This document shows, one piece after another, positions 1 to 64,000 of a stretch of 64,000 bases of DNA (position 1 is the stretch's first letter; every line of letters starts with the position of its first letter). This DNA is from Corynebacterium incognita (GTDB lineage: Bacteria > Actinomycetota > Actinomycetes > Mycobacteriales > Mycobacteriaceae). Made by a program: the position numbers and the translations under genes. Location of the stretch: the NCBI RefSeq assembly GCF_014217255.1, contig NZ_CP059404.1:992001-1056000 (forward strand). The letters are read 5' to 3'. The notes under the pieces are model-generated. The model saw only the letters and a program-made list of their open reading frames with translations, was not told the DNA's origin and did not search any database.

Positions 1-3000
1 CAGCACATCGACGCCTAGTCGTTTGCCGGTTTCCGCCCAAATATCCAGGCTGCGTGCTTTCTTATCGCTAGACAGTGGGATGTAGGCTTCGGGGCCTGCT
101 TCGGCCCACAGCACAGCACTAGACCCGTCGTTGATGTGTGCTTGGCGTAGGCCTCCGAGGATGCCACCATCGGCCATCGCCTTTACTTTCCGGGTCTTGC
201 CGTTGTACTTATCCAGTAGGGCTTGAGCTTCACCCATGCGGGTGTTGTATCGGTCAGGGAATGCGGATACCTGGACGCGTTGGGCGTGTGCGCCGGGGTC
301 GCCGGTGTTGTAGTCCGCATCGTCGAGTTTGTCGTAGAACATGCCAGCGCTGCGTGCCGGGTCCATTCGATCAGCCACAGTGCCCCACGCCCCGTTGGCG
401 CGTTGCTGGAACAAGCCCACCGAATCATGGTCGCTGCCTACCGCATCGTGCGGATACTTCAAACTAGCCGGGTCGGCATGGTTGGCGTACATCTTCATGT
501 TCGACTCCACCAGGGCGGTAGCCAAAGCAATCTTGATGCCCCGGTCGGTAATACCCCGGCGGCGGCCCTCACGAATAATCGCATCCGCGTAACGGTTACC
601 GGAATTACCATCTACCTTTGGCAGGCTATCCGTCGGTGCGAGCACACCCGCCAAATCATCGTGGCCGCCTGCTTTGAGTTGCTTAGCAACATCACCCAAC
701 TGTTTGCTGGACTTCGCGGTTTCCTGCGCAGCCTGTGCCACTTCCGCGACTTGACCATCATCAACCGCCTTAGAATGCAGGCCCACAACCTGGCCCCATG
801 ACACGATGTCATCGGCGACGGGCTTACCGGTATGCACCGAATACAGGGAGGCCATGAGTTCCAGGAATGATCCATCTTCCAGTAGGGTGCCTTTACCGCC
901 ATTAATCTCACGCTGTTGGACGGCGGCGGTGCCAGCGTCAATAGCGCCCATGGTGGCGTTTTCGGTGGATGTAGCGCGTGGTGGGGTGGGCTTAGGTTTC
1001 TTGCCCCCTACAGCCCCGTCGAGGTCTTTGTAATCGTCTAGTCCCTCTTTGCCTAGTTTGGGGGCTGGTGCCGCCAATGGTTGGTGGGCGGCGATGTGTA
1101 CGTGATTACGGTGCTGGGAATTGGTTGGTTCACCGAAATCAAAATCCTTGCCCTCATCCACGTTCTTCCAACCATTCAGCGGATAGTGGATCAGCTCAGC
1201 CAACTGGTTTTTGAAGTTCTTGTAGAACCAGCGCGCCAATGCCTGCATTTCCGGCGTGGTGTCGAACCCGTTGGACACGTCTACGGCTTTGCCCTGGCCG
1301 TGCAGGTCATTCGTATTCCGGTAGGTGGAGGTGATCGTCATGCCTGGGAAGTGGCGTTGCACCAAACCAGTAATTGAGTCCACCACACCACCACTGGCAA
1401 ATGCTTGCACTTGGCCGTTAGCGTCCATGAGTTGGTAGCCGAATTTGTTGGCGACTTGCGCCAAAATCTTTTCGGAGCGTCCACGCTTAGACTCAGCCAA
1501 TGGGATGTAGGCTTCGCCCCCGGTTTCATTCTCCGCAAACACACGGTATGCACCAGCCGGTGCAATGTGTGCAGTATGAGCTGGTTCAGCCCCACCGCGC
1601 ATACGGCGCTCCACAGCACGCTGCACACCAGTATCACCGCCATCTGCAAACGCCTGCACCGTTGGATAATAGTTACCGTCGGCATTCTCACGCGTAAAGA
1701 TGTCCCGAATCTTGCGGGTGATGTTAATAACATGGTCAGAAAACGTATTCGTATTCTCAGCCGACAACGTGGACTTAATATGGCTACGCGTCGCTTCCGC
1801 GTTGTCAGAAATGCTAACGTGACCTTTCGCACCGGCTTGGACGTTACCGCGCATGTTGTTTACATTCTCGTTCGTCTTGCCCGTGTTATCAGTGACGTTG
1901 GCGTGCCCCTTAGCGCCGTTTTCGACGTTGCCGCGTAGAGCATCCATCCGGCTAGTGCTGTTCTGGATAGACGACCAATCAATCGTGACCTTGCCACTAT
2001 GGTCTTTCTTTGCCAACCCCAATTGAACCAATCGTTCTAGAACTTCCGGGGCGTTCGTATTAATGGCAAGCGAACCATCTTTAAGCGTCATCGTCTTGAG
2101 ATTCATTGCATCCAAGTCGGACTTGGCTTTATTGATGTCATCCGAATTGACGCGAATATAGCCGTTCGGGGTCTGTTGCAGCTTGATGCCAATCTGATCC
2201 AACAAAGCCGGAATATCAGCCCCCTTTTCCATGGTGATAGATACCCGGCCATTCATCGGCTCAGACACCTTGACACCAAGTTTCTCCATCTTGAGCCGGG
2301 TCTCTTCCGTCACTGCATCCGCTGACACAGAGATGGTCTTGTCATCCTCGATTTTGTAGACAGCATCACCGAGCGCATCCATCACGCCTTTGGTTTGCTT
2401 GGCAGAAACTTGCAATGCCTCCAGCTTAATTTGCATCTGTTCAGACGACGCGTCAGCCAGTGCATCATTTGCGCCGTTAACCGAATCGATCAGCTCACCG
2501 TACTTACCTCGGGTGCCAGCTACAGCATTTTCCAATTCACGGGTTTCTTTGTGCATAAAGCCCGTTACCTCAGTAAGCTGCGCCATCTTTTCCCTATTGC
2601 CGCCCATAGCATCAGCCAGATCCAAGGACGTATAGCCCGCCGCTTCCAAGGCCCCGCCAACGCGTTCCCACGCAGACGTGGACTCAATGGCAGACTTCAA
2701 CGCCCCATCAGTTGCGGCCTTAACACGAGCTTGGGCGTCAGCATTACCCAGCGCCGAATCAATCATCGTTTGAGACGAAAGATTCAGTTCCTTGGCCTTA
2801 TCCAGCGCGCCACTTTCAGCTAACTGATTTTCGATGAGCGCACCGGTTTGCTCAGTGATAGCGCCAGTGGTCTTATCCAGGGTGTCTTTGAGGTCGCGTT
2901 GCAACTTGGCGTGCTTTTCTGCGGCCTCTTTTGCCTCTTGGTTTTTCTGAACAAGGAACCCAATCGCAGCTGACGCGCCCATGATCGCGATTCCCCACGG

Positions 3001-5034
3001 GCCACCCAACGCCCCCATGAGTCCACCAGCAGCGGCTTTCACACCACCCAACGATGACTTCAGCAGCGACAAACCACCACCAGCAAGGCCCTTAGCCGAC
3101 GCGCCCATCCGGGCCGTCGTAGCCACAAAACCATGCCCAGCCTGCGCAATAATCCTATCCGCCGCCATAAACCCACTAGAGGTCGCCATGGCCTGCGCAC
3201 GCGAAGCACGCGCCGCCGCCTGGTGAGACGAAGCCACAACACGCAACCCCGCCGACGAACGCATATACGCCGCACTAGCCTTAGTCATCGCAGCATCCAA
3301 CGCCACAGACCGCGAACGCATTACAGCCATCGCAGACCCCGCCATGCCCAGATTCTGGCCATACTTCGCCGCCAACGCTTGCTGCACCCGCATCTCTTGG
3401 CCAAAGCGCATCACAGACTGCGAACCCGCGTTCATCTTGCCCGTCAACCCGGACATATTCGCAGCCAGGCCTACAATCCCTGCCGCCGCCAACGGTGCCG
3501 CCCACCCAGACAGGGCCTCATCTACAGCACCAACAGCCTTACCAGCCTGCCCCATAGCACTAGCCATATCCGTAGCGCCGGGCACCAACGCCCCAGTGGT
3601 AGCGTCGCCTGCATCTTTAGCCCCACTAGCCAACAGCTTGACTTGGCCGGCCAGGTTTTCCACCACGGCTGCACCGCCGGTGAATCCCTCACCACTGATC
3701 GCGCCACCAACCGCTTCGATACCGGCAGTTACACCGTCTAGGGCTTTAACGATGACACCCTCGGATTTTTCAAAAATCGTGGTCGACGCGGTCTCCCACG
3801 CGTTTTCGACACGACCAATCGCACCGGGTAGGCCTTGTGTTTGGGCTGCGGCGACTTCGGCGGCTTGGCCTTGCCGGGTCACTGCGCCGCGTAGTTTGTC
3901 GAAGCCTTCCCCGCCTTGTTGCGCTGCGATACCCGCCAGTCGCATAGCGTCGGAGCCGAACAGGGTGGCGGTAGCTGCTTGGTATTGCTCGGCGGTCATG
4001 GATTCAGATGCATCTTGCAACTGTTCCATGAGCGATTGCATGCCTACGAATTTGCCGTTGGCGTCATAAATGGACAGGCCAAGTTCGTCGATTGCTGCTT
4101 GTGCTGGTTTTCCTTGATCAGTCAACGACAAAAGGGCGGTTTTAAGTAGCGTACCGGCATCGGAGCCTTGGATACCGGCGTTAGCCATCATTGCCAGGGA
4201 GGTCGCCGTGTCATCAACGCTCAAGCCGAATTGGTTAGCGACAGTACCAGCTTGCTGCATACCTTGTGCGATGCCGGTCATCTCCGCAGATGATGCGTTA
4301 GCCGCACCTGCGAGGATGTCCGACACCCGTGCAGCATTCGACGCATCAAGGCTAAATGCCTGCAATGCTTGGGATTGGATGGTTGCGGCGGTTGCGGCGT
4401 CTACTTGCGCGGCGGCTGCAAGCTGCAACGTGCCTTTGGCTGCGCCGATGGCTTGGTCTACTGTGAAGCCACCTTTGGCCAGTTCCGTCATCGCGGCAGC
4501 CGCGTCACCGGCGGATGTTGCGGCCAGGTCATTATCATTACCCAGTTGCTTTGCCGCTTGGCTGATCTGGTTCATTTGCTCAGCGGTCGCACCGGATACC
4601 GCCGACATCGTGTTCAACTCTTTGCGGTACACCATGCCGGTTTGCAGCATGTCGTTAAACGCTGCACTAACTCCACCAACAGCGGCCCCCAAACCAACCA
4701 TGCCCGCCACACTCGACATGGAGCCGAGCACGTCACGCAGACTAATGCCCGTCTTGGTCGCCTTATCAAGCTCATTGGCTACCTGTGGGTTAAACTGCAC
4801 GCCACGCCCGGCGCGCCCCGCCCCCTCCAACGCCGTACCCAGGCTACGGGCTTCACGGGAGGCCTTGCCCACCGCGCCTGTGCCCACAGGGGTGACGTTA
4901 AGCTTAGTGCGGCTTACCTGGTCGGCGGATTTCTTGACATCTGTCAGGTCGCGCTTGACCTTGCCCAGGGAGGATGCGACACCCGCCGTATCTACTGTGA
5001 CGCGGGCGTTGAGTGTACCTACTTCGAGTGCCAT
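1..5034 (-). CDS. Phage tape measure protein with embedded cell-wall hydrolase-like domains (partial, runs off the left edge)
   Basis: About 1,678 residues are visible from an ATG at 5034 and the frame is still open at base 1. The protein sets tail length and probably helps DNA pass the cell wall. Residues about 100-330 are Ala/Gly-rich and helical, with a TP901/PhageMin_Tail-like core. Residues about 1210-1310 contain LHGQGKAVDV and a later HRNHVHIAAH, a His/Asp pattern of M15-like or related peptidases. Residues about 1475-1575 contain LATALVESNM and DSVGLFQQR, resembling soluble lytic transglycosylase folds of actinophage tape measures. It lies directly after the tail chaperones, the usual position. 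Domain calls are by eye. Confidence 0.93.
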   Translation of the reverse strand, partial: MALEVGTLNARVTVDTAGVASSLGKVKRDLTDVKKSADQVSRTKLNVTPVGTGAVGKASREARSLGTALEGAGRAGRGVQFNPQVANELDKATKTGISLRDVLGSMSSVAGMVGLGAAVGGVSAAFNDMLQTGMVYRKELNTMSAVSGATAEQMNQISQAAKQLGNDNDLAATSAGDAAAAMTELAKGGFTVDQAIGAAKGTLQLAAAAQVDAATAATIQSQALQAFSLDASNAARVSDILAGAANASSAEMTGIAQGMQQAGTVANQFGLSVDDTATSLAMMANAGIQGSDAGTLLKTALLSLTDQGKPAQAAIDELGLSIYDANGKFVGMQSLMEQLQDASESMTAEQYQAATATLFGSDAMRLAGIAAQQGGEGFDKLRGAVTRQGQAAEVAAAQTQGLPGAIGRVENAWETASTTIFEKSEGVIVKALDGVTAGIEAVGGAISGEGFTGGAAVVENLAGQVKLLASGAKDAGDATTGALVPGATDMASAMGQAGKAVGAVDEALSGWAAPLAAAGIVGLAANMSGLTGKMNAGSQSVMRFGQEMRVQQALAAKYGQNLGMAGSAMAVMRSRSVALDAAMTKASAAYMRSSAGLRVVASSHQAAARASRAQAMATSSGFMAADRIIAQAGHGFVATTARMGASAKGLAGGGLSLLKSSLGGVKAAAGGLMGALGGPWGIAIMGASAAIGFLVQKNQEAKEAAEKHAKLQRDLKDTLDKTTGAITEQTGALIENQLAESGALDKAKELNLSSQTMIDSALGNADAQARVKAATDGALKSAIESTSAWERVGGALEAAGYTSLDLADAMGGNREKMAQLTEVTGFMHKETRELENAVAGTRGKYGELIDSVNGANDALADASSEQMQIKLEALQVSAKQTKGVMDALGDAVYKIEDDKTISVSADAVTEETRLKMEKLGVKVSEPMNGRVSITMEKGADIPALLDQIGIKLQQTPNGYIRVNSDDINKAKSDLDAMNLKTMTLKDGSLAINTNAPEVLERLVQLGLAKKDHSGKVTIDWSSIQNSTSRMDALRGNVENGAKGHANVTDNTGKTNENVNNMRGNVQAGAKGHVSISDNAEATRSHIKSTLSAENTNTFSDHVINITRKIRDIFTRENADGNYYPTVQAFADGGDTGVQRAVERRMRGGAEPAHTAHIAPAGAYRVFAENETGGEAYIPLAESKRGRSEKILAQVANKFGYQLMDANGQVQAFASGGVVDSITGLVQRHFPGMTITSTYRNTNDLHGQGKAVDVSNGFDTTPEMQALARWFYKNFKNQLAELIHYPLNGWKNVDEGKDFDFGEPTNSQHRNHVHIAAHQPLAAPAPKLGKEGLDDYKDLDGAVGGKKPKPTPPRATSTENATMGAIDAGTAAVQQREINGGKGTLLEDGSFLELMASLYSVHTGKPVADDIVSWGQVVGLHSKAVDDGQVAEVAQAAQETAKSSKQLGDVAKQLKAGGHDDLAGVLAPTDSLPKVDGNSGNRYADAIIREGRRRGITDRGIKIALATALVESNMKMYANHADPASLKYPHDAVGSDHDSVGLFQQRANGAWGTVADRMDPARSAGMFYDKLDDADYNTGDPGAHAQRVQVSAFPDRYNTRMGEAQALLDKYNGKTRKVKAMADGGILGGLRQAHINDGSSAVLWAEAGPEAYIPLSSDKKARSLDIWAETGKRLGVDVL

Positions 5035-5042
5035 ATGTGTTC

Positions 5043-5507
5043 CTACCTTGCGGTTTGTTCAGATGTCAGGTTTAGTGCTGTGCGTAGCCGCGTGGGTTGG
5101 TTAATCAGGTCAAAGATTCGAGTGTTGAGCCATCGCCATGTGCGCTGGGTGAGTATCCCGGATTCCACGTCGATGCCGAATAGTTGGTGGAGGTCGCATT
5201 CAATCGCGGCCCAATTGTCGAGTAGTTGTGCCCAGGTGACGGATTGCACGCCCACCGGGGTCATTGGCTTATCCGCTGGTGTGGCGTACCAGTCACGGAT
5301 TCCGGTTTCTGGGTTGTACGGCCCGCCGCCGGGGTCATCATCCCCGTATGCCCCCGGCCTTGGGTCGTATGGCCCATATGCGGAATCTAAGAGGTGGTTT
5401 TCTTCCGGGATGTTTTCTTCGCTGCTTGTTGTTTCTCCAGCTCCCACTGCTCCATCGCTTCCGGTAGCAGCGGTAGATGTTCTTTTCCCAAGCGGGTCTC
5501 CCACCAC
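5043..5507 (-). CDS. Tail assembly chaperone, downstream frame (gpT-like part)
   Basis: This 154-codon frame overlaps the end of the preceding chaperone gene and lies in its -1 frame. It has no convincing ribosome binding site of its own. It is best read as the extension made by ribosomal frameshifting, as with lambda gpG-gpT, giving a fusion of roughly 260 residues. The unique part is acidic and Pro/Gly-rich (AYGDDDPGGGPYNP), then ends in a short helical domain with a WAQLLDNWAAIECDL stretch. It sits directly upstream of the tape measure gene, the expected position. Confidence 0.85.
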   Translation of the reverse strand: MVGDPLGKRTSTAATGSDGAVGAGETTSSEENIPEENHLLDSAYGPYDPRPGAYGDDDPGGGPYNPETGIRDWYATPADKPMTPVGVQSVTWAQLLDNWAAIECDLHQLFGIDVESGILTQRTWRWLNTRIFDLINQPTRLRTALNLTSEQTAR

Positions 5508-5821
5508 ATTTCACCGAACTCAGGGGACACACCATAGTGAGCCATCGCGGTGTTGCCGACGTGCAGAATCTCCGTGTACGGCACACCATCGGCGTTAAGC
5601 TCATCCCACAGGCCACCGGCCATAGTGTCCGTATCTTCATCGTAAGTTGCGCCCAACAGCTCGGCGATGAACCTAATTTCCTGCGATGGGTCAGAATCCG
5701 GGTCAACGGTATGACGCTTGATCCGCAAACCTAGCTCAGCGGTTGGGGCCTTAACGGTGTAGGTCTTGCCGTTGATTGGCAAGTACAGGTGGGGGTCGTA
5801 GAAATCGCGTAGGTCACGCAT
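5387..5821 (-). CDS. Tail assembly chaperone (gpG-like)
   Basis: A 144-residue protein between the major tail gene group and the tape measure gene. It begins with the usual chaperone pattern MRDLRDFYDPHLYLPINGK and ends in a Lys-rich tail. It should bind and protect the long tape measure protein during tail assembly, in a mixture with its frameshifted longer form. Overlap with the downstream frame is 121 bp, and a canonical slippery heptamer lies inside it. The start has an AGGAG-type site (ctcct at 5831-5835 on the plus strand). Confidence 0.9.
   Translation of the reverse strand: MRDLRDFYDPHLYLPINGKTYTVKAPTAELGLRIKRHTVDPDSDPSQEIRFIAELLGATYDEDTDTMAGGLWDELNADGVPYTEILHVGNTAMAHYGVSPEFGEMWWETRLGKEHLPLLPEAMEQWELEKQQAAKKTSRKKTTS
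5483..5489 (-). other. Programmed -1 frameshift slippery site
   Basis: On the coding strand the heptamer is G GGA AAA in the upstream reading frame. Both tRNAs can re-pair after a one-base backward slip to GGG AAA, which enters the downstream chaperone frame. GGGAAAA is a canonical X XXY YYZ site, close to the lambda G-T site and common in actinophages. It lies in the overlap of the two chaperone frames. Confidence 0.9.
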
Positions 5822-5847
5822 TGTTTGTGTCTCCTAGACGTAGAAAT

Positions 5848-5878
5848 AACCGGGTCACATCGCATGATGTACCCGGTT
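5848..5878 (-). terminator. Hairpin between collagen-like gene and tail chaperone gene
   Basis: An 8-bp perfect inverted repeat, AACCGGGT and ACCCGGTT, encloses 15 bases. It lies in the 73-bp gap before the chaperone gene. There is no strong T-run, so it may be an attenuator that lowers downstream expression or an mRNA stabiliser, not a full terminator. Confidence 0.5.
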
Positions 5879-5894
5879 ACTCGTTGTCCGAGGG

Positions 5895-6173
5895 TTAAGC
5901 GCTTCCTGCTTCCAAAGTATCCACTCGTGCAGCCAATTCAGTGATCAGTTTCCGCAGTTCAGTGTCATCGTAAGGTTCAGCATCTTTACCAGCTGGGCCG
6001 GTAGCACCTCTAGGGCCAGTATCGCCTTTCGGACCCGCTGGGCCTTCTGGGCCTTCTGGGCCTTCTGGGCCTTGCTGAGCTTTCGCTTCAATCGCATTCT
6101 CCATGCGATTCAGCTCAGCAGCCGTAATCGGAGTGCCGCCCTCTTTTCCATCTTTCCAAACCTTCGCAGCCAT
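5895..6173 (-). CDS. Small collagen-like virion protein
   Basis: A 92-residue protein. The N-terminal 33 residues (AAELNRMENAIEAKA) look like a short amphipathic trimerisation segment. About ten Gly-X-Y triplets follow (GPEGPEGPEGPAGPKGD, then GPRGATGPAG), and the C-terminus is a leucine-heptad coiled coil (LRKLITELAARVDTLEAG). The layout predicts a trimeric fibre. It sits between the major tail tube and tail chaperone genes, so a tail or capsid decoration is likely. The Gly-X-Y stretch contains 9-bp direct repeats (6046-6072). The function is inferred from layout only. Confidence 0.8.
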   Translation of the reverse strand: MAAKVWKDGKEGGTPITAAELNRMENAIEAKAQQGPEGPEGPEGPAGPKGDTGPRGATGPAGKDAEPYDDTELRKLITELAARVDTLEAGSA

Positions 6174-6206
6174 GCTCTATTCCTTTCTAGGCTCCTGGGT
6201 ATGTGT

Positions 6207-6239
6207 CCGCACCTGGAACTGTTCCAGCCCCCGGTGCGG
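6207..6239 (-). terminator. Hairpin after the major tail protein gene
   Basis: A 7-bp inverted repeat, CCGCACC and GGTGCGG, starts right after the major tail protein stop codon. An inner repeat TGGAAC/GTTCCA can form a second stem. It may partly terminate transcription, or protect the 3' end of the abundant tail-tube message. Confidence 0.45.
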
Positions 6240-6806
6240 TTACGCTAAAGGGTCAGTGCCATCCATAGTGGTGCCGTCAAGGTCTACATCGTCATCCGGG
6301 ACGGAAGCCCCGTCAGCGGTCTCAACTGGCTTAATGCGCAGCGGCTTACCACGGGACATCATCGTGAACTGGAACGTATCCAGATCCTCGTTGCCACCGG
6401 CCTGATCCTCCCACTCAACGGAGAAATAGGATTCGTAGCCTTCTTGCACGCCATCGGTGCGCCAGCAGCGTGCCTGCACCACGTTTTCCAGACCCATCTT
6501 GCGGCCCTTTTCGCGCAGGAATGCCTGGCCTGGGTCTTGGGTGAACGTACCGGCGGACTTTTCGCCCTTGCGCTTGCCCTCACCCTTGAAGCTCATCTCA
6601 AGTGCGGTGGCAATCTGGGACTTGTAGCCCTCATTGTCGATGTCGGTGTCGTCTTGCATGGTGGGGGTGGACTGTGGTGCGAACTGGGACAGGCCGCGTA
6701 CGAAAGTCCACTTGGGGGCCTCGATGGTGCCCTGGTTTACCTGCAAGGCCCAGTCGCGGGCCAGGGTGGAATTAAGGTCAAAGGAAGATGGTGCCTTAGC
6801 TACCAT
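6240..6806 (-). CDS. Major tail protein (tail tube)
   Basis: A 188-residue protein placed between the head-tail connector genes and the tail chaperones, where siphophages encode the tail tube. Residues 1-60 (SSFDLNSTLARDWALQVNQG) and the central ALEMSFKGEGKRKG resemble the tube-protein beta sandwich of actinophages. The C-terminus is acidic (DDDVDLDGTTMDGTD). It has an AGGAG-type site before the ATG. Hairpins on the 3' side fit a highly expressed structural gene. Confidence 0.88.
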   Translation of the reverse strand: MVAKAPSSFDLNSTLARDWALQVNQGTIEAPKWTFVRGLSQFAPQSTPTMQDDTDIDNEGYKSQIATALEMSFKGEGKRKGEKSAGTFTQDPGQAFLREKGRKMGLENVVQARCWRTDGVQEGYESYFSVEWEDQAGGNEDLDTFQFTMMSRGKPLRIKPVETADGASVPDDDVDLDGTTMDGTDPLA

Positions 6807-6818
6807 GATGTGAGTCTC

Positions 6819-7250
6819 CTAGCTAGGGTTGACTGTGAATGCGTATGAATCAACCCGGTGCCAGACCAGGTTGGGGTCGCGTTCCTCGTGTGTGAGGACA
6901 CGCTGCGAAAGTAGAACGCGGGTGCCGTTGTCCAGCTCATAGTCTGTTTGCTCGTGCAAAGCTGTGTAGATGTCGTTGCCTACCCATTGGGCTAGGCGGG
7001 GGTCGCGGCTTCCTTTGATGCGGATCTGTACCCGGATTTCAGGGGTGCCTGTGTCCCTCCCGTTCGTGGTGGAGTGGTGGTAGATGTTAAGCGCGATTGA
7101 TGGGCCGGCTTCATCGGGGATGATGCCTAGGTAGATGGCCGGGGGTGCGAATGATTTGTAAATGCCGTTGGGGTTCCATTGGCCGAATCCGAGGTTTGCT
7201 AGGTGTTCCGCTAGGTCGGTGGTGAGGTTCCCGTAGGCGGGGGCGGTCAT
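6819..7250 (-). CDS. Probable tail terminator (minor tail/capsid-size protein)
   Basis: 143 residues, the last of four small connector-type genes and directly upstream of the major tail gene. It overlaps the preceding gene by 4 bp. Features such as LAEHLANLGFGQW at the N-terminus and QIRIKGSRDPRLAQWVGNDI in the middle match tail-terminator or minor-capsid proteins of actinophages, which cap the tail tube and join it to the connector. Assigned by position plus general likeness. Confidence 0.75.
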   Translation of the reverse strand: MTAPAYGNLTTDLAEHLANLGFGQWNPNGIYKSFAPPAIYLGIIPDEAGPSIALNIYHHSTTNGRDTGTPEIRVQIRIKGSRDPRLAQWVGNDIYTALHEQTDYELDNGTRVLLSQRVLTHEERDPNLVWHRVDSYAFTVNPS

Positions 7251-7588
7251 AGTGCTTTCCTCATTTCATCTGCGATAAGGCGCTTCACATCGCCTTGTTT
7301 ATCCAACAGTGCGGTCTCTAGGTATTTGGCTTGGCCGTCTTGGTGCTGCCAGCCGACTTCCTCGTGTTGGCGGCGTGCGTAGGCTTTGGAGGGGCCTAGG
7401 CCGAATGCGACGGCGGCCTGTGTGCCGTCAACAGTCACTTTGGAGTCGCCGCGCAATGTTCCGGTTTCCACGGGGGCACGCTGCCTTGCTTCATCGAGTA
7501 CGAGTTCAGCCCCGGCGCGTGCGGCCATTTCCGCTGCTTTCTCAATGTTGCGAATGACTCGCTGGCCCCGCCAATCTAAATCAGCCAT
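7247..7588 (-). CDS. HK97 gp10-family head-tail joining protein
   Basis: 113 residues. The pattern DEARQRAPVETGTLRGDSKV followed by a glycine-rich strand and Y-A-R-R-Q-H-E-E is the signature of the HK97 gp10 family. These proteins join head and tail. Overlaps at both ends with its neighbours (8 bp and 4 bp) show tight translational coupling inside the connector operon. Confidence 0.87.
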   Translation of the reverse strand: MADLDWRGQRVIRNIEKAAEMAARAGAELVLDEARQRAPVETGTLRGDSKVTVDGTQAAVAFGLGPSKAYARRQHEEVGWQHQDGQAKYLETALLDKQGDVKRLIADEMRKAL

Positions 7589-7964
7589 ACGGGCTAGTCA
7601 CCCCCGGCCCCGCACTGGAATCAGCGGGGATCGTCAACATAAGGCGCTGGTGGTCTGGTGTTTGATTCCCGGCCCCGTCGTGGGCGGTGCGCTCGGTGAC
7701 TTCCCACGGCCCTGTTTCAAACGGGGCGGGTAGTTCTACTTGGTCGCCGCGTTCGACTTCCAACCCAAGCGGGCAATACACAATGGTGTCCGTGGTGGTT
7801 TGTTCACCCTCGGTGCCCATGATGCGGTTGACTTTCTGCCTTACGAATCCTTTAAACGGCACGGGCGTGCCCTCCGAATGCCCGTAAGGTGACGCACCCA
7901 CGCCCCGCCGCAAAACACATTCATGTTTGAACCAAGTATCCTGCATATCCTCTACTGCGCCCAC
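7581..7964 (-). CDS. Probable head-tail stopper protein
   Basis: 127 residues, beta-rich, between the adaptor and gp10-like genes and overlapping both. A W-F-K-H-E-C-V-L-R-R start, a middle GDQVELPAPF and a PWEVTERT strand resemble gp16/stopper-type proteins that close the connector after packaging. Assignment rests on order and size. Confidence 0.7.
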   Translation of the reverse strand: MGAVEDMQDTWFKHECVLRRGVGASPYGHSEGTPVPFKGFVRQKVNRIMGTEGEQTTTDTIVYCPLGLEVERGDQVELPAPFETGPWEVTERTAHDGAGNQTPDHQRLMLTIPADSSAGPGVTSPYG

Positions 7965-8377
7965 GGGTAACCCCCAATCAACCCAGCGTTATCCAAAATT
8001 AGCCACGCCGCGTCACACAACCTGTTCGCCGCCTCATCTTTCGCTTGAGCCGCCGACGCACCACTAGACGTGTCATAGTTAACATTCGCATCACCAATCG
8101 ACGATGACTCAACCACAGGCCTAGTAGTGGCGATCTCCCACGGGTTAATACCGTTTTCTTGCCACGTCACTACTTGCTCGCACGTCGCTTCACGCAAAGC
8201 ATCCATCACCCCATCATCGGCAGGTAAACCCGCCGGGGTGATCGCAAACCGCGCCGCCCGCACCGCGTGCTGCACCCACGCACTAGCACGCCGAATCAAC
8301 AGAACCGTCTGGGCTTCATCGTCCAACGGGACACCAGCCCACGCTTCAACATCCGCAGGCTGCGCAAAAATAAGCAT
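7952..8377 (-). CDS. Head-tail adaptor (connector) protein
   Basis: 141 residues, mostly helical, first of the four connector genes after the major capsid gene. It begins with ADVEAWAGVPL and carries a helical CEQVVTWQENGINPWEI segment typical of gp6/gp15-type adaptors that bind the portal ring. It overlaps the next gene by 13 bp. The ATG has an AGGAG site just upstream. Confidence 0.75.
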   Translation of the reverse strand: MLIFAQPADVEAWAGVPLDDEAQTVLLIRRASAWVQHAVRAARFAITPAGLPADDGVMDALREATCEQVVTWQENGINPWEIATTRPVVESSSIGDANVNYDTSSGASAAQAKDEAANRLCDAAWLILDNAGLIGGYPWAQ

Positions 8378-8400
8378 CTTTTTCTCCTAGAAACGATGAA

Positions 8401-8432
8401 AGCGGGGCGGGGACTATATCCCACACCCCGCT
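8401..8432 (-). terminator. Hairpin after the major capsid gene
   Basis: AGCGGGG and CCCGCT arms with an inner GGGA/TCCC pairing form a long GC-rich hairpin about 55 bp past the capsid stop codon and just before the connector genes. Placement suits partial termination that keeps capsid expression higher than that of the connector genes. Confidence 0.5.
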
Positions 8433-8487
8433 CTCAACTAGACACCAGGGAACGTATCGTCACCCGGCACGGTGTCCTCACCCGGCG

Positions 8488-9408
8488 CTACTGGCCTAAA
8501 GGGGTATCAGCACCAGCAGGTGCAGAACCAAGCGTGCCCGGCTTCACATCAGCTTCCAGAGTCACCACAGACTCTGGGTAAGCCAGTGTGGAACCCCACG
8601 CTTGCAGGCCACGGAAAGCATCAGCAAAGTGATCCGGGTGACGGAACGCCTCAGCAGTCTGAAGCTGGGACGCAAAATCCAGAGCATTCGGCGCGCCGCC
8701 AATAGTCGTCTCACGTCCAGCGGTCAACGGAACCTGATTAGAGGTGTACACGGTAAAGCCCAGAGTCGGGATAGAACCAATCTGACCGTTACGCAGAATA
8801 ACGTCAGTACCAGCCTTGTCAGCCTCAGTGAAACGACGGTCTGCAAGCAGCGCAGCAGCCATATTCGGGCCGACAACAACCCAACGGTCAAGGGACGGGG
8901 CAGAGTTCTTATTCAGCTGCTTAGAGAACTCACGCAGCACATCCCACGCGGTCATCTGCCCCTCAGCAGGGCGGAAGAAATCCGCACCATCAAACACAGC
9001 CTTGGTGCCCAGCTTGGTCTTCGCACCATCCTTAAGGACACTGGCGGTGTGGGCCTCTACCTTTGCCGCCATGGCGTAAGCATGCTGGCGGGTGGACTCG
9101 TTCTGGAAGTCACCAGCAGCCTGAGCACGGTCAATATCCTCAACGAGGAAGGCGTAGTACTCTTGCTGGTCCATGACCATCTCGGTGGATTCGGTAGACA
9201 GGGTGTCGTAGGTGATTGCCTCACCCTGGACGTACTTTCGGGTCTGGACTGCGCCAAGGCGGTTAATCTTGACAGACTTGCCGGAGTTTTCCAGTACCGG
9301 CTGGAAACGGGCGTTTGCCACACCAGTCTGAGAGTAGACGAGCGCATCCTGAAACGGTGCGTCAAGGGCTGCGGCCCAAAGGATCGGCTTAAAGGATTCG
9401 ACAGACAT
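8488..9408 (-). CDS. Major capsid protein (HK97 fold)
   Basis: 306 residues, directly after the scaffold gene. It shows a typical coat pattern: an N-terminal arm (MSVESFKPILWAAALDAPF), an E-loop region, TYDTLSTESTEMVMDQQEYY, a spine helix (AKVEAHTASVLKDGAKT), WVVVGPNMAAALLAD, and the C-terminal AFRGLQAWGSTLAYPESVV. It forms the icosahedral shell. Size and position fit siphophages of actinobacteria. The ATG follows a GGAG-type site. Confidence 0.92.
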   Translation of the reverse strand: MSVESFKPILWAAALDAPFQDALVYSQTGVANARFQPVLENSGKSVKINRLGAVQTRKYVQGEAITYDTLSTESTEMVMDQQEYYAFLVEDIDRAQAAGDFQNESTRQHAYAMAAKVEAHTASVLKDGAKTKLGTKAVFDGADFFRPAEGQMTAWDVLREFSKQLNKNSAPSLDRWVVVGPNMAAALLADRRFTEADKAGTDVILRNGQIGSIPTLGFTVYTSNQVPLTAGRETTIGGAPNALDFASQLQTAEAFRHPDHFADAFRGLQAWGSTLAYPESVVTLEADVKPGTLGSAPAGADTPLGQ

Positions 9409-9416
9409 AGGGTCTC

Positions 9417-10151
9417 CTAATTGGTGTAGAGGTGGTTAAGCTTCCCGGCTTTTTGCGCTTCGTAGATTTCCTTTGAGGTCATCTTCTGCAAATCGGCCAT
9501 GGTGATTGCTTGGTTTCCTCGGTTGGTGTTGGATGTGTCCACGCCGGATGCCTTGTGAATCGCCTGGATTAGGTTCGGGTGGGCTTCGAGTTTCTGGGTG
9601 ACGATTTGCGCCACCTGGGCATCAAAATCATCTGCATTTACATCTAGCGCGGCGTAGGCGTTGTCCGAATTAAGGACGGCGGTAAGCAGGTCTGCATCAA
9701 CCTTGCCGTCAACGTTTCCGATCACGCCCCGCACGGCTGCGTCACGGCGATACGACGCGAGCTGTTGAGCCATCTTGTCGCGCTCTTCGGCCGCTGCCTT
9801 GGCTTGTTCCTGCGCGGCGGTGAGTAGCTTTTCGGGGTCTGAGGTGTCATCCTCCACCAATCCCAGTTGCTTGCCGATCTGTTGAATGAGTTGGTCGCGC
9901 TCAGCTTGCGCCTTATTCTGCACTTCTTCGGCTGCGCTCTTAGCCTTAGTGCGGTATTTTGCGGCTTCTTCGCGGGCTTTGCGGATTTCCTGTTGTGCCC
10001 AGTCCGGGAGTTGGTCTACGGATTCTGCCTGTACTGGCTCAGCCTGGTTGGTTGGTTCTGGCTGGGTTGGCGCGATGTCGTTGGGGGTTGGGGTTGGCTC
10101 CTGGCCTGCCTGGGTTTGCTCCTGGCTTTGTTCCTGGCTGGTGTCTTGCAC
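9417..10151 (-). CDS. Capsid scaffolding protein
   Basis: 244 residues. It starts with a Gln/Thr/Pro-rich low-complexity tail (QEQSQEQTQAGQEPTPTP), then a long charged coiled coil (IRKAREEAAKYRTKAKSAA) rich in Ala, Glu, Lys and Gln, and a C-terminal helical capsid-binding part. It lies immediately upstream of the capsid gene. It should organise capsid subunits during prohead assembly and then leave or be degraded. No protease domain is visible. Confidence 0.88.
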   Translation of the reverse strand: MQDTSQEQSQEQTQAGQEPTPTPNDIAPTQPEPTNQAEPVQAESVDQLPDWAQQEIRKAREEAAKYRTKAKSAAEEVQNKAQAERDQLIQQIGKQLGLVEDDTSDPEKLLTAAQEQAKAAAEERDKMAQQLASYRRDAAVRGVIGNVDGKVDADLLTAVLNSDNAYAALDVNADDFDAQVAQIVTQKLEAHPNLIQAIHKASGVDTSNTNRGNQAITMADLQKMTSKEIYEAQKAGKLNHLYTN

Positions 10152-10250
10152 CTGTTGCTCCTAGTGTTGGGGGTTGGTTTTACCCCTGTAGGTTGAGCAT
10201 TGTGGTGCGTTGTCCAGCGCGGTAAGTGTTGGCGGACTAGATTCTTACTT

Positions 10251-10787
10251 ATGAGAAAACAGGTTTTTGCCAGCATATGCGCAGCAACAGTCATGGTATC
10301 CGGCTGTGGCACCACGGACACCGCGACAAACCAAGCATCCCCCGCCACCCCGGAAACAGTCGAGTTCAACACAACCACCGAACTAGGCATTGATGTTTCC
10401 GAGCAACTACCACCCGATAATGCCTGGACATGTGAAGAACGCATCATCCAAACATCCAGTGGGGCCATGACGGTCAAGAACTTCAACATTGAGGGCCGCG
10501 AGGCCACATTCTGGGTAGCTCCTAGTTCAAATGCGGATAATTCCTACTCCTACAAGCTGGAATTTGAGAATGGCCACGTCATCATGGAGAGCAACGCGGC
10601 CGGGTCGTTTAACACCTATATTCAGGTGTTCCCGTCCACCGAGGAAGAGGAAGTGCCTATCGGGTTGGGTAGTGACTATTTAACGGCGTCGTTTGAGGTT
10701 CCGACGGAATATGTGGGTCGGTTGGGCAAGCTAGAGTCAGCGCGGGCGGCGATCAATGGTGAACTAGCGGGCACATGCTATCCGTAG
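10251..10787 (+). CDS. Lipoprotein cargo gene (moron) in the head module
   Basis: 178 residues from the ATG at 10251, on the strand opposite to all neighbours. The N-terminus is a lipoprotein signal: RK, a hydrophobic core, then the lipobox VSGC, with Cys at residue 19. The mature part is Thr/Ser-rich and then beta-rich. No family is recognised. A TAGATT box ends seven bases before the ATG, suggesting leaderless transcription from a promoter of its own. Such genes are often expressed by lysogens, for example for superinfection exclusion. It sits between the toxin/immunity pair and the scaffold gene. Confidence 0.8.
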   Translation: MRKQVFASICAATVMVSGCGTTDTATNQASPATPETVEFNTTTELGIDVSEQLPPDNAWTCEERIIQTSSGAMTVKNFNIEGREATFWVAPSSNADNSYSYKLEFENGHVIMESNAAGSFNTYIQVFPSTEEEEVPIGLGSDYLTASFEVPTEYVGRLGKLESARAAINGELAGTCYP

Positions 10788-10795
10788 GCTGCCGC

Positions 10796-11044
10796 TTACG
10801 TTAAGGTGACCCGTTCTTCCTTGTCATCGGCGTACCACTGTGGCCAATCAAATGGAGACGAACCCAGGTGTCGAACCGCCTGGGTATCCACATTGATTAA
10901 ATACTTCATGGGGTCAAGCCAACCGTCATCCGATATTTTCTCCGTCACTATTATTTCGTCCCCATAACCCACTGCCTCGTGCTCAATCTGCACGTCATCA
11001 AGCGATTCAACAAGGCGCTGCGCTTCACCGAAAGTAATCATCAC
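10796..11044 (-). CDS. Candidate immunity protein for the MuF-linked toxin
   Basis: 82 residues, starting 5 bp after the toxin gene and in the same direction. The sequence is acidic, begins MMITFGEAQRLVESL and has a later strand VDTQAVRHLG. This layout (helix, then small sheet) resembles the YrhB/Imm35-type immunity fold, though the likeness is weak. Polymorphic toxin genes are normally followed directly by their immunity gene, so its role is inferred mainly from position, size and charge. Confidence 0.6.
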   Translation of the reverse strand: MMITFGEAQRLVESLDDVQIEHEAVGYGDEIIVTEKISDDGWLDPMKYLINVDTQAVRHLGSSPFDWPQWYADDKEERVTLT

Positions 11045-11049
11045 TACCT

Positions 11050-13023
11050 CTACGTATTGTCAATATCGATGACTTTCAGAACGTCATCTGTGGGCACTAG
11101 ATCGTCAACTCGAACCATCCTCAGCGTACCCGCCGATGCAAATGGCAGATAGTCATCATTGTCAATGAAGCCTCGACGCGTCTGTGCTTCAAAGAATCGA
11201 ATTTTGCCATCTTGTTTTTCCCAGTTCCAAATGTGCCCAGCGTTATCTTTCTTCCATTTACATACTGCGAATCCGCTGGCACCATCCGGCATTTCATCCT
11301 CAAACATTTTGACGGTCGCTCCGTTTTTCCCGTATCGAATTCCCTTTTTAGCCTCGGGTGCTCCCACCAAGATTCGACGTTGGCCGTCTTTGGTTTTCCA
11401 TGCACCAATGGCAATATCGGCTGTCGTAGGACGAGCAGGGTTTCGTTCTAGGTCGCGGCGAGCCTTGTGAGTTGATGCCACCAGGTCTTGATTGGCGCGT
11501 GAGTCAGGGCGGAACGTGGAATTTCCTGCCGTGACATCGTAGCCACGGCGGCGCATTTCCACGGCGCTAGCTACGCGAATGCAGTTGTACCGGGCTTCGC
11601 CGTTGGCTTGCTTGGTAATGGCGTTCCATGATTTGTCGGCTGTTTTTGGCAATGAAGCCAATGTTTTCGTGGTGGTTTCTTTGAGCCGTGGCGCTGGAAG
11701 ATCTGGAATGTTGGCACATTCACTGACAGATGCTTTCGATGCAACCACATTCGCTACTGGGGCATCATTCTGCTTCATAATGTCGGCGACGGATAGACCG
11801 CCTTGCCCGGCGCGTCTGCCACGACGGCGTGGTTCCACCGGGGTTGGTGCGACTGGCGTGGCCGGTGTTGGGATGGTCACGGGGTCTAATCGTTGGGTAA
11901 GTGATGTACCTCCACCTCGTGGTGTTGGATGCTTAGGAGTGCGCATTTGTTCGCGGTGACGGCGGCGTGGCAGGTCGTGTTCTGCGATGTGGTCCCGCAG
12001 CTTCGCCTGATAGGTGCGGGTACGTTGGCGTGCTGCCTTGATGTCCTTGTCGTTGATTGCGGCGGCTTCCATGCGTTTGGAGGCGCGGATTTGGCGTTCG
12101 TAGTAGCGCTGTTTCTGCGTCGCCTTGTAGCCTGCGTGGTCATCATCGGGTGGGGTGACGGGTTGCAGGTTGGTGTAGCCGGGAATGTACGCAGAATGAT
12201 GGTGTCGGCAATTGGGGTGGTGTAGGCCGCTGGCTTCCGCGTCACGCATGGTGGCTTTGACGTCTACGATGTTGTCGCCGATGCGGTGGGTTCCGGCGGG
12301 GAATTTTCCCGTCAGGCTAATCACTTTGCGCTCGTAGGGCGCGCATTGTGGGGCCGGGTTCTTATGGGAACTGATCACCACCAGGTCGATACCGTGTTGG
12401 AGGTAGGTTTCAGTGTGTCCTACTCGCATGGCCTGGTTCGTGGCATGACGGATGGCCATTTCCGCGTAGGTGTCCAGTCCCCATTTGCGGCCTGCTGCGT
12501 CACGATAAAACCCCATGCCGTCCCTAGCCATCCGGGTGAATGCGCGCTGTGCGGCATCAAACGTGGTCATTGTTCCAGTGAGTGCCATTCCGGTTGCTTC
12601 TGCTGTGATTGCCCGCCAAATGTCATCCGTGCGGCGCAGGATGCTCTTATGCACCTCGGACATGATGCCCACTTGTTCACCAGCTATGGCATACACGGCA
12701 GTGTCGTTGATTAGGCTGTTGGCTGATTCGATTGTGGGGAGGGTCAGTATTTCTTTTTCTGCTTCAATCTGGCCGCGTAGAAACGCCCTTGCCACCACAT
12801 CCTGGTATAGCGCAGGGGCTTGCTTCTGCAATGTTGCTGCCAGGCCTTGGATGCGCCCTTGTTGCTGTCTAATAGCTAATAGTTGGGCCTCAGCCCAGGT
12901 TGGTGATTCCCCTGCGGCTATGAGCGCGTCACGGATAATTTGAATGAGGTACAGCTCAGCGCGGGCGTAGATGTCCACAATTGTGGTTTCTAGCCCGCTA
13001 ACTTTCGCCGCGTCGAATACCAA
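11050..13023 (-). CDS. MuF/minor capsid protein 2 fused to a papain-fold (Tox-PL-like) toxin domain
   Basis: 657 residues. Residues 1 to about 350 match phage minor capsid protein 2, with the conserved PAPQCAPYERKVISLTGKF and the HHPNCRHHHSAYIPG motif near residue 270. A Pro/Arg-rich linker follows (about 364-411, TIPTPATPVAPTPVEPRRRG). Residues about 455-640 look like the Tox-PL glutamine-deamidase fold: Cys481 in YNCIRVASAVEMRRRGYDV, His597 in GHIWNW, then FFEAQTRRG (Glu612, Gln614), where an Asp is more usual. The portal-adjacent part is injected with or held in the capsid; the toxin part may act in the infected cell or on competitors. It directly follows the portal gene. Confidence 0.88.
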   Translation of the reverse strand: MVFDAAKVSGLETTIVDIYARAELYLIQIIRDALIAAGESPTWAEAQLLAIRQQQGRIQGLAATLQKQAPALYQDVVARAFLRGQIEAEKEILTLPTIESANSLINDTAVYAIAGEQVGIMSEVHKSILRRTDDIWRAITAEATGMALTGTMTTFDAAQRAFTRMARDGMGFYRDAAGRKWGLDTYAEMAIRHATNQAMRVGHTETYLQHGIDLVVISSHKNPAPQCAPYERKVISLTGKFPAGTHRIGDNIVDVKATMRDAEASGLHHPNCRHHHSAYIPGYTNLQPVTPPDDDHAGYKATQKQRYYERQIRASKRMEAAAINDKDIKAARQRTRTYQAKLRDHIAEHDLPRRRHREQMRTPKHPTPRGGGTSLTQRLDPVTIPTPATPVAPTPVEPRRRGRRAGQGGLSVADIMKQNDAPVANVVASKASVSECANIPDLPAPRLKETTTKTLASLPKTADKSWNAITKQANGEARYNCIRVASAVEMRRRGYDVTAGNSTFRPDSRANQDLVASTHKARRDLERNPARPTTADIAIGAWKTKDGQRRILVGAPEAKKGIRYGKNGATVKMFEDEMPDGASGFAVCKWKKDNAGHIWNWEKQDGKIRFFEAQTRRGFIDNDDYLPFASAGTLRMVRVDDLVPTDDVLKVIDIDNT

Positions 13024-13026
13024 GGG

Positions 13027-14553
13027 TTAGTCCATTTCGAATGGTTCGTCTGGGTCAAGATTACCGAGGGGGTCAAGTACACCAGCCTGTTCTGCTTTGA
13101 TGCGCTGCACCTCGGTGTCTTGGTCTGCTTGCGACATATCCGGGTACAGTGACGCCACCTTACGTTCAGTGGAGATGGCCCGTGCAGCATCCAACGCCTG
13201 GATGGTTTGTGCCTTGTCCAGCATCGTTTCTTGCACCGGGGGTTCCATTGTGATCGTGACCTTATCCGCGGGGGCGGGGTGGCCGTTGAGCCACGCATCA
13301 ACTTCCAGCGCGGCAACAGCCAGTTGGGATAATCCGGCGCGCACGTAGCGGCTTTTCGCTTTCCAAGTTTGCAGGCTGGCTTTGTACTCGGAGTCGATTT
13401 CCCTTGCGGTCTTTTGCGCACCCTGGTTGGTGATACCGAACGTTGCCGGTGAGTAGTTGGCGCGGCGTAGGATTTCCAGGACGGTCGCATCCGCAAGTTG
13501 CAGGTACTTATCAAAACGCAGCGACGGTTGAAACAGATGAGCCTGCGCTGAACCATCAGTCGGTGGGATGTTCATACCGTCGTAGAATTCACGATCCACA
13601 TCAAACGTTTTACCCTGGCCCAGGCCGTTGGTTTTCAACCAAGACTCGGGGACGGTGGCGCGGGCTTTACCGAGCTTCATTTCACGGCGGATGTCTGACC
13701 AGGTTTCGTCGAGTAGGTCGAATAGGCCGTACAGGTCTGGTGAGAGGTCTGGGCGGCCGATGTGGCGTAGTTGGCCATATTTGCGGAATTCGACTACGGG
13801 GCGGACGTTGGGGATGTAGACGGCTGCGATGCCGGAGGTGTGGGATTCCACCCCACTGTTACTATCGACGATGTTTGCTAAGGCTTGGGTGGCCGGGTGG
13901 TCGGTGAGAGGCTTAGGTTTACCCACGTTATCTACGGTGCCCTCGTATAGGCCGTATTCGATTCGACCGGCGGTGTAGCGCGACAACAGTCGCCACGTGT
14001 GTTTATCATCCAGGGCTGCGAGTTCTTCATGGAATGTAACGGCTACTAGGCGGCCGTAGCTAAATTCCGGGAACGCGGAATCAGCATCAACAAACTCAAT
14101 CCATGGCTCATCAGCAATTTCCGTATCCCACATGACGCGCCCGAACGCACCGCCCAACGCGGATAGAGATTCTCCCATGACTAGCAGGTCAGCGGGGAAC
14201 ATGTCGTTATTGAACAAGGCATCGAGACGGCCGGCCTGGTGCTCATCTTCACACGAGAACGTTGGCGGGGTCTCGAACAACAACGTCGCCGCCGTCGCCG
14301 CAATATCTGCCGCGATCGGTAAGTGAACCTTACGATTCGTTTGTCCTTGCGGCACTGGCGAACCCCAAAAGAATCGGGAGGCCGCACCTACTACCCCACC
14401 CATGTATTGGGATGGGCGATTAGTCACCCCGGTGTAGCGCGAGTCCAGATGTTTCGCGTCACCCTCCCACCACACGGCGGCATCGTTAATCATGCGCGTG
14501 ACCGGCTCCCATTGGGTTGGGGGCCACGTGCTGCCAGGTGCCGGGAGGTTCAT
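13027..14553 (-). CDS. Portal protein (SPP1 Gp6-like)
   Basis: 508 residues from the ATG at 14553, chosen because it overlaps the terminase stop (ATGA) and has an AGGAG site. It forms the twelve-subunit ring for DNA entry. Typical portal features are PTQWEPVTRMINDAAVWWEG at the N-terminus, the SRFFWGSP loop, a central DLSPDLYGLFDLLDETWSDI, and a helical FDKYLQLADATVLEILRR crown region. It lies between the large terminase and MuF genes, the standard order. Confidence 0.92.
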   Translation of the reverse strand: MNLPAPGSTWPPTQWEPVTRMINDAAVWWEGDAKHLDSRYTGVTNRPSQYMGGVVGAASRFFWGSPVPQGQTNRKVHLPIAADIAATAATLLFETPPTFSCEDEHQAGRLDALFNNDMFPADLLVMGESLSALGGAFGRVMWDTEIADEPWIEFVDADSAFPEFSYGRLVAVTFHEELAALDDKHTWRLLSRYTAGRIEYGLYEGTVDNVGKPKPLTDHPATQALANIVDSNSGVESHTSGIAAVYIPNVRPVVEFRKYGQLRHIGRPDLSPDLYGLFDLLDETWSDIRREMKLGKARATVPESWLKTNGLGQGKTFDVDREFYDGMNIPPTDGSAQAHLFQPSLRFDKYLQLADATVLEILRRANYSPATFGITNQGAQKTAREIDSEYKASLQTWKAKSRYVRAGLSQLAVAALEVDAWLNGHPAPADKVTITMEPPVQETMLDKAQTIQALDAARAISTERKVASLYPDMSQADQDTEVQRIKAEQAGVLDPLGNLDPDEPFEMD

Positions 14554-15779
14554 TGCGATACTCCTAAATTCTTGATGTATGGTGCCCACTCATGCCGGGT
14601 GGAAAAAACGGAGTAGCGCAGGGAATCCACCGCGTCGTCAATTTCTTTGATTGGTTTGTCGATTCCCTTGTTGCTGGCCGTGTCATCCCACCTGTAGCCG
14701 GGTATTTCCTCTATGAGCTTGGTACACCGGGAGGATATGAGTAGATGGCCGTTGTCTAGCAGACTGGCTACGGTACGGATTCCGTCTAGAACGTCGTTGT
14801 TCGCTTTGGCTAGGTTGGGGTGGTTATCCTCGTAAAGTTGCAGGCTAAAGGACGCGGCGGCGGGGTCAACAAATGTCCATTCAGGCACCCAGCCTTGTTG
14901 TTCCCAGGCGCGGCGTTTCTCCCACAAAGCGTTGGATAGGTTCGCGTCCGTCAAGCGGCCGGGTAAGAACTCGTCCAGGGCATAAAGACGATTATCCGCA
15001 CCGATGCCCAACAGGGTGCCCACCGTGGGGTGTGTGGTGCCATAGTCGATGCCCAGTGCGATGACGCGTTGCATAGTGGGAATATCCGCCGGGGCTACGA
15101 CATGCTCATCTTCATCGAACATGTCATAGACCGCGCCCTCAGCGGATACCCACAATCCGAGAATGAACCTTTTGTACCATAGGCCGGTGTACTCGCGGCG
15201 CAGCGCCGTCTTGTATTCCTCCGACAGTGAGGGGTTATCGTCCATAGTGAAGTGGACGTACTGCCAACCGATTTCATCCCGGCGATCCAGATATTCTTTC
15301 TTCAACCAGTGTGACGGCGAATCCGGGTTAGTAGTCGCAAAAAACTGTGCACCCTCGATGGATAGACGCGCCAACAACTGTTTGAAGAATTGTTGGTGAA
15401 GCACAGTCAATTCATCACAGAACGCTAACCCTAGTGTCATGCCTCGGATACGGGATTCAGAACCAGCATCATTCGCACCAATGACGTGCACTTTCTTACC
15501 AAAGATGTTAGCGGTCGCGGCACCTTGCCGGTATTTCACGAACGGGCGAAACGGCGCGAATTCTGGCACCAGTTCGATGGGTTCAAACACGTTCCGGTAA
15601 ATCGAATCCCGGTTTTTACCCACCACCACAATGCCACCAGCACCACCATAGGCACTGATCTTCGACAGCATGAGCATCAACCAACCAAAGGTTTTACCCG
15701 AGCGCACCGCACCATCCCACACGTTGCCACGCATCGTGGCATTTGCGATGGCATCAATCTGTTTCTGCGACATCCCCAT
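14550..15779 (-). CDS. Terminase large subunit
   Basis: 409 residues. The ATPase half has Walker A GAVRSGKT at residues 23-30 and a Walker B-like LGLAFCDELT near residue 116. The nuclease half has an IALGIDYGTTHPTVGT strand with the first acidic residue and a final acidic EIDDAVDSLRYSVF. It drives DNA packaging and cuts concatemers. PBSX/Terminase_6 type. The start may also be the ATG two codons later. Spacing to the small subunit is 6 bp. Confidence 0.93.
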   Translation of the reverse strand: MGMSQKQIDAIANATMRGNVWDGAVRSGKTFGWLMLMLSKISAYGGAGGIVVVGKNRDSIYRNVFEPIELVPEFAPFRPFVKYRQGAATANIFGKKVHVIGANDAGSESRIRGMTLGLAFCDELTVLHQQFFKQLLARLSIEGAQFFATTNPDSPSHWLKKEYLDRRDEIGWQYVHFTMDDNPSLSEEYKTALRREYTGLWYKRFILGLWVSAEGAVYDMFDEDEHVVAPADIPTMQRVIALGIDYGTTHPTVGTLLGIGADNRLYALDEFLPGRLTDANLSNALWEKRRAWEQQGWVPEWTFVDPAAASFSLQLYEDNHPNLAKANNDVLDGIRTVASLLDNGHLLISSRCTKLIEEIPGYRWDDTASNKGIDKPIKEIDDAVDSLRYSVFSTRHEWAPYIKNLGVSQ

Positions 15780-15785
15780 AGTGGG

Positions 15786-16193
15786 CTATTCCTTGGTCGC
15801 CGCATCCTGGATGGATTTAATCAGCTCAGCCAACGCATCTTGCGCGTCTTGCTGGCCGTTATCCTGTGGCAGGTCAAACAGGCTAAACAGCCGCGCACGG
15901 TGATCCATGATGCGTAGCGCGGTGTTCGCCGCCCGGTCATTGCCCGTAATAGCCTTGAGGAAGAATGGTTTAAGCATCTCCACCAGTTGCGCGTCTTGTT
16001 CAGCAACGAGTTGGCGGGCGGTTTGTTCCGGGAATTCAACTTGAATCCGGTCCCAGTCTTTCTTCACTGTTTCGACTGAGACGTGTACTTTCTCCGAGAT
16101 TTGCCGCCATGATAAGCCAGCTAGGCGCATTGAGCGTACTTTTTCGGCGCGGCGCATCCGGTTATCTTCGCGCCGGTCGGCGTTTACTCCCAT
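15786..16193 (-). CDS. Terminase small subunit
   Basis: 135 residues from the ATG at 16193, preferred because AGGAGG lies seven bases upstream; an in-frame ATG at 16226 lacks a site. The N-terminal helix-turn-helix (MRLAGLSWRQISEKVHVSV) should bind the packaging site, and the helical rest forms the oligomer ring. It is the first gene of the late operon. A long inverted repeat in its leader touches the ribosome binding site. Confidence 0.85.
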   Translation of the reverse strand: MGVNADRREDNRMRRAEKVRSMRLAGLSWRQISEKVHVSVETVKKDWDRIQVEFPEQTARQLVAEQDAQLVEMLKPFFLKAITGNDRAANTALRIMDHRARLFSLFDLPQDNGQQDAQDALAELIKSIQDAATKE

Positions 16194-16203
16194 TGGGTGA
16201 CCT

Positions 16204-16244
16204 CCTGGGTACTGTGTGGGGAACAACCCAAAAAGATACCCAGG
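16204..16244 (-). promoter_or_regulatory. Leader hairpin overlapping the terS ribosome binding site
   Basis: CCTGGGTA and TACCCAGG arms, 25 bases apart, lie in the leader of the late operon. The 3' arm ends inside the AGGAGG site of terS. Pairing would hide part of that site, so it could restrain translation, or it could be an operator dyad. Confidence 0.5.
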
Positions 16245-16282
16245 GAGCTGCGTTGTTGAATTTATACGTCTAATCTGACTGT

Positions 16283-16738
16283 GTGCCTAAAATCTTCACA
16301 ATCTACGAACCGCTGACGCAATCTGAAAGCACCCTCCTTAAGAGAACCCTTTCTTCGGCCTGGCTTTTTATAAGCACCCTAATGAGCTGCTTTTTTGGGT
16401 TCATCATCGCACACGTTTCCTTCCGGGAACAGGGAGGAAACGTCTTTGTTGAAGATCTAAACTTGCCTGGCTGTCTAATGGTGCTTCTAGTTGGCGGTGC
16501 GGTCTTGCTAGCAATCTTTCTAACTTTCCTTGCAATAAAGTTTGACATGGATAGAATTGACTGGTTATTCATCATCTTTTTTATGAGCCTTGGAATCTAC
16601 ATCGTGGGATTTTTCTTTACAGTCATGTTTTCCAACGGCAGTGCAAAGCTACTAACGATATTTGCTGTGTTTCCCCCAGCTATCCAGGCTATCTACGTCT
16701 ATAAAGTAGAACAAAAAGAGTCCCTTAAGTCCGAGTAA
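16283..16738 (+). CDS. Four-helix membrane protein, plus-strand cargo gene
   Basis: 151 residues from GTG. Four hydrophobic segments are visible: about 24-45 (AWLFISTLMSCFFGFIIAHV), 62-84, 90-115 (WLFIIFFMSLGIYIVGFFF) and 120-140. It is clearly more AT-rich than the flanking phage genes and opposite in direction to them, so it is likely a recent acquisition. TAATCT ends six bases before the GTG, suggesting leaderless expression. No family is recognised. A membrane role such as superinfection exclusion is a guess from position. Confidence 0.78.
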   Translation: MPKIFTIYEPLTQSESTLLKRTLSSAWLFISTLMSCFFGFIIAHVSFREQGGNVFVEDLNLPGCLMVLLVGGAVLLAIFLTFLAIKFDMDRIDWLFIIFFMSLGIYIVGFFFTVMFSNGSAKLLTIFAVFPPAIQAIYVYKVEQKESLKSE

Positions 16739-16753
16739 TCTAACCTCTCATCG

Positions 16754-17290
16754 TTAAACCTCACTCACGGTGATTCCCTCAGCCAATAGTCGTGATTTAA
16801 TCCGGGCTTGTTGGGTCGCATCGTCACACTCAACCAACAGGTTGAATCCCTCAGGTTTGGGGTCGGCGGGTTTATCCGGTACTGGTTCGTCGATGGTGTC
16901 GAGTGCTTCCAACAGTTCGTCGAGTTCGTCCCGGTCAAAACCTGTGCCTGCGAGGTCTGGCAGGTCGGTTAGCAGGTTCACCAATTCTTCCACCTCGTAG
17001 GTGGCTTCATCGTTAGCTTTGTTGTCTACGATGGCGATGCGTTTGGCAGTGTCCGCGTCCACGTCGATGATGTGGGCATCGATGGTGTCCCAGCCTAGGC
17101 GTTGCGCCGCCATGGTGGTGTGGTTGCCCGCGAGGATAACGCCGGCATATTCGGGGGCTTTGTCACCTTTGCATACGACGATGGGTTTGTATTGGCCCAG
17201 GCGTTCCAGGGATTCGGCGATGAGGTCGATGTCTCCCCGGCGGGCGTTGCCGGGGTAGAACTTGAGCTGGGAGATGGGGATTTGGGGCAT
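16754..17290 (-). CDS. ParB/sulfiredoxin-fold nuclease-like protein
   Basis: 178 residues. The N-terminal ParB-like domain has IPISQLKFYPGNARRGDID, then PIVVCKGD, and the signature ILAGNHTTMAAQRLGWD in place of the chromosomal ParB GxRRxxA box. The rest is acidic and may bind a partner. Genes of this kind commonly lie just before the terminase in actinophages and may help prepare DNA for packaging or modification. No partition partner (ParA) is seen. Confidence 0.83.
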   Translation of the reverse strand: MPQIPISQLKFYPGNARRGDIDLIAESLERLGQYKPIVVCKGDKAPEYAGVILAGNHTTMAAQRLGWDTIDAHIIDVDADTAKRIAIVDNKANDEATYEVEELVNLLTDLPDLAGTGFDRDELDELLEALDTIDEPVPDKPADPKPEGFNLLVECDDATQQARIKSRLLAEGITVSEV

Positions 17291-17295
17291 GTCCC

Positions 17296-17583
17296 CTAGT
17301 GTGCGTCAGCGTTGAAGTTGTTGAGCGCCCCGTCTCGTAGCTGGTTGTTTTCGTCGTAGAGTTCCGGGTGCACAACCCCTAGTGGCATTCCGCAGGCTGT
17401 GGTTTCATCGTCTGGCAGGCCGTCCCATTCTGCGTCGATAGCGGCCCATCGGGCTTCGTATTCTGCTGCCATCTGTTCACGTGATTTCTTCATACCGTGG
17501 ATAGTAAACGCAGGGGTGGACATTAACCCGGAAACAAAGGTTATGGTGCACGTTTCCCCCACGGCCATGCCCATGGTTTCCAC
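17296..17583 (-). CDS. Hypothetical phage protein
   Basis: 95 residues ending 5 bp before the ParB-like gene. No family is recognised. A MKKSREQMAAEYEARWAAID helix sits in the middle and the C-terminus is Asn-rich. The start could be the GTG at 17583 or an ATG three codons later. Coding is supported by operon spacing and by lack of a competing frame. Confidence 0.6.
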   Translation of the reverse strand: METMGMAVGETCTITFVSGLMSTPAFTIHGMKKSREQMAAEYEARWAAIDAEWDGLPDDETTACGMPLGVVHPELYDENNQLRDGALNNFNADAH

Positions 17584-17682
17584 GCGCTGAACGCCGGAGA
17601 GTGTATGAACTGCATCCGGAATGGCTCGCAGGGGAGGTAGCGATCCTCACTTCCAACATTGGTGGCCCTGGTCATCGCCCTG

Positions 17683-17755
17683 TGCCCCTTACTGGAATTG
17701 AACCAGTGACCCACCGGTTAAAAGCCGGTTGCTCTACCAATTGAGCTAAAGAGGC
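17683..17755 (-). tRNA. tRNA-Lys (anticodon UUU), phage-encoded
   Basis: A 73-nt cloverleaf read on the minus strand: acceptor GCCTCTT pairs with AAGGGGC, the D arm has TTAGCTCAATTGGTAGAGCA, the anticodon loop is CTTTTAA and the T loop is GGTTCAATTCC. The CCA end is not encoded. It lies between early and late genes, with tRNA-Gln upstream. Confidence 0.93.
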
Positions 17756-17944
17756 ATAAGACCTGGGAGGGTGTAAGAATCAGGCGGTCATAGGGTATAT
17801 GATTGCCAACTCCCAGGTAGACCACTCAAAGGTGGTCGTTTGTTACCCACATCTGGTGGGTGGCTTGGGGGATGCAGCGTACCGAGCTTTCAGTGACCAT
17901 GGTGGCTTGCTTGACCCATTGATGCGTGGGCTTAACATCCCTGG
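17756..17944 (-). other. Spacer between the two phage tRNAs with hairpins
   Basis: No convincing gene is present. Two perfect hairpins lie here, GACCAC-loop-GTGGTC (17821-17838) and ACCCAC-loop-GTGGGT (17844-17860). A wider inverted repeat, ACCTGGGAG (17761-17769) and CTCCCAGGT (17810-17818), encloses the next stretch. They may guide processing of a two-tRNA transcript. A 24-codon open frame is present but has no support. Confidence 0.4.
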
Positions 17945-18015
17945 CTCCCCACACTGGATTCGAACCAATGCTACGACGGCCAAAACGTCGCGTGCTGCCA
18001 TTACACTAGAGGGGA
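17945..18015 (-). tRNA. tRNA-Gln (anticodon UUG), phage-encoded
   Basis: A 71-nt cloverleaf on the minus strand. Acceptor TCCCCTC faces GTGGGGA with one T-T mismatch, the D arm is TAGTGTAATGGCAGCA, the anticodon loop TTTTGGC has anticodon TTG, and the T arm has GGTTCGAATCC. The discriminator base is G, as usual for tRNA-Gln. The nearest upstream promoter is the repeated phage promoter at 18139-18167. Confidence 0.9.
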
Positions 18016-18138
18016 TGAACCCTGCTTTGCCGTGTGCCATGGATTAGGAAAGCAGGTTTAGGGTTCCGTCTTTGCTTCCAGGTGACGGGCCTGGGTTGTG
18101 GTTCACGGGTTGGGGTTTCGCGTTCCACAATGTAACAA

Positions 18139-18167
18139 ATGTTACCTTACAGTGTTGGGTTAGGCAA
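18139..18167 (-). promoter_or_regulatory. Repeated phage promoter-operator copy 1 (tRNA/late side)
   Basis: -35 TTGCCT, a 17-bp spacer and -10 TAACAT, followed directly by TTGTTAC so that TAACATTTGTTA forms a palindrome over the -10 box. It points toward the two tRNA genes and the late region and starts inside the end of the gene at 18160. It matches five other copies in the prophage. Confidence 0.75.
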
Positions 18168-18351
18168 CTTGGTTGAAGATGTTTTGATACCACTTGTTGA
18201 GCTTTTCAGCATGCACCCAAGCCGTATCCACGTCACCGAAGTTGCCACGCACACGCGGATCATTCGCATGCATAGGGTACGAATCCACCGGGGCCACGAG
18301 AAAGCGCCCGTCGTAGATTTCAAACACCTCATACTCAGGCATTTTGCCCAT
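18160..18351 (-). CDS. Small hypothetical phage protein
   Basis: 63 residues (begins MGKMPEYEVFEIYDGRF). It overlaps the upstream small gene by 17 bp. The pattern of short beta strands and WVHAEKLNKWYQNIF at the C-terminus has no family I recognise. Its last codons overlap the repeated promoter copy 1. An alternative start is the ATG at 18342. Confidence 0.65.
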   Translation of the reverse strand: MGKMPEYEVFEIYDGRFLVAPVDSYPMHANDPRVRGNFGDVDTAWVHAEKLNKWYQNIFNQVA

Positions 18352-18526
18352 TAGTTTTCCTCCATACCCGGTAAGACATTGATGTTGTGTGCCACTTACC
18401 GCAAGTGCACCTGTAGATACGGATGGGGAGTTTCTTTCCCCGCCCGTGCCTTATCTCGTTGGATAGTGCCCGGTTGGCGATGGTTTTGTTCCTGTAGCCG
18501 CGTTTGTGCGGCGTTGGACATGACAT
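18335..18526 (-). CDS. Small zinc-ribbon-like phage protein
   Basis: 63 residues, very basic. The pattern IYRCTCGKWHTTS recalls short actinophage proteins with a C-x-C-G-x-W-H box, possibly half of a metal site or a nucleic acid binder. It overlaps the next gene by 17 bp and is 7 bp from the preceding one. Confidence 0.7.
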   Translation of the reverse strand: MSCPTPHKRGYRNKTIANRALSNEIRHGRGKKLPIRIYRCTCGKWHTTSMSYRVWRKTNGQNA

Positions 18527-18533
18527 GCTGAGG

Positions 18534-18686
18534 TTAGTACCTCCAGGTCATTACCCACTTGCGCTGCTTGGGGTATTCAGGTTCCGGCGCGGTCTCATGT
18601 AGGTTTTTCTCAATATTCTCAAGTGCCCGCTTATCCGCCGCGATCTGGGATGGGTGGTTGCGCTTGCAGCGCTCAAAAGGTGTCAT
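18534..18686 (-). CDS. Small hypothetical phage protein (50 aa)
   Basis: 50 codons from the ATG at 18686, preceded by GGAGG with good spacing. The protein is basic and helical (ending RKWVMTWRY). It is separated by 7 bp from the following gene and overlaps a tiny upstream frame. Support comes from the ribosome binding site and packing; the function is unknown. Confidence 0.6.
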   Translation of the reverse strand: MTPFERCKRNHPSQIAADKRALENIEKNLHETAPEPEYPKQRKWVMTWRY

Positions 18687-18768
18687 TAGTTATCCTCCAT
18701 GGTGTCTTGTAGGCAGTGATGGGTTCGCCGCCAGGGTCGATGTCACGTCGGCCTTTAATCCGCCGCAT
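18673..18768 (-). CDS. Possible 31-residue coupled ORF
   Basis: An ATG at 18768 overlaps the end of the DUF3310 gene (ATTAAATGCGG). The frame encodes 31 residues (MRRIKGRRDIDPGGEPITAY and on), ends inside the start of the 50-residue gene and contains that gene's GGAGG site. It may be a coupling peptide or a minor protein. Support is only positional. Confidence 0.35.
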   Translation of the reverse strand: MRRIKGRRDIDPGGEPITAYKTPWRITNDTF

Positions 18769-19033
18769 TTAACTCCCCCGTCGTTGTGAGGCGGTTGATT
18801 TCCCGCTCGATGTACCAGCGCGCCTTACGTAAATCTTCGAGTTCCTTAGCTGGGTCTTTTTGCCCGGCGCGGGCGATGTACTTAACCGCATTGCCCCTAC
18901 AGAAGTTCAGATTCTCGGTGATGTCGATGACTTCAGCACCGTTTGAGAATCCCGTGTAGTGGGAGGGGTTATTAACCGGGTCTGGTTTCACGGATACTTC
19001 CAACACCCAATCATCATCATGTGCAGTGCCCAT
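18755..19033 (-). CDS. DUF3310 (SaV-like) nucleotide-kinase-associated protein
   Basis: 92 residues. PVNNPSHYTGFSNGAEVIDI, then GNAVKYIARAGQKD and LEDLRKARWYIEREI, match the DUF3310 family closely. These are common in phages near nucleotide metabolism genes, and their exact activity is not settled. It directly abuts the dUTPase gene (0-bp gap). Confidence 0.85.
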   Translation of the reverse strand: MGTAHDDDWVLEVSVKPDPVNNPSHYTGFSNGAEVIDITENLNFCRGNAVKYIARAGQKDPAKELEDLRKARWYIEREINRLTTTGELNAAD

Positions 19034-19576
19034 TTACTTCACCCCCGTGGAGCCATGGCCTTTGTCGCCACGCTCAGTGCTCAACAGGCGTTCCACCGTC
19101 CGCACCGGGCGCATATCCACCGGCACAATAACTAACTGTGCGATACGTTCCCCCGCCCTCAACATCACGGCACGCTCACCAAGATTCACCAAATTCACCT
19201 TGACTTCGCCCGTGTAGCCCGCATCCACAACACCAGGGGCGTTAACGATGGAGATACCGTGCTTCATGGCCAACCCACTGCGCGGGCACACCAAACCAAC
19301 ATGCCCATGAGGGATACGCATCCGTACACCCGTGGGCATCAAAAACCGCTGGCCGGGACGCAAAAACACCTCACAATCGGCACGCAAGTCCAAACCTGCA
19401 TCATCTTCATGTGCACGCGCAGGCATACGGGATGATTCACACACCACAGGCAAATGGCCCGATTGGTTAGAACAGTACGATTTGTTGTGATTCCTGGCCA
19501 CCAATGCCACCAGTAGTAGCGCGAGTAGGACGATCAGGATGGTTGAGCCTACCCCGGCGATGATGAGTGTGGTCAT
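19034..19576 (-). CDS. dut: dUTPase with an N-terminal membrane segment
   Basis: 180 residues from the ATG at 19576, which has a GAAAGAG site. Residues about 5-27 are a strong hydrophobic helix (TLIIAGVGSTILIVLLALLL). The rest is a trimeric dUTPase with all five motifs: AGLDLRA, PRSGLAMKHG, VVDAGYTGEV, AGERIAQLVI and a C-terminal GHGSTG. It hydrolyses dUTP to dUMP, lowering uracil in phage DNA. A membrane anchor on dUTPase is unusual. The 5' part overlaps the WhiB-like gene by 110 bp, which leaves the fusion or the overlap open to question. Confidence 0.87.
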   Translation of the reverse strand: MTTLIIAGVGSTILIVLLALLLVALVARNHNKSYCSNQSGHLPVVCESSRMPARAHEDDAGLDLRADCEVFLRPGQRFLMPTGVRMRIPHGHVGLVCPRSGLAMKHGISIVNAPGVVDAGYTGEVKVNLVNLGERAVMLRAGERIAQLVIVPVDMRPVRTVERLLSTERGDKGHGSTGVK

Positions 19577-20048
19577 GTTTCTCTTTCCAATTAAATAGGG
19601 TTGAATGTTTCGGTTGGTTCGACTTCCAGGTTTTTGCCCGGCGTCGTTTCGCATCGCAGATTCGGCAATAGCCATGGGCCGCGTGCGTGATGATGGATTC
19701 GTCTAGCGGTATCCCCTTGATGCGTGCCACCATGCTGCGCCCGCACCCTTTGCACACTTCCGGTGGTTTGTATCTGGGTGACACCAAAAGGTTGGGGGCT
19801 TTGACCCCGGCGATGGCTGCGAGTTCGTTGGCTGTTCGTTGGTCTCCGTCGCAGATGACGCCGGCTTGGATGACCCCGGATGCTGGTGCGCGGTGCGCTT
19901 GGTCGATGGTGTCCCCCGCGTTTAAGGCGTCGAGTGCGCATTGTTTACGCAGGGGGCAATGGGTGCACATTTCTTGCGCTTCGATGGTGTCTGGGTGGAA
20001 TGGTTGTGGGTTGATGAATGTGGGTTGTTGGTGGCATGGCGGCCGCAT
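19467..20048 (-). CDS. WhiB-like regulator A
   Basis: 193 residues from the ATG at 20048. The cluster ligands are Cys5 (MRPPCHQQP) and MCTHCPLRKQC, the WhiB CxxCxxxxxC box, then VIQAGV at the usual turn. A second Cys set, VCKGCGRSM and YCRICDAKRRR, forms a likely zinc finger behind it. It probably binds a 4Fe-4S cluster and modulates sigma-factor promoters. The last 37 residues overlap the dUTPase frame and look random, so the functional end may be earlier. TAACCT lies eight bases upstream of the ATG, so the mRNA is probably leaderless. Confidence 0.83.
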   Translation of the reverse strand: MRPPCHQQPTFINPQPFHPDTIEAQEMCTHCPLRKQCALDALNAGDTIDQAHRAPASGVIQAGVICDGDQRTANELAAIAGVKAPNLLVSPRYKPPEVCKGCGRSMVARIKGIPLDESIITHAAHGYCRICDAKRRRAKTWKSNQPKHSTLFNWKEKHDHTHHRRGRLNHPDRPTRATTGGIGGQESQQIVLF

Positions 20049-20056
20049 GTAACATG

Positions 20057-20085
20057 AGGTTACATAACAGTGTTGTGTTACACAA
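20057..20085 (-). promoter_or_regulatory. Repeated phage promoter-operator copy 2 (whiB A)
   Basis: -35 TTGTGT, a 17-bp spacer and -10 TAACCT. The WhiB ATG begins eight bases after the -10, so transcription and translation may start together. CATGTTACATG overlaps the start region as a palindrome. Confidence 0.7.
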
Positions 20086-20440
20086 GTGTAATTACACACC
20101 ACATTTTGCCGGGTTCCCCTGGGATTGACGGGTGAATGATGGGCATACGTTTGTCCATGAATTCCGGTGTGTCATCATCAACGATGCCAGCGTCCACCAG
20201 GCCATCACACAAGGCTTTGAGCGTGGGCACAATGTTGTCTGCGTCGCGTCTGCGCTTGTCACGCGGCCGGTAATGTAATTCCACCCGGATATGCTTCACG
20301 TGGGGTAGGCGCATGAATTTAGCGCGGACACATGCTTCATGTCGCACTTGTTTCACGATCTTTGCCTCTTGCATCCTGCGCAGGCGCTGATTAGCTGTCA
20401 ACGGTGGGGTGGTGAACGATAGTTGCATTTCATGCGACAT
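20078..20440 (-). CDS. rusA: RusA-family Holliday junction resolvase
   Basis: 120 residues from the ATG at 20440 (GGAGG site). The RusA signature RRRDADNIVPTLKALCDGL followed by VDAGIVDDDTPEF carries the acidic catalytic residues. It cleaves branched DNA made during phage recombination, alongside the exonuclease and RecT genes in the same prophage. It overlaps the upstream WhiB gene by 11 bp. Confidence 0.9.
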   Translation of the reverse strand: MSHEMQLSFTTPPLTANQRLRRMQEAKIVKQVRHEACVRAKFMRLPHVKHIRVELHYRPRDKRRRDADNIVPTLKALCDGLVDAGIVDDDTPEFMDKRMPIIHPSIPGEPGKMWCVITLV

Positions 20441-20717
20441 TTGTTGCCTCCATTCCAGCGGCGTACCGCAATAGACTATAGTGCGCGGACTGGAAGTGCC
20501 CGCCGGATATGTAACTGGGTATCCACACTCCGGCGCGCACGACACCTACGTCACCGTTGGCTAGGGCGTCGATGGCACAGTCTTGAAGTACTGGGCACCC
20601 GGCGCAGAGTTTTTCGGCGGTGAGCTGTTTATCTTTGGTGCCGTCGAGGTCGAATTGTTCTGGGTTCATGGTGGCGCATTGCGCGTTACGCCACCACCCT
20701 TTTGTTGGGTTATGCAA
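20430..20717 (-). CDS. WhiB-like regulator B
   Basis: 95 residues if the TTG at 20717 is used; that codon overlaps the stop of the previous gene, while the frame upstream is junk within that gene. The four cluster cysteines are at NAQCATMNP and LCAGCPVLQDC, and the AGVWIP turn follows. It overlaps rusA by 11 bp. Two WhiB-like genes flank rusA in one operon, which suggests joint control of host or phage promoters. Confidence 0.82.
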   Translation of the reverse strand: MHNPTKGWWRNAQCATMNPEQFDLDGTKDKQLTAEKLCAGCPVLQDCAIDALANGDVGVVRAGVWIPSYISGGHFQSAHYSLLRYAAGMEATNVA

Positions 20718-20997
20718 CGTAGTTGATTGCCTTGCGTGCGGCGGTGGTAGCGATTCCGGGGAGTGCCCGGATGGAAATGATGGGAATGTCAGCCTTGACG
20801 AATTTGAGGTCAATGGTGATGGTTTTGTCATCGTTGTTGGCGACGGCTGAGAAGCGGATGTCGTCGCGGGTTTCGACTACGACGGCTCCTTGGAAGCTGT
20901 CGAAGTATTCGATCTTATTGGTGATGTTGAAGTGGTCGATGAATGGTTGGAGGCGGTCGGCGGCGTCTGTTTTCCAGTTGGTTGAGGTGACAGTCAT
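20710..20997 (-). CDS. Hypothetical early phage protein
   Basis: 95 residues, first gene of the operon driven by promoter copy 3. It starts MTVTSTNWKTDAADRLQPFI and has alternating strands. No family is recognised. The leader carries hairpin A (CUGCCA loop), a CCCCAACC tract and AAAGGAG before the ATG. Confidence 0.78.
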   Translation of the reverse strand: MTVTSTNWKTDAADRLQPFIDHFNITNKIEYFDSFQGAVVVETRDDIRFSAVANNDDKTITIDLKFVKADIPIISIRALPGIATTAARKAINYVA

Positions 20998-21021
20998 GGT
21001 GTTGCTCCTTTCGGTTGGGGT

Positions 21022-21037
21022 GTTCGTGGCAGCGAAC
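21022..21037 (-). promoter_or_regulatory. CUGCCA-loop leader hairpin A
   Basis: RNA stem GUUCG/CGAAC closing loop CUGCCA, 25 bp upstream of the start codon at 20997 and followed by ACACCCCAACC and the ribosome binding site. One of five hairpins with the same loop and different stems. Confidence 0.7.
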
Positions 21038-21049
21038 CTTACCTAACAA

Positions 21050-21078
21050 ATGTTACATGATGATGTTGTGTTGCGCAA
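21050..21078 (-). promoter_or_regulatory. Repeated phage promoter-operator copy 3
   Basis: -35 TTGCGC, a 17-bp spacer and -10 TAACAT within the palindrome TAACATTTGTTA. It drives the operon of the 95-residue protein, WhiB B and RusA. Confidence 0.78.
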
Positions 21079-21128
21079 CTTGTAATTCAAATTGGAAAAC
21101 CCCAGGCCAAACTGGCAAAATTAGTCAC

Positions 21129-21935
21129 ATGACAAAATACGACCCTTACAACGCCCACGGCCTGAACATGACCCAACTAGCCAAACAAGCCGGCATCCGC
21201 CCCAACTGGCCAACACCCAAACAACTAGGCATCGCCCAAATAGGCTTTAAGCAAACACAAGCTTTGAACGAGGCATTAGCAGGCCCCGGCTCCCAGATGC
21301 GAGAAACGATAACGGGGCTGACAACCCAGCTCAATGCCATAACCCGGGCGACAGCAATCAACCCCGGTTTCATGGAAGCAATCACACAGGCCAACCAACT
21401 AGCCGCACGCATAGCACGCCCACAACTCAAAATTCAAGAATCACTCAACCGCAGCCTGCGACCCCTTGCCGCTATAAGCGCCATCGACGTCAAAACCCCC
21501 TACAACTTCGCCACAATCGAAGCCATTAAGGGTTCCATGCGCGGCTACAACGAACTGTCCAAGACGATGGCATCCATCATGGACATCTACGGCTCCACCA
21601 AACCAAAATGGGCTGTCGAAGCAGCGCTGCACTCCCCCAAGCTCCGCGAGCAAGCACAGGAAATAGCCGAGAAACAACCCGAGGTAGTCGAAGAACTCAC
21701 CGAGAAGTTCACCGGCGTACCCGTTGCCGAATTGAAACTACTAAAAGCGAGCGAGAAGAATGCTGCAATCGCCGAGTTTTTGGGCTACTTTTCTGGCTTA
21801 ATTTACCGGGCAATGGATGGTATCAGCGCTGAGCGATGGCTATTGGAGTTTACTACCGCTACAATTATCTTCCTCGTGGTCATCAACTCTCAGGCGTGCG
21901 CCGTCGAAGAGCGTCTTAATGACGATGCAGCGTAG
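21129..21935 (+). CDS. Plus-strand cargo protein with C-terminal membrane segment
   Basis: 268 residues from the ATG at 21129. The N-terminal half is Gln/Ala/Asn-rich and helical (QANQLAARIARPQLKIQESL). The middle is charged (EKQPEVVEELTEKF). Near the C-terminus is one hydrophobic segment (FTTATIIFLVVINSQA) followed by a short charged tail. It is opposite in direction to all neighbours and ends at a strong bidirectional hairpin. A CAAAAT box about seven bases before the ATG suggests leaderless transcription. No family is recognised. A lysogenic-conversion or anti-phage role is plausible from context but unproven. Confidence 0.78.
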   Translation: MTKYDPYNAHGLNMTQLAKQAGIRPNWPTPKQLGIAQIGFKQTQALNEALAGPGSQMRETITGLTTQLNAITRATAINPGFMEAITQANQLAARIARPQLKIQESLNRSLRPLAAISAIDVKTPYNFATIEAIKGSMRGYNELSKTMASIMDIYGSTKPKWAVEAALHSPKLREQAQEIAEKQPEVVEELTEKFTGVPVAELKLLKASEKNAAIAEFLGYFSGLIYRAMDGISAERWLLEFTTATIIFLVVINSQACAVEERLNDDAA

Positions 21936-21942
21936 ATAGGTA

Positions 21943-21982
21943 TTGCCCCGTGGTGGAGCTTGGCTCAACACTCACGGGGCAA
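21943..21982. terminator. Bidirectional terminator hairpin
   Basis: A 10-bp perfect inverted repeat, TTGCCCCGTG and CACGGGGCAA, with a 20-base loop, just after the stop codon of the plus-strand cargo gene and facing the end of the minus-strand operon on the other side. Confidence 0.7.
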
Positions 21983-22062
21983 CCTCGGGGATTCTGCACC
22001 ACACGACGGGGGATCATGGTGCCACCATCATACTAATGCAGGCCTACCAACACCGCACCTTG

Positions 22063-22269
22063 CTACTTAGGCTCTTCCGCGAGAAACACCAGTTCAGTAG
22101 CAATCTTCACGGATTCAGGGTCACTACCTCCATTAAGGTAATGCAAGCAGGCAACAAGTTCACGCCGGGTCAATCCCCGTGCAATCTCATAGCTCTCAAA
22201 AGGCGTACCAGACCCATCCGTCCAGATGTAATAGGCTCCCGATGTGCTCTTTTCTACTAAGAAATTCAT
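22063..22269 (-). CDS. Hypothetical phage protein
   Basis: 68 residues from the ATG at 22269 (GGGGATG site). It reads MNFLVEKSTSGAYYIWTDGS and ends VFLAEEPK. The pattern of an exposed Trp/Tyr strand followed by YEIARGLTRRELVACLHYL suggests a small sheet-helix fold. No family is recognised. It is the last gene of its operon. Confidence 0.65.
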   Translation of the reverse strand: MNFLVEKSTSGAYYIWTDGSGTPFESYEIARGLTRRELVACLHYLNGGSDPESVKIATELVFLAEEPK

Positions 22270-22371
22270 TTCATCCCCTTTACAGTGGCTACTTGATTTG
22301 AATGATGGCATTGTTTGACAACACCTCTACCGAGTCTAGCGTGACCATCGCATTCCATGAGAGAAAACCAT

Positions 22372-23133
22372 TTACTGCGCAGCTTCGAACAGTGGCAGTG
22401 GCTGCGTTACCGCAAACTGCACCTGGTCATGGAACGACTGGCAATACTCTTTCTTGATTTCGAATCCGTACCCGCGTCGGTTCAGGTTCTCGGCCGCAAT
22501 GAGTGACGAACCGCTTCCCGCGCATGGGTCGATCACTACGTCGCCGGGGTCGGTGAATAGGTCAACGAATTGTTCAAGCAATGGGACGGGCTTTTGGGTT
22601 GGGTGAACTTTGGGGGTTGTGCGGTCGGCCGGCCAGTCCCAGATGTTCATGACCATGCGGCCGTGGTTGCGGAATTTGGGGAGTTTTTGGCGGTAGAACA
22701 CCAATGCGTATTCGGCGTTGCCAACAATCTTCATGTTTGCTTTGAGTACTTGCGGGCTGGTGCGTTTGCGAAACACTAGGTTGATGTAGCCGTTGAAGCC
22801 GTGGCGTTTGGCCTCTTCGATCAGTGCCCATTGTTGGTCGAACGCGCAGAATACGACCATTGCGGGGGCTTGGCCTTTTTCTTTTGGTTCTTTACGCAGC
22901 ATGCGCGAGGCGAAGTGCATAAATTCGGGGACGCGGAAGTCTTTATCCGTGTCGAAGAACTGTTTACCGGCTAGTTCCGATTCACCTTTTTTGTTGTCCC
23001 CGTCGATGTACCATTTGGGGTTTGAGCCGTAGGCGTTGGCGCCGAGGTTGTAGGGGATATCGGCGAGGATTAGCTGCGCTTTGGGGATACTGTAGCGCTT
23101 GAAGTTTTGAAAATGATCGTTGAATAGCTCCAT
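22372..23133 (-). CDS. DNA N6/N4 methyltransferase (beta class)
   Basis: 253 residues. The catalytic motif is DIPY at residues 25-28, a change from the usual DPPY or NPPY. HPTQKP and VVIDPCAGSGSSLIAAENL (near residue 204) form the SAM-binding motifs X and I, in the beta-class order with the catalytic motif first. It likely methylates phage DNA against host restriction. No restriction partner is seen. The ATG overlaps the stop of the preceding gene (TAATG). Confidence 0.88.
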   Translation of the reverse strand: MELFNDHFQNFKRYSIPKAQLILADIPYNLGANAYGSNPKWYIDGDNKKGESELAGKQFFDTDKDFRVPEFMHFASRMLRKEPKEKGQAPAMVVFCAFDQQWALIEEAKRHGFNGYINLVFRKRTSPQVLKANMKIVGNAEYALVFYRQKLPKFRNHGRMVMNIWDWPADRTTPKVHPTQKPVPLLEQFVDLFTDPGDVVIDPCAGSGSSLIAAENLNRRGYGFEIKKEYCQSFHDQVQFAVTQPLPLFEAAQ

Positions 23134-23321
23134 TAGTTGACTTCCTCCACGGGGCCAACCAGGCGGCGGACGATGCGTTCATTGTTCCTCGGGCCGTGGC
23201 CTGGTTTGTAGGGATTAGGGTCAGGGGTCCACTCTGTGACTCGGTGCCACTGACCATCTTCTTGGCAGCGGGCTTCTACCGCGTATTCGTACTGCATCCC
23301 GGCGATGGTGAATGTCAGCAT
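23133..23321 (-). CDS. Hypothetical phage protein
   Basis: 62 residues from an ATG that overlaps the end of the upstream gene; a GTG at 23357 would extend it. It begins MLTFTIAGMQYEYAVEARCQ and has a Pro/Asn/Arg-rich second half. It overlaps the methyltransferase start. Position of the start is uncertain by one codon-overlap choice. Confidence 0.65.
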   Translation of the reverse strand: MLTFTIAGMQYEYAVEARCQEDGQWHRVTEWTPDPNPYKPGHGPRNNERIVRRLVGPVEEVN

Positions 23322-23689
23322 GGTTCCCATTCCCCTACCCAGCGGCGGTGGGTCCACCCGGTGCTACCGGCGTTGGGGGATAGTTGGGATTCGTTGACAA
23401 AGAAGTTGCTTGTTCCGTCTTCCCACTCCCCCGGCACTGGTGCACCGTTCGGCGTCCATGCGCGGGGCAGGTCGGGGCGTAGAGTCACGTTTTTGAAGCT
23501 GATGTATTCGCTCACTCCGCTGATGGGGTCGAGCAGCTTGACGTGTTGCGCACCCTGGTAGTTGCTGCTTGAGCGCAGGACGAAGAGGCGGTTTCCCGCG
23601 TCAATGCCGGGCTCATGTGGGCCGATGTTGCACCACATGCCGACGCATTCGGAGCGCTGGGCGAGGGGCATGTCTGCGAGGGTTCTCAT
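23315..23689 (-). CDS. Hypothetical phage protein
   Basis: 124 residues from the ATG at 23689, which overlaps the preceding stop (ATGA). The sequence has LFVLRSSSNYQGAQHVKLLD and other strands consistent with a small beta-barrel (SH3-like) fold. The next two upstream genes encode proteins of similar style. Function unknown. Confidence 0.68.
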   Translation of the reverse strand: MRTLADMPLAQRSECVGMWCNIGPHEPGIDAGNRLFVLRSSSNYQGAQHVKLLDPISGVSEYISFKNVTLRPDLPRAWTPNGAPVPGEWEDGTSNFFVNESQLSPNAGSTGWTHRRWVGEWEPC

Positions 23690-23892
23690 GCTTCGCTCAT
23701 TCCTGGGAGTTCGACGGCGTGGATTCGCATCCAGATTCCGGTGCGCCATTCGCCATCCATGAAAATCAAGAGTTCTGCGTTGGCCCCGTCGACGTCGTGC
23801 AAGATTGATGGGAAATCAAAGTGGGTGAAAACCGGCTTACCGATCCACTCTTCACGCTCTGCGGGTGTGAGGGCAGCGAGGGTCTTAGGCAT
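23686..23892 (-). CDS. Hypothetical phage protein
   Basis: 68 residues. LTPAEREEWIGKPVFTHF followed by ELLIFMDGEWRTGIWMRIH suggests a small sheet protein related in style to the 124-residue neighbour. It overlaps neighbours on both sides by 4-8 bp. Confidence 0.68.
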   Translation of the reverse strand: MPKTLAALTPAEREEWIGKPVFTHFDFPSILHDVDGANAELLIFMDGEWRTGIWMRIHAVELPGMSEA

Positions 23893-24133
23893 TTTGTTGC
23901 TCCTTCAGCGTGTCCCAGATGTCTTGCGGGTCGATGATGTTTGCGCCTTTCGGCAGGCCTTCAATTTGCAGGTTGCCGATGATTGTGAGGGTGACTGCGA
24001 CGTGGTCTCCGCATGGTTGGATTCCGGCGTTTTCCAGGCAGATGACGGATTGGCCGTTGATGGTGACGTCATCTTTCTTGAACACGATGTTGGTTTCATT
24101 CATCGTGTGCTGAGCCTTTTCAAACTGGTTCAT
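23885..24133 (-). CDS. Hypothetical phage protein
   Basis: 82 residues, acidic, with IVFKKDDVTINGQSVICLEN and a strand-rich middle, ending DTLKEQQNA. No family is recognised. It overlaps the preceding gene by 4 bp and the following by 8 bp. An internal ATG at residue 11 is a possible alternative start. Confidence 0.65.
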   Translation of the reverse strand: MNQFEKAQHTMNETNIVFKKDDVTINGQSVICLENAGIQPCGDHVAVTLTIIGNLQIEGLPKGANIIDPQDIWDTLKEQQNA

Positions 24134-24327
24134 TCTTGTTCCTTTTCTGCGTGGTTGGCGGCGGCGAGTAGTGCGTGGGCGTAGGCGCGGGCCTCCGCGG
24201 GGGTGAGGTAGGTGTTGGTGTTGAGGTAGACGCGGTGGCCGTCGGTTTCTACCAGCCCGTGTGGCGCGTCCTGGGACGTGCCGTACTCGGCGTGGCGGTC
24301 CGGGGAGGGAAGGTGCGGTTTATTCAT
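24130..24327 (-). CDS. Hypothetical phage protein
   Basis: 65 residues from the ATG at 24327, overlapping the upstream stop (ATGA). It has a His/Pro-rich start and the helix LTPAEARAYAHALLAAANHA at the C-terminus. Similar short proteins with a HRVYLNTNTYLTPAEA pattern are common in actinophages. Function unknown. Confidence 0.68.
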   Translation of the reverse strand: MNKPHLPSPDRHAEYGTSQDAPHGLVETDGHRVYLNTNTYLTPAEARAYAHALLAAANHAEKEQE

Positions 24328-24752
24328 CGCCGCTTCCCCCCCCACCTAAGTACCTGCCACGGGCGACTGCTTGCCATTTCTTTAGCGGTGAGCGTGTCAT
24401 TCAGGCTTTCCCAATCATCGGCGAAAACTTTTTGGTAGGCGTTTACTGAGGGGGCGGCAACCACAGTCCCCTCCGGGGCTTCCCGGAAGTCCTGCTCGGT
24501 GCCCAGCTCCACCGGGTCAAATGTCAGCTCGTGGTAGTCCAAATCCGCGGTGAAATTCTCCCCGCCGCTCACTAAAGCAACCGGCACCAAGCCGTTGCTT
24601 TGGAGCGAGTCGTGGACGCACATAACCCGCCCGAGCACAGGGTGAGTGGCCCACCGCCCCAACAGCCCCGTCGGCCCGGGTAGTAGTTTCTTGATTGCCT
24701 CAATATCCCCAGCCTCAATCAGAGCGCGAGGCACTTCAACAGTTTCAGTCAT
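24324..24752 (-). CDS. Tandem-duplicated phage protein, copy 1
   Basis: 142 residues. Residues 1-65 are identical to those of copy 2 next door, and identity continues with a few changes to about residue 90 (LDYHELTFDPVEL). Then the C-terminal 50 residues differ: NAYQKVFADDWESLND here versus a different stretch in copy 2, before both end with a similar PWQVLRWG. No family is recognised. The pattern indicates a recent duplication followed by exchange or divergence of the C-terminal half. Confidence 0.78.
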   Translation of the reverse strand: MTETVEVPRALIEAGDIEAIKKLLPGPTGLLGRWATHPVLGRVMCVHDSLQSNGLVPVALVSGGENFTADLDYHELTFDPVELGTEQDFREAPEGTVVAAPSVNAYQKVFADDWESLNDTLTAKEMASSRPWQVLRWGGKRR

Positions 24753-24797
24753 TGGTGTTCTCCTTGTAGTGCTCGGCGAGTAGCGCCAATGCGAGGG
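24557..24797 (-). repeat. Direct repeat copy 1 (241 bp, perfect)
   Basis: This stretch equals 25037-25277 base for base, 480 bp away. It covers the N-terminal codons of the duplicated gene, its ribosome binding site and the last codons of the gene upstream. Perfect identity at third positions shows a recent event. Confidence 0.92.
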
Positions 24798-24807
24798 TCT
24801 TGGTCAT
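24745..24807 (-). pseudogene. Fragment of the upstream gene left by the duplication
   Basis: The last 17 codons of the gene at 25225-25548 (ALALLAEHYKENTND) are repeated here with a new ATG and two or three new codons in front. The 20-codon frame keeps the AAGGAG site and stop-start overlap that serve the downstream gene, so it may act as a coupling leader. Confidence 0.7.
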
Positions 24808-24809
24808 GG

Positions 24810-25232
24810 TTATTCTCCCCTTCCCCATCGCACGACCTGCCACGGACCACGGGCGGTCATACCTTTGCTGTCGAGTTCGACGAGGTCAGAGCGCCACCCG
24901 CCGTAAAGTTTTTCTCGTGGAGCACGGCCTGCTGTGGTTACGAATGTGCCTTCTGGTGCGTCCTCGAAGTCTTGCTCGGTGACTAGCTCCACCGGGTCAA
25001 ATGTCAGCTCGTGGTAGTCCAAATCCTCGGTGAAAGTCTCCCCGCCGCTCACTAAAGCAACCGGCACCAAGCCGTTGCTTTGGAGCGAGTCGTGGACGCA
25101 CATAACCCGCCCGAGCACAGGGTGAGTGGCCCACCGCCCCAACAGCCCCGTCGGCCCGGGTAGTAGTTTCTTGATTGCCTCAATATCCCCAGCCTCAATC
25201 AGAGCGCGAGGCACTTCAACAGTTTCAGTCAT
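24810..25232 (-). CDS. Tandem-duplicated phage protein, copy 2
   Basis: 140 residues, partner of the gene at 24324. Shared N-terminus (MTETVEVPRALIEAGDIEAI). The C-terminal part, APREKLYGGWRSDLVELDSK, is unlike copy 1 and the end (PWQVVRWGRGE) is again similar. It overlaps the upstream gene by 8 bp. Function unknown. Confidence 0.78.
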   Translation of the reverse strand: MTETVEVPRALIEAGDIEAIKKLLPGPTGLLGRWATHPVLGRVMCVHDSLQSNGLVPVALVSGGETFTEDLDYHELTFDPVELVTEQDFEDAPEGTFVTTAGRAPREKLYGGWRSDLVELDSKGMTARGPWQVVRWGRGE

Positions 25233-25277
25233 TGGTGTTCTCCTTGTAGTGCTCGGCGAGTAGCGCCAATGCGAGGG
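25037..25277 (-). repeat. Direct repeat copy 2 (241 bp, perfect)
   Basis: Partner of the repeat at 24557-24797. The right edge lies inside the intact upstream gene, so this is the original junction and the other copy carries the scar. Confidence 0.92.
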
Positions 25278-25548
25278 GCCTTAATTCGTTTGGGGCGACG
25301 TCCACAGAGGGGAACGCCCTGGTGGCTTGGATGATGCCGCCGTGATACAGTCGGTGCCGCTCAGTCGGCCGGTAAGTGGAACGCGGCAGGGTAACAGTGA
25401 CGGTGCGGGCCTGCTTATCCGCGTAGGCGATGGCCTCAGCATGGGTCTTGCGCACACTCCGCGGGTTCCCTAACGCGTCGTACACAAACCACGCACGGCC
25501 CTTGTACGGGGGCTTAAAGCTCTCGCGCCGGACTCTCCACCGGGTCAT
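25225..25548 (-). CDS. Hypothetical basic phage protein
   Basis: 107 residues from the ATG at 25548, overlapping the stop of the small lipoprotein gene (ATGA). It starts MTRWRVRRESFKPPYKGRAW and carries KTHAEAIAYADKQARTVTV, a pattern of small actinophage proteins with a strand-helix repeat. Its C-terminal end is the part copied in the downstream duplication. Confidence 0.7.
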   Translation of the reverse strand: MTRWRVRRESFKPPYKGRAWFVYDALGNPRSVRKTHAEAIAYADKQARTVTVTLPRSTYRPTERHRLYHGGIIQATRAFPSVDVAPNELRPLALALLAEHYKENTND

Positions 25549-25682
25549 CGCAGCGCCTCCCAGTCGCAGGACAACCCGCCAGATATATACTTGTTTATCC
25601 CGCCCTGCTCTAAGCCCTTGTTTTCGCACCCGGTGAGGGACAACGCCAGGGCCACAACAGCGACGGTAGAGCGCTTAGTCAT
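25545..25682 (-). CDS. Mini-lipoprotein (45 aa)
   Basis: 45 residues: MTKRSTVAVVALALSLTGC is a complete lipoprotein signal with lipobox LTGC, and the mature part has only 27 residues. It sits in a chain of stop-start overlaps on both sides. Membrane-anchored peptides of this size in phages may affect lysis or exclusion; no family is recognised. Confidence 0.65.
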   Translation of the reverse strand: MTKRSTVAVVALALSLTGCENKGLEQGGINKYISGGLSCDWEALR

Positions 25683-25785
25683 TGGTGCCCGTTTCAGTGT
25701 TGAGGTGGGCTTGGAGTTCGGCGACGGTGATGGGGTTAGTGAGGTTGTGGGTGTGGTGCTTGGCGTTGGGGTTGTTGGTGAACAT
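25675..25785 (-). CDS. Small hypothetical phage protein (36 aa)
   Basis: 36 codons (MFTNNPNAKHHTHNLTNPIT then a helix VAELQAHLNTETGT) with a AAAGGAA site, first gene after promoter copy 4 and hairpin B. The stop overlaps the start of the mini-lipoprotein. The regulated leader in front supports it as a real gene. Confidence 0.62.
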   Translation of the reverse strand: MFTNNPNAKHHTHNLTNPITVAELQAHLNTETGTND

Positions 25786-25816
25786 GGTGGGTTCCTTTCG
25801 GTGGTTGGGGGTTGGT

Positions 25817-25834
25817 GTGGGGTGGCAGCCCCAC
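25817..25834 (-). promoter_or_regulatory. CUGCCA-loop leader hairpin B
   Basis: RNA stem GUGGGG/CCCCAC closing loop CUGCCA, 32 bp upstream of the start codon at 25785 and followed by CCCCCAACC and the ribosome binding site. It is the longest stem of the set (6 bp). Confidence 0.75.
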
Positions 25835-25850
25835 GTTCGGTACACAACAA

Positions 25851-25879
25851 ATGTTACCTCAAGGTGTTATGTTATGCAA
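25851..25879 (-). promoter_or_regulatory. Repeated phage promoter-operator copy 4
   Basis: -35 TTGCAT, a 17-bp spacer and -10 TAACAT followed by TTGTTG, giving the palindrome over the -10 box. It drives the operon that begins with the 36-residue gene and includes the tandem duplicates. It overlaps the last codons of the gene at 25872. Confidence 0.78.
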
Positions 25880-26132
25880 CTTTATCATGTTGCCCCACGT
25901 AGCGGGCGTAAAGGTAGCCGTTACGCACCACTCCCTCGAATCCTGGCCCCCACTCACCACGCCTTAAGCGGTTGGCGTAAACATTCCGGGTACGCTTCGA
26001 CAAGCGCTTTTGGTCTGGCCATGCGAGCCATGCTTCATCGGCGGGCACCCGTTCCGCTACCTCGATAAGGCGGTGTAGGAAGTGCTCATACTTGTAATGC
26101 GGTCGCGGTTCGGGTTCGGGTAGTTTGCTCAT
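25872..26132 (-). CDS. Hypothetical basic phage protein
   Basis: 86 residues. YEHFLHRLIEVAERVPADEA is helical and LSKRTRNVYANRLRRGEWG is strongly basic, so nucleic acid binding is likely. The C-terminal FEGVVRNGYLYARYVG resembles short phage proteins with a winged-helix-like end. It overlaps the methyltransferase pseudogene by 47 bp. Confidence 0.7.
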   Translation of the reverse strand: MSKLPEPEPRPHYKYEHFLHRLIEVAERVPADEAWLAWPDQKRLSKRTRNVYANRLRRGEWGPGFEGVVRNGYLYARYVGQHDKVA

Positions 26133-27045
26133 TTCTTTCTCCTAGTAGTTGTTTCAAGGCGGCTGCGCCTTGTTGAGGGCACACGCCGTTGCCAATGGCT
26201 TTCAGTTGCTGGGCGCGGGTCAATCCAATCTCCGGGGAGGTCACCCACCCGGCAGGCAGACCCATCATCCATTCCACAAATTCCGGGTTGGTCGCGGCGC
26301 GGTGTTCCGGGAAGCGTGGATGCACGCTGGGCTGCGCATGGTCCGCGATGAGCGGTGGCGGTGTGCGCCCGGTAGTGAGCGCCCAGCTGAGGATCGCTGG
26401 GCCGTAGTCCCCGAATTGCAGGGTTAGCTCATGGTCGATGTCGGCGGCGTGACTAAGCCCGGCCAGAAAGTCGTGCAGGTCGTTATCCCAGGTGATTGCC
26501 TGCGCCTGTCGGTTGGGCTGTCGAGGCGTTTGTGGTCGCTGGCCTGCGGGGTAGGCAAGAATGAATAGGCGTTCCCGGTGGTGCGGTGCCCCAATGTCGG
26601 ATGCTCGTAGAGTTGACCATCGTGCATCCCACCCGATTTCGGCAAGGTCACGGAGAACGGTGTCAAGCCCAAGGCTAACGTGGCCTGGGACGTTCTCAAA
26701 GACCTCGAATCGGGGTCGAAGTACGCGAATGGCGTCGAGGACATGCGGCCAGAGGTGACGGTCATCGGTGATTCCTTTCCTTAGCCCGGCGATGCTGAAC
26801 GGCTGACACGGCTACGGATAGCCAGCGGTGATCACATCAACGCGGCTATCGGCATCACCCCTTAGCGCGGACCAGTCCACTCGGGTTACGTCGCCGTAGT
26901 TGGGGGTGTCTGGGTAGTGGTGCGCGAGAATCTTTGATGGTGCGGTGTCGTATTCGACGAACCAGGCGGGCTGGGCGCCCGGGAATACGAGTTGCACCGC
27001 GCTGTCGAGCCCGCCGTAGCCGCTGAATAATGAGCCGATTTTCAT
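26086..27045 (-). pseudogene. Cytosine-5 DNA methyltransferase interrupted by an in-frame amber codon
   Basis: The frame encodes a full C5 methyltransferase: MKIGSLFSGYGGLD (motif I), YDTAPSKILAHHYPD, DVITAGYP, then TAG at 26812-26814, then PCQPFSIAGLRKG (catalytic Cys), FEVFENVPGH, SDIGAPHHRERLFILAYP, and NPEFVEWMMGLPAGW with LTRAQQLKAIGNGV at the end. Reading frame is kept throughout; only the six bases TAG CCG look inserted next to the catalytic loop. The product would end at 77 residues unless the amber is read through. The ATG overlaps the ssb stop (TAATG). Confidence 0.88.
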
Positions 27046-27536
27046 TAGAACGGTGGCTCTCCACTGCTCCCGAATCCGCCTGGGGTGGTTGGTTGCTCCC
27101 AGTTGTTCGCGGCGGGCTGATTCATGGTTTGCTGCACATTGTTTTGCGCTTGTTGCATGCCCTGGGCCGGCGTGTTGGTGCGTGGCATACGATAGAACTT
27201 GGTGGCCAGGAACTTGATTTTGGTGCGCTTGTCGCCGTCCCTGGTATCCCACGAATGCGTGAACAATTTACCCGTCACGGCCACCTGATCGCCCTGCTGC
27301 AATTCGGCTGAAAGCTCAGCCCACGGGGTAGGGTTCTGCTTCCGGTCACTGGTCTCATTCCAGATGGTTACATCAAGGTAGAGGGCGCGGGTTTTCTCCC
27401 ACTGCTTAGTTTGCTCGTTGTACCGGTTATCGGACTGGGCGATACTGAATTCGGCGACACCTGCACCCTGTGGGGTGAATCGCAGTTCGGGGTCGCGGGT
27501 CAATCCGCCGGTAATGGTGATGATTTCAATAGCCAT
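27045..27536 (-). CDS. ssb: Single-stranded DNA-binding protein
   Basis: 163 residues. It starts with the OB fold (EIITITGGLTRDPELRFTPQ) and WNETSD, followed by a Gln/Asn/Pro-rich linker and an acidic tip ending GEPPF, like the bacterial SSB tail that recruits partners. It should coat ssDNA during phage replication and recombination. Confidence 0.93.
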   Translation of the reverse strand: MAIEIITITGGLTRDPELRFTPQGAGVAEFSIAQSDNRYNEQTKQWEKTRALYLDVTIWNETSDRKQNPTPWAELSAELQQGDQVAVTGKLFTHSWDTRDGDKRTKIKFLATKFYRMPRTNTPAQGMQQAQNNVQQTMNQPAANNWEQPTTPGGFGSSGEPPF

Positions 27537-27554
27537 AAAAACGGGGTCTTTCTC

Positions 27555-27830
27555 CTAGTCGATTGGGTGATGATTAGTGATGATGGTGCGGGCAATATCC
27601 GGGACACTGGCCGGGTCAAGATGATGGAGAATCGCCACGGGTTCACCATTGGTGGTGATCCGGGCAAACATGCCACTGCATCCGCAACCCATCGACACCC
27701 ACACACTGAACAAACAGTTGTTGACATCCAAATATGCGGTGGCTGCATAGGTGCCGAAGATTTCCTCCACCACCGCCGTCACATCCAGGGCGGTGGCGGC
27801 ACGCTCCACCAGGAAAGCGTTAGTACCCAT
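27555..27830 (-). CDS. Hypothetical phage protein
   Basis: 91 residues from the ATG at 27830. It has a helical N-terminus (FLVERAATALDVTAVVEEIF), a strand-rich middle with the cysteine cluster MGCGCSG, and DIARTIITNHH at the end. No family is recognised. It overlaps the upstream 39-residue gene by 11 bp and is followed by ssb. Confidence 0.68.
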   Translation of the reverse strand: MGTNAFLVERAATALDVTAVVEEIFGTYAATAYLDVNNCLFSVWVSMGCGCSGMFARITTNGEPVAILHHLDPASVPDIARTIITNHHPID

Positions 27831-27939
27831 ACACATCCCCCACGGTGATTTCGGTATAAGCGGGAAAATCCGCCGAGTAGAAACACACCGCGAGGAACAA
27901 ACCGACGAGGCAGTACACCACGAATTCTTTGAAACTCAT
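27820..27939 (-). CDS. Small membrane protein (39 aa)
   Basis: 39 codons. EFVVYCLVGLFLAVCFY is a single membrane segment, followed by ADFPAYTEITVGDVYGY. The ATG follows the previous stop directly (TAAATG), and the end overlaps the next start. Tight packing supports translation; function unknown. Confidence 0.6.
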   Translation of the reverse strand: MSFKEFVVYCLVGLFLAVCFYSADFPAYTEITVGDVYGY

Positions 27940-28230
27940 TTAGGCCACATCCACATCAAGTTCAAGGTTTGCCAGGCGCGGATCTAGGTGGCGGAACGTG
28001 TCAATCGCGGATTCCATGGTGGTTTCTTCGTAGGTCATCATGAGGTCGTAGCGGATGCTCCCATCTTCGAGTACGTCCCAGTCGTTGACTACATCTTCGA
28101 CGAACAGGTTGGTGGTGTCAGCGTCAGCCGGGAGGATGATGGCTGCACGCACTTCCCAGTCTTGGATGGGGTTGTCGATGTTGTCGATGCGGTCTTGGTA
28201 GCGGTTTTCGAGGTAGGTTGCGTAGCTCAT
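27940..28230 (-). CDS. Hypothetical early phage protein
   Basis: 96 residues from the ATG at 28230, first gene after promoter copy 5 and hairpin C. It is acidic (DVVNDWDVLEDGSIRYDLMM) and starts MSYATYLENRYQDRIDNID. No family is recognised. A strong AAAAGGAG site precedes it. Confidence 0.76.
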   Translation of the reverse strand: MSYATYLENRYQDRIDNIDNPIQDWEVRAAIILPADADTTNLFVEDVVNDWDVLEDGSIRYDLMMTYEETTMESAIDTFRHLDPRLANLELDVDVA

Positions 28231-28263
28231 GTTGTGCTCCTTTTCCTGCTTGGTTGGGGTGTT

Positions 28264-28279
28264 CGGGGTGGCAGCCCCG
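28264..28279 (-). promoter_or_regulatory. CUGCCA-loop leader hairpin C
   Basis: RNA stem CGGGG/CCCCG closing loop CUGCCA, about 34 bp upstream of the start codon at 28230, then ACACCCCAACC and the ribosome binding site. Only about 13 bp separate it from the -10 box, so it is near the 5' end of the mRNA. Confidence 0.73.
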
Positions 28280-28291
28280 CTGACTGTTTCA

Positions 28292-28320
28292 ATGTTACAT
28301 GACTTAACACCATAGCGCAA
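28292..28320 (-). promoter_or_regulatory. Repeated phage promoter-operator copy 5
   Basis: -35 TTGCGC, a 17-bp spacer and -10 TAACAT. Here the AACAAATGTT palindrome overlaps the -35 side (28318-28327), not the -10 side, as in copy 6. Confidence 0.78.
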
Positions 28321-28327
28321 CATTTGT

Positions 28328-28374
28328 TGTGTGGTGTTGTGTCTTGCTGGTGGTGTTGTGTCTTGCTGGTGGTG
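28328..28374 (-). repeat. Short tandem repeat upstream of promoter copy 5
   Basis: Two and a half copies of a 19-bp unit (plus strand GGTGTTGTGTCTTGCTGGT) fill the gap between the promoter and the stop codon of the next gene. No gene fits. It may be a slipped duplication or a protein-binding array. Confidence 0.55.
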
Positions 28375-28836
28375 TTATGGCTGGTGGGGGTACATGTATG
28401 CAAGTAGTTCTGGGTTTTGTAGGCCTGCGAGGTGTGGGTGTTGGTTGTGGATTGTGGTGAGTTGGTTTCGGATGTGGTTGTGGAGTTTTTGGGATGCGAG
28501 TAGTCGGAGGTCGCGGGCGATGCTGACTCCGAGGTTGACTTGTCGGAGGTATACGAGGTCGGTGTAGTAGGTGGTGATGAGGGCTTCTTCGGTGTCGGGG
28601 TCGATGAGTAGCCAGCCGTGGTTGTGGAGTTCTTGGGCGGCTTGTTGGATGTCTTGGGCGGTGAGGTTGGTGTTGAGTGCTTGGAGTTTGTGGGGGCGGT
28701 ATTCGATGACGCCGGCCCAGGTGATGGAGGGGTGGGTGTGGGCTAGGAGGTAGAGCCATTGGGCGGTGTGGGTGAGTTGGGTGAAGTTGGGGTCGGTCCA
28801 GTGGTGGTAGGCGATTTTTCCGTAGTTGCGTGCCAT
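28375..28836 (-). CDS. Phage replication-associated protein
   Basis: 153 residues: KIAYHHWTDPNFTQLTHTAQ, a winged-helix-like middle (AQDIQQAAQELHNHGWLLID), then a His/Gln/Pro-rich end. Its wording (small organism-specific N-domain deciding on conditions of a Leu-rich helix pair) recalls the N-terminal domains of phage replication initiators, as does its location next to the initiator gene. A replisome-loading role is inferred. Codon choice is unusually rich in CAC and CCC. Confidence 0.65.
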   Translation of the reverse strand: MARNYGKIAYHHWTDPNFTQLTHTAQWLYLLAHTHPSITWAGVIEYRPHKLQALNTNLTAQDIQQAAQELHNHGWLLIDPDTEEALITTYYTDLVYLRQVNLGVSIARDLRLLASQKLHNHIRNQLTTIHNQHPHLAGLQNPELLAYMYPHQP

Positions 28837-28927
28837 TTGGGTTTCCTTGGGGGTTTTGGTGGCTTGGTGCCCTGTTTTTGGGCGTTTTTGGGGCTATGTG
28901 GGTGTTGTGTGGTGTGACATTTTGGTG

Positions 28928-29758
28928 TTATGCGGTTTCTTGGTTGTCGGCTGGTTGGTGGTTGCAGCGGTGGGCTACGCCATCCTGGACAGCGAGGCCG
29001 TTGGTGTCGCACAGCGAGCAGGCGTTGATGGCTTCGCGGCGTTTGTCTGCGAGTTCGTTGGTGTGTATGGCCTGGTGTGCATCGTCGATGAGTAGCCGTA
29101 GCAGGCCGGGGCCTTTGGGCTGTGGGCGGCGCTTGAATTCGTTGATGCCGGTTTGGATGGCGGTGTCGCTTATCCCGGCTTGGCGGGCGCGGGCGATAGC
29201 CGCGCCATGTTCGTTGGAGAGTTGGAATTGCTGCGCCTGCGAGTTATCCACAGGCCATAGATCACCGTTAGTTGGCTGGCTAGTAGTACCCATGTAATAG
29301 GTCGGGTCGGGTCGGGTCGGGTCGGGGCGCTGTGACAGGTGGTTGTGACTTTCGTGTGAGTCACAGGAACCTGTCACATGTGAGTCACGCGTGACATTTT
29401 CGCGTTTCTGCTGCTCTTGGGCTTTTCGTTCGCGTGATTTGCGTTGCCTTTCGGCTGCATCTTCGCGCTCTTTTAGTTTCTGTTCCCTACTGGGTTGGTA
29501 CTCATTCCAATCATGAAAGCGGTACACTTTCGCACCGTTTTCGTTGCGATCTTCGATCCAAATGCCCGCCAAAACGAGTGATTTTATCTGCGCCGGGGTG
29601 CCCTTAAACAGCTTCACCTGTGACGCGGGAATAACCCCATCGGTCAAATGCTTTCCACACCAGGCCCCAGATTTCGCCCACAAACCAATAGCCGCGTTGG
29701 GAACGTCAAGGAACTTTGGATGGTCATAGAATGAGTCATCTACTTTGAACCAACTCAT
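28928..29758 (-). CDS. Phage replication initiation protein
   Basis: 276 residues. The N-terminus MSWFKVDDSFYDHPKFLDVP is a hallmark of actinophage replication initiators with a winged helix (residues about 1-95, FHDWNEYQPSREQKLKERE). A basic coiled linker follows, then a low-complexity stretch (about 122-150, RPDPTRPDPT) whose DNA holds repeats, then a C-terminal part with Cys pairs (ACSLCDTNG and HRCNH) that may bind zinc. It should melt the origin and recruit host helicase. The repeats suggest the origin is inside the gene, as in lambda O. Confidence 0.85.
   Translation of the reverse strand: MSWFKVDDSFYDHPKFLDVPNAAIGLWAKSGAWCGKHLTDGVIPASQVKLFKGTPAQIKSLVLAGIWIEDRNENGAKVYRFHDWNEYQPSREQKLKEREDAAERQRKSRERKAQEQQKRENVTRDSHVTGSCDSHESHNHLSQRPDPTRPDPTYYMGTTSQPTNGDLWPVDNSQAQQFQLSNEHGAAIARARQAGISDTAIQTGINEFKRRPQPKGPGLLRLLIDDAHQAIHTNELADKRREAINACSLCDTNGLAVQDGVAHRCNHQPADNQETA
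29301..29388. other. Candidate phage replication origin inside the initiator gene
   Basis: Five copies of GTCGG in a row (29301-29325), then a 10-bp inverted repeat TGTGACAGGT (29331-29340) and ACCTGTCACA (29369-29378), plus two direct copies of TGTGAGTCAC (29355-29364 and 29379-29388). The encoded protein segment is a low-complexity linker, which suggests selection on DNA. Assigned by likeness to lambdoid origins. Confidence 0.6.
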
Positions 29759-29761
29759 TGA

Positions 29762-29995
29762 TTATTCCCCCTCTTCACTGTTGATGGTGGTTGTAAACTC
29801 AGCCCACATTTGACGGAATTCCGCATCGTGCGCATGGGTGATGACGTATTCGCAGATGAAAGCCGCGCCGGGGTCTAGGTTGTATTCCCCGGCTGCGTCG
29901 TCGCGGTGCATTTCGATGAGCATGTTGAGGGCTTGCTGGACGGTTTCACGGACTCCAACAACGGGGTTGGGGTGATTATTGTTGGCGCTAGTCAT
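29762..29995 (-). CDS. Hypothetical early phage protein
   Basis: 77 residues, acidic, with the helix VRETVQQALNMLIEMHRDDA and FICEYVITHAHDAEFRQMW. It ends 3 bp before the initiator start. No family is recognised. Confidence 0.72.
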   Translation of the reverse strand: MTSANNNHPNPVVGVRETVQQALNMLIEMHRDDAAGEYNLDPGAAFICEYVITHAHDAEFRQMWAEFTTTINSEEGE

Positions 29996-30031
29996 CGCTC
30001 ATCCTTTGTGGGTTGTGATGGGTGTTGATTA

Positions 30032-30066
30032 GGCCCCGGCGTGGTGTTGGATTCCCACCCGGGGCC
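30032..30066. terminator. GC-rich hairpin between early genes
   Basis: GGCCCCGG and CCGGGGCC, 8-bp perfect arms with a 19-base loop. On the plus strand a T-rich tract follows (GCTTTATCTTTT); on the minus strand the following bases are not T-rich. The 138-bp gap between the genes at 29762 and 30134 otherwise holds nothing recognisable. Confidence 0.5.
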
Positions 30067-30133
30067 GCTTTATCTTTTGACTTTCTGCCACTGGGCGTGT
30101 TGTCCAGCTGACAATGGCGTAATTACAAACCGT

Positions 30134-30463
30134 TTATGCAGCTTGCTGCATGGTTCCTACCCATTGGCGGATAGCTGCGCCGTGACGGGATGGGGTACGC
30201 GCTTCCACAAACTTCCCGGTAGGGCGAATCAGTCCGTCTTTGCGGGCGACGCGGAAGAATGAGCCGATCACGTTCGGATGATGTGGTTGTACGTCATGGC
30301 CTAGCAGTTCGCGCAGATCGTCGGCGGTGAATGGCTTGCCGGTGTTGGCTAGGCGTGTGAGGGCGTGGTGTGCGGCGACGTGCCAGCCTCGGTGTACGGC
30401 GATTTCGTTGTAGTAGGCGACGTCTCGGATGTCGGTGCCGTTGATGTCGATCATGGTTTGCAT
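30134..30463 (-). CDS. Hypothetical phage protein, winged-helix-like
   Basis: 109 residues. TADDLRELLGHDVQPHHPNV and GSFFRVARKDGLIRPTGKF match a winged-helix layout common to small phage proteins near replication genes. Another ATG at residue 4 could be the start. It is separated by 9 bp from the upstream gene. Confidence 0.72.
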   Translation of the reverse strand: MQTMIDINGTDIRDVAYYNEIAVHRGWHVAAHHALTRLANTGKPFTADDLRELLGHDVQPHHPNVIGSFFRVARKDGLIRPTGKFVEARTPSRHGAAIRQWVGTMQQAA

Positions 30464-30472
30464 GGTGTGCTC

Positions 30473-31288
30473 CTAGGCTGCTTGTCCGGTTTGGTTGGGG
30501 TTGTGCGCTGGCAGGCGCTTGTAGTGGTGGGTGATGCGGCTGGCTTCGTTTTCGCTGAGCCATTTCACATCTCCGCATTTGATTGCACGTAGCCGCCCGG
30601 TAGGGAGTTTGAGTAGTTCGGCACCGGCTTTAAGGCCGTACGTTTGCGCGATAGTGCGGGCACGCTGTTGGAGCAAAGCGGTGTTTTTACGTTCCCTGGG
30701 TAGGCGTTTGGGTTCCTGGTGGTATTCGGTTGGTGTGCAGTCTGGGTTGTCGATGTCATCCCATGCCAGTGGCGGTGCCCATCCTTTGGAACGGTATTTG
30801 GGTGCGGGTTCTGTGACTGGCCGCATTTGGTTGGCCTGGTAGTAGTCCCGGATGTTTTGGGCGTGCAACCGGCTGATTCGTGGAAATTCACCGCGTAGCC
30901 ATTCCCGTATTTGGGAGTCACCTACTTCTATGTTGGTGGCGATTTCTTTTACTGGGATTCCGATCGACACGAGTGCTTGTAGGCGTCGTGTGATGGGCCA
31001 GCTTGGGACGAATTTGGGGTGTTTGTTGAGGTTTTGCAGCCGGGTCAGTGTGTTTCTGCGGAGGGTTTTGTTGGTTCCGCTGGTAAATAGGCGGATGGTG
31101 TCTGGTTGCAGGCCGGCTGCTTTGGATAGGCCTTGTTCTGTCCAGCCTTGTGCCAGTAGGTGGTTGATGACTTGTTGGCATTCTTCACGGGTGGTGGGTG
31201 CGGGCTGGGTGAGTTTGGCGTGTTTTGCGCAGTATCCGCGTCGGCGGGCTTTGTTGGTGCAGCGGGCGCGTTTGCAAGTTGTGTTCAC
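30473..31288 (-). CDS. Helix-turn-helix protein with N-terminal Cys/His motif
   Basis: 271 residues from GTG. The N-terminus CKRARCTNKARRRGYCAKHA looks like a small zinc knuckle. Two helix-turn-helix regions follow: WTEQGLSKAAGLQPDTIRLF and VKEIATNIEVGDSQIREWL. The C-terminus has a third (YGLKAGAELLKLPTGRLRAI). Such proteins occur widely in actinophages and are assumed to bind DNA. Hairpin E lies in the leader. Confidence 0.8.
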   Translation of the reverse strand: MNTTCKRARCTNKARRRGYCAKHAKLTQPAPTTREECQQVINHLLAQGWTEQGLSKAAGLQPDTIRLFTSGTNKTLRRNTLTRLQNLNKHPKFVPSWPITRRLQALVSIGIPVKEIATNIEVGDSQIREWLRGEFPRISRLHAQNIRDYYQANQMRPVTEPAPKYRSKGWAPPLAWDDIDNPDCTPTEYHQEPKRLPRERKNTALLQQRARTIAQTYGLKAGAELLKLPTGRLRAIKCGDVKWLSENEASRITHHYKRLPAHNPNQTGQAA

Positions 31289-31311
31289 GTGTTTCTGGGT
31301 TGGGGGTTAGG

Positions 31312-31327
31312 GGTGCTGGCAGGCACC
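31312..31327 (-). promoter_or_regulatory. CUGCCA-loop leader hairpin E
   Basis: RNA stem GGUGC/GCACC closing loop CUGCCA, 24 bp upstream of the GTG at 31288 and followed by CCCCCAACC. No copy of the repeated promoter lies directly in front, so here the element sits in an intercistronic gap after recT. Confidence 0.72.
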
Positions 31328-31387
31328 GAGGATGGTTTGTTGGTTGTGGGGTGTGGTGTTCGGATGCCCCGCCCCGATTATTGGCCG

Positions 31388-32200
31388 CTAGGCGGCTTCT
31401 ACCTCGGCGGTATCGTCCACTACTTCCCCATCAACGTGGTTGGGGTGGTCAATAGCGGATTCGGCCATGTCCAGGCGGATGGATTCGTCCGCTGCAATAG
31501 CACGGTCGAATTCAGTATCCGACGGCATCCACTTCGCCAATTGGCGTACGCAGGTTTTGTGGGCCATTGCGTCGAAATTGTCAGCCCACGGGCCAAACAC
31601 CTTGCCCTCACGGTTCTTCGCCTTTGCGTGGTCGTCGCGGTACTGCATCATTTCGTTCTTGCTCATGACGATGAAGCTGTGGCCGCCGGTAGTGAACTTT
31701 GCGACGGCGTAGTAGGCGACGGGGTTTCCCTTCGGCCCGTTCATGCACGGCTTGTGAACGAGTTTGTCATCCAAGCCGTAGTCAACATCGAAGTAGTCGT
31801 TTTCGTACACCGTACGAGCGATAAGCGACTGGATTTGCCCGGATCGGTGCGCGAGTTCCACTAAGCCCCGGTATCCGATGACTAGTTGTGCCTGCATCCC
31901 GCCTTGCTTGCGGTCAAAGAAAGGCAAAAGGTAGGCCTGGCCAAGAACACCAGGTCGCAACCCCAACTGTGCACAGGTCATGAGTCCACCGAGTACGGAT
32001 GCGGGGCTGCATTCTGCGAGCTTCGGGGTTTGGCGTAGGCAGGTGAGTGCATCGCGTACGAGTTGCTGAGCCTCCATCCCCTTGGGCATTGCAAGGGAGA
32101 ATTGGGATTCCATTTGCTGAATTTGGTCTGCGATGGTTGCTGGGCGCTGTTGCGCGGGGGCGGTGTTTGCGGCCATACGAGCTTCAAGGTTTTTTCCCAT
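31388..32200 (-). CDS. recT: RecT-family single-strand annealing protein
   Basis: 270 residues. QLGLRPGVLGQAYLLPFFDR and QLVIGYRGLVELAHRSGQI are the RecT signature, followed by the YYAVAKFTTGG strand. It anneals complementary single strands together with the exonuclease encoded directly upstream (2-bp gap). The C-terminus is acidic. Confidence 0.94.
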   Translation of the reverse strand: MGKNLEARMAANTAPAQQRPATIADQIQQMESQFSLAMPKGMEAQQLVRDALTCLRQTPKLAECSPASVLGGLMTCAQLGLRPGVLGQAYLLPFFDRKQGGMQAQLVIGYRGLVELAHRSGQIQSLIARTVYENDYFDVDYGLDDKLVHKPCMNGPKGNPVAYYAVAKFTTGGHSFIVMSKNEMMQYRDDHAKAKNREGKVFGPWADNFDAMAHKTCVRQLAKWMPSDTEFDRAIAADESIRLDMAESAIDHPNHVDGEVVDDTAEVEAA

Positions 32201-32202
32201 GA

Positions 32203-33201
32203 TTAGTGTTCCTTTACTGGTTGGATGGATACGGATTGCATCTGCTTGTAGATGTCTGGGTGCTGGGCTTTGAGGGCTTTGGTGTCGATGGTGGGTTCTA
32301 GGCGGGTGACTTCCTTGGCGATGTTGGGGTGTTCATGTTCTAGGCGGGTGGTGTTGACCCGTCCGCGTCGTACCTTGGCCCAAATTCGCCGGTCACTGCT
32401 TAGGGTTTCGTGGCCATCCATGAGGGATGTGAACTGTGCTTTGAGACGGTTTACGTCTTGTTTGGCTTGCTTTTCCCGTTCGATGGCCTCCAACCATTCG
32501 GCGTGGAGGTCTTGGACTTGTTCGGGTGGTACTTCCCTACTGCCTGGCCGGTTGGCCCATTCGCGGGTGAGTGCTTCGAGGGTACGGGCGTGGCCGTCAA
32601 CATCCGGCGGGGTGTCAGTTTCTACGCAGTGCCAGAACTTTTCTTCCATGTCGAACAGCATTTCCTGAATACGTGGGTTGAGCTCAATTTCGTAGACACG
32701 GAAGTCATTGCCTCCGATGAGGGCGGCAACAACGGCGTGGGTTATGCCGGTGACTAGGCCTGCGTGGTGCACCTGGATTTCGGCATGATCTGCGATTTGG
32801 CCGTCCCATTTGCGGGCCTGTTGGCCGTGTGCGGTCTTGAATTCGCAGATACGCTCGTCGGCGGTGATGCCATCGAGGTTGGCGCGCAGCCACGGATGTT
32901 CGAGGTTGTAGTATCCAACTTCCGGCTTGGTGATTGGCATGCCTAGGTAGTCGGCGGTGGCCTCAAGAATGACGGGTTCTAGGCGGTTGCCCCATTCACG
33001 TAGGCGTTCCAGTGATTCGGATACTGGTGGGTCAAGCGGTGCACGCCCGGTCTTGACGTGCCACAGGCTGTACGCGGATTCGAATGCGGACATTCCGGCG
33101 ATGGCGGATGCATCGGATGAGCCGATGCCCTCTTGGCGCTGTTGCAGCCATTCGGCGCGGCTGTTCGTTGCTGGCAATTTGCCAAAGGTGTTATCCTGCA
33201 T
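32203..33201 (-). CDS. YqaJ-family recombination exonuclease
   Basis: 332 residues. The YqaJ core is seen in order: GIGSSDASAIAG near residue 26, EWGNRLEPVI, WLRANLDGI with the metal-binding Asp, and ICEFKTAHGQ with the Glu-x-Lys pair, then HAEIQVHHAGLV. It degrades one DNA strand to create ends for RecT. The C-terminal third is charged and helical. Hairpin D lies in the leader. Confidence 0.92.
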   Translation of the reverse strand: MQDNTFGKLPATNSRAEWLQQRQEGIGSSDASAIAGMSAFESAYSLWHVKTGRAPLDPPVSESLERLREWGNRLEPVILEATADYLGMPITKPEVGYYNLEHPWLRANLDGITADERICEFKTAHGQQARKWDGQIADHAEIQVHHAGLVTGITHAVVAALIGGNDFRVYEIELNPRIQEMLFDMEEKFWHCVETDTPPDVDGHARTLEALTREWANRPGSREVPPEQVQDLHAEWLEAIEREKQAKQDVNRLKAQFTSLMDGHETLSSDRRIWAKVRRGRVNTTRLEHEHPNIAKEVTRLEPTIDTKALKAQHPDIYKQMQSVSIQPVKEH

Positions 33202-33250
33202 ATGTGTTCCTCTTGGTTGGGGGACATCTTGACGGCCCCGGCACGTTTAT

Positions 33251-33266
33251 AGGGATGGCAGTCCCT
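33251..33266 (-). promoter_or_regulatory. CUGCCA-loop leader hairpin D
   Basis: RNA stem AGGGA/UCCCU closing loop CUGCCA, 50 bp upstream of the exonuclease start and followed by a variable stretch and CCCCCAACC near the ribosome binding site. It lies between the excisionase-like gene and the exonuclease gene. Confidence 0.72.
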
Positions 33267-33286
33267 GTGTTTGTGTGGCCGTCTTT

Positions 33287-33511
33287 TTATGCGCTGAGCA
33301 GTTTTCGTTCGGCCCGATCTGCTTGGTCGGCTAGGTGGTTCATGAATTCGTCTGCGTCAGTGACTGCGATCCGGTAGAGGGGTTTTCCAGGGTTGGTGGA
33401 GATGTTGACGGCTGGGAGGTTCCCGGCATTGATATGGCCGCGGATGAAGCCTTTGGATAGGTCGTAGTAGTCGGCCATGGTGGTGACGCTCATGTAGCGT
33501 TTTTCGGGCAT
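33287..33511 (-). CDS. Excisionase-like MerR-type HTH protein
   Basis: 74 residues from the ATG at 33511 (AGGAA site). TTMADYYDLSKGFIRGHINA is a winged-helix excisionase/HTH_17 motif and YRIAVTDADEFM is the end of the fold. It is the first gene rightmost in the early operon, divergent from the repressor. It may act as Xis or as a Cro-like switch protein. Confidence 0.8.
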   Translation of the reverse strand: MPEKRYMSVTTMADYYDLSKGFIRGHINAGNLPAVNISTNPGKPLYRIAVTDADEFMNHLADQADRAERKLLSA

Positions 33512-33583
33512 GGTTCCTGCTTTCGTTGAGTGGTTGGGGGTGCGCACCTAGTGGCGTTGGTGCTACTTGGTGCAACATCTAGA

Positions 33584-33612
33584 ATGTTACATGACACAGC
33601 ATAGAGATGCAA
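33584..33612 (-). promoter_or_regulatory. Repeated phage promoter-operator copy 6 (early leftward promoter)
   Basis: -35 TTGCAT, a 17-bp spacer and -10 TAACAT. The palindrome AACAAATGTT (33610-33619) overlaps the -35 side. It faces the repressor gene and is the start of the main lytic operon. Its leader also has GGTGCGCACC followed by CCCCCAACC. Confidence 0.82.
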
Positions 33613-33701
33613 CATTTGTTGCCTAGCGAGTCATGTTTCGGGGGCTAATTACACTGGTGGCACTTCATAGATCAGGCGGGGCGCGGGTAACATTTGCCGC
33701 T

Positions 33702-34109
33702 ATGGTGAATGCGATGACTTTGGGCGAATTGGTACTCACGAACCGGAAGCGGCTGGGATTAAGCCAGGCTGAACTTGCCTCGCAGGTTGGGCGGACCCGG
33801 CATTGGGTTATCCAGCTTGAAAAGGGTTCCTGGTATGAGGGTAAGGAATTTAAGCTAGATCCAGACATGGCAGTGAAGCTGGCTGCAATTCTTGACGTGG
33901 ACCCGGTGGAGGTTTTGGAGGCTGCGAAAGTTCCGGCGACTGAATGGCCCGACTTGTCGCACACGCGTTCGAATAGTGCTAAAGTTCAGACCGTAGACAT
34001 CACCGCATTGTCTCCACAACAAGCTAAACTCATCCGCACACTCGTCGATGAACTCAAGGCAGGAAACACCATTGAACACAATGACAAAGATGCAGGAAAA
34101 CAACTTTGA
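33702..34109 (+). CDS. Prophage repressor (HTH_3 family)
   Basis: 135 residues from the ATG at 33702. The helix-turn-helix LGLSQAELASQVGRTRHWVI is followed by QLEKGSWYEG and LAAILDVDPVEVLEAAKV. TAACAT ends eight bases before the ATG, and TAACATTTGCC matches half of the AACAWWTGTT palindrome, so the gene could be leaderless and self-regulated. No peptidase domain is present, so induction would not follow the classical RecA-cleavage route. It overlaps the next gene by 29 bp. Confidence 0.88.
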   Translation: MVNAMTLGELVLTNRKRLGLSQAELASQVGRTRHWVIQLEKGSWYEGKEFKLDPDMAVKLAAILDVDPVEVLEAAKVPATEWPDLSHTRSNSAKVQTVDITALSPQQAKLIRTLVDELKAGNTIEHNDKDAGKQL

Positions 34110-34329
34110 CCTGCTAGTCATCCCCCAACTATGCCAAACCCTCCCCGGCCCACACCTCACCCCCAACCAAGCCCAACAAGCACAAACAGCCTGGCACGCC
34201 TACGGCAACACCGTTCGAACAAACATCGAACAAACATGGACTATCGCCGTAGCCCACCTGCGAGACGGTGAACTCACCATAACCAGCAAGCTCACCATCC
34301 CCCACCTCGCAAACGAACAAGCCGCCTAA
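34081..34329 (+). CDS. Hypothetical lysogeny-region protein
   Basis: 82 residues from the ATG at 34081, overlapping the repressor end. Pro-rich N-terminus, helix PNQAQQAQTAWHAYGNTVRT, then a short sheet (ELTITSKLTIPHL). It is co-transcribed with the repressor and its stop overlaps the integrase stop from the other strand. No family is recognised. Confidence 0.68.
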   Translation: MTKMQENNFDLLVIPQLCQTLPGPHLTPNQAQQAQTAWHAYGNTVRTNIEQTWTIAVAHLRDGELTITSKLTIPHLANEQAA

Positions 34330-35516
34330 CCCAGGCGCTCCAACGCCTCCCTGGCCGCATCCTGCGACAAGTGCATATACCGGCGTGTAGACAGCACCGT
34401 CGAGTGCCCCGCAATCTGCCTAATCACCTCAGCATCCACACCCTCATCGAGTAGGCGGGACACCATCGTGTGCCTAGCGCTATGCAACCTCATCACTCTC
34501 ACACCGGCACGCTTACACAATTCACGCCACGCCCGGTTATCGTCCGCGTTATCAATAGGTTTCCCAGAATTCTGCCACACCAGACCGGCATCACGGCCAC
34601 ACTCTTTCTGCCACAGTGCCAACGCCGCCGCGACAGACGCAGACAATGGCACCAGCCGCTTCGATGTGGCCGTCTTAGGGCGGGTAAACCATTTGCCACC
34701 AAAGCACGGGCGTATCTCCGTGCCAGGCGACACGTCTGGGTGACGCTGTGGGCACCGTTGCGGGGTCACAATGTCCTGACACCCACAGCCCTTTCCATGT
34801 GCCCAGGGGATGCGACGAAGCTGCCAGGACACATCTACAACGCGATTTTCGAGGTCTACACGCTCCCACTCCAAGCCCAGGCACTCGGATTGACGCAATC
34901 CCATGTTGAGGGCTGTAAGCCACCGGGAATACATCATTGCCCCGTCACCTTTGGCGGTGAGGATAAGCGCATCAACTTCGGCCCTGGTGTAGGCCTCTAG
35001 CGGGGCGCTATTGGCCTTGGGGCGGTCGAGTTTGTCGCATGGGTTAGCGGCGATGATGTCCTCGCGCATGGCGTCTTTGAGCGCTTTGGAGAGGGTGTTC
35101 TCCACGGCCTGGACGGTGCGTTCGGATGCTCCCCCCTCGCGCATTTTGCTGCGTAGGTACCGGATGTGCTGTGGCGTGATTTGGTCCAGTCGGTTGTCGC
35201 CGATGTGGGGGATGTGCTTGCGCCCGTAGCTCCGATAGTTATAGAGGGTGTTGGGGCCTACTCGGTGGTAGGCGATTTCGTCACACCAGTGTGCCCACCA
35301 TTGGTTGAGTGTTGGGGTGTGGCCTGGCGTGTAGGTGCCGTTTTCGAGTTCGGCGACTTTGGCTTTGACTTTGGCGTCGAGGGCGCGTTTGGTTTTTGCG
35401 GTGACGCGGATTCGCCAGCGTTTGCCGTTGGGGCGGTGGCCTAGGTCGAGGGTGCGGCCGTAGAGGTCTTTTTTGGGGTCGTGGGTGATGTTTCCGATTG
35501 AGCGGACAATGGGCAT
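34326..35516 (-). CDS. int: Tyrosine-family phage integrase
   Basis: 396 residues from the ATG at 35516 (AGGAGG site); a longer frame from 35606 exists but lacks a site. It has an N-terminal arm-binding domain, a SAM-like core-binding part (TLNQWWAHWCDEIAYHRVGP) and the catalytic domain with Arg in LNMGLRQSECLGLEW, HSARHTMVSRLLD (His-x-x-Arg), and GHSTVLSTRRYMH with the Tyr nucleophile. It recombines attP with the tRNA-Gly attB next door. Confidence 0.95.
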   Translation of the reverse strand: MPIVRSIGNITHDPKKDLYGRTLDLGHRPNGKRWRIRVTAKTKRALDAKVKAKVAELENGTYTPGHTPTLNQWWAHWCDEIAYHRVGPNTLYNYRSYGRKHIPHIGDNRLDQITPQHIRYLRSKMREGGASERTVQAVENTLSKALKDAMREDIIAANPCDKLDRPKANSAPLEAYTRAEVDALILTAKGDGAMMYSRWLTALNMGLRQSECLGLEWERVDLENRVVDVSWQLRRIPWAHGKGCGCQDIVTPQRCPQRHPDVSPGTEIRPCFGGKWFTRPKTATSKRLVPLSASVAAALALWQKECGRDAGLVWQNSGKPIDNADDNRAWRELCKRAGVRVMRLHSARHTMVSRLLDEGVDAEVIRQIAGHSTVLSTRRYMHLSQDAAREALERLG

Positions 35517-35667
35517 GGCAGTGCCTCCTGGTTGGGGTTGTAGGTCGATCCAAAAGTCGATCCACCTAGGTACATCTGCAAGGTGGATGGTTATACTGTG
35601 CAACATTTCAGGTTAACCATTGAACTGGTAGTATGTGCTGCAAATGTTACATTACATGACATTACCA
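35517..35667 (-). promoter_or_regulatory. Integrase leader and attachment flank
   Basis: No gene is visible. The stretch holds inverted and direct words: GTTGCAC, GGTTAACC, and TAACATTTGCAG near 35639-35650, which matches half of the repeated operator, plus TAATGTCATGTAATG (35650-35664). These may be integrase arm sites or a weak operator copy. Confidence 0.5.
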
Positions 35668-35716
35668 TCAGCTTCCCAAGCTGAGAGTGCGGGTTCGATT
35701 CCCGTCGCCGGCTCCA
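35668..35716 (+). other. Truncated tRNA-Gly(CCC) 3' end, prophage attachment site (attR side)
   Basis: The anticodon arm (TCAGC, loop TTCCCAA, GCTGA), the T arm (GCGGGTTCGATTCCCGT) and the 3' acceptor half with encoded CCA are present. The D arm and 5' acceptor half are missing; integrase-side phage DNA precedes. This is the duplicated att core left where the phage entered a tRNA gene. The reconstituted full tRNA should lie at the far end, outside this window. Confidence 0.9.
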
Positions 35717-35770
35717 ATTACCCGGCGTACGATGGGGTGGTGCTAGGCCCAGTCGTACTAAGGAGTTTCC

Positions 35771-36715
35771 ATGCCTAAGCCCTTAAAACTAGCAATCGTC
35801 GGCATGGGGCACGTGGGGTCGCACGTGCTCGCTGATGCCGCATCTATGAACATCTTCGGGGAGATTGTCTGCATCGACATCAATAAGGATGTCGCATTCG
35901 GCGAGGCCCTGGACCAGTACCACGCCACCGGTATTCCCGGCGCGGTTAACACCACCATCACTTCTGCCGGCTGGGAGGGCCTGTCCGGCGCGGACATCGT
36001 CATTGTCACGGCCGGTGACTCCATCCAAAAGTCCGATGACGACGAACTCCCCGACCGCGCCGGGCTCGTAAAGATTACTGGCAACGTCACCCGCTCGGTC
36101 ATGGGTGAGATCGTCAAGCACGCCGACACCGAACCAGCGGTCATTTTCGTCACGAACCCCGCGGACACCATCGTCTGGATCGCCCAGAACGAGTTCGACT
36201 ACCCCGAGAACAAGGTCTTTGGCACCGGCACCATGCTGGACACCGCCCGACTGCGCCGCTACGTCGGCACTGAGCTGAATGTCTCCCCGCAGTCGGTGGA
36301 GGGCCTCATGATCGGCGAGCACGGCCTGTCCGCGGTCCCAGTCTTGTCTGGGCTACGCGTGGGCTGGTCCCCGGTGGGAGATCAGTTCGTTCCGGAAGAG
36401 GTGGCCGACGCCGTCATCAAGTCCGCGTACGAGCTCATCAACGCCAAGGGCTGGACCGACGCCGGCGTCTCCGCCTGTGCTCTGTCCTTGGCTCGCGCCG
36501 TGCTTTTCGACGAGCGCGTCATCTACCCCGTGGCTACCACCTTGCGCGGCGAGCACGGCCACGACGGCGATGTCGCGATTTCTGTGCCGTGCCTGGTGGG
36601 TAAGGACGGCGCCGAGAAGCGCTACGAGCTGGAGCTCAACGAGTGGGAAACCAAGGCGCTAGAGAAGTCCATCGAGGCAGTCCAGGCGGCGATGGCTAAC
36701 GCGGGCTGCAGGTGA
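35771..36715 (+). CDS. L-lactate/malate dehydrogenase-family oxidoreductase
   Basis: 314 residues. It has the Rossmann motif VGMGHVGSHV at the N-terminus, NPADTIVWIAQ, GTGTMLDTARLRRYVG and the catalytic His in GEHGLSAVP. Classical lactate dehydrogenases have Asp or an acidic residue two places after that His (GEHGDS), and the substrate loop AGDSIQKSDDDELPDR lacks the usual PGETR box. It may act on another 2-hydroxy acid. The 3' end overlaps the convergent VanW gene by 20 bp. Confidence 0.85.
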   Translation: MPKPLKLAIVGMGHVGSHVLADAASMNIFGEIVCIDINKDVAFGEALDQYHATGIPGAVNTTITSAGWEGLSGADIVIVTAGDSIQKSDDDELPDRAGLVKITGNVTRSVMGEIVKHADTEPAVIFVTNPADTIVWIAQNEFDYPENKVFGTGTMLDTARLRRYVGTELNVSPQSVEGLMIGEHGLSAVPVLSGLRVGWSPVGDQFVPEEVADAVIKSAYELINAKGWTDAGVSACALSLARAVLFDERVIYPVATTLRGEHGHDGDVAISVPCLVGKDGAEKRYELELNEWETKALEKSIEAVQAAMANAGCR

Positions 36716-38363
36716 CGATCGGCTGCGGGTCGTAGACGGTGGTCACGGTCTCGCGGCTGATTTCCTTGCCGTCTAGGTCGCGGATAATGCGGGTGTCCGA
36801 GGTGGTGAACCCGGGCGCACCGGAGGAGGGGGCGCACTTGTCGTCGGAAAGCTCGATCTTGTTGGGTTCCGTCGGCGCCCAGCGGCCGTTGTTGATGGAC
36901 TCCACCTCGACCTGCTTGACGCCCTTAATCCGGACTGTGATGTCGCCGCCACCAAAATCGGTTTCGATCATGACCGGGTATTTGGACGTGTTTTCAAACT
37001 GCAGGTCGATGGCGCCTTCGTAGACGGTGGCCTCGCGCCCGGCCGGGTAGCGGGAGATGTAGTAGCTGTGCGGGGTGTGGGCGGTGTCGCCCATGCCGGC
37101 AAAGTAGGCCGCGTTGTACAAGGTGGTGGCGAACTGGGAGATGCCACCGCCGACGGCGGTGTCCGCGTGGCCGTCAAGGATGATGCCGGACTCCACGTAT
37201 CCCTGTTCGGTGCCGCGGGGGCCGGTGTACCCGTTGAGGGAGAAGACGTCGCCGGGGGCAATCATGGCGCCGTTGACGGCGGCGGCGACGAGCTGGATGT
37301 TCTTACCGGAGGCGTCGGAGTAACCGGAGGTGGTGAACTCGCCGATGACGTCGTTGAAGTTGGCCTTCTTGGCGTCTGCGGTGGTGAAGGTGGCCTCTTC
37401 CTCGGTGTAGTCCGCTTCCCATTCGCGGTCTTTGTTGCCGATGACGCGGTCTTCGAAGTCCTTCATGGTCTTGTCCCAGTCGACCTGCGTGCCGTCCTTG
37501 TGCGGGACGATTTCCTTTTTGCCTCCGACCATCTTGACCTGGGCGTTTTGCATTGGGGTTTCGGTCTCGGCGAGAGTCTCGGCGAAGAGTTCCTGGGCCT
37601 TGGCAGTGTCGACGATAAGCTGGAGTGCGTCGTCCTTGCGTTCTACGGACACGAACTTCTCCGGGGAGACTGTGGCCGTGACGTCGTCCTTGCCGGTGAG
37701 TTCCACAGGCCCGGACATGGCCTTCTTGGCGTCGCCTTTGGCGAGCTTGTCGACGTCGTCTTGGTCGATCGCCGGCGTGACCTCTTCCGGTTTCACGCTG
37801 ACGCCCTTGGGATCAAGCCAGGCTTCTACCACTGCTTCTTTGAGCTTGGCGGTGTCGACGTTTTGCCCCATGACGGGGTCAGTGGTGGTGACTTTGCCGC
37901 CTGTGAGCTCTACTTTGCCGTCGATGGGTTTGACCTGGAGCTGGGTCGCGGCCTTGGCGACGGCTTTGTCTAGCTTCGCGTCGTCGATGGCCGGGGAGAC
38001 TGGGACTTCGCGAATGGGGCGGACGAAGCTCCAGAGTCGGGTGAGGGGGTTGTAGGACTCGTCGGCGATGCTGTCCACAGCGGCCTGGAAGTCGAGGCTC
38101 AGGCCGGATTTATCGGCAGCGATAGATGTGGACTGCTCCCCAGCGGTCAGGGTGATGTCTTTGTGTTCGATCTCGCCGAGCTCCCCCGCCAGCTTGCTTA
38201 CGGCAGCGTCGCGCTCCATCCCGGAGATGTCCACGCCGCCGACGGCGGTGCCGCGGGGGATGTTCTCTTGGTTCTTTAGCACGTCATACGAGTAGGCGCC
38301 GGCGCAGATGAGCACCAATCCTACGAGGATGCCGAGCCATAGTCCTACTTTCTTTTTGCTCAC
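36696..38363 (-). CDS. VanW-family cell-envelope protein
   Basis: 555 residues. One N-terminal membrane helix (LGILVGLVLICAGAYSY) anchors the protein. Repeated PG_binding_4-type domains follow (SLDFQAAVDSIA and later), then the VanW domain with AAAVNGAMIAPGDVFSLNG, GGGISQFATTLYNAAYFAG and TVYEGAIDLQFEN. Such proteins act at peptidoglycan in the envelope; the precise reaction is unknown. Confidence 0.9.
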   Translation of the reverse strand: MSKKKVGLWLGILVGLVLICAGAYSYDVLKNQENIPRGTAVGGVDISGMERDAAVSKLAGELGEIEHKDITLTAGEQSTSIAADKSGLSLDFQAAVDSIADESYNPLTRLWSFVRPIREVPVSPAIDDAKLDKAVAKAATQLQVKPIDGKVELTGGKVTTTDPVMGQNVDTAKLKEAVVEAWLDPKGVSVKPEEVTPAIDQDDVDKLAKGDAKKAMSGPVELTGKDDVTATVSPEKFVSVERKDDALQLIVDTAKAQELFAETLAETETPMQNAQVKMVGGKKEIVPHKDGTQVDWDKTMKDFEDRVIGNKDREWEADYTEEEATFTTADAKKANFNDVIGEFTTSGYSDASGKNIQLVAAAVNGAMIAPGDVFSLNGYTGPRGTEQGYVESGIILDGHADTAVGGGISQFATTLYNAAYFAGMGDTAHTPHSYYISRYPAGREATVYEGAIDLQFENTSKYPVMIETDFGGGDITVRIKGVKQVEVESINNGRWAPTEPNKIELSDDKCAPSSGAPGFTTSDTRIIRDLDGKEISRETVTTVYDPQPIVTCSPR

Positions 38364-38402
38364 AGGTGTCTAGGTTAACCGCCACAGAGTCTATTTACCG
38401 AA

Positions 38403-39497
38403 CTAGTAGATGAGATTGTAATGAACTCTCGTGGCGGCGGCGTCGATGCGACTGGGGTGTATATAGCCAGTGTCCAGGGCGTTCATGACTGCGTCGATGG
38501 CGGCAGGGACGTCGTATGCGGTGGACCACAAGGCCTGGTCCGCGCCCGAGCGGAGAGCTTCCACCACGGCCTGTTCCGTGGACATCCGTCCGGAGATGGC
38601 CTGCATGCCGGACAAGTCGTCGGTGTAGACCATGCGGGTAAAGGGCGCGGCGCCGGGGTACGAGCCGTCGCGAAGCAGGTGGTAGGCGGCGGGGTTGAGG
38701 CTGGACGGCTTATCTCCTAGTCCGGGGACGACCATGTGCCCGACCATGACCGCGGCGCCGACGTCGCGTTGGGTGGCGAACGCGAAGGGGATGAGGTCGT
38801 GGCGTTCCATCTCAGACACGGGCGGAGTGACGGCGTCGCCGAAATGAGTATCGCCGGAGGCTCGGCCGTGGCCGGGAAAGTGTTTGAAGACGGCGTCGAC
38901 CCCGACTGACTCTAGGCCGCGGGCGAAGGCCACGCCGTAGACGCCGGCGTCGTGGGGGTCGTGGGAGAAGGACCGGTCGCCGACCACGTCGAGGCCGCCG
39001 CCGTCGACGTCGAGGACTGGGGCGAAGTCGACGGTGATGCCGTGGGCCCGCAGGTTACGCCCGATCTCTTGGCCTGTGCGGTAGGCGGCCACGTGGCCCC
39101 CGGACGCGGCCATCGCACCAGGGGCGGGCTGCTCACCCAGGATGTGGGCGAAGCGTTGGACGCGTCCTCCCTCAAAGTCGATGGCGACGTCGAAGGGGCG
39201 GCGTACCTCTTTTCTCAGCGCATGGATGTCGCGGCCGGGTTCGGTGAGCAGTCCGGGGTCGGCCCAGCTGACGATGAAGATACCGCCGACGCCCATGTCC
39301 AGCTTGGCCTTTGCATCATCGTAGCTTTCGACGCCGACCATCATGAGTGAGGCCACTTTCTCCCGCTGGGTCATACCCTCGAGTGGGTCCGGCGCGGGTG
39401 TGCTGGTCGGCGCCGGGGCTGGTGCCGGTTCCGGTGGCGCGGAGCACCCCGCCACCGCGAGGACGGCAGCGAAGGCGATCACGCGGAAAATCTGCAT
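38403..39497 (-). CDS. Glycoside hydrolase family 3 lipoprotein (NagZ-like)
   Basis: 364 residues. The N-terminus FRVIAFAAVLAVAGCSAPP is a lipoprotein signal, then a Pro/Ala linker. The GH3 TIM barrel shows AIDFEGGRVQRF and the hallmark KHFPGHGRASGDTHF, with the His/Asp pair of beta-N-acetylglucosaminidases. Likely releases GlcNAc from cell-wall fragments. It faces the USP gene in a head-to-head arrangement. Confidence 0.9.
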   Translation of the reverse strand: MQIFRVIAFAAVLAVAGCSAPPEPAPAPAPTSTPAPDPLEGMTQREKVASLMMVGVESYDDAKAKLDMGVGGIFIVSWADPGLLTEPGRDIHALRKEVRRPFDVAIDFEGGRVQRFAHILGEQPAPGAMAASGGHVAAYRTGQEIGRNLRAHGITVDFAPVLDVDGGGLDVVGDRSFSHDPHDAGVYGVAFARGLESVGVDAVFKHFPGHGRASGDTHFGDAVTPPVSEMERHDLIPFAFATQRDVGAAVMVGHMVVPGLGDKPSSLNPAAYHLLRDGSYPGAAPFTRMVYTDDLSGMQAISGRMSTEQAVVEALRSGADQALWSTAYDVPAAIDAVMNALDTGYIHPSRIDAAATRVHYNLIY

Positions 39498-39537
39498 GCG
39501 ACCATATTTACCAGACGTGCATATACACTAGAGGGGC

Positions 39538-40026
39538 ATGAGCACTATGTTGATTGCTTACGACGGTTCCGAGCAGGCCGGCCGCGCCATCGCGTACGCG
39601 GCCCGGATGCTCAAACCGGCCACCATCGAGGTCCTGACCGCGTGGGAACCTGTGGCCCGGCAGGCGGCCCGCGCCGTCAGCCCCACCGGCATGCACCAGC
39701 CCGTCATACACGCGGAGGAAGACCCCGCCTACGAGGAGGCGCTCCGAGTGTGCCGAGAGGGCGTCGCCATCGCGGAGGCGCAGGGGCTCACGGGACATGC
39801 CCACCTGGTGGAATGCACGACGTCGATAGGCCAGGCTATCGTCGACGCCGCCAAGGAGCTCGACGTGGACGTCATCGTGGCGGGCACCCGCGCGATTTCG
39901 GGCTTACGGTCCCTGTGGAGCACTTCGACCGCCGACCACATCGTCCGGAACGCCGGTTTGCCTGTGTTTATCGTCCCGCCGGAGGACGACGCTGATACAG
40001 TTGCTGATCATGGCACTGACATCTGA
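39538..40026 (+). CDS. Universal stress protein family
   Basis: 162 residues. LIAYDGSEQAGRAIAYAARM at the N-terminus and VIVAGTRAISGLRSLWSTST, a G-2x-G-9x-ST ATP-binding loop, mark the family. It starts a plus-strand run with DUF2613 and AftD genes and overlaps the former by 17 bp. Confidence 0.9.
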   Translation: MSTMLIAYDGSEQAGRAIAYAARMLKPATIEVLTAWEPVARQAARAVSPTGMHQPVIHAEEDPAYEEALRVCREGVAIAEAQGLTGHAHLVECTTSIGQAIVDAAKELDVDVIVAGTRAISGLRSLWSTSTADHIVRNAGLPVFIVPPEDDADTVADHGTDI

Positions 40027-40207
40027 TCCTTTAGCGAAGCGCTCCATCGGCCCGGCCGTGGGCAGCGCCGTCGTGGGCGTCGCGCTGGGCGTGGTGGCCG
40101 TGGTGGGGGTCGCGCAGTTCACCACCAGCAACACAGTGCCGTCCGGTAACGCGGTGCCGGCGAACAACGCCGTCCTGGGCGGGCCGGAGTACGGCTCCCG
40201 CACCTAA
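40010..40207 (+). CDS. DUF2613 small membrane protein
   Basis: 65 residues from the ATG at 40010. IGPAVGSAVVGVALGVVAVV is the membrane helix, then an Asn/Ala/Pro-rich exterior part. The family is restricted to mycolate-type actinobacteria and often precedes aftD. Role unknown. Confidence 0.85.
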   Translation: MALTSDPLAKRSIGPAVGSAVVGVALGVVAVVGVAQFTTSNTVPSGNAVPANNAVLGGPEYGSRT

Positions 40208-40213
40208 ACCGTC

Positions 40214-43045
40214 GTGCACGTTTGGGGCTGGGCGATTGCCCTCATCGTGTCCTTCGTGCAGCCGTGGGGGAAGGTTGCCGCTGACACAAAGCTAGATCTC
40301 GCCGTGGATCCGGCGGGGTTCCTCGCGCGCGCCACGCAGCCTTATACGGACGTCTTTACCCTGGGCCAGCTCCAGAACCAGGCGTACGGCTATATTTTCC
40401 CGCAGGGCGCTTTCTTCCTCGCCACCGATTTCCTCCCGGACTGGGTGGCGCAGCGCCTGTGGTGGACGGTGGTCATGGGCGTCGGGTTCTCGGGGTTCTA
40501 TGAGTTGTTGCGCCGCCTGCAGGTGGGCAACCCGTATTGGAACGTGCTGCCAGCGTTGTTATACATGTTGTCGCCGCGCACGCTTACTACGCTGACCGCC
40601 ATTTCCTCGGAGACGTGGCCGGTGATGCTGGCGCCGTGGGTGATCGTCCCCTTAGTCGGGCGGGCGAACTGGCCTGCCTCCCTGTTGGCGGTGGCCGCGA
40701 TGGGCGCGGTCAATGCCACGGCCACGGTCGCGGCGTGCGTCCCGGCGTTCATTTATTTGCTGGCCCGGCATCGTCGCGCGGCGGTCCCGTGGTCTGTCGG
40801 TTGCGTGGTCATCTCCGCGTGGTGGCTCATTCCGCTGTTTGTTCTGGGCAAATACTCTCCGCCGTTTACCGATTTCATCGAGTCCTCGTATGTGACCACG
40901 CGCTGGCTCAATCCGATCGAGGTCTTGCGTGGCACCACCAGCTGGACGCCGTTCGTGGAAACCGAGCGCGTGGCGGGCACCCTCTTGGCCACGGATCCGA
41001 CGTTTGTCTTGATCACCACGGCCGTCGCCGCTTTGGGCCTGTTGGGCCTGCGCAATCGCAGCGTGTGGGTGGCCATGCTCGTGGCGGGGCTGCTCGTCAT
41101 GTCCCCGCTGCTCACGGACTTCCTGGACGGGCCCGGCGCACCCCTGCGCAACGTGCACAAGTTTGATCCGTTGGTACGCATCCCGTTGCTCGTGGGTTTC
41201 GCACAGCTGACCTTCTCCCGGCGCTGGCTGGTGGGCGGGCTGGTGGCGGTGCTGGCGATGTCCCCGGCGTGGTCGGCGCGACTGCTCCCCCAGGGCACCT
41301 ATACCGAGATCCCCGACGACTGGCACCAGGCCACGGCCTTCGTCAACGAGCACGCCGATAACACCCGCACTCTCCTGTTCCCGGAGGCCACCTTCGCCCG
41401 CCAGGACTGGGGCTGGACCCGGGACGAGCCCGCGCAACCGCTTCTCGACGTCCCGTGGGCCGTCCGCGACGCCATCCCCTTGGTCCCACCGGAGGCCATC
41501 CGTGGCTTGGACGGGGTCATGGCGGTGCTGCACGAGCGGCCGGATGCCGCGGAGGACGTGCTCACCCGCCTCGGGATCGGCGCCATCATCGTGCGCAACG
41601 ACCTTGAGGATCAGCCGTATGTGGATCCGCACGCCTTCGGCGGCGAGGTCCACGAGTTCGGCGACGTGGCCGTGGTGCGGTTCCACAACCTGCCGTCGGC
41701 GGTGGCGCCTAATGAGCCGGTGACGGTGGCCGGCGGCGGCGAGTCCTTGGCCGTGTTGGATATGCTGTCCGGGCCGCAGCCGCGCCGCCTGGTCGCAGAG
41801 AACGCGGACATCGTCACGGACACCCCGGCGCTGGCCGACCGCAACTACGGCACCGTCCACGATGCGTCGTCGGCGCCGCTGGCGAGCGAGGACGAGGGCA
41901 CAGTGCGCAACCGCGTCCCGGACTATCCCAGCGTCGGGCCTCACGCGCGCGTGCGCGAGTCTGGGGGCAAGGTGGCGGTGTCGTCGTCGGAGTCGGACGC
42001 CACGAGCTTTGGCGGGGCGGACCCGGCGCGCTCCCCCACCGCGGCCGTCGACGGGCATCCGCGCACCGCGTGGTGGCCGAGCCGGGGCGACGCCGCCCCG
42101 TGGCTGGAGCTGCGCGGCGAGTTCCGCTCCCCGACCGTGCGCCTGCGCACCACCGAGGATGTCACCATCACGGTGCGCAACGCCCAGGCGGCCACGGATA
42201 TCGAGGCGAAGGCGGGGACCACGGAAACGGTGAAGGTGCCCGGCGGCGACGCTTCGGCCCTGCGCCTGGAGCTGCATTCCCGGGCGGGTGTGGCGGAGGT
42301 CGAGGTGGAGGGCTCCCCGATAGAACGGGTGGTCGCGGTCCCGGATTCCTCGCCGCAGGTCAAGCAGTTCCTGTTCCAGCGCCTCACCCTGGACACCGGC
42401 ACTGTCATCCGCGAGTTCACTGCCCCGCGCCGCATGGAGGTGGAGTTAGCGTCCTCGGGCCCGGTCGTGCTTGTCGACGGCGTGGCGCACCAGCCCGGCG
42501 ATCGCGTCACCCTAGAACCCGGCACCCACCGCGTGCGTTCGGATGCCACGTGGGTGACGCTGACCGAGCCGGGTTTCGCGCCGTCGGCACGCTACACGCC
42601 TACTGACCGCGAGGTCGAGCCCGGCGAGATCCTGGTGACGGGCCGCGCGACGAACCCGGGGCTGCCCGGGGGGAGCATCGACGCCGCGGCCCAGGCGGTC
42701 ACGGAGCCGGGCCCCACCGGTTTCCAGGGCGCGGGCTACCGCCTGTGGCTGGGTGGCGCTGTGTCGGCGCTGGCCGTGGGGTTGTGCGTATGGGGCTCCA
42801 GGCGGCGCTGGCCGGAGGAGGCTCCCGTCGCAGCGGCGGATCGACCGGTGTTGCCCGGAACCACCATCCCCGCGCCGGTGCTCAGCGCGGTGACGGTCGG
42901 CCTGGCTGGGGTGTTTTTGTCGCATGCTCCGTGGCCGTCGGCTGGTTATGCGGGCGATTCCTGGTTAACCACCGGGTTATGCGTGGTCGCCATCGCAGCG
43001 CTGGTTCTTCCACCATCTCGTAACTCAGCGCCGCCACGGGAATAG
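40214..43045 (+). CDS. aftD: AftD-like alpha-(1->3)-arabinofuranosyltransferase
   Basis: 943 residues from GTG, shorter than the family members I remember. The N-terminal GT-C part (DUF3367) has about ten membrane helices after FVQPWGKVAADTKLDLAVDP. A soluble carbohydrate-binding section follows, including a discoidin-like part (about 595-690, PTAAVDGHPRTAWWPSRGD). Three C-terminal helices end the protein. It branches arabinan in the arabinogalactan of the mycomembrane wall. The end overlaps the convergent acyltransferase gene by 164 bp. Confidence 0.88.
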   Translation: MHVWGWAIALIVSFVQPWGKVAADTKLDLAVDPAGFLARATQPYTDVFTLGQLQNQAYGYIFPQGAFFLATDFLPDWVAQRLWWTVVMGVGFSGFYELLRRLQVGNPYWNVLPALLYMLSPRTLTTLTAISSETWPVMLAPWVIVPLVGRANWPASLLAVAAMGAVNATATVAACVPAFIYLLARHRRAAVPWSVGCVVISAWWLIPLFVLGKYSPPFTDFIESSYVTTRWLNPIEVLRGTTSWTPFVETERVAGTLLATDPTFVLITTAVAALGLLGLRNRSVWVAMLVAGLLVMSPLLTDFLDGPGAPLRNVHKFDPLVRIPLLVGFAQLTFSRRWLVGGLVAVLAMSPAWSARLLPQGTYTEIPDDWHQATAFVNEHADNTRTLLFPEATFARQDWGWTRDEPAQPLLDVPWAVRDAIPLVPPEAIRGLDGVMAVLHERPDAAEDVLTRLGIGAIIVRNDLEDQPYVDPHAFGGEVHEFGDVAVVRFHNLPSAVAPNEPVTVAGGGESLAVLDMLSGPQPRRLVAENADIVTDTPALADRNYGTVHDASSAPLASEDEGTVRNRVPDYPSVGPHARVRESGGKVAVSSSESDATSFGGADPARSPTAAVDGHPRTAWWPSRGDAAPWLELRGEFRSPTVRLRTTEDVTITVRNAQAATDIEAKAGTTETVKVPGGDASALRLELHSRAGVAEVEVEGSPIERVVAVPDSSPQVKQFLFQRLTLDTGTVIREFTAPRRMEVELASSGPVVLVDGVAHQPGDRVTLEPGTHRVRSDATWVTLTEPGFAPSARYTPTDREVEPGEILVTGRATNPGLPGGSIDAAAQAVTEPGPTGFQGAGYRLWLGGAVSALAVGLCVWGSRRRWPEEAPVAAADRPVLPGTTIPAPVLSAVTVGLAGVFLSHAPWPSAGYAGDSWLTTGLCVVAIAALVLPPSRNSAPPRE

Positions 43046-43997
43046 TCAGGGCTACCGTGGCCGCCAGCACGGTGAGGAAGTCGATGGTCAGCCCCGAAAA
43101 CAGGTCCACCCCAAGCACCGGGAAAACCACGGATAACACCGCGACGTGCCACAAGAAGATGGAATACGACCAGCGGCCCAACGCCTGCATGGGCTCCGAG
43201 TTGAGCCAGTGGTCGGGCCCGGGCGGGGCGAGCGCGTAGGGCACCACGACCGCGGCGGCGAACACCCCACCTATGGTGACGCGCAGGGCGAACTCGGCAG
43301 GGTCGGGGTGTGCGAGCCCGCGGGTGCCGCGGCTGCCCAGCCAGGTCATGGCAAGCGCCACCAGCCACCACGCCCACCGCACCCGGAACGCGCGGGCCAG
43401 CCACCGCGGCACCCGGCCTTCAAACTCGGCGGCGAGCATGCCCACCGCGAACCACAGGGTGTAGGCCGGGGGCCAAATCTGGGAGTTGATGCCGCCGTCG
43501 TAGTCGGCCACCGGCGGAAGGAACGCCCAGCCCAAGCTGAGCACCGCCGCACCCGCGATGACGCGGGGTCCGCCGCGCAGAAACGGCAACACCAGATAGA
43601 ACGCGACCTCAATGCACAGCGACCATAAGTGTGTGAGCCCCGGTGCGAGGCCATCGGGGAAATAGACTTGGGTGAGCGTCAGGTTGGCGAGGACCTGCTG
43701 CCCGGTGATGAAATGGGCGTCGGGAAGCAGCATGATGACCGTCACTACGCACACCAGGTAGGCGGGCAGAATCCGCAGGGCGCGCTTGAGATAATAGGAG
43801 CGCGGCTCGAGGTGGTCACGGCGGCGCCACAGCACGAAAGCGCTCAACGCGAAGAACACGGCGACGAAGTAGTCGAAGCGTTCTGCGATCCCCCACCCCG
43901 TTCCGGTTTGGAAGGACACGTGGGTGACGATGATGCCGAGCGCGGCCACCGCGCGCAGCCCATCTAACGCGGGGAGGCGGTGCGGTATGGTTATCAC
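42882..43997 (-). CDS. Membrane acyltransferase 3 family
   Basis: 371 residues from GTG at 43997. LPALDGLRAVAALGIIVTHV at the N-terminus is the acyltransferase 3 signature, then about ten membrane helices and a basic C-terminal tail (RWRPRITRWLTRNRPH). It could O-acylate a wall sugar or trehalose lipid. An upstream in-frame extension exists but runs through the DUF3068 gene and is not coding. Its 3' end overlaps aftD by 164 bp. Confidence 0.87.
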   Translation of the reverse strand: MITIPHRLPALDGLRAVAALGIIVTHVSFQTGTGWGIAERFDYFVAVFFALSAFVLWRRRDHLEPRSYYLKRALRILPAYLVCVVTVIMLLPDAHFITGQQVLANLTLTQVYFPDGLAPGLTHLWSLCIEVAFYLVLPFLRGGPRVIAGAAVLSLGWAFLPPVADYDGGINSQIWPPAYTLWFAVGMLAAEFEGRVPRWLARAFRVRWAWWLVALAMTWLGSRGTRGLAHPDPAEFALRVTIGGVFAAAVVVPYALAPPGPDHWLNSEPMQALGRWSYSIFLWHVAVLSVVFPVLGVDLFSGLTIDFLTVLAATVALTIPVAALSYEMVEEPALRWRPRITRWLTRNRPHNQPTATEHATKTPQPGRPSPR

Positions 43998-44021
43998 GAT
44001 CTCCCACTGTATAAGGAAGCC

Positions 44022-45182
44022 ATGAAGAACCCCATCAACGTGCACGATAAGTTGCATTTGGTTGCTCTCACGGCGGTGCTGTGCTTGCTCGTAGGCTCTT
44101 TGGTCCCGCCGATCATGAGCGGTCGGCAGCGCCCGCTTGCCGACGACGTGGACATGGAACTGACCACGGAACCTACCCAGGGCTATCTCTTCCGCAGTTC
44201 CATGCTGTTGCAGGGCAAAGTTCCAAAGCAGCACCAGGACAACCCGGAGTGCCAGTCCAATGACAATCCGCTGTGGTGCTACATCGAGTCCGGGTGGGTC
44301 AAGCAAACCAGCGCGGCGACCACCTCGCCGACCGCCGAGGACTCCGTGGTCAGCTCGGATACTATCCAGAAGTTTACGTTCAGCGACTCCCCGGTGTGTG
44401 AGGTGACCCAGCACGTGGATCTCAATCGCGAGTCCACTTTCCCGGCGGTCAACGACGAGATGTGGATGAACATCGCTATCCCAGGCCTGCAGCGGTCTCT
44501 TTCCTCGGATGACCTGGAGCGAGACGGCATCGACTTCTTCTTCCCTCCCACCACGGAGCAGCGTTCCTACGAGTACTACGACCCGTTCCTTAGCGAGTCG
44601 CGTCCCATCGACTTCAAGGAAAAGAAGATGATCGACGGCCAGCCTATCTACGTCTACTACCAGCGTCTGCGCGGCGAGCCGCTGCAGAAGCTCGCCGAGG
44701 CCTCTGCATCCCTGTCCACCTACGGGTTGGCGGAGGAGGAGATCCCCACTGACGCCGATGAGCTTCCCGGCATGTCCCTGGAGGGCGATGCCTTCCGCTT
44801 CTACACCGATGACGAGCTGAAGGCTCGCAAGCTCAAGCGCAACGACACCGTTTTCATGGACCCGTACTACTCGATGGAACGCACCGTCTACGTGGAACCG
44901 AATACGGGCGTCATCGTCAACAAGGAAGAAACGGGCGGCGTCTACTACGCGCGCAACCGCGAGGAGGCTCAGCAGCTTGCCGACGAGCCCGCCAGCCCGC
45001 GTCGTTCCCTGTACACGGGTACGTTCAACTGGGATGGCAAGACGCAGGCCGCGGCGATGGACGTCGCCCGGCCGACCATCCTCACGCTGCGGGTGTCCAA
45101 CATCATCGGCTGGGTGGGCAAGGTAGCCGGTGTGGCCCTCCTGTTGTGGGCCGCGGTGCTCTACAGTAGGCGGCGTGCGTAG
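44022..45182 (+). CDS. DUF3068 membrane-anchored protein
   Basis: 386 residues from the ATG at 44022 (AAGGAAG site). There is one N-terminal helix (LVALTAVLCLLVGSLVPPIM) and one C-terminal helix (VGKVAGVALLLWAAVLYS), with a large exported domain between (FTFSDSPVCEVTQHV, WVKQTSAATT). The family is typical of mycolate actinobacteria, and its function is not settled. It starts 24 bp from the divergent acyltransferase gene. Confidence 0.88.
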   Translation: MKNPINVHDKLHLVALTAVLCLLVGSLVPPIMSGRQRPLADDVDMELTTEPTQGYLFRSSMLLQGKVPKQHQDNPECQSNDNPLWCYIESGWVKQTSAATTSPTAEDSVVSSDTIQKFTFSDSPVCEVTQHVDLNRESTFPAVNDEMWMNIAIPGLQRSLSSDDLERDGIDFFFPPTTEQRSYEYYDPFLSESRPIDFKEKKMIDGQPIYVYYQRLRGEPLQKLAEASASLSTYGLAEEEIPTDADELPGMSLEGDAFRFYTDDELKARKLKRNDTVFMDPYYSMERTVYVEPNTGVIVNKEETGGVYYARNREEAQQLADEPASPRRSLYTGTFNWDGKTQAAAMDVARPTILTLRVSNIIGWVGKVAGVALLLWAAVLYSRRRA

Positions 45183-46620
45183 GAAGATTGCTTGGGGCGC
45201 TGTCCTCGTCGTGGCGGTGTGCTGGCCCTTCCTCCTGCCGGGGACGCTGGCCGCCCGCGACATGCTGGTGCTCGACCACCCCGGCGTAGTACCGCCCGCC
45301 TTCGGCGCGGGCGATCTGGCGCCGCGCAACGTGCCCCAAGACGGGGTGCTGGCGCTCATCGGGATGGTCTTGCCGGCGTCGTGGGCAGTGCGTGCGCTCG
45401 TGGTTGGCGCGGCTGCCGCGGCGGCGTGGGGCGGGGCCCGCGCCGGGTCCTACTTGTCCATGACCTTGGCGGTGGCCAACCCCTTCGTCATCGAGCGGCT
45501 CCTGCAGGGCCACTGGTCCTTGGTGGTGGCGGCCTGGTTATGCGTCCCCATCGTGGTCGCGCGTCGGCCGCTCACCCGCTGGCTGGCCATCTTCTTCTCC
45601 TCTCTCACCCCCACCGGCGGCCTCTTCGCGCTACTCTTCGGTCTGGTGGCGCCGGGGCGGCGGGCCAACGCGGGCGTCGCCACGCTGTCGATGCTGCCGT
45701 GGCTCGTCCCCAGCCTCATGCAGTGGCAGTCCACCGCGGCGTCGCCGGAGTCAGCCGCCGCCTTCGCCCCGCGGGCTGAGGCCTTGACTGGTACTGTGGG
45801 CGCGCTCCTGGGGCTCGGCGGCATCTGGAACGCGGATGCCGTGCCTGCCTCCCGGCAGGCCGGGCTGGGCGTGTTCGGCATCGTATTGTTCTGCATCTTG
45901 CTCACCGCGCTGCCACGGCTGAAAGAACACCGCGGCACCCTCGTTCTCGCGACGCTGGGGCTGGGCGGGGCCATCGCTGTGTGGCTGTGGCCCGGCGCTC
46001 TGACTACGTCGCTGCCCGGCGGTGGCCTGCTGCGCGACGGACAGAAGCTAGTTATGCTGGCCATCCCCGCCTATGTGGTGCTGGCCGGCCGACTGCGCCC
46101 CCGCCTGGCCTGGGCGGGCCTGGCCTGCGCCTTGCTGCAGTCCCCCGCCACGCTGGCCCCCATCGCGCCGGTCGATCTGCACCTCGACGAGCGACTGGTC
46201 GCCCGCCTCGACGGCCGCGACACCTACTTCGCCGCCCGCGACACCCTCACCACGTTGGCCGACGGCCGCGTCATCCTCGACCCCTATTCCAAAGCAGCCA
46301 GCAAAGTTGAGTCTGGGGCGTTGCGGGTGGACGGGGTGCTGGTAGACGCGCCGTCGTCACGCTGGGTGGCAGCGCACGAGGCCTGGCAACGCCGAGACCT
46401 GGTCGCGCTGAAGGAGCTCGGCGTCGGCGCGGTGGTGGACGAGCAGGGACAGATCCACGACACCGGCGCCCCGGCGCGCCCAGTGCCGTGGCTGCTGCAC
46501 CTTATGTGGTTGCTGCTACCTCTCGGGCTAGCTCTAGCCAGCGCTGTCCTGTCTTCTCCCACGAAAACTCCGCGGCGAAGCGGCGGGCGTTCACACCAAA
46601 GTCACCGGGCTCGGAAATAA
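45175..46620 (+). CDS. Polytopic membrane protein of the cell-wall cluster
   Basis: 481 residues from GTG at 45175, overlapping the DUF3068 stop by 8 bp. About ten membrane helices (AWGAVLVVAVCWPFLLPG, WLCVPIVVARRPLTRWLAIF and others) with a soluble section near residues 330-430. The arrangement (helices, then a DGRVILDPYSK loop) resembles GT-C-type glycosyltransferases, but no catalytic motif is certain. The end overlaps the convergent glycosyltransferase gene by 119 bp. Confidence 0.82.
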   Translation: MRRKIAWGAVLVVAVCWPFLLPGTLAARDMLVLDHPGVVPPAFGAGDLAPRNVPQDGVLALIGMVLPASWAVRALVVGAAAAAAWGGARAGSYLSMTLAVANPFVIERLLQGHWSLVVAAWLCVPIVVARRPLTRWLAIFFSSLTPTGGLFALLFGLVAPGRRANAGVATLSMLPWLVPSLMQWQSTAASPESAAAFAPRAEALTGTVGALLGLGGIWNADAVPASRQAGLGVFGIVLFCILLTALPRLKEHRGTLVLATLGLGGAIAVWLWPGALTTSLPGGGLLRDGQKLVMLAIPAYVVLAGRLRPRLAWAGLACALLQSPATLAPIAPVDLHLDERLVARLDGRDTYFAARDTLTTLADGRVILDPYSKAASKVESGALRVDGVLVDAPSSRWVAAHEAWQRRDLVALKELGVGAVVDEQGQIHDTGAPARPVPWLLHLMWLLLPLGLALASAVLSSPTKTPRRSGGRSHQSHRARK

Positions 46621-47557
46621 GGCGCCGGGTAGCCTCCAGCAGCTCCGCGGGCGTGCCCACCAGCAGCCCTGTCTCGCCGTCGCGCACGGAGTCGCGCAGG
46701 CCGTAGGCGTAGCCGACCGTGGGCACGCCGTGCTGGGCGGCCTCGATGACCGCCAGGCCCCAGCCCTCCTTGCGGGAGGGCATGACGTGGACGTCGGCGC
46801 GCGCCAGCAACGCGTGCTTGCGTTCCTCGGTGACGTGGCCGTGCAACAAGACCTTGTGCTGCAGGCCCCGTTCGGCAATGTAGGCGCGGAGCTGGGGCGC
46901 CCACCAGCCGTCGCCGATGACGTCCAGCACGGCGTCGTCGAGCTGCGCCACGATGTCCACGGCGTGCTCGATCTGCTTGTGGGGCACGAGCCGCGACAGG
47001 GTAACCAGATGCGTGCCCGCCTCCCGCGGGGCGGCGGCGATCCCGTCCGGCACCGGGTCCACCCCGTTTTCGATGATGCGGGCGCCGTGCACGCCGAGTT
47101 CTTCCAGGTCCGCGCGGGAGGCCTCGGACACCGTCACCCATGGCCGGTCGCGGTATATCCACGGCACCACCCGCGACTCCAGGAACCAGCCGAAGCGCCC
47201 CAACACCCGGCCGGCGACAGGCCATTGCTCGCGGTGGCAATGGTGGGTCAGCGCCACGGTGGGTGCCGGGGAGAATAGGCGGGCGAAAAACGGGATACCG
47301 TTGTGGGTGTCTATGACCAGGTCAGCGTCCCGGTGGCGCTGCAGCCACAGGGCCGCCAAGGGGTACACGGAAAACTTGGCACCGCCGCGCGAGTAGGCCA
47401 CCCCGCCGCGCCGATCCCGGGCGGGTGCGCCGGACGTGCGGTAGATGACCTCGTGGCCGTGCGCCGCCAGGTACTCGCCCACGCGCTCCAGGTAGCGTTC
47501 GGAACCACCGCCTTGCGGGTGGGTGGAGTCGCGCCAGCACAACAGGATAATCTTCAT
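46502..47557 (-). CDS. Glycosyltransferase family 4
   Basis: 351 residues from the ATG at 47557. CWRDSTHPQGGGSERYLERV at the start is the acceptor-side GGGSER loop; VTLSRLVPHKQIEHAVDI and MPSRKEGWGLAVIEAAQHGV form the GDP/UDP-sugar binding half with its EX7E motif. It likely transfers mannose or another hexose to a lipid or wall acceptor. Divergent from the methyltransferase gene. Confidence 0.9.
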   Translation of the reverse strand: MKIILLCWRDSTHPQGGGSERYLERVGEYLAAHGHEVIYRTSGAPARDRRGGVAYSRGGAKFSVYPLAALWLQRHRDADLVIDTHNGIPFFARLFSPAPTVALTHHCHREQWPVAGRVLGRFGWFLESRVVPWIYRDRPWVTVSEASRADLEELGVHGARIIENGVDPVPDGIAAAPREAGTHLVTLSRLVPHKQIEHAVDIVAQLDDAVLDVIGDGWWAPQLRAYIAERGLQHKVLLHGHVTEERKHALLARADVHVMPSRKEGWGLAVIEAAQHGVPTVGYAYGLRDSVRDGETGLLVGTPAELLEATRRLISEPGDFGVNARRFAAEFSWEKTGQRWLELAREVAATT

Positions 47558-47589
47558 GGTTGACCGTAACTCTACCCGCACGAGGATCC

Positions 47590-48309
47590 ATGTCTGCTAC
47601 CCGACGCCGCGCCACCCTGCGCCGCTCCCTCACGCTCCTGCGTAGTTTTCCTCAGGAACAGGCCAACCCGAACACGTTTTACACCAGCCTGGCCGAGGAC
47701 ACCGCGGAGCTCATCGCGGCCCTAGGCGCCGACCACGGCGTCGACCTGCGCGGGGCGCGGGTGTTGGATGTGGGCGGCGGGCCGGGCTATTTCACCCAGG
47801 CTTTCCGACGCCGCGGCGCCTCCTACGTGGGCCTCGACCCCGTCGAGCCGCGGGTGCAGGTGCGCGGCGACGGTGCGGCGCTGCCGTTTCGGGACGACAC
47901 CTTTGACGTCGTGTACTCCTCAAACGTGGCCGAGCACGTGTCGCGCCCGTGGGACATGGCCGACGACATGCTCCGGGTCACCCGGCCGGGCGGCCTCGTG
48001 GTGCTCAGCTACACGGTGTGGCTCGGGCCGTTCGGGGGCCACGAGACTGGCTTATGGGAGCACTACGTGGGTGGGGAGTTCGCGCGGCGACGCTACGAGC
48101 GCCGGCACGGCCACCCGCCGAAAAACGTGTGGGGACAGTCCCTGTTCGCGGTGTCGTGCGCGGCGGGGCTGCGTTGGGCCCGGAGCGCGGACGCCGAACT
48201 GGTCCGCGCCTTCCCCCGGTACCACCCAGGGTGGGCATGGTGGGTGGTCAGGGTCCCGGTGTTGCGGGAGTTCCTGACCTCCAACCTGGTGGTGGTGCTG
48301 CGCGCTTAG
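47590..48309 (+). CDS. SAM-dependent methyltransferase (class I)
   Basis: 239 residues from the ATG at 47590 (AGGA site); a longer version from TTG at 47560 is possible. [20 protein letters not shown] is motif [10 protein letters not shown] follows, and [20 protein letters not shown] is the methyltransferase 11 pattern. Substrate unknown. Its place next to a glycosyltransferase suggests a lipid or glycan substrate. Confidence 0.9.
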
Positions 48310-50132
48310 GAGGCGTCCTCGACGCGCTTCTTCAGTGCCTCGAACTGGGTCCAGACTTCCTGCGGCACGCGCTCACCCAGGAACTGGAGGTACTCCATGT
48401 TGTCCTCCAGGTCGGACTTCCAGTCGGCCGGGTTAACAGCCAGGGCGGCCTCGAGGTCCTTGAGGTCGATGTCCAGGCCCTCGAGGTCGAAGTCGGAGGC
48501 CTTCGCGGTGGAGCCCACCACGGTGTCCACGGCCTCGACGTTGCCCTCGATGCGGTCGATGATCCACTTCAGGACGCGGGAGTTCTCGCCGAAGCCCGGC
48601 CACAGCATCTGGCCGTCTTCGCCCTTGCGGAACCAGTTGACGAGGAAGATGGCCGGCATGCGGTCGCCGCCCTTTTCGCCCATGTCGATCCAGTGCTGCA
48701 GGTAGTCACCAGCGTTGTAGCCCATGAACGGCAGCATGGCCATCGGGTCGTGGCGCAGGGAGCCCACCTTGGCCTCGGCGGAGGCGGCGGTCTGGCCGGA
48801 CGCCAACAGGGAGCCGATCATAGTGCCGTGTTTCCAGTCGAAGGCCTGGGTGACCAGCGGGACGGTGTCCGGGCGGCGGCCGCCGAACAGGATGGCGTCG
48901 ATCTTCACGCCCTTCCAGTCGTCGAACTCGGGAGCGGCGGTGGGGCACTGCGCGATCGGCACGCAGTAGCGGGAGTTGGGGTGCGCCGCCTTGATGCCGG
49001 ACTCTGGGGTCCAGTCATTGCCCTGCCAGTCGATGAGGTGCTCCGGGGCGGCGCCGTCCATGCCTTCCCACCACACGTCGCCGTCGTCGGTGAGCGCCAC
49101 GTTGGTGAAGATAGTGTTGCCCGGTTCCATGGTCTTCATGGCGATCGGGTTGGAGGCGTAGTTGGTGCCTGGCGCGACGCCGAAGAAGCCGTTCTCCGGG
49201 TTGACGGCGTACAGGCCGTCCTCACGTAGGTGCAGCCACGCGATGTCGTCGCCCACGACCTCGGACTTCCAGCCCGGGATGGTCGGGGTGATCATGGCCA
49301 GGTTGGTCTTGCCGCACGCGGACGGGAAGGCGCCGGTGACGTGGTAGGTCTTGCCCTCGGGGCTGGTGAGCTTGAGGATGAGCATGTGCTCAGCCATCCA
49401 GCCCTCCTCCTTCGCCATGACGGAAGCGATGCGCAGCGCGTAGCACTTCTTGGCCAGGATGGCGTTGCCGCCGTAGCCGGAGCCGAAGGACCAGATTTCC
49501 TTCGTGTCCGGGAACTGGGTGATGTACTTGGTCTCGTTGCACGGCCACGCGACGTCCTCCTGGCCCTCCTCCAGCGGGGCGCCCACGGAGTGCAGGGCGT
49601 GGACGAAGTCGCCGTCGTCGCCAAGCTTGTCCAGCACGGCGGTACCCATGCGGGTCATGATGCCCATGGACAGCACGACGTAGGCGGAGTCGGTCAGCTG
49701 CACGCCCAGCTTCGGGTTCGGGTCACCGAGCGGGCCCATGCAAAATGGCACAACGTACATGGTGCGGCCGCGCATGGACCCGCGGAACACCTCGGTCATC
49801 TCTTCCTTCATGGCGGCCGGAGGTGCCCAGTTGTTGGTGGGGCCGGCGTCGCTTTCGTTCTCGGAGCAGATGAAGGTGCGGGACTCCACGCGCGCGACGT
49901 CGGAAGGGTTAGAACGCGCCAGGTAAGAGTTGGGGCGCTTTTCCTCATTGAGCTTGATGAGGGTGCCCTTCTCCACCAGCTTGCCCGCCAGGCGGTCTGC
50001 TTCTTCGCGGGTGCCGTCTACGAACACCACCTGGTCCGGCTGAAAAAGCTCCACGCTTTCGTTGACCCAAGCGATCAGCTTCTCATTGTTGGTCGGCGCC
50101 TCGCCGACGAGGCTCTTAATAGAGGCAGTCAT
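48306..50132 (-). CDS. pckG: Phosphoenolpyruvate carboxykinase (GTP)
   Basis: 608 residues, full length. It converts oxaloacetate and GTP to PEP, CO2 and GDP, the first committed step of gluconeogenesis. Motifs: [20 protein letters not shown], the kinase-1 loop [15 protein letters not shown] with the active-site Cys near residue 275, [10 protein letters not shown] and [10 protein letters not shown]. It overlaps the convergent methyltransferase by 4 bp. A palindrome upstream may be its operator. Confidence 0.97.
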
Positions 50133-50469
50133 TCCTTGCTCCTGTTTGTTTTCTCACCCGGACGGGGTGCATACCGTTCATTCACACTCAAGGGTAACTG
50201 TAGATACGTACATAGATACCCAGAGTCCCGCGTAAAACCCAACACACTGGTTATACCAAGGGCGTTAACCCTGGGTTAACCAAGGTTGAGCCCCGCACGC
50301 AACTCACGACACACCTTTCAATTTACCCTAGTCTGGGGGCGATTCCCGCATCGCCCCACCCGCCCACAACCGCGACTGGTAATAACCAGTGTCCGTTTTT
50401 GCCTGGCTCACACATCCGGGGGACAATAGGTAGGCAAACCGTGCCATCCGATCGCAAAAGGCTCTCACC
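50133..50469. promoter_or_regulatory. Intergenic control region between pckG and trmB
   Basis: No gene is visible in these 337 bp. It holds the perfect 17-bp palindrome GTTAACCC-T-GGGTTAAC at 50264-50280 and an upstream GGTTATACC (50249-50257). The divergent genes on both sides would start here, so carbon-source control of pckG by a dimeric regulator is likely. Which regulator binds is not visible. Confidence 0.6.
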
Positions 50470-51222
50470 ATGACTTCTCCACGCCCCGGCTCCGGCGAAC
50501 TCCCCCACGGTCGTCCTCCCCAAACCGAGTTCGACGACGGCCTGGACTACCCCCGCCTGGGCAGCGTGACCTTCCGCCGCGGCACCCTGACTGACAACCA
50601 GCAAGCGCTTTTCGACGAGCACTGGCCCCGGCTCGGCACCATCCTCACCGACGAGCACATCGACGTCGAAAGCTGGTTCGGCCGCACCGGCGCCAAGACC
50701 ATCGTGGAGATCGGGTCCGGCACGGGCACCTCTACCGCCGCCATGGCACCGAAGGAACCGGACACCAACGTCATCGCCGTCGAACTGTACAAGCCGGGCC
50801 TGGCCAAGCTGCTGGGCCAGGTGGTGCGCGAAGATATCTCCAACATCCGCATGGTGCGCGGCGACGGCATCGAGGTCCTCGCCCGCATGATCCCCCCGGC
50901 GTCGCTGGACGGCGTCCGCATTTTCTTCGCCGACCCCTGGCCCAAGGCGCGGCACCACAAGCGCCGCATCATCCAGTCGGGACCGCTGAACCTCATCGCT
51001 TCCCGCCTCAAAAAGGGTGGCGTCCTGCATGTGGCCACGGACCACGCCGGATACGCAGAGTGGATCGACGAGCTCGTGGACGTCGAAAAGCAACTGCAAT
51101 ACAAGGGCTGGCCGTGGCCCGAGTGCCCGCAGCTGACGGACCGGCAAATCATCACTAAGTTTGAGGGCAAGGGTCTGGATAAGGACCACGTCATCAAGGA
51201 ATACCTGTGGGAGAAGCAGTAA
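50470..51222 (+). CDS. trmB: tRNA (guanine-N7-)-methyltransferase
   Basis: 250 residues. [16 protein letters not shown] is motif [17 protein letters not shown] carries the second SAM contact, and [18 protein letters not shown] is the family signature, here [10 protein letters not shown]. It methylates G46 of tRNA. It abuts the NYN gene with no gap. Confidence 0.95.
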
Positions 51223-51849
51223 ATGGCGACCTTTGCGAGCGAGAGTGAAGAGGCTCCCGGCCACGTCCTCCTGATCTGGGACGCGCCCAACATCGACATG
51301 GGTCTGGGCGCCATCCTGCGCGGCCGCCCCACCCCCGCTCAGCGCCCGCGTTTCGACGCCCTCGGCCGCTGGGTCGCCGGCCTCGCCCACGATTCCGGCG
51401 CGACCGCCGAGGCCGCGGTGTTCACCAACGTCAGCCCCGGCGGCGCCGACTCCATCCGCACCTGGGTGGAGGCCATCCGAAACCTGGGCTTCGCGGTCTT
51501 CGCCAAGCCTAAAGCCACGGAAGACTCCGACGTCGACCCGGACATGGTCGCCCATATCGAGGATCGGGCGGCGCAGCTGTCCCACCTCATCATCGCTTCG
51601 GCGGATGGCCAGAACTTCGGCGGCATCATCGCGCGCACCCGCGAGTCCGGGACCGCCGTCACAGTGTTGGGCTTCAGCGAGCACGCCGGCTGGGCCGTCA
51701 ACGACCCCGACATCGAGTTCATTGATCTCGAGGACATCGAGGGCGTGTTCCGGGAGCCCCTGCCGCGGGTCAGCCTGGACAACCTTCCCGACGAAGGCGC
51801 CTGGCTCCAACCGTTCCGCCCCCTCATGGCGCTGCTCGACGACCGCTAG
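51223..51849 (+). CDS. NYN-domain (PIN-like RNase) protein
   Basis: 208 residues. LLIWDAPNIDMGLGAIL carries the first Asp of the NYN fold, AVFTNVSPGG and a SHLIIASADGQNFGGII strand with the later Asp residues follow. It is likely an RNA-processing nuclease. In mycolate actinobacteria this gene and trmB usually sit next to the trehalose monomycolate transporter gene. Confidence 0.88.
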   Translation: MATFASESEEAPGHVLLIWDAPNIDMGLGAILRGRPTPAQRPRFDALGRWVAGLAHDSGATAEAAVFTNVSPGGADSIRTWVEAIRNLGFAVFAKPKATEDSDVDPDMVAHIEDRAAQLSHLIIASADGQNFGGIIARTRESGTAVTVLGFSEHAGWAVNDPDIEFIDLEDIEGVFREPLPRVSLDNLPDEGAWLQPFRPLMALLDDR

Positions 51850-51900
51850 GCGCGCCCTGCCTGGTCCCGCCGGTCGCACTTGTAGGCTAATCACAAAGTT

Positions 51901-52968
51901 TTGTCCCTTAAATATGCAGAGAAGGCGGTGCGTGGCGTGAACAAGGAGTGGGTACGGTGGGGCATCGGCCTCGTCGTTTTGGCCGCGCTGGCATGGTTCT
52001 TCCGCGACCACGCCCACATCCTCACCGACGGCATCCGCACCCTGCGTACCGCGGCCCCACTCCCCGTGGCGCTGGTCGTGATTGCAGCCGTCGCGTCGCT
52101 GACCGCGATGGCCGAGGTGATGCGCCTGCTCATGCAAGCCGGTGGCGTGCGCGTCAAACCCACGGAAACCAACGCGATCACCCTGGCCTCCAATGCCTGG
52201 TCCACCACCCTCCCGGTGGGCGGCGCATTCTCGGCTGTGCTCACGTTCCATGTGCAGCGCGCCTGGGGCGCGTCGGTCATGCTGTGCGGCTACTTCCTCG
52301 TGATTTCCTCGGCACTGTCCACGATGTGGCTGGTGGCCATCGGTTTGCTGGCCTTCTTCCTGCAGGGCGCCAACGTCTCCCCGTGGTCGCTGCTCGCCTC
52401 GCTCGTGGTGGCCCTGGCGCTGACGACGGCCGTGTTCTGGGCCTCCAACCACCCCCGCACGCTCGAGCGCTGGGTGCGGTCCATTCCCCGCGTCCCCCAA
52501 TACAAGCTGGACCCGCTGGTCACCCAGATCCGCATGCTGAAGGACGTCTCTCTGCCGTGGCCCCAGTTCTCCCTGGTTGCCTTCTATTCTCTGTTCAACC
52601 GTCTCCTCGACCTCGCCGCCATGTGGGCGTGCGTCTGGGCGGTCACGGGCACTCCACCGCTTATCGACGCCGCCCCCAACCACACCACCGTCATGGGTGT
52701 CGGCCTCGCCTACGTGTCCACGAAGCTGGCCGGCTCCGCGCAGGTCACCCCGGGCGGCCTGGGTACGGTGGAGGCCGCGATGATCGCCACCCTCGTCGCT
52801 TCGGGGATGACGGTGGTCGATGCGACCGGCGCCGCCCTCATTTATCGGCTCATCTCCTTCGTTCTCATGACGATCATCGGGTGGATCGTCTACCTGTTCC
52901 ACTACGCCCGCCGCGGAATCAACTACGCCAACCTGAGCCAAGTCAAAGAACCCGCGCCGACCAGCTAG
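51901..52968 (+). CDS. Lysylphosphatidylglycerol synthase-type membrane protein (UPF0104)
   Basis: 355 residues with eight to nine membrane helices. VTPGGLGTVEAAMIATLVAS near the C-terminus is the family's conserved PGGLGxxE loop. Only the flippase-like membrane part is present, with no synthase domain. The start may be the TTG at 51901 or GTG codons at 51928 and 51937. Confidence 0.85.
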   Translation: MSLKYAEKAVRGVNKEWVRWGIGLVVLAALAWFFRDHAHILTDGIRTLRTAAPLPVALVVIAAVASLTAMAEVMRLLMQAGGVRVKPTETNAITLASNAWSTTLPVGGAFSAVLTFHVQRAWGASVMLCGYFLVISSALSTMWLVAIGLLAFFLQGANVSPWSLLASLVVALALTTAVFWASNHPRTLERWVRSIPRVPQYKLDPLVTQIRMLKDVSLPWPQFSLVAFYSLFNRLLDLAAMWACVWAVTGTPPLIDAAPNHTTVMGVGLAYVSTKLAGSAQVTPGGLGTVEAAMIATLVASGMTVVDATGAALIYRLISFVLMTIIGWIVYLFHYARRGINYANLSQVKEPAPTS

Positions 52969-53011
52969 GCTAGGTGATGTACGTTCCGTTGTCAGCAGAA
53001 TTGAGGTAGCC

Positions 53012-53386
53012 ATGCCTGCACCCCGCGCTTTGGCATTCGACATCATCGCCCTTGCTGTCTTCGCGGTCATCGCCCGCTGGTCCCACCCTCCCTTCACTCT
53101 CCTTGGCCTCCTCGACGCCTTGTGGCCTTGGGCCGTGGGCGCCCTCGCCGGCTGGGGCATCCTCGCGCTCGCCGACAAACCAGGCCGCCTCGGCATCTGG
53201 GCACAGGGCGGCGTCGTGTGGCTCAGCACCGTGATTGTGGGCATGCTCGCGTGGGCAGCCGCCAATGGACGGTTCCCCGCTGTGTCGTTTGTCATCGTTG
53301 CCGCCGTCATGTCCGCACTCTTCCTCTTCGGTTGGCGCGCTATCTCCAGCATCGCTTCCCGACGCAGGCACGTCTCAACCCACTAG
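53012..53386 (+). CDS. DUF3054 membrane protein
   Basis: 124 residues with four membrane helices (LAFDIIALAVFAVIARWS, WPWAVGALAGWGILAL, VVWLSTVIVGMLAWAAANG, VSFVIVAAVMSALFLFGW). DUF3054 family. It overlaps the convergent HNH gene by 4 bp. Confidence 0.87.
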   Translation: MPAPRALAFDIIALAVFAVIARWSHPPFTLLGLLDALWPWAVGALAGWGILALADKPGRLGIWAQGGVVWLSTVIVGMLAWAAANGRFPAVSFVIVAAVMSALFLFGWRAISSIASRRRHVSTH

Positions 53387-54828
53387 GTCGGGACTGCACT
53401 GTGCGCCCCGTGCCGCGTTGCCAGCCGCACCCCAGGGGCGCGGCTCCTCGCCACCGTCGTGTTAAATCTCGGGGGACCATGAGGTGGACACCACCCTACT
53501 TTCCCGGATTCCGCATCCCGCGCATAGTACCCGAGCCCATTTTTGCCGTCTCGCGCATCATTGTTGTCCGTGTGGTGCCTGCGGCACAGCAGAGTCAGAT
53601 TCTCGATATCTGTTCGCCCACCCTGAATAAACGCTCTCAAGTGGTGCGCATCGCACTCCGACGCCGGCATGTCGCACCCAGGACACGAACACACCAATTC
53701 CATCGCCGCCAACACCAGCCGCTGCTCGAAGCTCGCTCCGCGCTGCGCCCTACCTAAATTCAGCGGGCGCTGCGAGCCCTCCTCGCACAGTAGCCAGTAG
53801 TCGGCCCCCTGGCTCGTCGCTTGTACAACTTCCAATGCGTTGAGCTCGTGCCCCGTGTTGGTCATGAACTGCGTATCCACGCCCACCCCATGAAAGTCGT
53901 TCACGGTACCTGTGATCACCAGGCTGGCACGCCCCGCACGGGCCTTAGCCGGATCATGCACATAGCCCATGCAAATGGCGTTGAGCTGGTCCGCACGCCG
54001 CTGACGCAAAGTTCGCTTGTCATCTTTCGGCTTCCCCTCAACGTTTGACCCCGCATTGCGCCCCGCTGCCAACGCCGCTGCCAAGTGTGCCGCCATTCCC
54101 GCTGGAAGGTAGCCCCCAAAGCGAACGCCGCCGTCAGAGTCCGGCCTAGACAACCACACCTCACGCTTGCGGTGTGCAGCAAGGCGATCTCTCTTCCCCG
54201 CCACAGTCCGCGATGTCCGATTCGCCGCGCGTACCCGCTCACGAACCCACCGCCGCAGGTCATCCACGTCCCGCGCCCGCGCCTGGTTCAGGGCCTCCGC
54301 ATACAACTCCTCGCGGCTCGTCGCCGCCGTCGAATTCAATCGCTTCAGCTCGGAGTCAATCGCTGCAAGCTTGTCCGCCGCCACTTCAATGACAAGCTCC
54401 CGAGCACTTTCCTGATGCTTCTTGCCTTCGTTCGCTCGCCGCTCCTCGCGCTGCCGTGCTATGTCCATGGCGGCGCCCCGCTCGGAGTCGACGAGATGCA
54501 GAAAATCCTTTTCTTCCCCCTTCCGTGGCTCGATGGGGGCAAAGAGGTCTTTCCCCGCCGCGATCCGGGTTCGTGCTTCTGCCGCACTGATACCTAGCGT
54601 ACGCGTGAGATAGTCACCCACGTGGTGAGTTCCCGCCCTCCCGGCAGCCTCTGCCCCCTCCGCAAGATAGGCAAAGCGTGCGTCCATATATATTTTGGAA
54701 CGCCACACCTCTTCGAGTGCAACCATCGCCGCTTCCAGGGAGTCAAACGAAATAGCGGGCTCGTCTAGGGCGCCACGAAGCGCAGCCATAGATTCGGCAA
54801 TCACAGCGATATGGTTCTGTACATTCAC
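53383..54828 (-). CDS. DUF222/HNH endonuclease-family protein
   Basis: 481 residues from the GTG at 54828, chosen for the AAAGGGGG site; a longer frame from 54906 is possible. DUF222 helices fill residues about 1-300, then CSCPGCDMPASECDAHHLRA and NLTLLCRRHHTDNN form the HNH nuclease site. Often found in many copies in actinobacteria. Function is unknown, though a mobile or defence link is often assumed. Confidence 0.9.
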   Translation of the reverse strand: MNVQNHIAVIAESMAALRGALDEPAISFDSLEAAMVALEEVWRSKIYMDARFAYLAEGAEAAGRAGTHHVGDYLTRTLGISAAEARTRIAAGKDLFAPIEPRKGEEKDFLHLVDSERGAAMDIARQREERRANEGKKHQESARELVIEVAADKLAAIDSELKRLNSTAATSREELYAEALNQARARDVDDLRRWVRERVRAANRTSRTVAGKRDRLAAHRKREVWLSRPDSDGGVRFGGYLPAGMAAHLAAALAAGRNAGSNVEGKPKDDKRTLRQRRADQLNAICMGYVHDPAKARAGRASLVITGTVNDFHGVGVDTQFMTNTGHELNALEVVQATSQGADYWLLCEEGSQRPLNLGRAQRGASFEQRLVLAAMELVCSCPGCDMPASECDAHHLRAFIQGGRTDIENLTLLCRRHHTDNNDARDGKNGLGYYARDAESGKVGWCPPHGPPRFNTTVARSRAPGVRLATRHGAHSAVPT

Positions 54829-54961
54829 TTCGGCCCCCTTTCGTCTATTCCCGTCGACACCAATCATCATAACAAACACCCATTCGAACACAACCCTCTC
54901 AAACATAGTTAATCATCATTTAACCGAACGTTCGAACCAATCGCCACAAGAGAAAACAAAA

Positions 54962-54995
54962 GGGCCATCGCGCAACACACATTGCACGATGGCCC
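54962..54995 (-). terminator. Terminator after the small peptide gene
   Basis: GGGCCATCG and CGATGGCCC arms (9-bp stem, 16-base loop), followed on the minus strand by CTTTTGTTTTC. It directly follows the 29-codon gene and gives that gene its own transcription unit. Confidence 0.8.
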
Positions 54996-55029
54996 TCGTG
55001 AAGCAGGCCCCTTCGGGAGCCTAAGTCCA

Positions 55030-55119
55030 CTAGATCAGGTGGTCGAAGCCACCCAGGGACAGCACGTAAAAGAAGTTGACAATCTCGCCAATCAAATCAA
55101 ATGCGCTACTCAGAATCAT
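55030..55119 (-). CDS. Possible 29-residue amphipathic peptide (porin-like or PSM-like)
   Basis: 29 codons from the ATG at 55119, after an excellent GGGAGGA site. The peptide MILSSAFDLIGEIVNFFYVL plus a Gly/Phe/Asp-rich end is mostly hydrophobic with acidic residues on one face. It has its own terminator. The size and composition are like the short unprocessed channel peptides PorA and PorH of mycolate corynebacteria, but no sequence match is claimed. Confidence 0.55.
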   Translation of the reverse strand: MILSSAFDLIGEIVNFFYVLSLGGFDHLI

Positions 55120-55226
55120 CGGGTTGTCCTCCCATTTCGGCGGGCCATATTTGTCACAAACAAATAACAAACAGGCGATGTACAGCGTCTATCATCGCCC
55201 GCGCATCCATCTCAGTCAAATCGTAA

Positions 55227-55265
55227 AAGGCGAAGCGCCCAGGTTTCCCCCAGACGCTTCGCCTT
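55227..55265 (-). terminator. Terminator of the surface protein gene
   Basis: AAGGCGAAGCG and CGCTTCGCCTT, an 11-bp perfect stem with a 17-base loop, followed on the minus strand by TTTTACG. It ends the transcript of the large surface protein. Confidence 0.85.
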
Positions 55266-55288
55266 CATACGTCACCTAACCTCGCGGT

Positions 55289-58200
55289 TTAGGCCTCGCC
55301 TTCACGCTTGCGACGCATCAGCGCCAATCCAAGCAGCAGCACGAGCAATCCAGCCAAGGCCAGACCAATCACGCTGGCACCCGTGTTTGCCAGCATGCCC
55401 GGCCCCTCGGCTGAAGCGCCCGGGGCACTCGGCGCCGAAGGCTCGCCAGGCTCACCCGGCTCCACAGGCTCACCCGGCTCCACAGGCTCACCCGGCTCCA
55501 CAGGCTCACCCGGCTCCACAGGCTCACCCGGCTCCACAGGCTCACCCGGCTCCACAGGCTTACCCGGAACACCAGGCTTACCCGGATGCGAGCTGCCATC
55601 CGACGACCCACCAAACAGCGGAATCAGCGGAATCAACGGGATGAACGGCAGCCACGGCGGAATCGAGCTACCCGGAGGCGGCGTTTCGCCACCGAAGTCA
55701 TCCGGCTCCTCGTCCGGAACCGCATTCGCCGGATCCTCAGGGGACTCGACTGGCGGCACCTCGCCGCCCTCACCCGGGGACGGCACCTCAGGCTCGCCCG
55801 GCTTCGGGTCCTCCGGCGTCTCCACCGGTGGCTCACCGTAGGCCACAGCCACGTTCGTGTGCTGCATGCCCTGGGCCTTCGGCGCCTTGACGACGGCCGT
55901 GAACACCACTGCCTCACCCGGCTTCAGCGTGCCATCGAATGGCACCTCCTTGCCGTCAGCAGTCAGCTTGTTCACCGCAGGCTTGATGGAATCCGCTGGC
56001 ACCTCACCCAGGTTGTCACCCGCGGTGATGGTGTCCTTCACGTTGATGTTCTTGAGCGTCACGGAACCGGTGTTGACCACCTTGTAGTCCACCTGCATAT
56101 CCGCACCCGGCTTCACCTTCACGCCCGGTGCTTCATCGGCGTCGTGGCCGTTGATGTACTTCTTGATTCCCAGCGTCGGGGTCTCTGCGTAACCATCATC
56201 CGGCGGCGTGGTGATCCTGCCACCTGGCGGGGTCTCGCCGTCGACAGGCGGCACCTCACCTTCAGCAATTGCCTGGTTGTGGTGGTCGATGCCTTCCTTG
56301 GCCTCCGGTGCCGGGATGGTGGCGGTGAACACCGCGTACTCACCTGGCTCCAGTGTGCCGTCGAAAGCACCAGCCTTCTCTCCCGAGACCTTGTAGCGGT
56401 CCGCCGGGGCCTTGATCTGGTCTGCCGGGATGACGTCATCGTTGACCTTGACGTTGTCCACTGCCTTCGTGCCCGTGTTGGTCACGATGAAGGAGACAAT
56501 CATGTCGTCTCCCGGACGCACCACTGCCGGTGAATCCTCGGTGGTGTCCAGGCCGTTGATCTTCTTCCGCAGCTCCAGCTTCGGCTCACCCGGGGTCTTA
56601 CCATACGCCGGATCGTCGTCCTCGACGGTCGTCGGCGGCGTATCGCCATCACCCGGCGGGGTATCGCCGTCGGCGGGCGGAACCTCACCCACGACCTTCG
56701 CCGTGTTCTTGTGCAGTTCGTTCTCACCCTCCGGCGCCGGCAGTGTTGCGGTGAACACAACCTTCTCGCCCGGCTCAAGGGTGCCGTCGAAGCCCTCCGG
56801 CGCCTTGATGTCAGCACCGGCGATCTTGTCATCGGTTAGCGTCACATTCTTCAGAACGGTGTTGCCGGTGTTTTCAACAATAAAGCGGAACTCCATGTCT
56901 GCACCCGGCACCACAGATACCGCAGCGTCTTCGGTATCGGCGTCGTCGCCATTAATCAGCTTCTCGACGTCGATTGCCGGCTTCTGTTCCTCCCCCGGCG
57001 GGGTGTCACCCGGAGGGGTGTCACCTGGCGGGGTGTGACCATTACCCGGATCCTCCGGCGACTCCACCGGCGGGGTATCACCATCGTTCGGGTACTCCGG
57101 CTCACCCTCCTCAGGATCTGGCGGCGTCTGCTCCGGCGGAGTGCCCTCCGCGTGTGCGGAGTTAGTGTGCTGATCATCAGCCGCCGCCGGGGCGTCGACA
57201 GTAATCTCGATTTCCTTCTTCTCACCCGGCTGCAAAGTAAACGGATCAATCTTGGCCAACTCGGCCTCAATATCCTTCTGGATACGATCCTTATCCTGAC
57301 CCGCAGTCACCTCATCAACAACACGGACGTCGTTCAGCGCCACCGGGCCATCGTTTTCCACGACGTACTTGATGGCCATCTTCTCGCCCGGCTTCAGCTC
57401 AACACCTGGCGCCTCATTCGCATCATCGCCATTGATGAACTTCGTCAACTTCAACGAAGGAGTCTTCGCCCAACCATCATCCGGCGGGGTCTCCAACTCA
57501 CCCGGCGGGGTATCACCATCACCCGGCGGCACCTCACCCTTAGCGATAGCAACGTTGTGGTGCTCACCCGCACCAGCCTCCGGCGCCGCAAACTCCGCAG
57601 TAAACACCGCGTACTGCCCCGGCTCCAACGAACCCTCAAACGGGCCAACCTGGTTACCGTCAGCATCAAAGACGAACTCCGGCACCACGATATCTTCAGC
57701 GGAAACCTTGTCATCTTCCACCCGAACATTGTCGATGGTGCGGTTACCCGTATTGGTAACAATAAACGCCATCGTCATCTGCTCACCAGGCTGCACCGTC
57801 ACCGGATTGTCCTCAGTGGTGTCAAAGCCATTGATCTTCTTACGAATCGTCATGGCCGGCTCATCAGGAGTCTCAGCATGCGCCGGATCATCATCCTCCA
57901 CCGTCGTCGGCGGCACATCACTGCCCTCCGGCGGCACAGAATCACCCGTCACCCTCGCAGTATTAACGTGGGTCTCACCACCCTGCTCCGGCGCCTTAAT
58001 AGTGGCAGTAAAACGCACCTGCTCACCCTTAGCCAACTTGCCGTCAAAACCCTCAGGCGCCTTAATCTCAGCGCCAGCGATCTTGTCATCGGACAGCTTC
58101 ACATTCTCCAAGTCCGTGTTACCAGTATTAGTAACAATGAACTCAATCTCCATGTCAGAGCCCGGCGCCACGCTCACCGCTTCCTCAGCAGTATCCGCAT

Positions 58201-60154
58201 CCGCACCATTAATCAGCTTCTCGACGTCGATTGCCGGCTTCGGGTCCGGCACCACTGGGGCCGTTTCCTCAGGAGTCGTCTCAACCGGAGTGGTCTCCTC
58301 AGGAGTCGTCTCAACCGGAGTGGTCTCCTCAGGAGTCGTCTCAACCGGAGTGGTCTCCTCAGGAGTCGTCTCGACCGGAGTGGTCTCAACCGGAGTGGTC
58401 TCCTCAGGAGTCGTCTCAACCGGAGTGGTCTCCTCAGGAGTCGTCTCAACCGGAGTGGTCTCCTCAGGAGTCGTCTCAACCGGAGTGGTCTCCTCAGGAG
58501 TCGTCTCAACCGGAGTGGTCTCCTCAGGAGTCGTCTCAACCGGAGTGGTCTCCTCAGGAGTCGTCTCAACCGGAGTGGTCTCCTCAGGGGTCGTCGACGG
58601 CGTCGGCGGAACACCCTTTACACATGCATCATTGTCATCGAGTTTGTCCTCAGGCTCGCCTTCCAGGCTCACCACATTTGCAATGCCCTTAGTAGACGGC
58701 TGACCACCAGTGGTGTCTTCACACTCGCCGATTGCCGTCCATTGCTCGTCAGTGGGCTCACCAATCGGTTCGTAGGAAACCTGAACGTCAAAGGTCTCGG
58801 AAGCACCGGCCGCGAGAGCGACACCCTCAGAAATCAAGTACGCGCCATCCACGGCTTCCACAGGCTGCCCATTTACGGTCACGCCCGCAATGCGGAATCC
58901 GTCCAGCTGCTTCGGGGTATCAAGCACACGGCCAGAGGTGCCGTCAGCATCCGAAGTATTGGTGACCGTAACGTCGTATCCTGCGACAAACTTGCCATCG
59001 GCGTCAGCCTGAACGGTCTCCTGCTGCGCAGTCTTAGCAACCTCAAACGCAGGACCATTCACCGTCGACGTTGCAGTATCGGTGTCTTCCGCGTAGTGCC
59101 ATGGGGTACCGGAAGTAACAGCTGCCTCAAAATAGACGTCTTGCACTGGGCGCCCGTACTGATCTTTCCTGCAATCCGACAAATAGAAATCTTGCGTAAC
59201 CGTCAAAGTGGTTCCAGGCTCTATCCAAGAGTCCAAGCCCGAATAATTGTCTGGGTTATAGGCCCAGTTCACAGATTGGCGATAATCAATGTCCGGCTTT
59301 GGGTCCTGACCATACAGTGCCCCGCTCCGGTCATCCGGACGGAACTCGCCAGGATTGATGTTCGGGTACTGATCGACTCCACTTGGGGAAGTCAAAGTAA
59401 TACGTGGCGATTCGTCGGAGAATTGCAGATTCTCCGAGGCGCCGAGCTTGATCTCTGCAAGCCAGACACCGTAATCAGCCGAGTCGAGGGTCGTAGACCA
59501 CGTCATCTCACCCCAGCAACCACCGTATTGATCACGCTCGCCAAACGTACCATTAGCATCGCCATTGGCAAACCAATCGATGATTGGGTCCACCGCCACA
59601 CGCCCGGAAGCGCTGGCCTCAATGGTGGAGCCACTCTCGGCGGAGTCGGATACCGTGGCGGGCAAGGTTGCCTCTACGGAAACAGGACCACTAATGCCGA
59701 CGCGGGGGTCCTTTTCCTCAAACTTGACCTGCCAAGAACCATCATCCAGCTGCGTCGCCGAGGTGATGTCGCGCTGCTGGCCGTCACTCCAAGTGAAGTC
59801 GCTCGCCTGGGGCTCGCGGTCCAGCGGAGCGTTAGCGTCCGGCTTGATGGTCAGCTCGTACATCACCACGTTGGACTCGCCGCCCTGGCCGGTAGTGACC
59901 GGGTACGGCGGTTCAAGAGTGGCGTCCACGGTGTAATTAATCTGGTCGCCGGGCTGGACCTCAGTCTTGTCCACGGACATGTCCACAGAGATAGTGGGGT
60001 CAGGTCCGTCCGGCGTTCCGTACTTCTCCGGCAAACCCGGCGAATCAATAATCGCATTCGCGCCCGGGGTAACCAGGTTCATCACCAAAGCAAGAGCAGC
60101 CAGCAAGCTTAAAGCCTGATAGCGCCCCGCATGGCGTTTATTCTTAATGTTCAT
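55289..60154 (-). CDS. Large sortase-anchored repeat surface protein
   Basis: 1,621 residues from the ATG at 60154. A signal peptide (LSLLAALALVMNLVTPGANA) leads, followed by a unique region of about 480 residues. A Thr/Pro/Glu repeat stalk (TTPEETTPVE units, about residues 515-635) comes next. Then six DUF11-like domains, each opening with a KINGxD-type motif and holding FIVTNTGN: three types in order, repeated once. The end has a PGEPVE repeat stalk, sorting signal LANTG, a membrane helix and RRKREGEA. Likely a cell-wall adhesin or stalk. Confidence 0.9.
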   Translation of the reverse strand: MNIKNKRHAGRYQALSLLAALALVMNLVTPGANAIIDSPGLPEKYGTPDGPDPTISVDMSVDKTEVQPGDQINYTVDATLEPPYPVTTGQGGESNVVMYELTIKPDANAPLDREPQASDFTWSDGQQRDITSATQLDDGSWQVKFEEKDPRVGISGPVSVEATLPATVSDSAESGSTIEASASGRVAVDPIIDWFANGDANGTFGERDQYGGCWGEMTWSTTLDSADYGVWLAEIKLGASENLQFSDESPRITLTSPSGVDQYPNINPGEFRPDDRSGALYGQDPKPDIDYRQSVNWAYNPDNYSGLDSWIEPGTTLTVTQDFYLSDCRKDQYGRPVQDVYFEAAVTSGTPWHYAEDTDTATSTVNGPAFEVAKTAQQETVQADADGKFVAGYDVTVTNTSDADGTSGRVLDTPKQLDGFRIAGVTVNGQPVEAVDGAYLISEGVALAAGASETFDVQVSYEPIGEPTDEQWTAIGECEDTTGGQPSTKGIANVVSLEGEPEDKLDDNDACVKGVPPTPSTTPEETTPVETTPEETTPVETTPEETTPVETTPEETTPVETTPEETTPVETTPEETTPVETTPEETTPVETTPVETTPEETTPVETTPEETTPVETTPEETTPVETTPEETAPVVPDPKPAIDVEKLINGADADTAEEAVSVAPGSDMEIEFIVTNTGNTDLENVKLSDDKIAGAEIKAPEGFDGKLAKGEQVRFTATIKAPEQGGETHVNTARVTGDSVPPEGSDVPPTTVEDDDPAHAETPDEPAMTIRKKINGFDTTEDNPVTVQPGEQMTMAFIVTNTGNRTIDNVRVEDDKVSAEDIVVPEFVFDADGNQVGPFEGSLEPGQYAVFTAEFAAPEAGAGEHHNVAIAKGEVPPGDGDTPPGELETPPDDGWAKTPSLKLTKFINGDDANEAPGVELKPGEKMAIKYVVENDGPVALNDVRVVDEVTAGQDKDRIQKDIEAELAKIDPFTLQPGEKKEIEITVDAPAAADDQHTNSAHAEGTPPEQTPPDPEEGEPEYPNDGDTPPVESPEDPGNGHTPPGDTPPGDTPPGEEQKPAIDVEKLINGDDADTEDAAVSVVPGADMEFRFIVENTGNTVLKNVTLTDDKIAGADIKAPEGFDGTLEPGEKVVFTATLPAPEGENELHKNTAKVVGEVPPADGDTPPGDGDTPPTTVEDDDPAYGKTPGEPKLELRKKINGLDTTEDSPAVVRPGDDMIVSFIVTNTGTKAVDNVKVNDDVIPADQIKAPADRYKVSGEKAGAFDGTLEPGEYAVFTATIPAPEAKEGIDHHNQAIAEGEVPPVDGETPPGGRITTPPDDGYAETPTLGIKKYINGHDADEAPGVKVKPGADMQVDYKVVNTGSVTLKNINVKDTITAGDNLGEVPADSIKPAVNKLTADGKEVPFDGTLKPGEAVVFTAVVKAPKAQGMQHTNVAVAYGEPPVETPEDPKPGEPEVPSPGEGGEVPPVESPEDPANAVPDEEPDDFGGETPPPGSSIPPWLPFIPLIPLIPLFGGSSDGSSHPGKPGVPGKPVEPGEPVEPGEPVEPGEPVEPGEPVEPGEPVEPGEPGEPSAPSAPGASAEGPGMLANTGASVIGLALAGLLVLLLGLALMRRKREGEA
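55445..55575 (-). repeat. 18-bp tandem repeats coding PGEPVE
   Basis: About seven copies of GGCTCCACAGGCTCACCC (plus strand) encode the Pro/Glu stalk just before the wall anchor. Copy number is likely variable by slippage. Confidence 0.85.
58260..58600 (-). repeat. 30-bp tandem repeats coding ETTPVETTPE
   Basis: About eleven copies of a 30-bp unit, nearly identical, with one shortened copy near 58375-58395. They encode a flexible Thr/Pro/Glu stalk between the unique head and the repeat domains. Their lack of divergence shows recent expansion. Confidence 0.9.
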
Positions 60155-60157
60155 CAC

Positions 60158-60512
60158 TTTCCTTGGGTAGACATATTCGTGTTCCTACACGCGTTAAACC
60201 CTACTGAGAAGCGGACATTTGTTAAAGGAAAAATAAGAATCGAGAAAGAACTTGCTCAGGAAATAAACTCGATGCGCACCGTATTAACTTCGCTATCAGT
60301 AATTTCTTAGAACAGTAGAGGCGTCAACAAAACCCTCGTTGCATCACGTTTATTTAATTGCTATTACGGCAACAGGTTAACCCAAGGTTAAGTTACCCCG
60401 GATGGGGGTAACTTATTGAAAGCCAGCTGGGAACCTAGGAATACAAGAAACCCCGGTCCACCCCCGTGGTGAACCGGGTCTCTGCGCCGAGCACGCGCCC
60501 TACTATGGCAGG
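60158..60512 (-). promoter_or_regulatory. Surface-protein leader and carboxylase terminator
   Basis: No gene is seen. A hairpin at 60451-60479 (CCCCGGTCCACC and GGTGAACCGGG) followed by TTTCTTGT on the minus strand ends the accD3 transcript. The rest is AT-rich, with GGTTAACC-CAA-GGTTAA at 60375-60391 resembling the palindrome near pckG. The surface protein promoter should be here, but no clear box stands out. Confidence 0.55.
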
Positions 60513-62060
60513 CTACATCGGCATGATGTTGTGCTTCTTGGGCAGGTCAAACGTCTCTTTTGTCTCCAACTGACGCAGCGCCTGTCGTAGAGCCAGGCGC
60601 GACTCCGCAGGGCGAATCATCCCATCGAGGAAGCCGCGCTCCGCCGCGACGTATGGCGAAGTCATGGTCTCATCGTAGAAATCCATGAACATCTTCTTAG
60701 TCATCGCGCGCTGCTCCGGGGTCTCCGCAGCGTCCAGCTGCTTGCCCGCCAGCATCACCACAGCCGCCGCCGACCCCATCACCGCGATCTGTGCAGTGGG
60801 CCACGCCAGGTTGATGTCGCCGGTAAGGTTCTTAGATCCCATCACCGCGTAGGCACCGCCGTACGCCTTGCGCACGATGAGAGAAACCTTAGGAACAGTT
60901 GCTTCCACGACCGCGTACGCCAACTTGGCGCCGCGGTGAATCAGGCCCACCCGCTCCTGCTCCACGCCCGGCAAGTAGCCCGGAGTATCGACAACAAAAA
61001 TCAGCGGCACGTTGTAAGCGTCGCAAATGCGGATAAAACGCGCGCCCTTATCCGCCGCATCCGCATCGATGCAGCCCGCCGCGTGCATCGGGTTGTTGGC
61101 TACGAAGCCCACCGTGCGGCCGTCGATGCGCCCGAAGGCCGTAATCAAGTTGGGCGCGAAGTTCTCCTGGATTTCGATGAGCTCATCGTCGTCGCCCAGC
61201 TGGGCCAGAAGGTCCTGCATGTCGTAGCCGGCGTTGGTGTCGTCCGGCATGAAGGAGTCCAACGCGGCGTCGTCAAGCAGTTCCTCATCCGCCGGGGCGT
61301 CGAAGGTCGGCGAGGGATCGAAGCAGGTCAACGGCAAGTGATCGATGAGGTCGCGGACCATCTCGAAGGCTTCTTCCTCGTCCTCCACCACGGCGGAGAC
61401 GTTGCCATTGAGCTCCTGTTGGCGCGCCGAACCCAGCTCCGCGGAGGTGACGTCCTCGCCAGTAACCTCACGGATCACGGCGGGCCCCGTCACGTACATT
61501 TCCGCCTCGCCGTCCACAGCGATGACGAAGTCCGTGGTCACTGGAGCGTACACGGCGCCACCGGCGGACTTGCCCATCATCACGGAGATCTGCGGGGAGC
61601 GGCCAGACAGCGGCATCTGGCGGCGGGAAATCTCCGAGTACATCGCCAGCGACGTCACGGCGTCTTGGATGCGGGCGCCGCCGGAGTCCTGCAGGCCGAT
61701 GACTGGGCAGCCAATCTTGATGGCCATGTCCATGATTTCGCAGACCTTCTGGCCGAAGGTCACGCCCACCGAACCGCCGTACACGGTTTTGTCGTGCGCG
61801 TAGATGCACACCGGGCGGCCGTTGATGCGGCCGTAGCCGGTGACCACACCGTCCGAGTAAATCGCGTCCGGGTCACCCGGGGTCTTGCCCAGGGCGCCGA
61901 CCTCGACGAAGGAGCCTTCGTCGAGAAGCGCATTGATGCGCTGGCGCGGCGTAGAACGCCCGGCCTCGTCGCGCTTGGCACGGGAGCGTTCACTGCCCGG
62001 GTCCTGCGCCTTGTCCAAGCGCGCGCGAAGGTCGGCGAGCTTCTCAGCCGTGGTTGCCAC
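60513..62060 (-). CDS. accD3: Acyl-CoA carboxylase beta subunit for mycolate synthesis
   Basis: 515 residues. The two crotonase-like halves of the carboxyltransferase are visible: GLQDSGGARIQDAVTSLAMY and later VDTPGYLPGVEQERVGLI with IVRKAYGGAYAVMGSK. Being adjacent to pks13 it is the AccD3 (AccD4-type) subunit that makes the carboxylated long-chain substrate for mycolic acid condensation. It overlaps pks13 by 17 bp. Confidence 0.92.
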   Translation of the reverse strand: MATTAEKLADLRARLDKAQDPGSERSRAKRDEAGRSTPRQRINALLDEGSFVEVGALGKTPGDPDAIYSDGVVTGYGRINGRPVCIYAHDKTVYGGSVGVTFGQKVCEIMDMAIKIGCPVIGLQDSGGARIQDAVTSLAMYSEISRRQMPLSGRSPQISVMMGKSAGGAVYAPVTTDFVIAVDGEAEMYVTGPAVIREVTGEDVTSAELGSARQQELNGNVSAVVEDEEEAFEMVRDLIDHLPLTCFDPSPTFDAPADEELLDDAALDSFMPDDTNAGYDMQDLLAQLGDDDELIEIQENFAPNLITAFGRIDGRTVGFVANNPMHAAGCIDADAADKGARFIRICDAYNVPLIFVVDTPGYLPGVEQERVGLIHRGAKLAYAVVEATVPKVSLIVRKAYGGAYAVMGSKNLTGDINLAWPTAQIAVMGSAAAVVMLAGKQLDAAETPEQRAMTKKMFMDFYDETMTSPYVAAERGFLDGMIRPAESRLALRQALRQLETKETFDLPKKHNIMPM

Positions 62061-64000
62061 GAATCTTCTCCTCGATCCAATCGTTCATGTGCTTGCCCAC
62101 GATGCCGATGGCCGGCTCGTCGGGTACTGCCAGGTGATCGCCCTGCAACTGCACGATTTCTAGGTCTTCCACGATAGCGGACCAGCCACCGTCCGGATCA
62201 ACGTGCGCGTAGCGCGGCTCCAGCTCGATGGCGCCGTCGTGCATCCGCTCGGAGCGGAACAACAGGACCGGCACCTGGACGTCGGCCCAGCGAGCGAAGT
62301 CCAGCTTGCCCAGAATGGCGTTGTCCACGAAGCTGGCGCGCTGGTGTTCCAGCACACCGGCGGACAGGCCATGCTCGGAGGCGTCCGTGGTGGCCAGGTA
62401 GGTCTCCAGCATCTTCATGATGGCCTCTTCGCCCGCGGTCTCCAGCAGCTCGTAAGGCACCGGGAAGTCCAGATCATAGGTCTTCTTGGCGAACGCGGAG
62501 TAGCGCTCCCAGCGGGCCGTGATCTCCTCCAGGGTGTCTGGCGCGGGGTCCGAGGGCTGGGTGGTGTCCAGCAGCGCGATGAAGGCCACCTCCGTATCCG
62601 TACCCAGCAGCTGGTGCGCCACCTCGAAGGCCAGGGCACCGCCGAAGGACCAGCCGCCCAGGACCACCTTGCGGCCGCGCGCGTACGTGGCCACGTCCTT
62701 GGCGTATTCCGCGGCGCGCTCCTCGATGGAGCCTTCCATGCGCTCGATGCCGTACACGGCGACGTCATCTGGCAGGCGGCGAGCCAGCGGCTGGTACACC
62801 GCCGAGGAACCACCGGCCGGATGGAACATGAAGACCGCGGGGCCCTCGGCCTCGCGAAGGACGCGGACGTTGCCTTCCACCTCGGTCTCCAGGCCGGGGC
62901 GCACGAGGTTCGCCATGTCCTCCAGGGCGGCGCAGTCTTGCACCTGCTCCGCAGTGATCTCCAGGTCCACGCGCTCGCTCAGGCGCGCGGCCAGCTCGTC
63001 TGCCTGGTTCTGCGTCATAGCAGGCAGCGCGGTGGTGACGCCGCGCATGGCGGAGCCCATGATGGTGGCCCAGGTGCCGAAGACCATGCGTTCCGACGCA
63101 TCGCGTGGCGCCACGCCCACGCCCTCGCCGGTGGTGGTCGGCGCGGCGGCCGGGGTGTCGTCGGCAGGCTCTGCGTTGTCAGCGCCGTCGCCCTTCACCG
63201 CGGCCTCGACCATGACGATGACGTCGGCCAAGGAGGCGTCGCGAAGCGCCTGCACCTGCAACGGAGGAATCTGGAAGTCGTTTTCCACGCGGTTCTTAAT
63301 GCGCATGCCCATCAGTGAGTCCAAGCCAAGGTCGATGAGCGGTAGCTCGCGCGGCAGGTCGGAGACGTCGTAGCCCATGGACTCGGACACAATGAGCGCG
63401 AGGCGCTCCTCCACCGACTCCTTGTTGGGATCCCAACGCACGGACTCCACGCCGTCCTCCTCAGGGACCTCGCCCAAGGCGGGCCCGGATTCCTGCAGCG
63501 TGGCGACGCCCGGTGTGGATTCCGCCGCGCCCAGGTTCAGCGTGGAGGCGAAGCCCTCCGCGATGAGCTGGAGCTCAGCCGCGCCCGGCTTCTCCGCGTA
63601 GACGGCCACCTGCAGGCCACCCAGGGAGCGGGTGATGACGGTGGTGACGTCGCCCTGCGCGGGCAGCGCCACGTAGTCCTCGGCGGCCACGAGCGAGGCC
63701 TCCGGGTTCACAGCCTCCGCTGCCGTCTCCATGATGGCGAGTGCGCTCGGCGCCTGGTCGGCGTTGGTGGAGAACGCAATCTTGCCGTCCGGCAGGTTCA
63801 CCCGCGCACCCGGCAGGCCGCGCGTGCCCGAGGACGGACGCGCGTTGGTCCAGAAGCGATTGCGTTTGAAAGTGGTCAGCGGCGCAGAGGTACGCTCGCC
63901 GGTGCCGAATACGGCGGTGTAATCAATCGGGGCGCCGGCCACGTACATCTTGGCCAACAGGTCGCGGATGGACTCGCCCGCGTCCACCTTGCGCTTGAGT
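62044..64000 (-). CDS. pks13: Polyketide synthase Pks13, C-terminal part (runs off the right edge)
   Basis: About 650 residues are visible and the frame stays open past 64000. An end of an acyltransferase-linker part leads, then a carrier domain with LIDLGLDSLMGMRIKNRV (phosphopantetheine Ser), an Ala/Pro linker, and a thioesterase domain with VLGGWSFGGALAFEVAHQL (Ser nucleophile) ending before QLQGDHLAVPDEP with the catalytic His. It condenses two fatty acids to mycolate and releases the product. Only the 3' part is in the window. Confidence 0.93.
   Translation of the reverse strand, partial: LKRKVDAGESIRDLLAKMYVAGAPIDYTAVFGTGERTSAPLTTFKRNRFWTNARPSSGTRGLPGARVNLPDGKIAFSTNADQAPSALAIMETAAEAVNPEASLVAAEDYVALPAQGDVTTVITRSLGGLQVAVYAEKPGAAELQLIAEGFASTLNLGAAESTPGVATLQESGPALGEVPEEDGVESVRWDPNKESVEERLALIVSESMGYDVSDLPRELPLIDLGLDSLMGMRIKNRVENDFQIPPLQVQALRDASLADVIVMVEAAVKGDGADNAEPADDTPAAAPTTTGEGVGVAPRDASERMVFGTWATIMGSAMRGVTTALPAMTQNQADELAARLSERVDLEITAEQVQDCAALEDMANLVRPGLETEVEGNVRVLREAEGPAVFMFHPAGGSSAVYQPLARRLPDDVAVYGIERMEGSIEERAAEYAKDVATYARGRKVVLGGWSFGGALAFEVAHQLLGTDTEVAFIALLDTTQPSDPAPDTLEEITARWERYSAFAKKTYDLDFPVPYELLETAGEEAIMKMLETYLATTDASEHGLSAGVLEHQRASFVDNAILGKLDFARWADVQVPVLLFRSERMHDGAIELEPRYAHVDPDGGWSAIVEDLEIVQLQGDHLAVPDEPAIGIVGKHMNDWIEEKIRGNHG

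Follow-up and report, generated by a model that had tools for sequence, protein, structure and literature searches.

Whether short hairpins that recur ahead of the early genes of a prophage, with one fixed loop on stems of differing sequence, act as RNA signals, and what would read them, is the question raised by a locus in Corynebacterium incognita. Herein, we analysed a 64,000-nucleotide stretch of its chromosome (the window; NZ_CP059404.1, positions 992,001 to 1,056,000), in which all leader features mapped below lie on the minus strand. The five CTGCCA-loop hairpins claimed in an earlier note on this DNA were all confirmed (loops at 21027-21032, 25823-25828, 28269-28274, 31317-31322, and 33256-33261), and a sixth that it had overlooked was found at 30505-30518 (GCGC/GCGC, loop 30509-30514). 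We retained these six; another hairpin (GGCA/TGCC, 35516-35521), which overlaps the start of the integrase gene and has its C tract upstream rather than downstream, was excluded from the element set. The spacing from stem to start codon was 23, 24, 31, 33, 41, or 49 nt among the six.

In the leader of the RecE-like exonuclease gene (32203..33201, PHROG 434), the hairpin AGGGA-CUGCCA-UCCCU (33251..33266) is nested in an outer helix GACGGCC/GGCCGUC, and a CCCCAACC tract lies at 33215..33222. The hairpin GGUGC-CUGCCA-GCACC (31312..31327; tract 31298..31305) precedes the gene of a zinc-finger-like plus HTH protein (30473..31288, PHROG 1590). The sixth hairpin, GCGC-CUGCCA-GCGC, sits within the end of this upstream gene, and is followed by a tract (30493..30500) and a gene for a 109-aa protein of unknown function (30134..30463, PHROG 21939). 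The hairpin CGGGG-CUGCCA-CCCCG (28264..28279; tract 28252..28259) stands behind a predicted −10 TAACAT (28292..28297), with a predicted −35 TTGCGC (28315..28320) 17 nt ahead of it, and is followed by a 96-aa early gene without a PHROG match (27940..28230). Predicted promoters also precede GUGGGG-CUGCCA-CCCCAC (25817..25834; −35 TTGCAT, 25874..25879; −10 TAACAT, 25851..25856), with a tract at 25803..25810 and a 36-aa open frame downstream (25675..25785), and GUUCG-CUGCCA-CGAAC (21022..21037; −35 TTGCGC, 21073..21078; −10 TAACAT, 21050..21055), with a tract at 21013..21020 and a 95-aa early gene without a PHROG match (20710..20997). The earlier note placed a C-rich tract after each of its five hairpins; for four of them CCCCAACC does begin 2-12 nt after the loop, whereas that of the recE leader is farther off. 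Its description of a leader at 33540 with the C tract and without the loop was accurate.

The CTGCCA hexamer by itself was not enriched (47 observed vs 45 expected). Hairpins with this loop and a stem of at least 4 bp numbered 7 in the window, against a mean of 0.22 and a maximum of 3 in 300 dinucleotide shuffles, and 6 had CAACC no more than 40 nt past the stem, against a mean of 0.017 and a maximum of 1 in the same shuffles. Among all loops of 5-8 nt before a Shine-Dalgarno (SD) sequence and start in the window, CTGCCA ranked first with 6 distinct stems, and ten shuffles gave 2-3. Across the 2.35-Mb genome, the combination of CTGCCA, 2-12 nt, and CCCCAACC was found at five sites, all of them within the prophage. 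The folding energies of eight leaders were unremarkable (z −1.7 to +1.4), and the case for the hairpins is based on comparison. The hairpin was absent from the lowest-energy fold of 30460-30530; the inner hairpin of the recE leader lay within the lowest-energy fold in all five homologous leaders; a common helix over the start codon was not seen when the eight leaders were folded singly.

Recurrent loops were then compared across 17 phages, which fell into four classes: CUGCCA (5 phages), CUGCAA (9), CCGCAA (2), and UGCCAG (1, Rhodococcus phage Jace). Each phage had 3 to 14 such leaders, counting stems of at least 3 bp. Membership of three genomes (G218, G093, and G008) was based on covariance models, and their 3 stems each were not above the best of ten shuffles (3). 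For model R1, 13 of the 21 listed instances were aligned, two were then removed as misaligned, and a loop variant CTGATA from G016 was retained; model R2 used 18 of 23 listed sequences. The G016 chromosome carries one CUGCCA prophage and one CUGCAA prophage, and four homologous gene pairs with 67-74% identity bear unlike loops on unlike but paired stems. Thus, by comparison, loop type tracks the phage, and neither the gene nor the host.

Among hairpins with a stem of at least 4 bp in the 17 phages, 104 of 112 were located within 75 nt upstream of an SD-linked start. The median stem-to-start distances of the four loop classes were 26.5, 19, 23.5, and 28 nt, and the CUGCAA class peaked at 16-25 nt (47/66 hairpins). 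The longest spacing was 71 nt, which is far for simple occlusion. The hairpins stand upstream of the SD sequence, some just behind a predicted promoter and others between genes: 25 of 62 leaders had a predicted promoter upstream (its score was matched at 60 of 2600 random places), 21 of these placing the −10 box 12-21 nt ahead of the stem, and 37 had no such predicted promoter. The C-rich tract, proposed earlier as part of the element, is peculiar to the CUGCCA class; where the loop is CUGCAA, CCGCAA, or UGCCAG, an AAAGGA-type SD and no such tract comes after the hairpin.

Evidence at the RNA level came from covariation. We took 132 starts with a nearby loop in the 17 phages, chosen by sequence and not by pairing and using the nearest loop only. 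Stems of at least 4 bp flanked 106 of these loops, against a mean of 16 and a maximum of 26 when the 3' flanks were re-dealt, and the other 26 had shorter stems. Across four base pairs in each of 125 homologous pairs, 316 positions were the same, 126 had changed on both sides, 27 had changed via wobble, and 21 were broken; for the 63 pairs with at least 60% identity, there were 32 double changes, 9 wobbles, and 3 broken pairs. Within classes, 93.7%, 87.8%, and 97.2% of cells were paired, which none of 500 shuffles equalled, these sets having been selected for hairpins. At the level of sequence comparison, the element thus behaves as an RNA structure. The earlier proposal, an RNA element with a protein or small RNA as its reader, is supported by the compensatory stem changes, the fixed loop, the placement before the SD, and the copies in relatives; both further instances in related phages and covariation were found. 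A promoter or repressor operator in the DNA that only resembles a hairpin is disfavoured and very improbable: phage promoters do lie nearby in 25 of 62 leaders (see above), but conserved arms, such as those of the Cluster EG repeats, would be expected of a site in DNA, whereas the arms here vary with pairing retained.

The best explanation overall, to which we give a probability of roughly two in three, is that early mRNAs are tagged by their loops for a phage-encoded RNA-binding regulator of translation. In this view, the early mRNAs of each phage carry a short hairpin with a variable stem and with a six-base loop that stays constant within the phage, and a protein encoded by the phage would read the loop and set translation initiation of the tagged genes jointly.

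A different use of the same hairpin would be in transcription. In lambda N/boxB, a phage-specific loop on a variable stem is matched to the phage's own protein, and the system acts on transcription with few sites per phage. In an antitermination or processivity element of this kind (like lambda nut/boxB or HK022 put), a phage factor would be loaded onto RNA polymerase by a hairpin close to the 5' end of the RNA. This would suit the leaders with a predicted promoter, the nesting of the hairpin in large GC-rich helices in some leaders, and the boxB-like pairing of variable stem and phage-specific loop, and it would agree with a WhiB-like protein as the partner of RNA polymerase. Against it, 37 leaders have no such predicted promoter, many hairpins are intergenic and each is ahead of an SD, and the distances to the start are short, with the CUGCAA peak; a single site per transcript would suffice for antitermination. 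We consider antitermination unlikely, although the strongest of the rivals. Slightly less probable is an element of mRNA stability or processing, whose loop would be bound or cleaved by an RNase or protector of phage or host origin, so that a new 5' end or the hairpin governs message life. Positions just behind promoters suit it, as does a second upstream hairpin, a possible processing site, in several intergenic copies; the placement tied to the SD does not, nor does the difference in loop type between two prophages in one host, which makes a host enzyme unlikely as the sole reader. A processing role, which was part of the earlier inference, is possible at a low probability. Pairing of the loop with a small RNA is more improbable still. 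Kissing interactions also suit a fixed loop and a varying stem, but three loop changes would demand matched changes in the RNA; a search of the coding strand of nine phages for reverse complements of the loops gave no hairpin at a common place, and no relevant Rfam family was found at 18-36 kb. Over the gathering cut-off, the Rfam matches in the window were two tRNAs only, and at E up to 1 the 18-36 kb region gave two weak matches, neither on a hairpin.

For translational control by a loop-reading protein, the closest precedent is the Mu Com/mom hairpin. According to one report, Com is a CCCC zinc finger; it binds upstream of the mom start, at a hairpin whose loop has six residues, and acts on translation (PMC6483171). 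The mom region printed there, GAAUGCCUGCGAGCAUCC, can be read as having the loop CUGCGA, similar to CUGCCA, CUGCAA, and CCGCAA here; in both cases the six-base-loop hairpin is upstream of the SD, and the reader is (here as a candidate) a phage four-cysteine zinc finger. In Mu, by the same report, an inhibitory structure covers the start of a single gene, mom, whereas several genes per phage are concerned here, and Com requires an accessible GA in the loop, whereas the last two loop bases here are CA, AA, or AG. No homologue of Com (Zn_ribbon_Com, PF10122) scored over the cut-off in 13 genomes, Jace and the IMG/VR phages lying outside this search, and the family was missing from the Pfam matches of eight proteins of the candidate reader type, WhiB-Zn (see below). 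From T4, a published account describes RegA, one phage protein controlling translation of about 30 early mRNAs, and gp43, which is autoregulatory through a leader hairpin operator with a specific loop (PMC3014915). Unlike the hairpins here, the RegA sites are described there as being without clear structure and as overlapping or directly preceding the AUG.

Repeated motifs of unknown function before many actinophage starts have been described as SAS/ESAS (Clusters K and EF) and as the start-linked inverted repeats of Clusters EG and O; their sequence is conserved and, per the authors, ESAS arms are generally not supportive of RNA pairing (PMC3203893, PMC7302621, PMC12699233), whereas here the loop stays constant and the arms differ in sequence yet pair. 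That the SAS/ESAS sequences differ from this element, as noted earlier, was borne out: SAS GGGATAGGAGCCC with up to 2 mismatches had one match in the window (41293) vs 1.6 expected. Conserved, non-covarying 17-bp arms of the Cluster K type were not found at the hairpins, whose arms covary. The Cluster EG repeat GATCAACCNNGGTTGATC with 3 mismatches had two window matches (35559 and 50274) vs 0.24 expected, none at the six hairpins.

The best candidate reader is WhiB-Zn, a rare WhiB-like protein with a C-terminal CxxC...CxxC four-cysteine zinc-finger motif (19467..20048 in the window), a weaker part of the proposal. It would act as Com does on mom, but across many genes. WhiB-Zn was present in all 10 loop-positive phages found without using it, and 7 of 8 new non-identical prophages fetched by WhiB-Zn alone had recurrent loops, two of them with the new loop CCGCAA. 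However, it occurred without recurrent loops at seven loci (G074, G127, G165, G044, G220, G013, and L234), including all three of G044, G220, and G013; other loop sizes were searched in such phages, and none was convincing. The WhiB-Zn of G127 is close to that of G149 (E 1e-78). G127 and G165 have leader hairpins with long stems and unalike loops. Loop-positive phages also have other genes in common, such as terminase (that of Jace included), so the link may reflect common descent. A 2x2 test (p 7e-9) was given no weight because the phages are non-independent and because, of seven viral loci scored as lacking WhiB-Zn, five (L050, L051, L052, L055, and L056) were unexamined. WhiB proteins are known as transcription factors, a point against an RNA reader. 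The Pfam WhiB score was over the cut-off in 4 of 8 WhiB-Zn proteins, the window's own being below it (21.9 vs 23.6 bits), and the AlphaFold model had a mean pLDDT of 76 and a pTM of 0.51, with the C-terminal tail below 50. No CTGCCA hairpin was found upstream of the WhiB-Zn gene's own start. As other candidates, the PHROG 1590 protein was present in 7 of 10 loop-positive phages yet also in 8 of 16 negative ones, and the 109-aa protein in 8 of 10 loop-positive phages and REQ3; both were rejected.

As to the direction of control, we lean slightly to a shut-off like that by T4 RegA because the hairpin adjoins strong SDs; the analogy with Com would suggest activation instead. A wider reading, which we hold tentatively and at less than even odds, is a regulon-wide RNA code of actinophages: a protein derived from WhiB, bearing a zinc finger and a putative iron-sulfur site, would read a lineage-specific hexaloop on many early mRNAs and set their translation, perhaps with redox input, and loop and reader would co-evolve, keeping the circuits of two prophages separate in one cell. 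The translational operators of Com, RegA, and gp43 belong to E. coli phages, and the present elements to actinophages. With many operators per phage, and homologous genes bearing their own phage's loop, they offer a natural experiment in RNA-protein co-evolution and possibly a source of orthogonal switches of translation in Corynebacterium and Rhodococcus. WhiB-like phage proteins, for which one survey gives more than 800 putative loci (PMC8612146), could gain a directly testable role at the RNA level.

A recurrent loop with varying stems ahead of starts can serve as a search key for all phages. The exact pattern CTGCCA...CCCCAACC was rejected as a sole marker, as 117 of 242 Corynebacterium genomes matched and the reversed pattern also matched many; none of 30 loci from that search (L006-L035) had a stem of at least 4 bp at the match. 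The covariance-model searches gave weak matches in 34 further genomes in one case and in 12 further genomes in the other. Among the listed exact-pattern matches at least one, that in G093 (L068, 15839), was a true element.

The prophage in the window reads leftward from the integrase (34326–35606) to the terminase (14550–15779), and the genes in between encode, in order, excisionase-like, RecE, RecT, replication and SSB, methyltransferase, RusA-like, dUTPase and ParB-like proteins. Five hairpins with the loop CUGCCA, which the earlier note had described on the minus strand at 21022, 25817, 28264, 31312 and 33251, were all present, and a sixth was located at 30505–30518. The CTGCCA hexamer alone occurred in the window at chance frequency; CTGCCA closing a stem of at least 4 bp occurred seven times, versus 0.22 times in shuffled sequence, always on the early-gene strand. 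When the whole 2.35 Mb chromosome was searched, the loop and CCCCAACC no more than 12 nt apart were confined to this prophage.

In the test that spoke most strongly for RNA over DNA, loops near starts were picked blind to pairing, and the nearest loop per start was kept (n = 132, 17 phages). Stems of at least 4 bp were found at 106 of them, versus a mean of 16 and a maximum of 26 when the 3′ flanks were re-dealt among leaders with the same loop. Covariation was assessed between homologous genes across phages (88 leaders in 125 pairs, which are not independent). A total of 174 base pairs differed between homologues, of which 126 were changed on both sides, 27 were kept via wobble, and 21 were broken; among homologues at least 60% identical, the numbers were 32, 9, and 3, respectively. 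Genes of 96.5% identity in the second G016 prophage and G149 carried the stems CGCGC/GCGCG and GCCC/GGGC, respectively. The hairpin lay within the lowest-energy fold of the recE leader in all five homologues, and the folding energies of single leader sequences were ordinary. The hairpins are a real RNA family, apparently an unnamed one; the search of open-licence literature brought up nothing recognisable as the same element. It differs from the repeats linked to starts in Cluster K, EF, EG and O phages, which are conserved-sequence motifs, according to the available parts of the reports (PMC3203893, PMC7302621, PMC12699233).

Relatives were first gathered as prophages with a shared RecT. The CUGCCA loop was found on different stems before starts in G016, G218, and G093, and CUGCCA hairpins before starts were absent from G071, G076, and G074. 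A CUGCCA covariance model run on 242 Corynebacterium genomes gave E < 0.002 only in G000, G016, G093, G218, and G211; matches in 34 more genomes (E 0.0156–0.5) were provisionally taken as chance. In a blind scan, all loops of 5–8 nt with at least four Watson–Crick pairs before a Shine–Dalgarno (SD) sequence and start were scored per phage by distinct stems, and each phage was compared with its own shuffled sequence. CTGCCA ranked first in five phages, with six stems in the window, four in G016, four in G211, and three each in G218 and G093, the last two counts being not above the best shuffle. Among prophages chosen on other grounds, CTGCAA had nine stems in G052, seven in G149, five in the second G016 prophage, and three in G008, the last equal to another loop and to shuffles. 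The Rhodococcus phage Jace had TGCCAG on seven stems, versus 2–4 in shuffles. A second covariance model found 10 copies in G149, eight each in G016 and G052, and two in G008; another 12 genomes gave a single weaker match apiece (E 6e-4 to 0.048).

The blind scan found no such loop in twelve actinophages (REQ3, SV1, BFK20, P1201, Belphegor, ThulaThula, Lilbeanie, GTE6, TM4, Sonali, G4, and Blett); P1201 and G4 had one 5-nt loop three times, versus two in shuffles, and it was not leader-like. Across these 546 kb, CTGCAA, CCGCAA, CTGCGA, and TGCCAG hairpins before an SD and start numbered zero, and CTGCCA hairpins one. In a CUGCCA phage, the leader hairpin GCCCCGC/GUGGGGC at L064 10327 (minus) had the loop CUGAUA, possibly a loop variant.

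As to placement, 104 of 112 hairpins of at least 4 bp lay no more than 75 nt before an SD-linked start. Three of the remaining eight (L064 16474, L068 15839, and L127 12831) precede the gene of the zinc-finger-like PHROG 1590 protein, and the SD pattern overlooked them. The distance from stem to start was 16–25 nt for 47 of 66 CUGCAA hairpins. CUGCCA phages carried a CCAACC-type tract between stem and start, and the C tract is therefore a trait of that group. A promoter was predicted upstream of 25 of 62 leaders from ten phages, a score reached at 60 of 2600 random places. The −10 element lay 12–21 nt before the stem in 21 leaders (CUGCCA, 10/20; CUGCAA, 10/34; UGCCAG, 1/8). Most promoters of CUGCCA leaders had the motif TTGCNN-17-TAACAT; those of CUGCAA leaders mostly had TTTAC(A/T)-17-TATACT or a similar one. 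In long leaders, the hairpin tended to sit inside a larger helix (ten folded).

Homologous genes bore the loop of their own phage, as in L064 12991 (CUGCCA) and L167 8934 (CUGCAA), 67% identical, and L127 18527 (CUGCCA) and L172 3094 (CUGCAA), 73% identical. There were twelve homologous pairs with unlike loops: four at 67–74% identity with full stems, and eight at 28–42% identity, in which the CCGCAA partner had a stem of just 3 bp. Moreover, the G016 genome houses one prophage of each loop type, CUGCCA and CUGCAA, within a span of ~70 kb. It is therefore unlikely that the loops are read solely by a host protein or a host RNA. We favour the hairpins as operators of a phage-encoded regulator, which would act at them to control translation of early genes, with a probability of roughly two in three. 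T4 RegA is a precedent for a single repressor acting on many early mRNAs, as stated in the accessible portion of PMC3014915.

A candidate reader emerged when open frames from four phages (G000, Jace, G149, and G052) were compared with all phages. Each of the ten loop-positive phages had a member of one family, here called WhiB-Zn: WhiB-like proteins that bear a second CxxC...CxxC motif in the C-terminal part. It occurred in three of 16 loop-negative phages (G074, G165, and G127); its absence from the others is weak evidence because the stretches compared were partly only 20–26 kb. The terminase of Jace lay outside its stretch. WhiB-Zn was rare, with 15 loci in 14 of the 242 genomes, eight hits in a large protein database, and, by tblastn of two members against 50,697 phage records, Jace only. 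Three further genomes with a distant member had zero recurrent loops.

In a forward test, WhiB-Zn alone fetched 16 viral loci, comprising eight known phages and eight new, non-identical ones, some related to the known. Recurrent loops were found in seven of the eight new phages (5–7 stems, versus 1–2 in five shuffles), two of which carried a new loop, CCGCAA; none was found in the 20 kb examined of the eighth, the G093-related L234. G127 and G165 were again negative for recurrent loops, and their prophages L169 and L165 had long-stem leader hairpins with unlike loops before GAAAGGA-type SDs. Two tandem CCGCAA hairpins stood in one gene's leader in L237 (9604 and 9632) and in L238 (9869 and 9899). 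The zinc-finger part has R-x-K in CUGCCA phages versus W-x-R in CUGCAA and CCGCAA phages; since loop-negative G127 and G165 also have W-x-R, this split follows phylogeny and is no proof. In profile searches, the N-terminal part matched solved WhiB structures (best E 0.0018), and the C-terminal part weakly matched zinc domains of an unrelated protein (E 0.007 or worse). That WhiB-Zn reads the loops is a tentative proposal, held with less assurance than the operator reading.

As such a reader, WhiB-Zn would be Com-like in type of protein and target RNA. According to the available part of PMC6483171, translation of mom is activated by Com of phage Mu, a zinc finger with four cysteines whose target is a hairpin upstream of mom that has a six-residue loop. 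The mom loop, as read here from the sequence printed in that part, is CUGCGA, to be set beside CUGCCA, CUGCAA, and CCGCAA in the present phages. The likeness in RNA, position, and protein type is striking. However, Com is described there as requiring GA in the loop, which these three loops all lack. Because of this requirement, and because no Com homologue was detectable in 13 genomes, we do not assign the element to the Com/mom system.

Other features were also noted. A second recurrent intergenic hairpin, mostly ~20–50 nt upstream of the loop hairpin, had the stem GGGG/CCCC, GCGCG/CGCGC, GAGCG/CGCUC, or GGGCG/CGCC(C/U) and the loop CAU(N)CC...AAUCA or similar. It was seen at 31350–31385 (minus) in the window and at L064 16514 and 5795, L067 16127, L127 12791, L140 5228, L167 16902, L171 14182 and 14556, and L172 3070; it may signal processing or termination. 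Further promoter-like sites (TTGC-17-TAACAT/TAACCT), along with ATGTAACATT/TGTTGC dyads, stood at about 18150, 20100, 33600, and 35650 (minus) in the window, lacked the hairpin, and may be repressor operators. At 29988–30067 (minus), a big GC-rich intergenic hairpin, GGCCCCGG...CCGGGGCC, gave a weak, below-cut-off match to the R1162 plasmid antisense RNA. Within 24324–25320, the neighbouring genes 24324–24752 and 24810–25232, together with the stretch before them, were tandem copies, nearly identical along much of their length.
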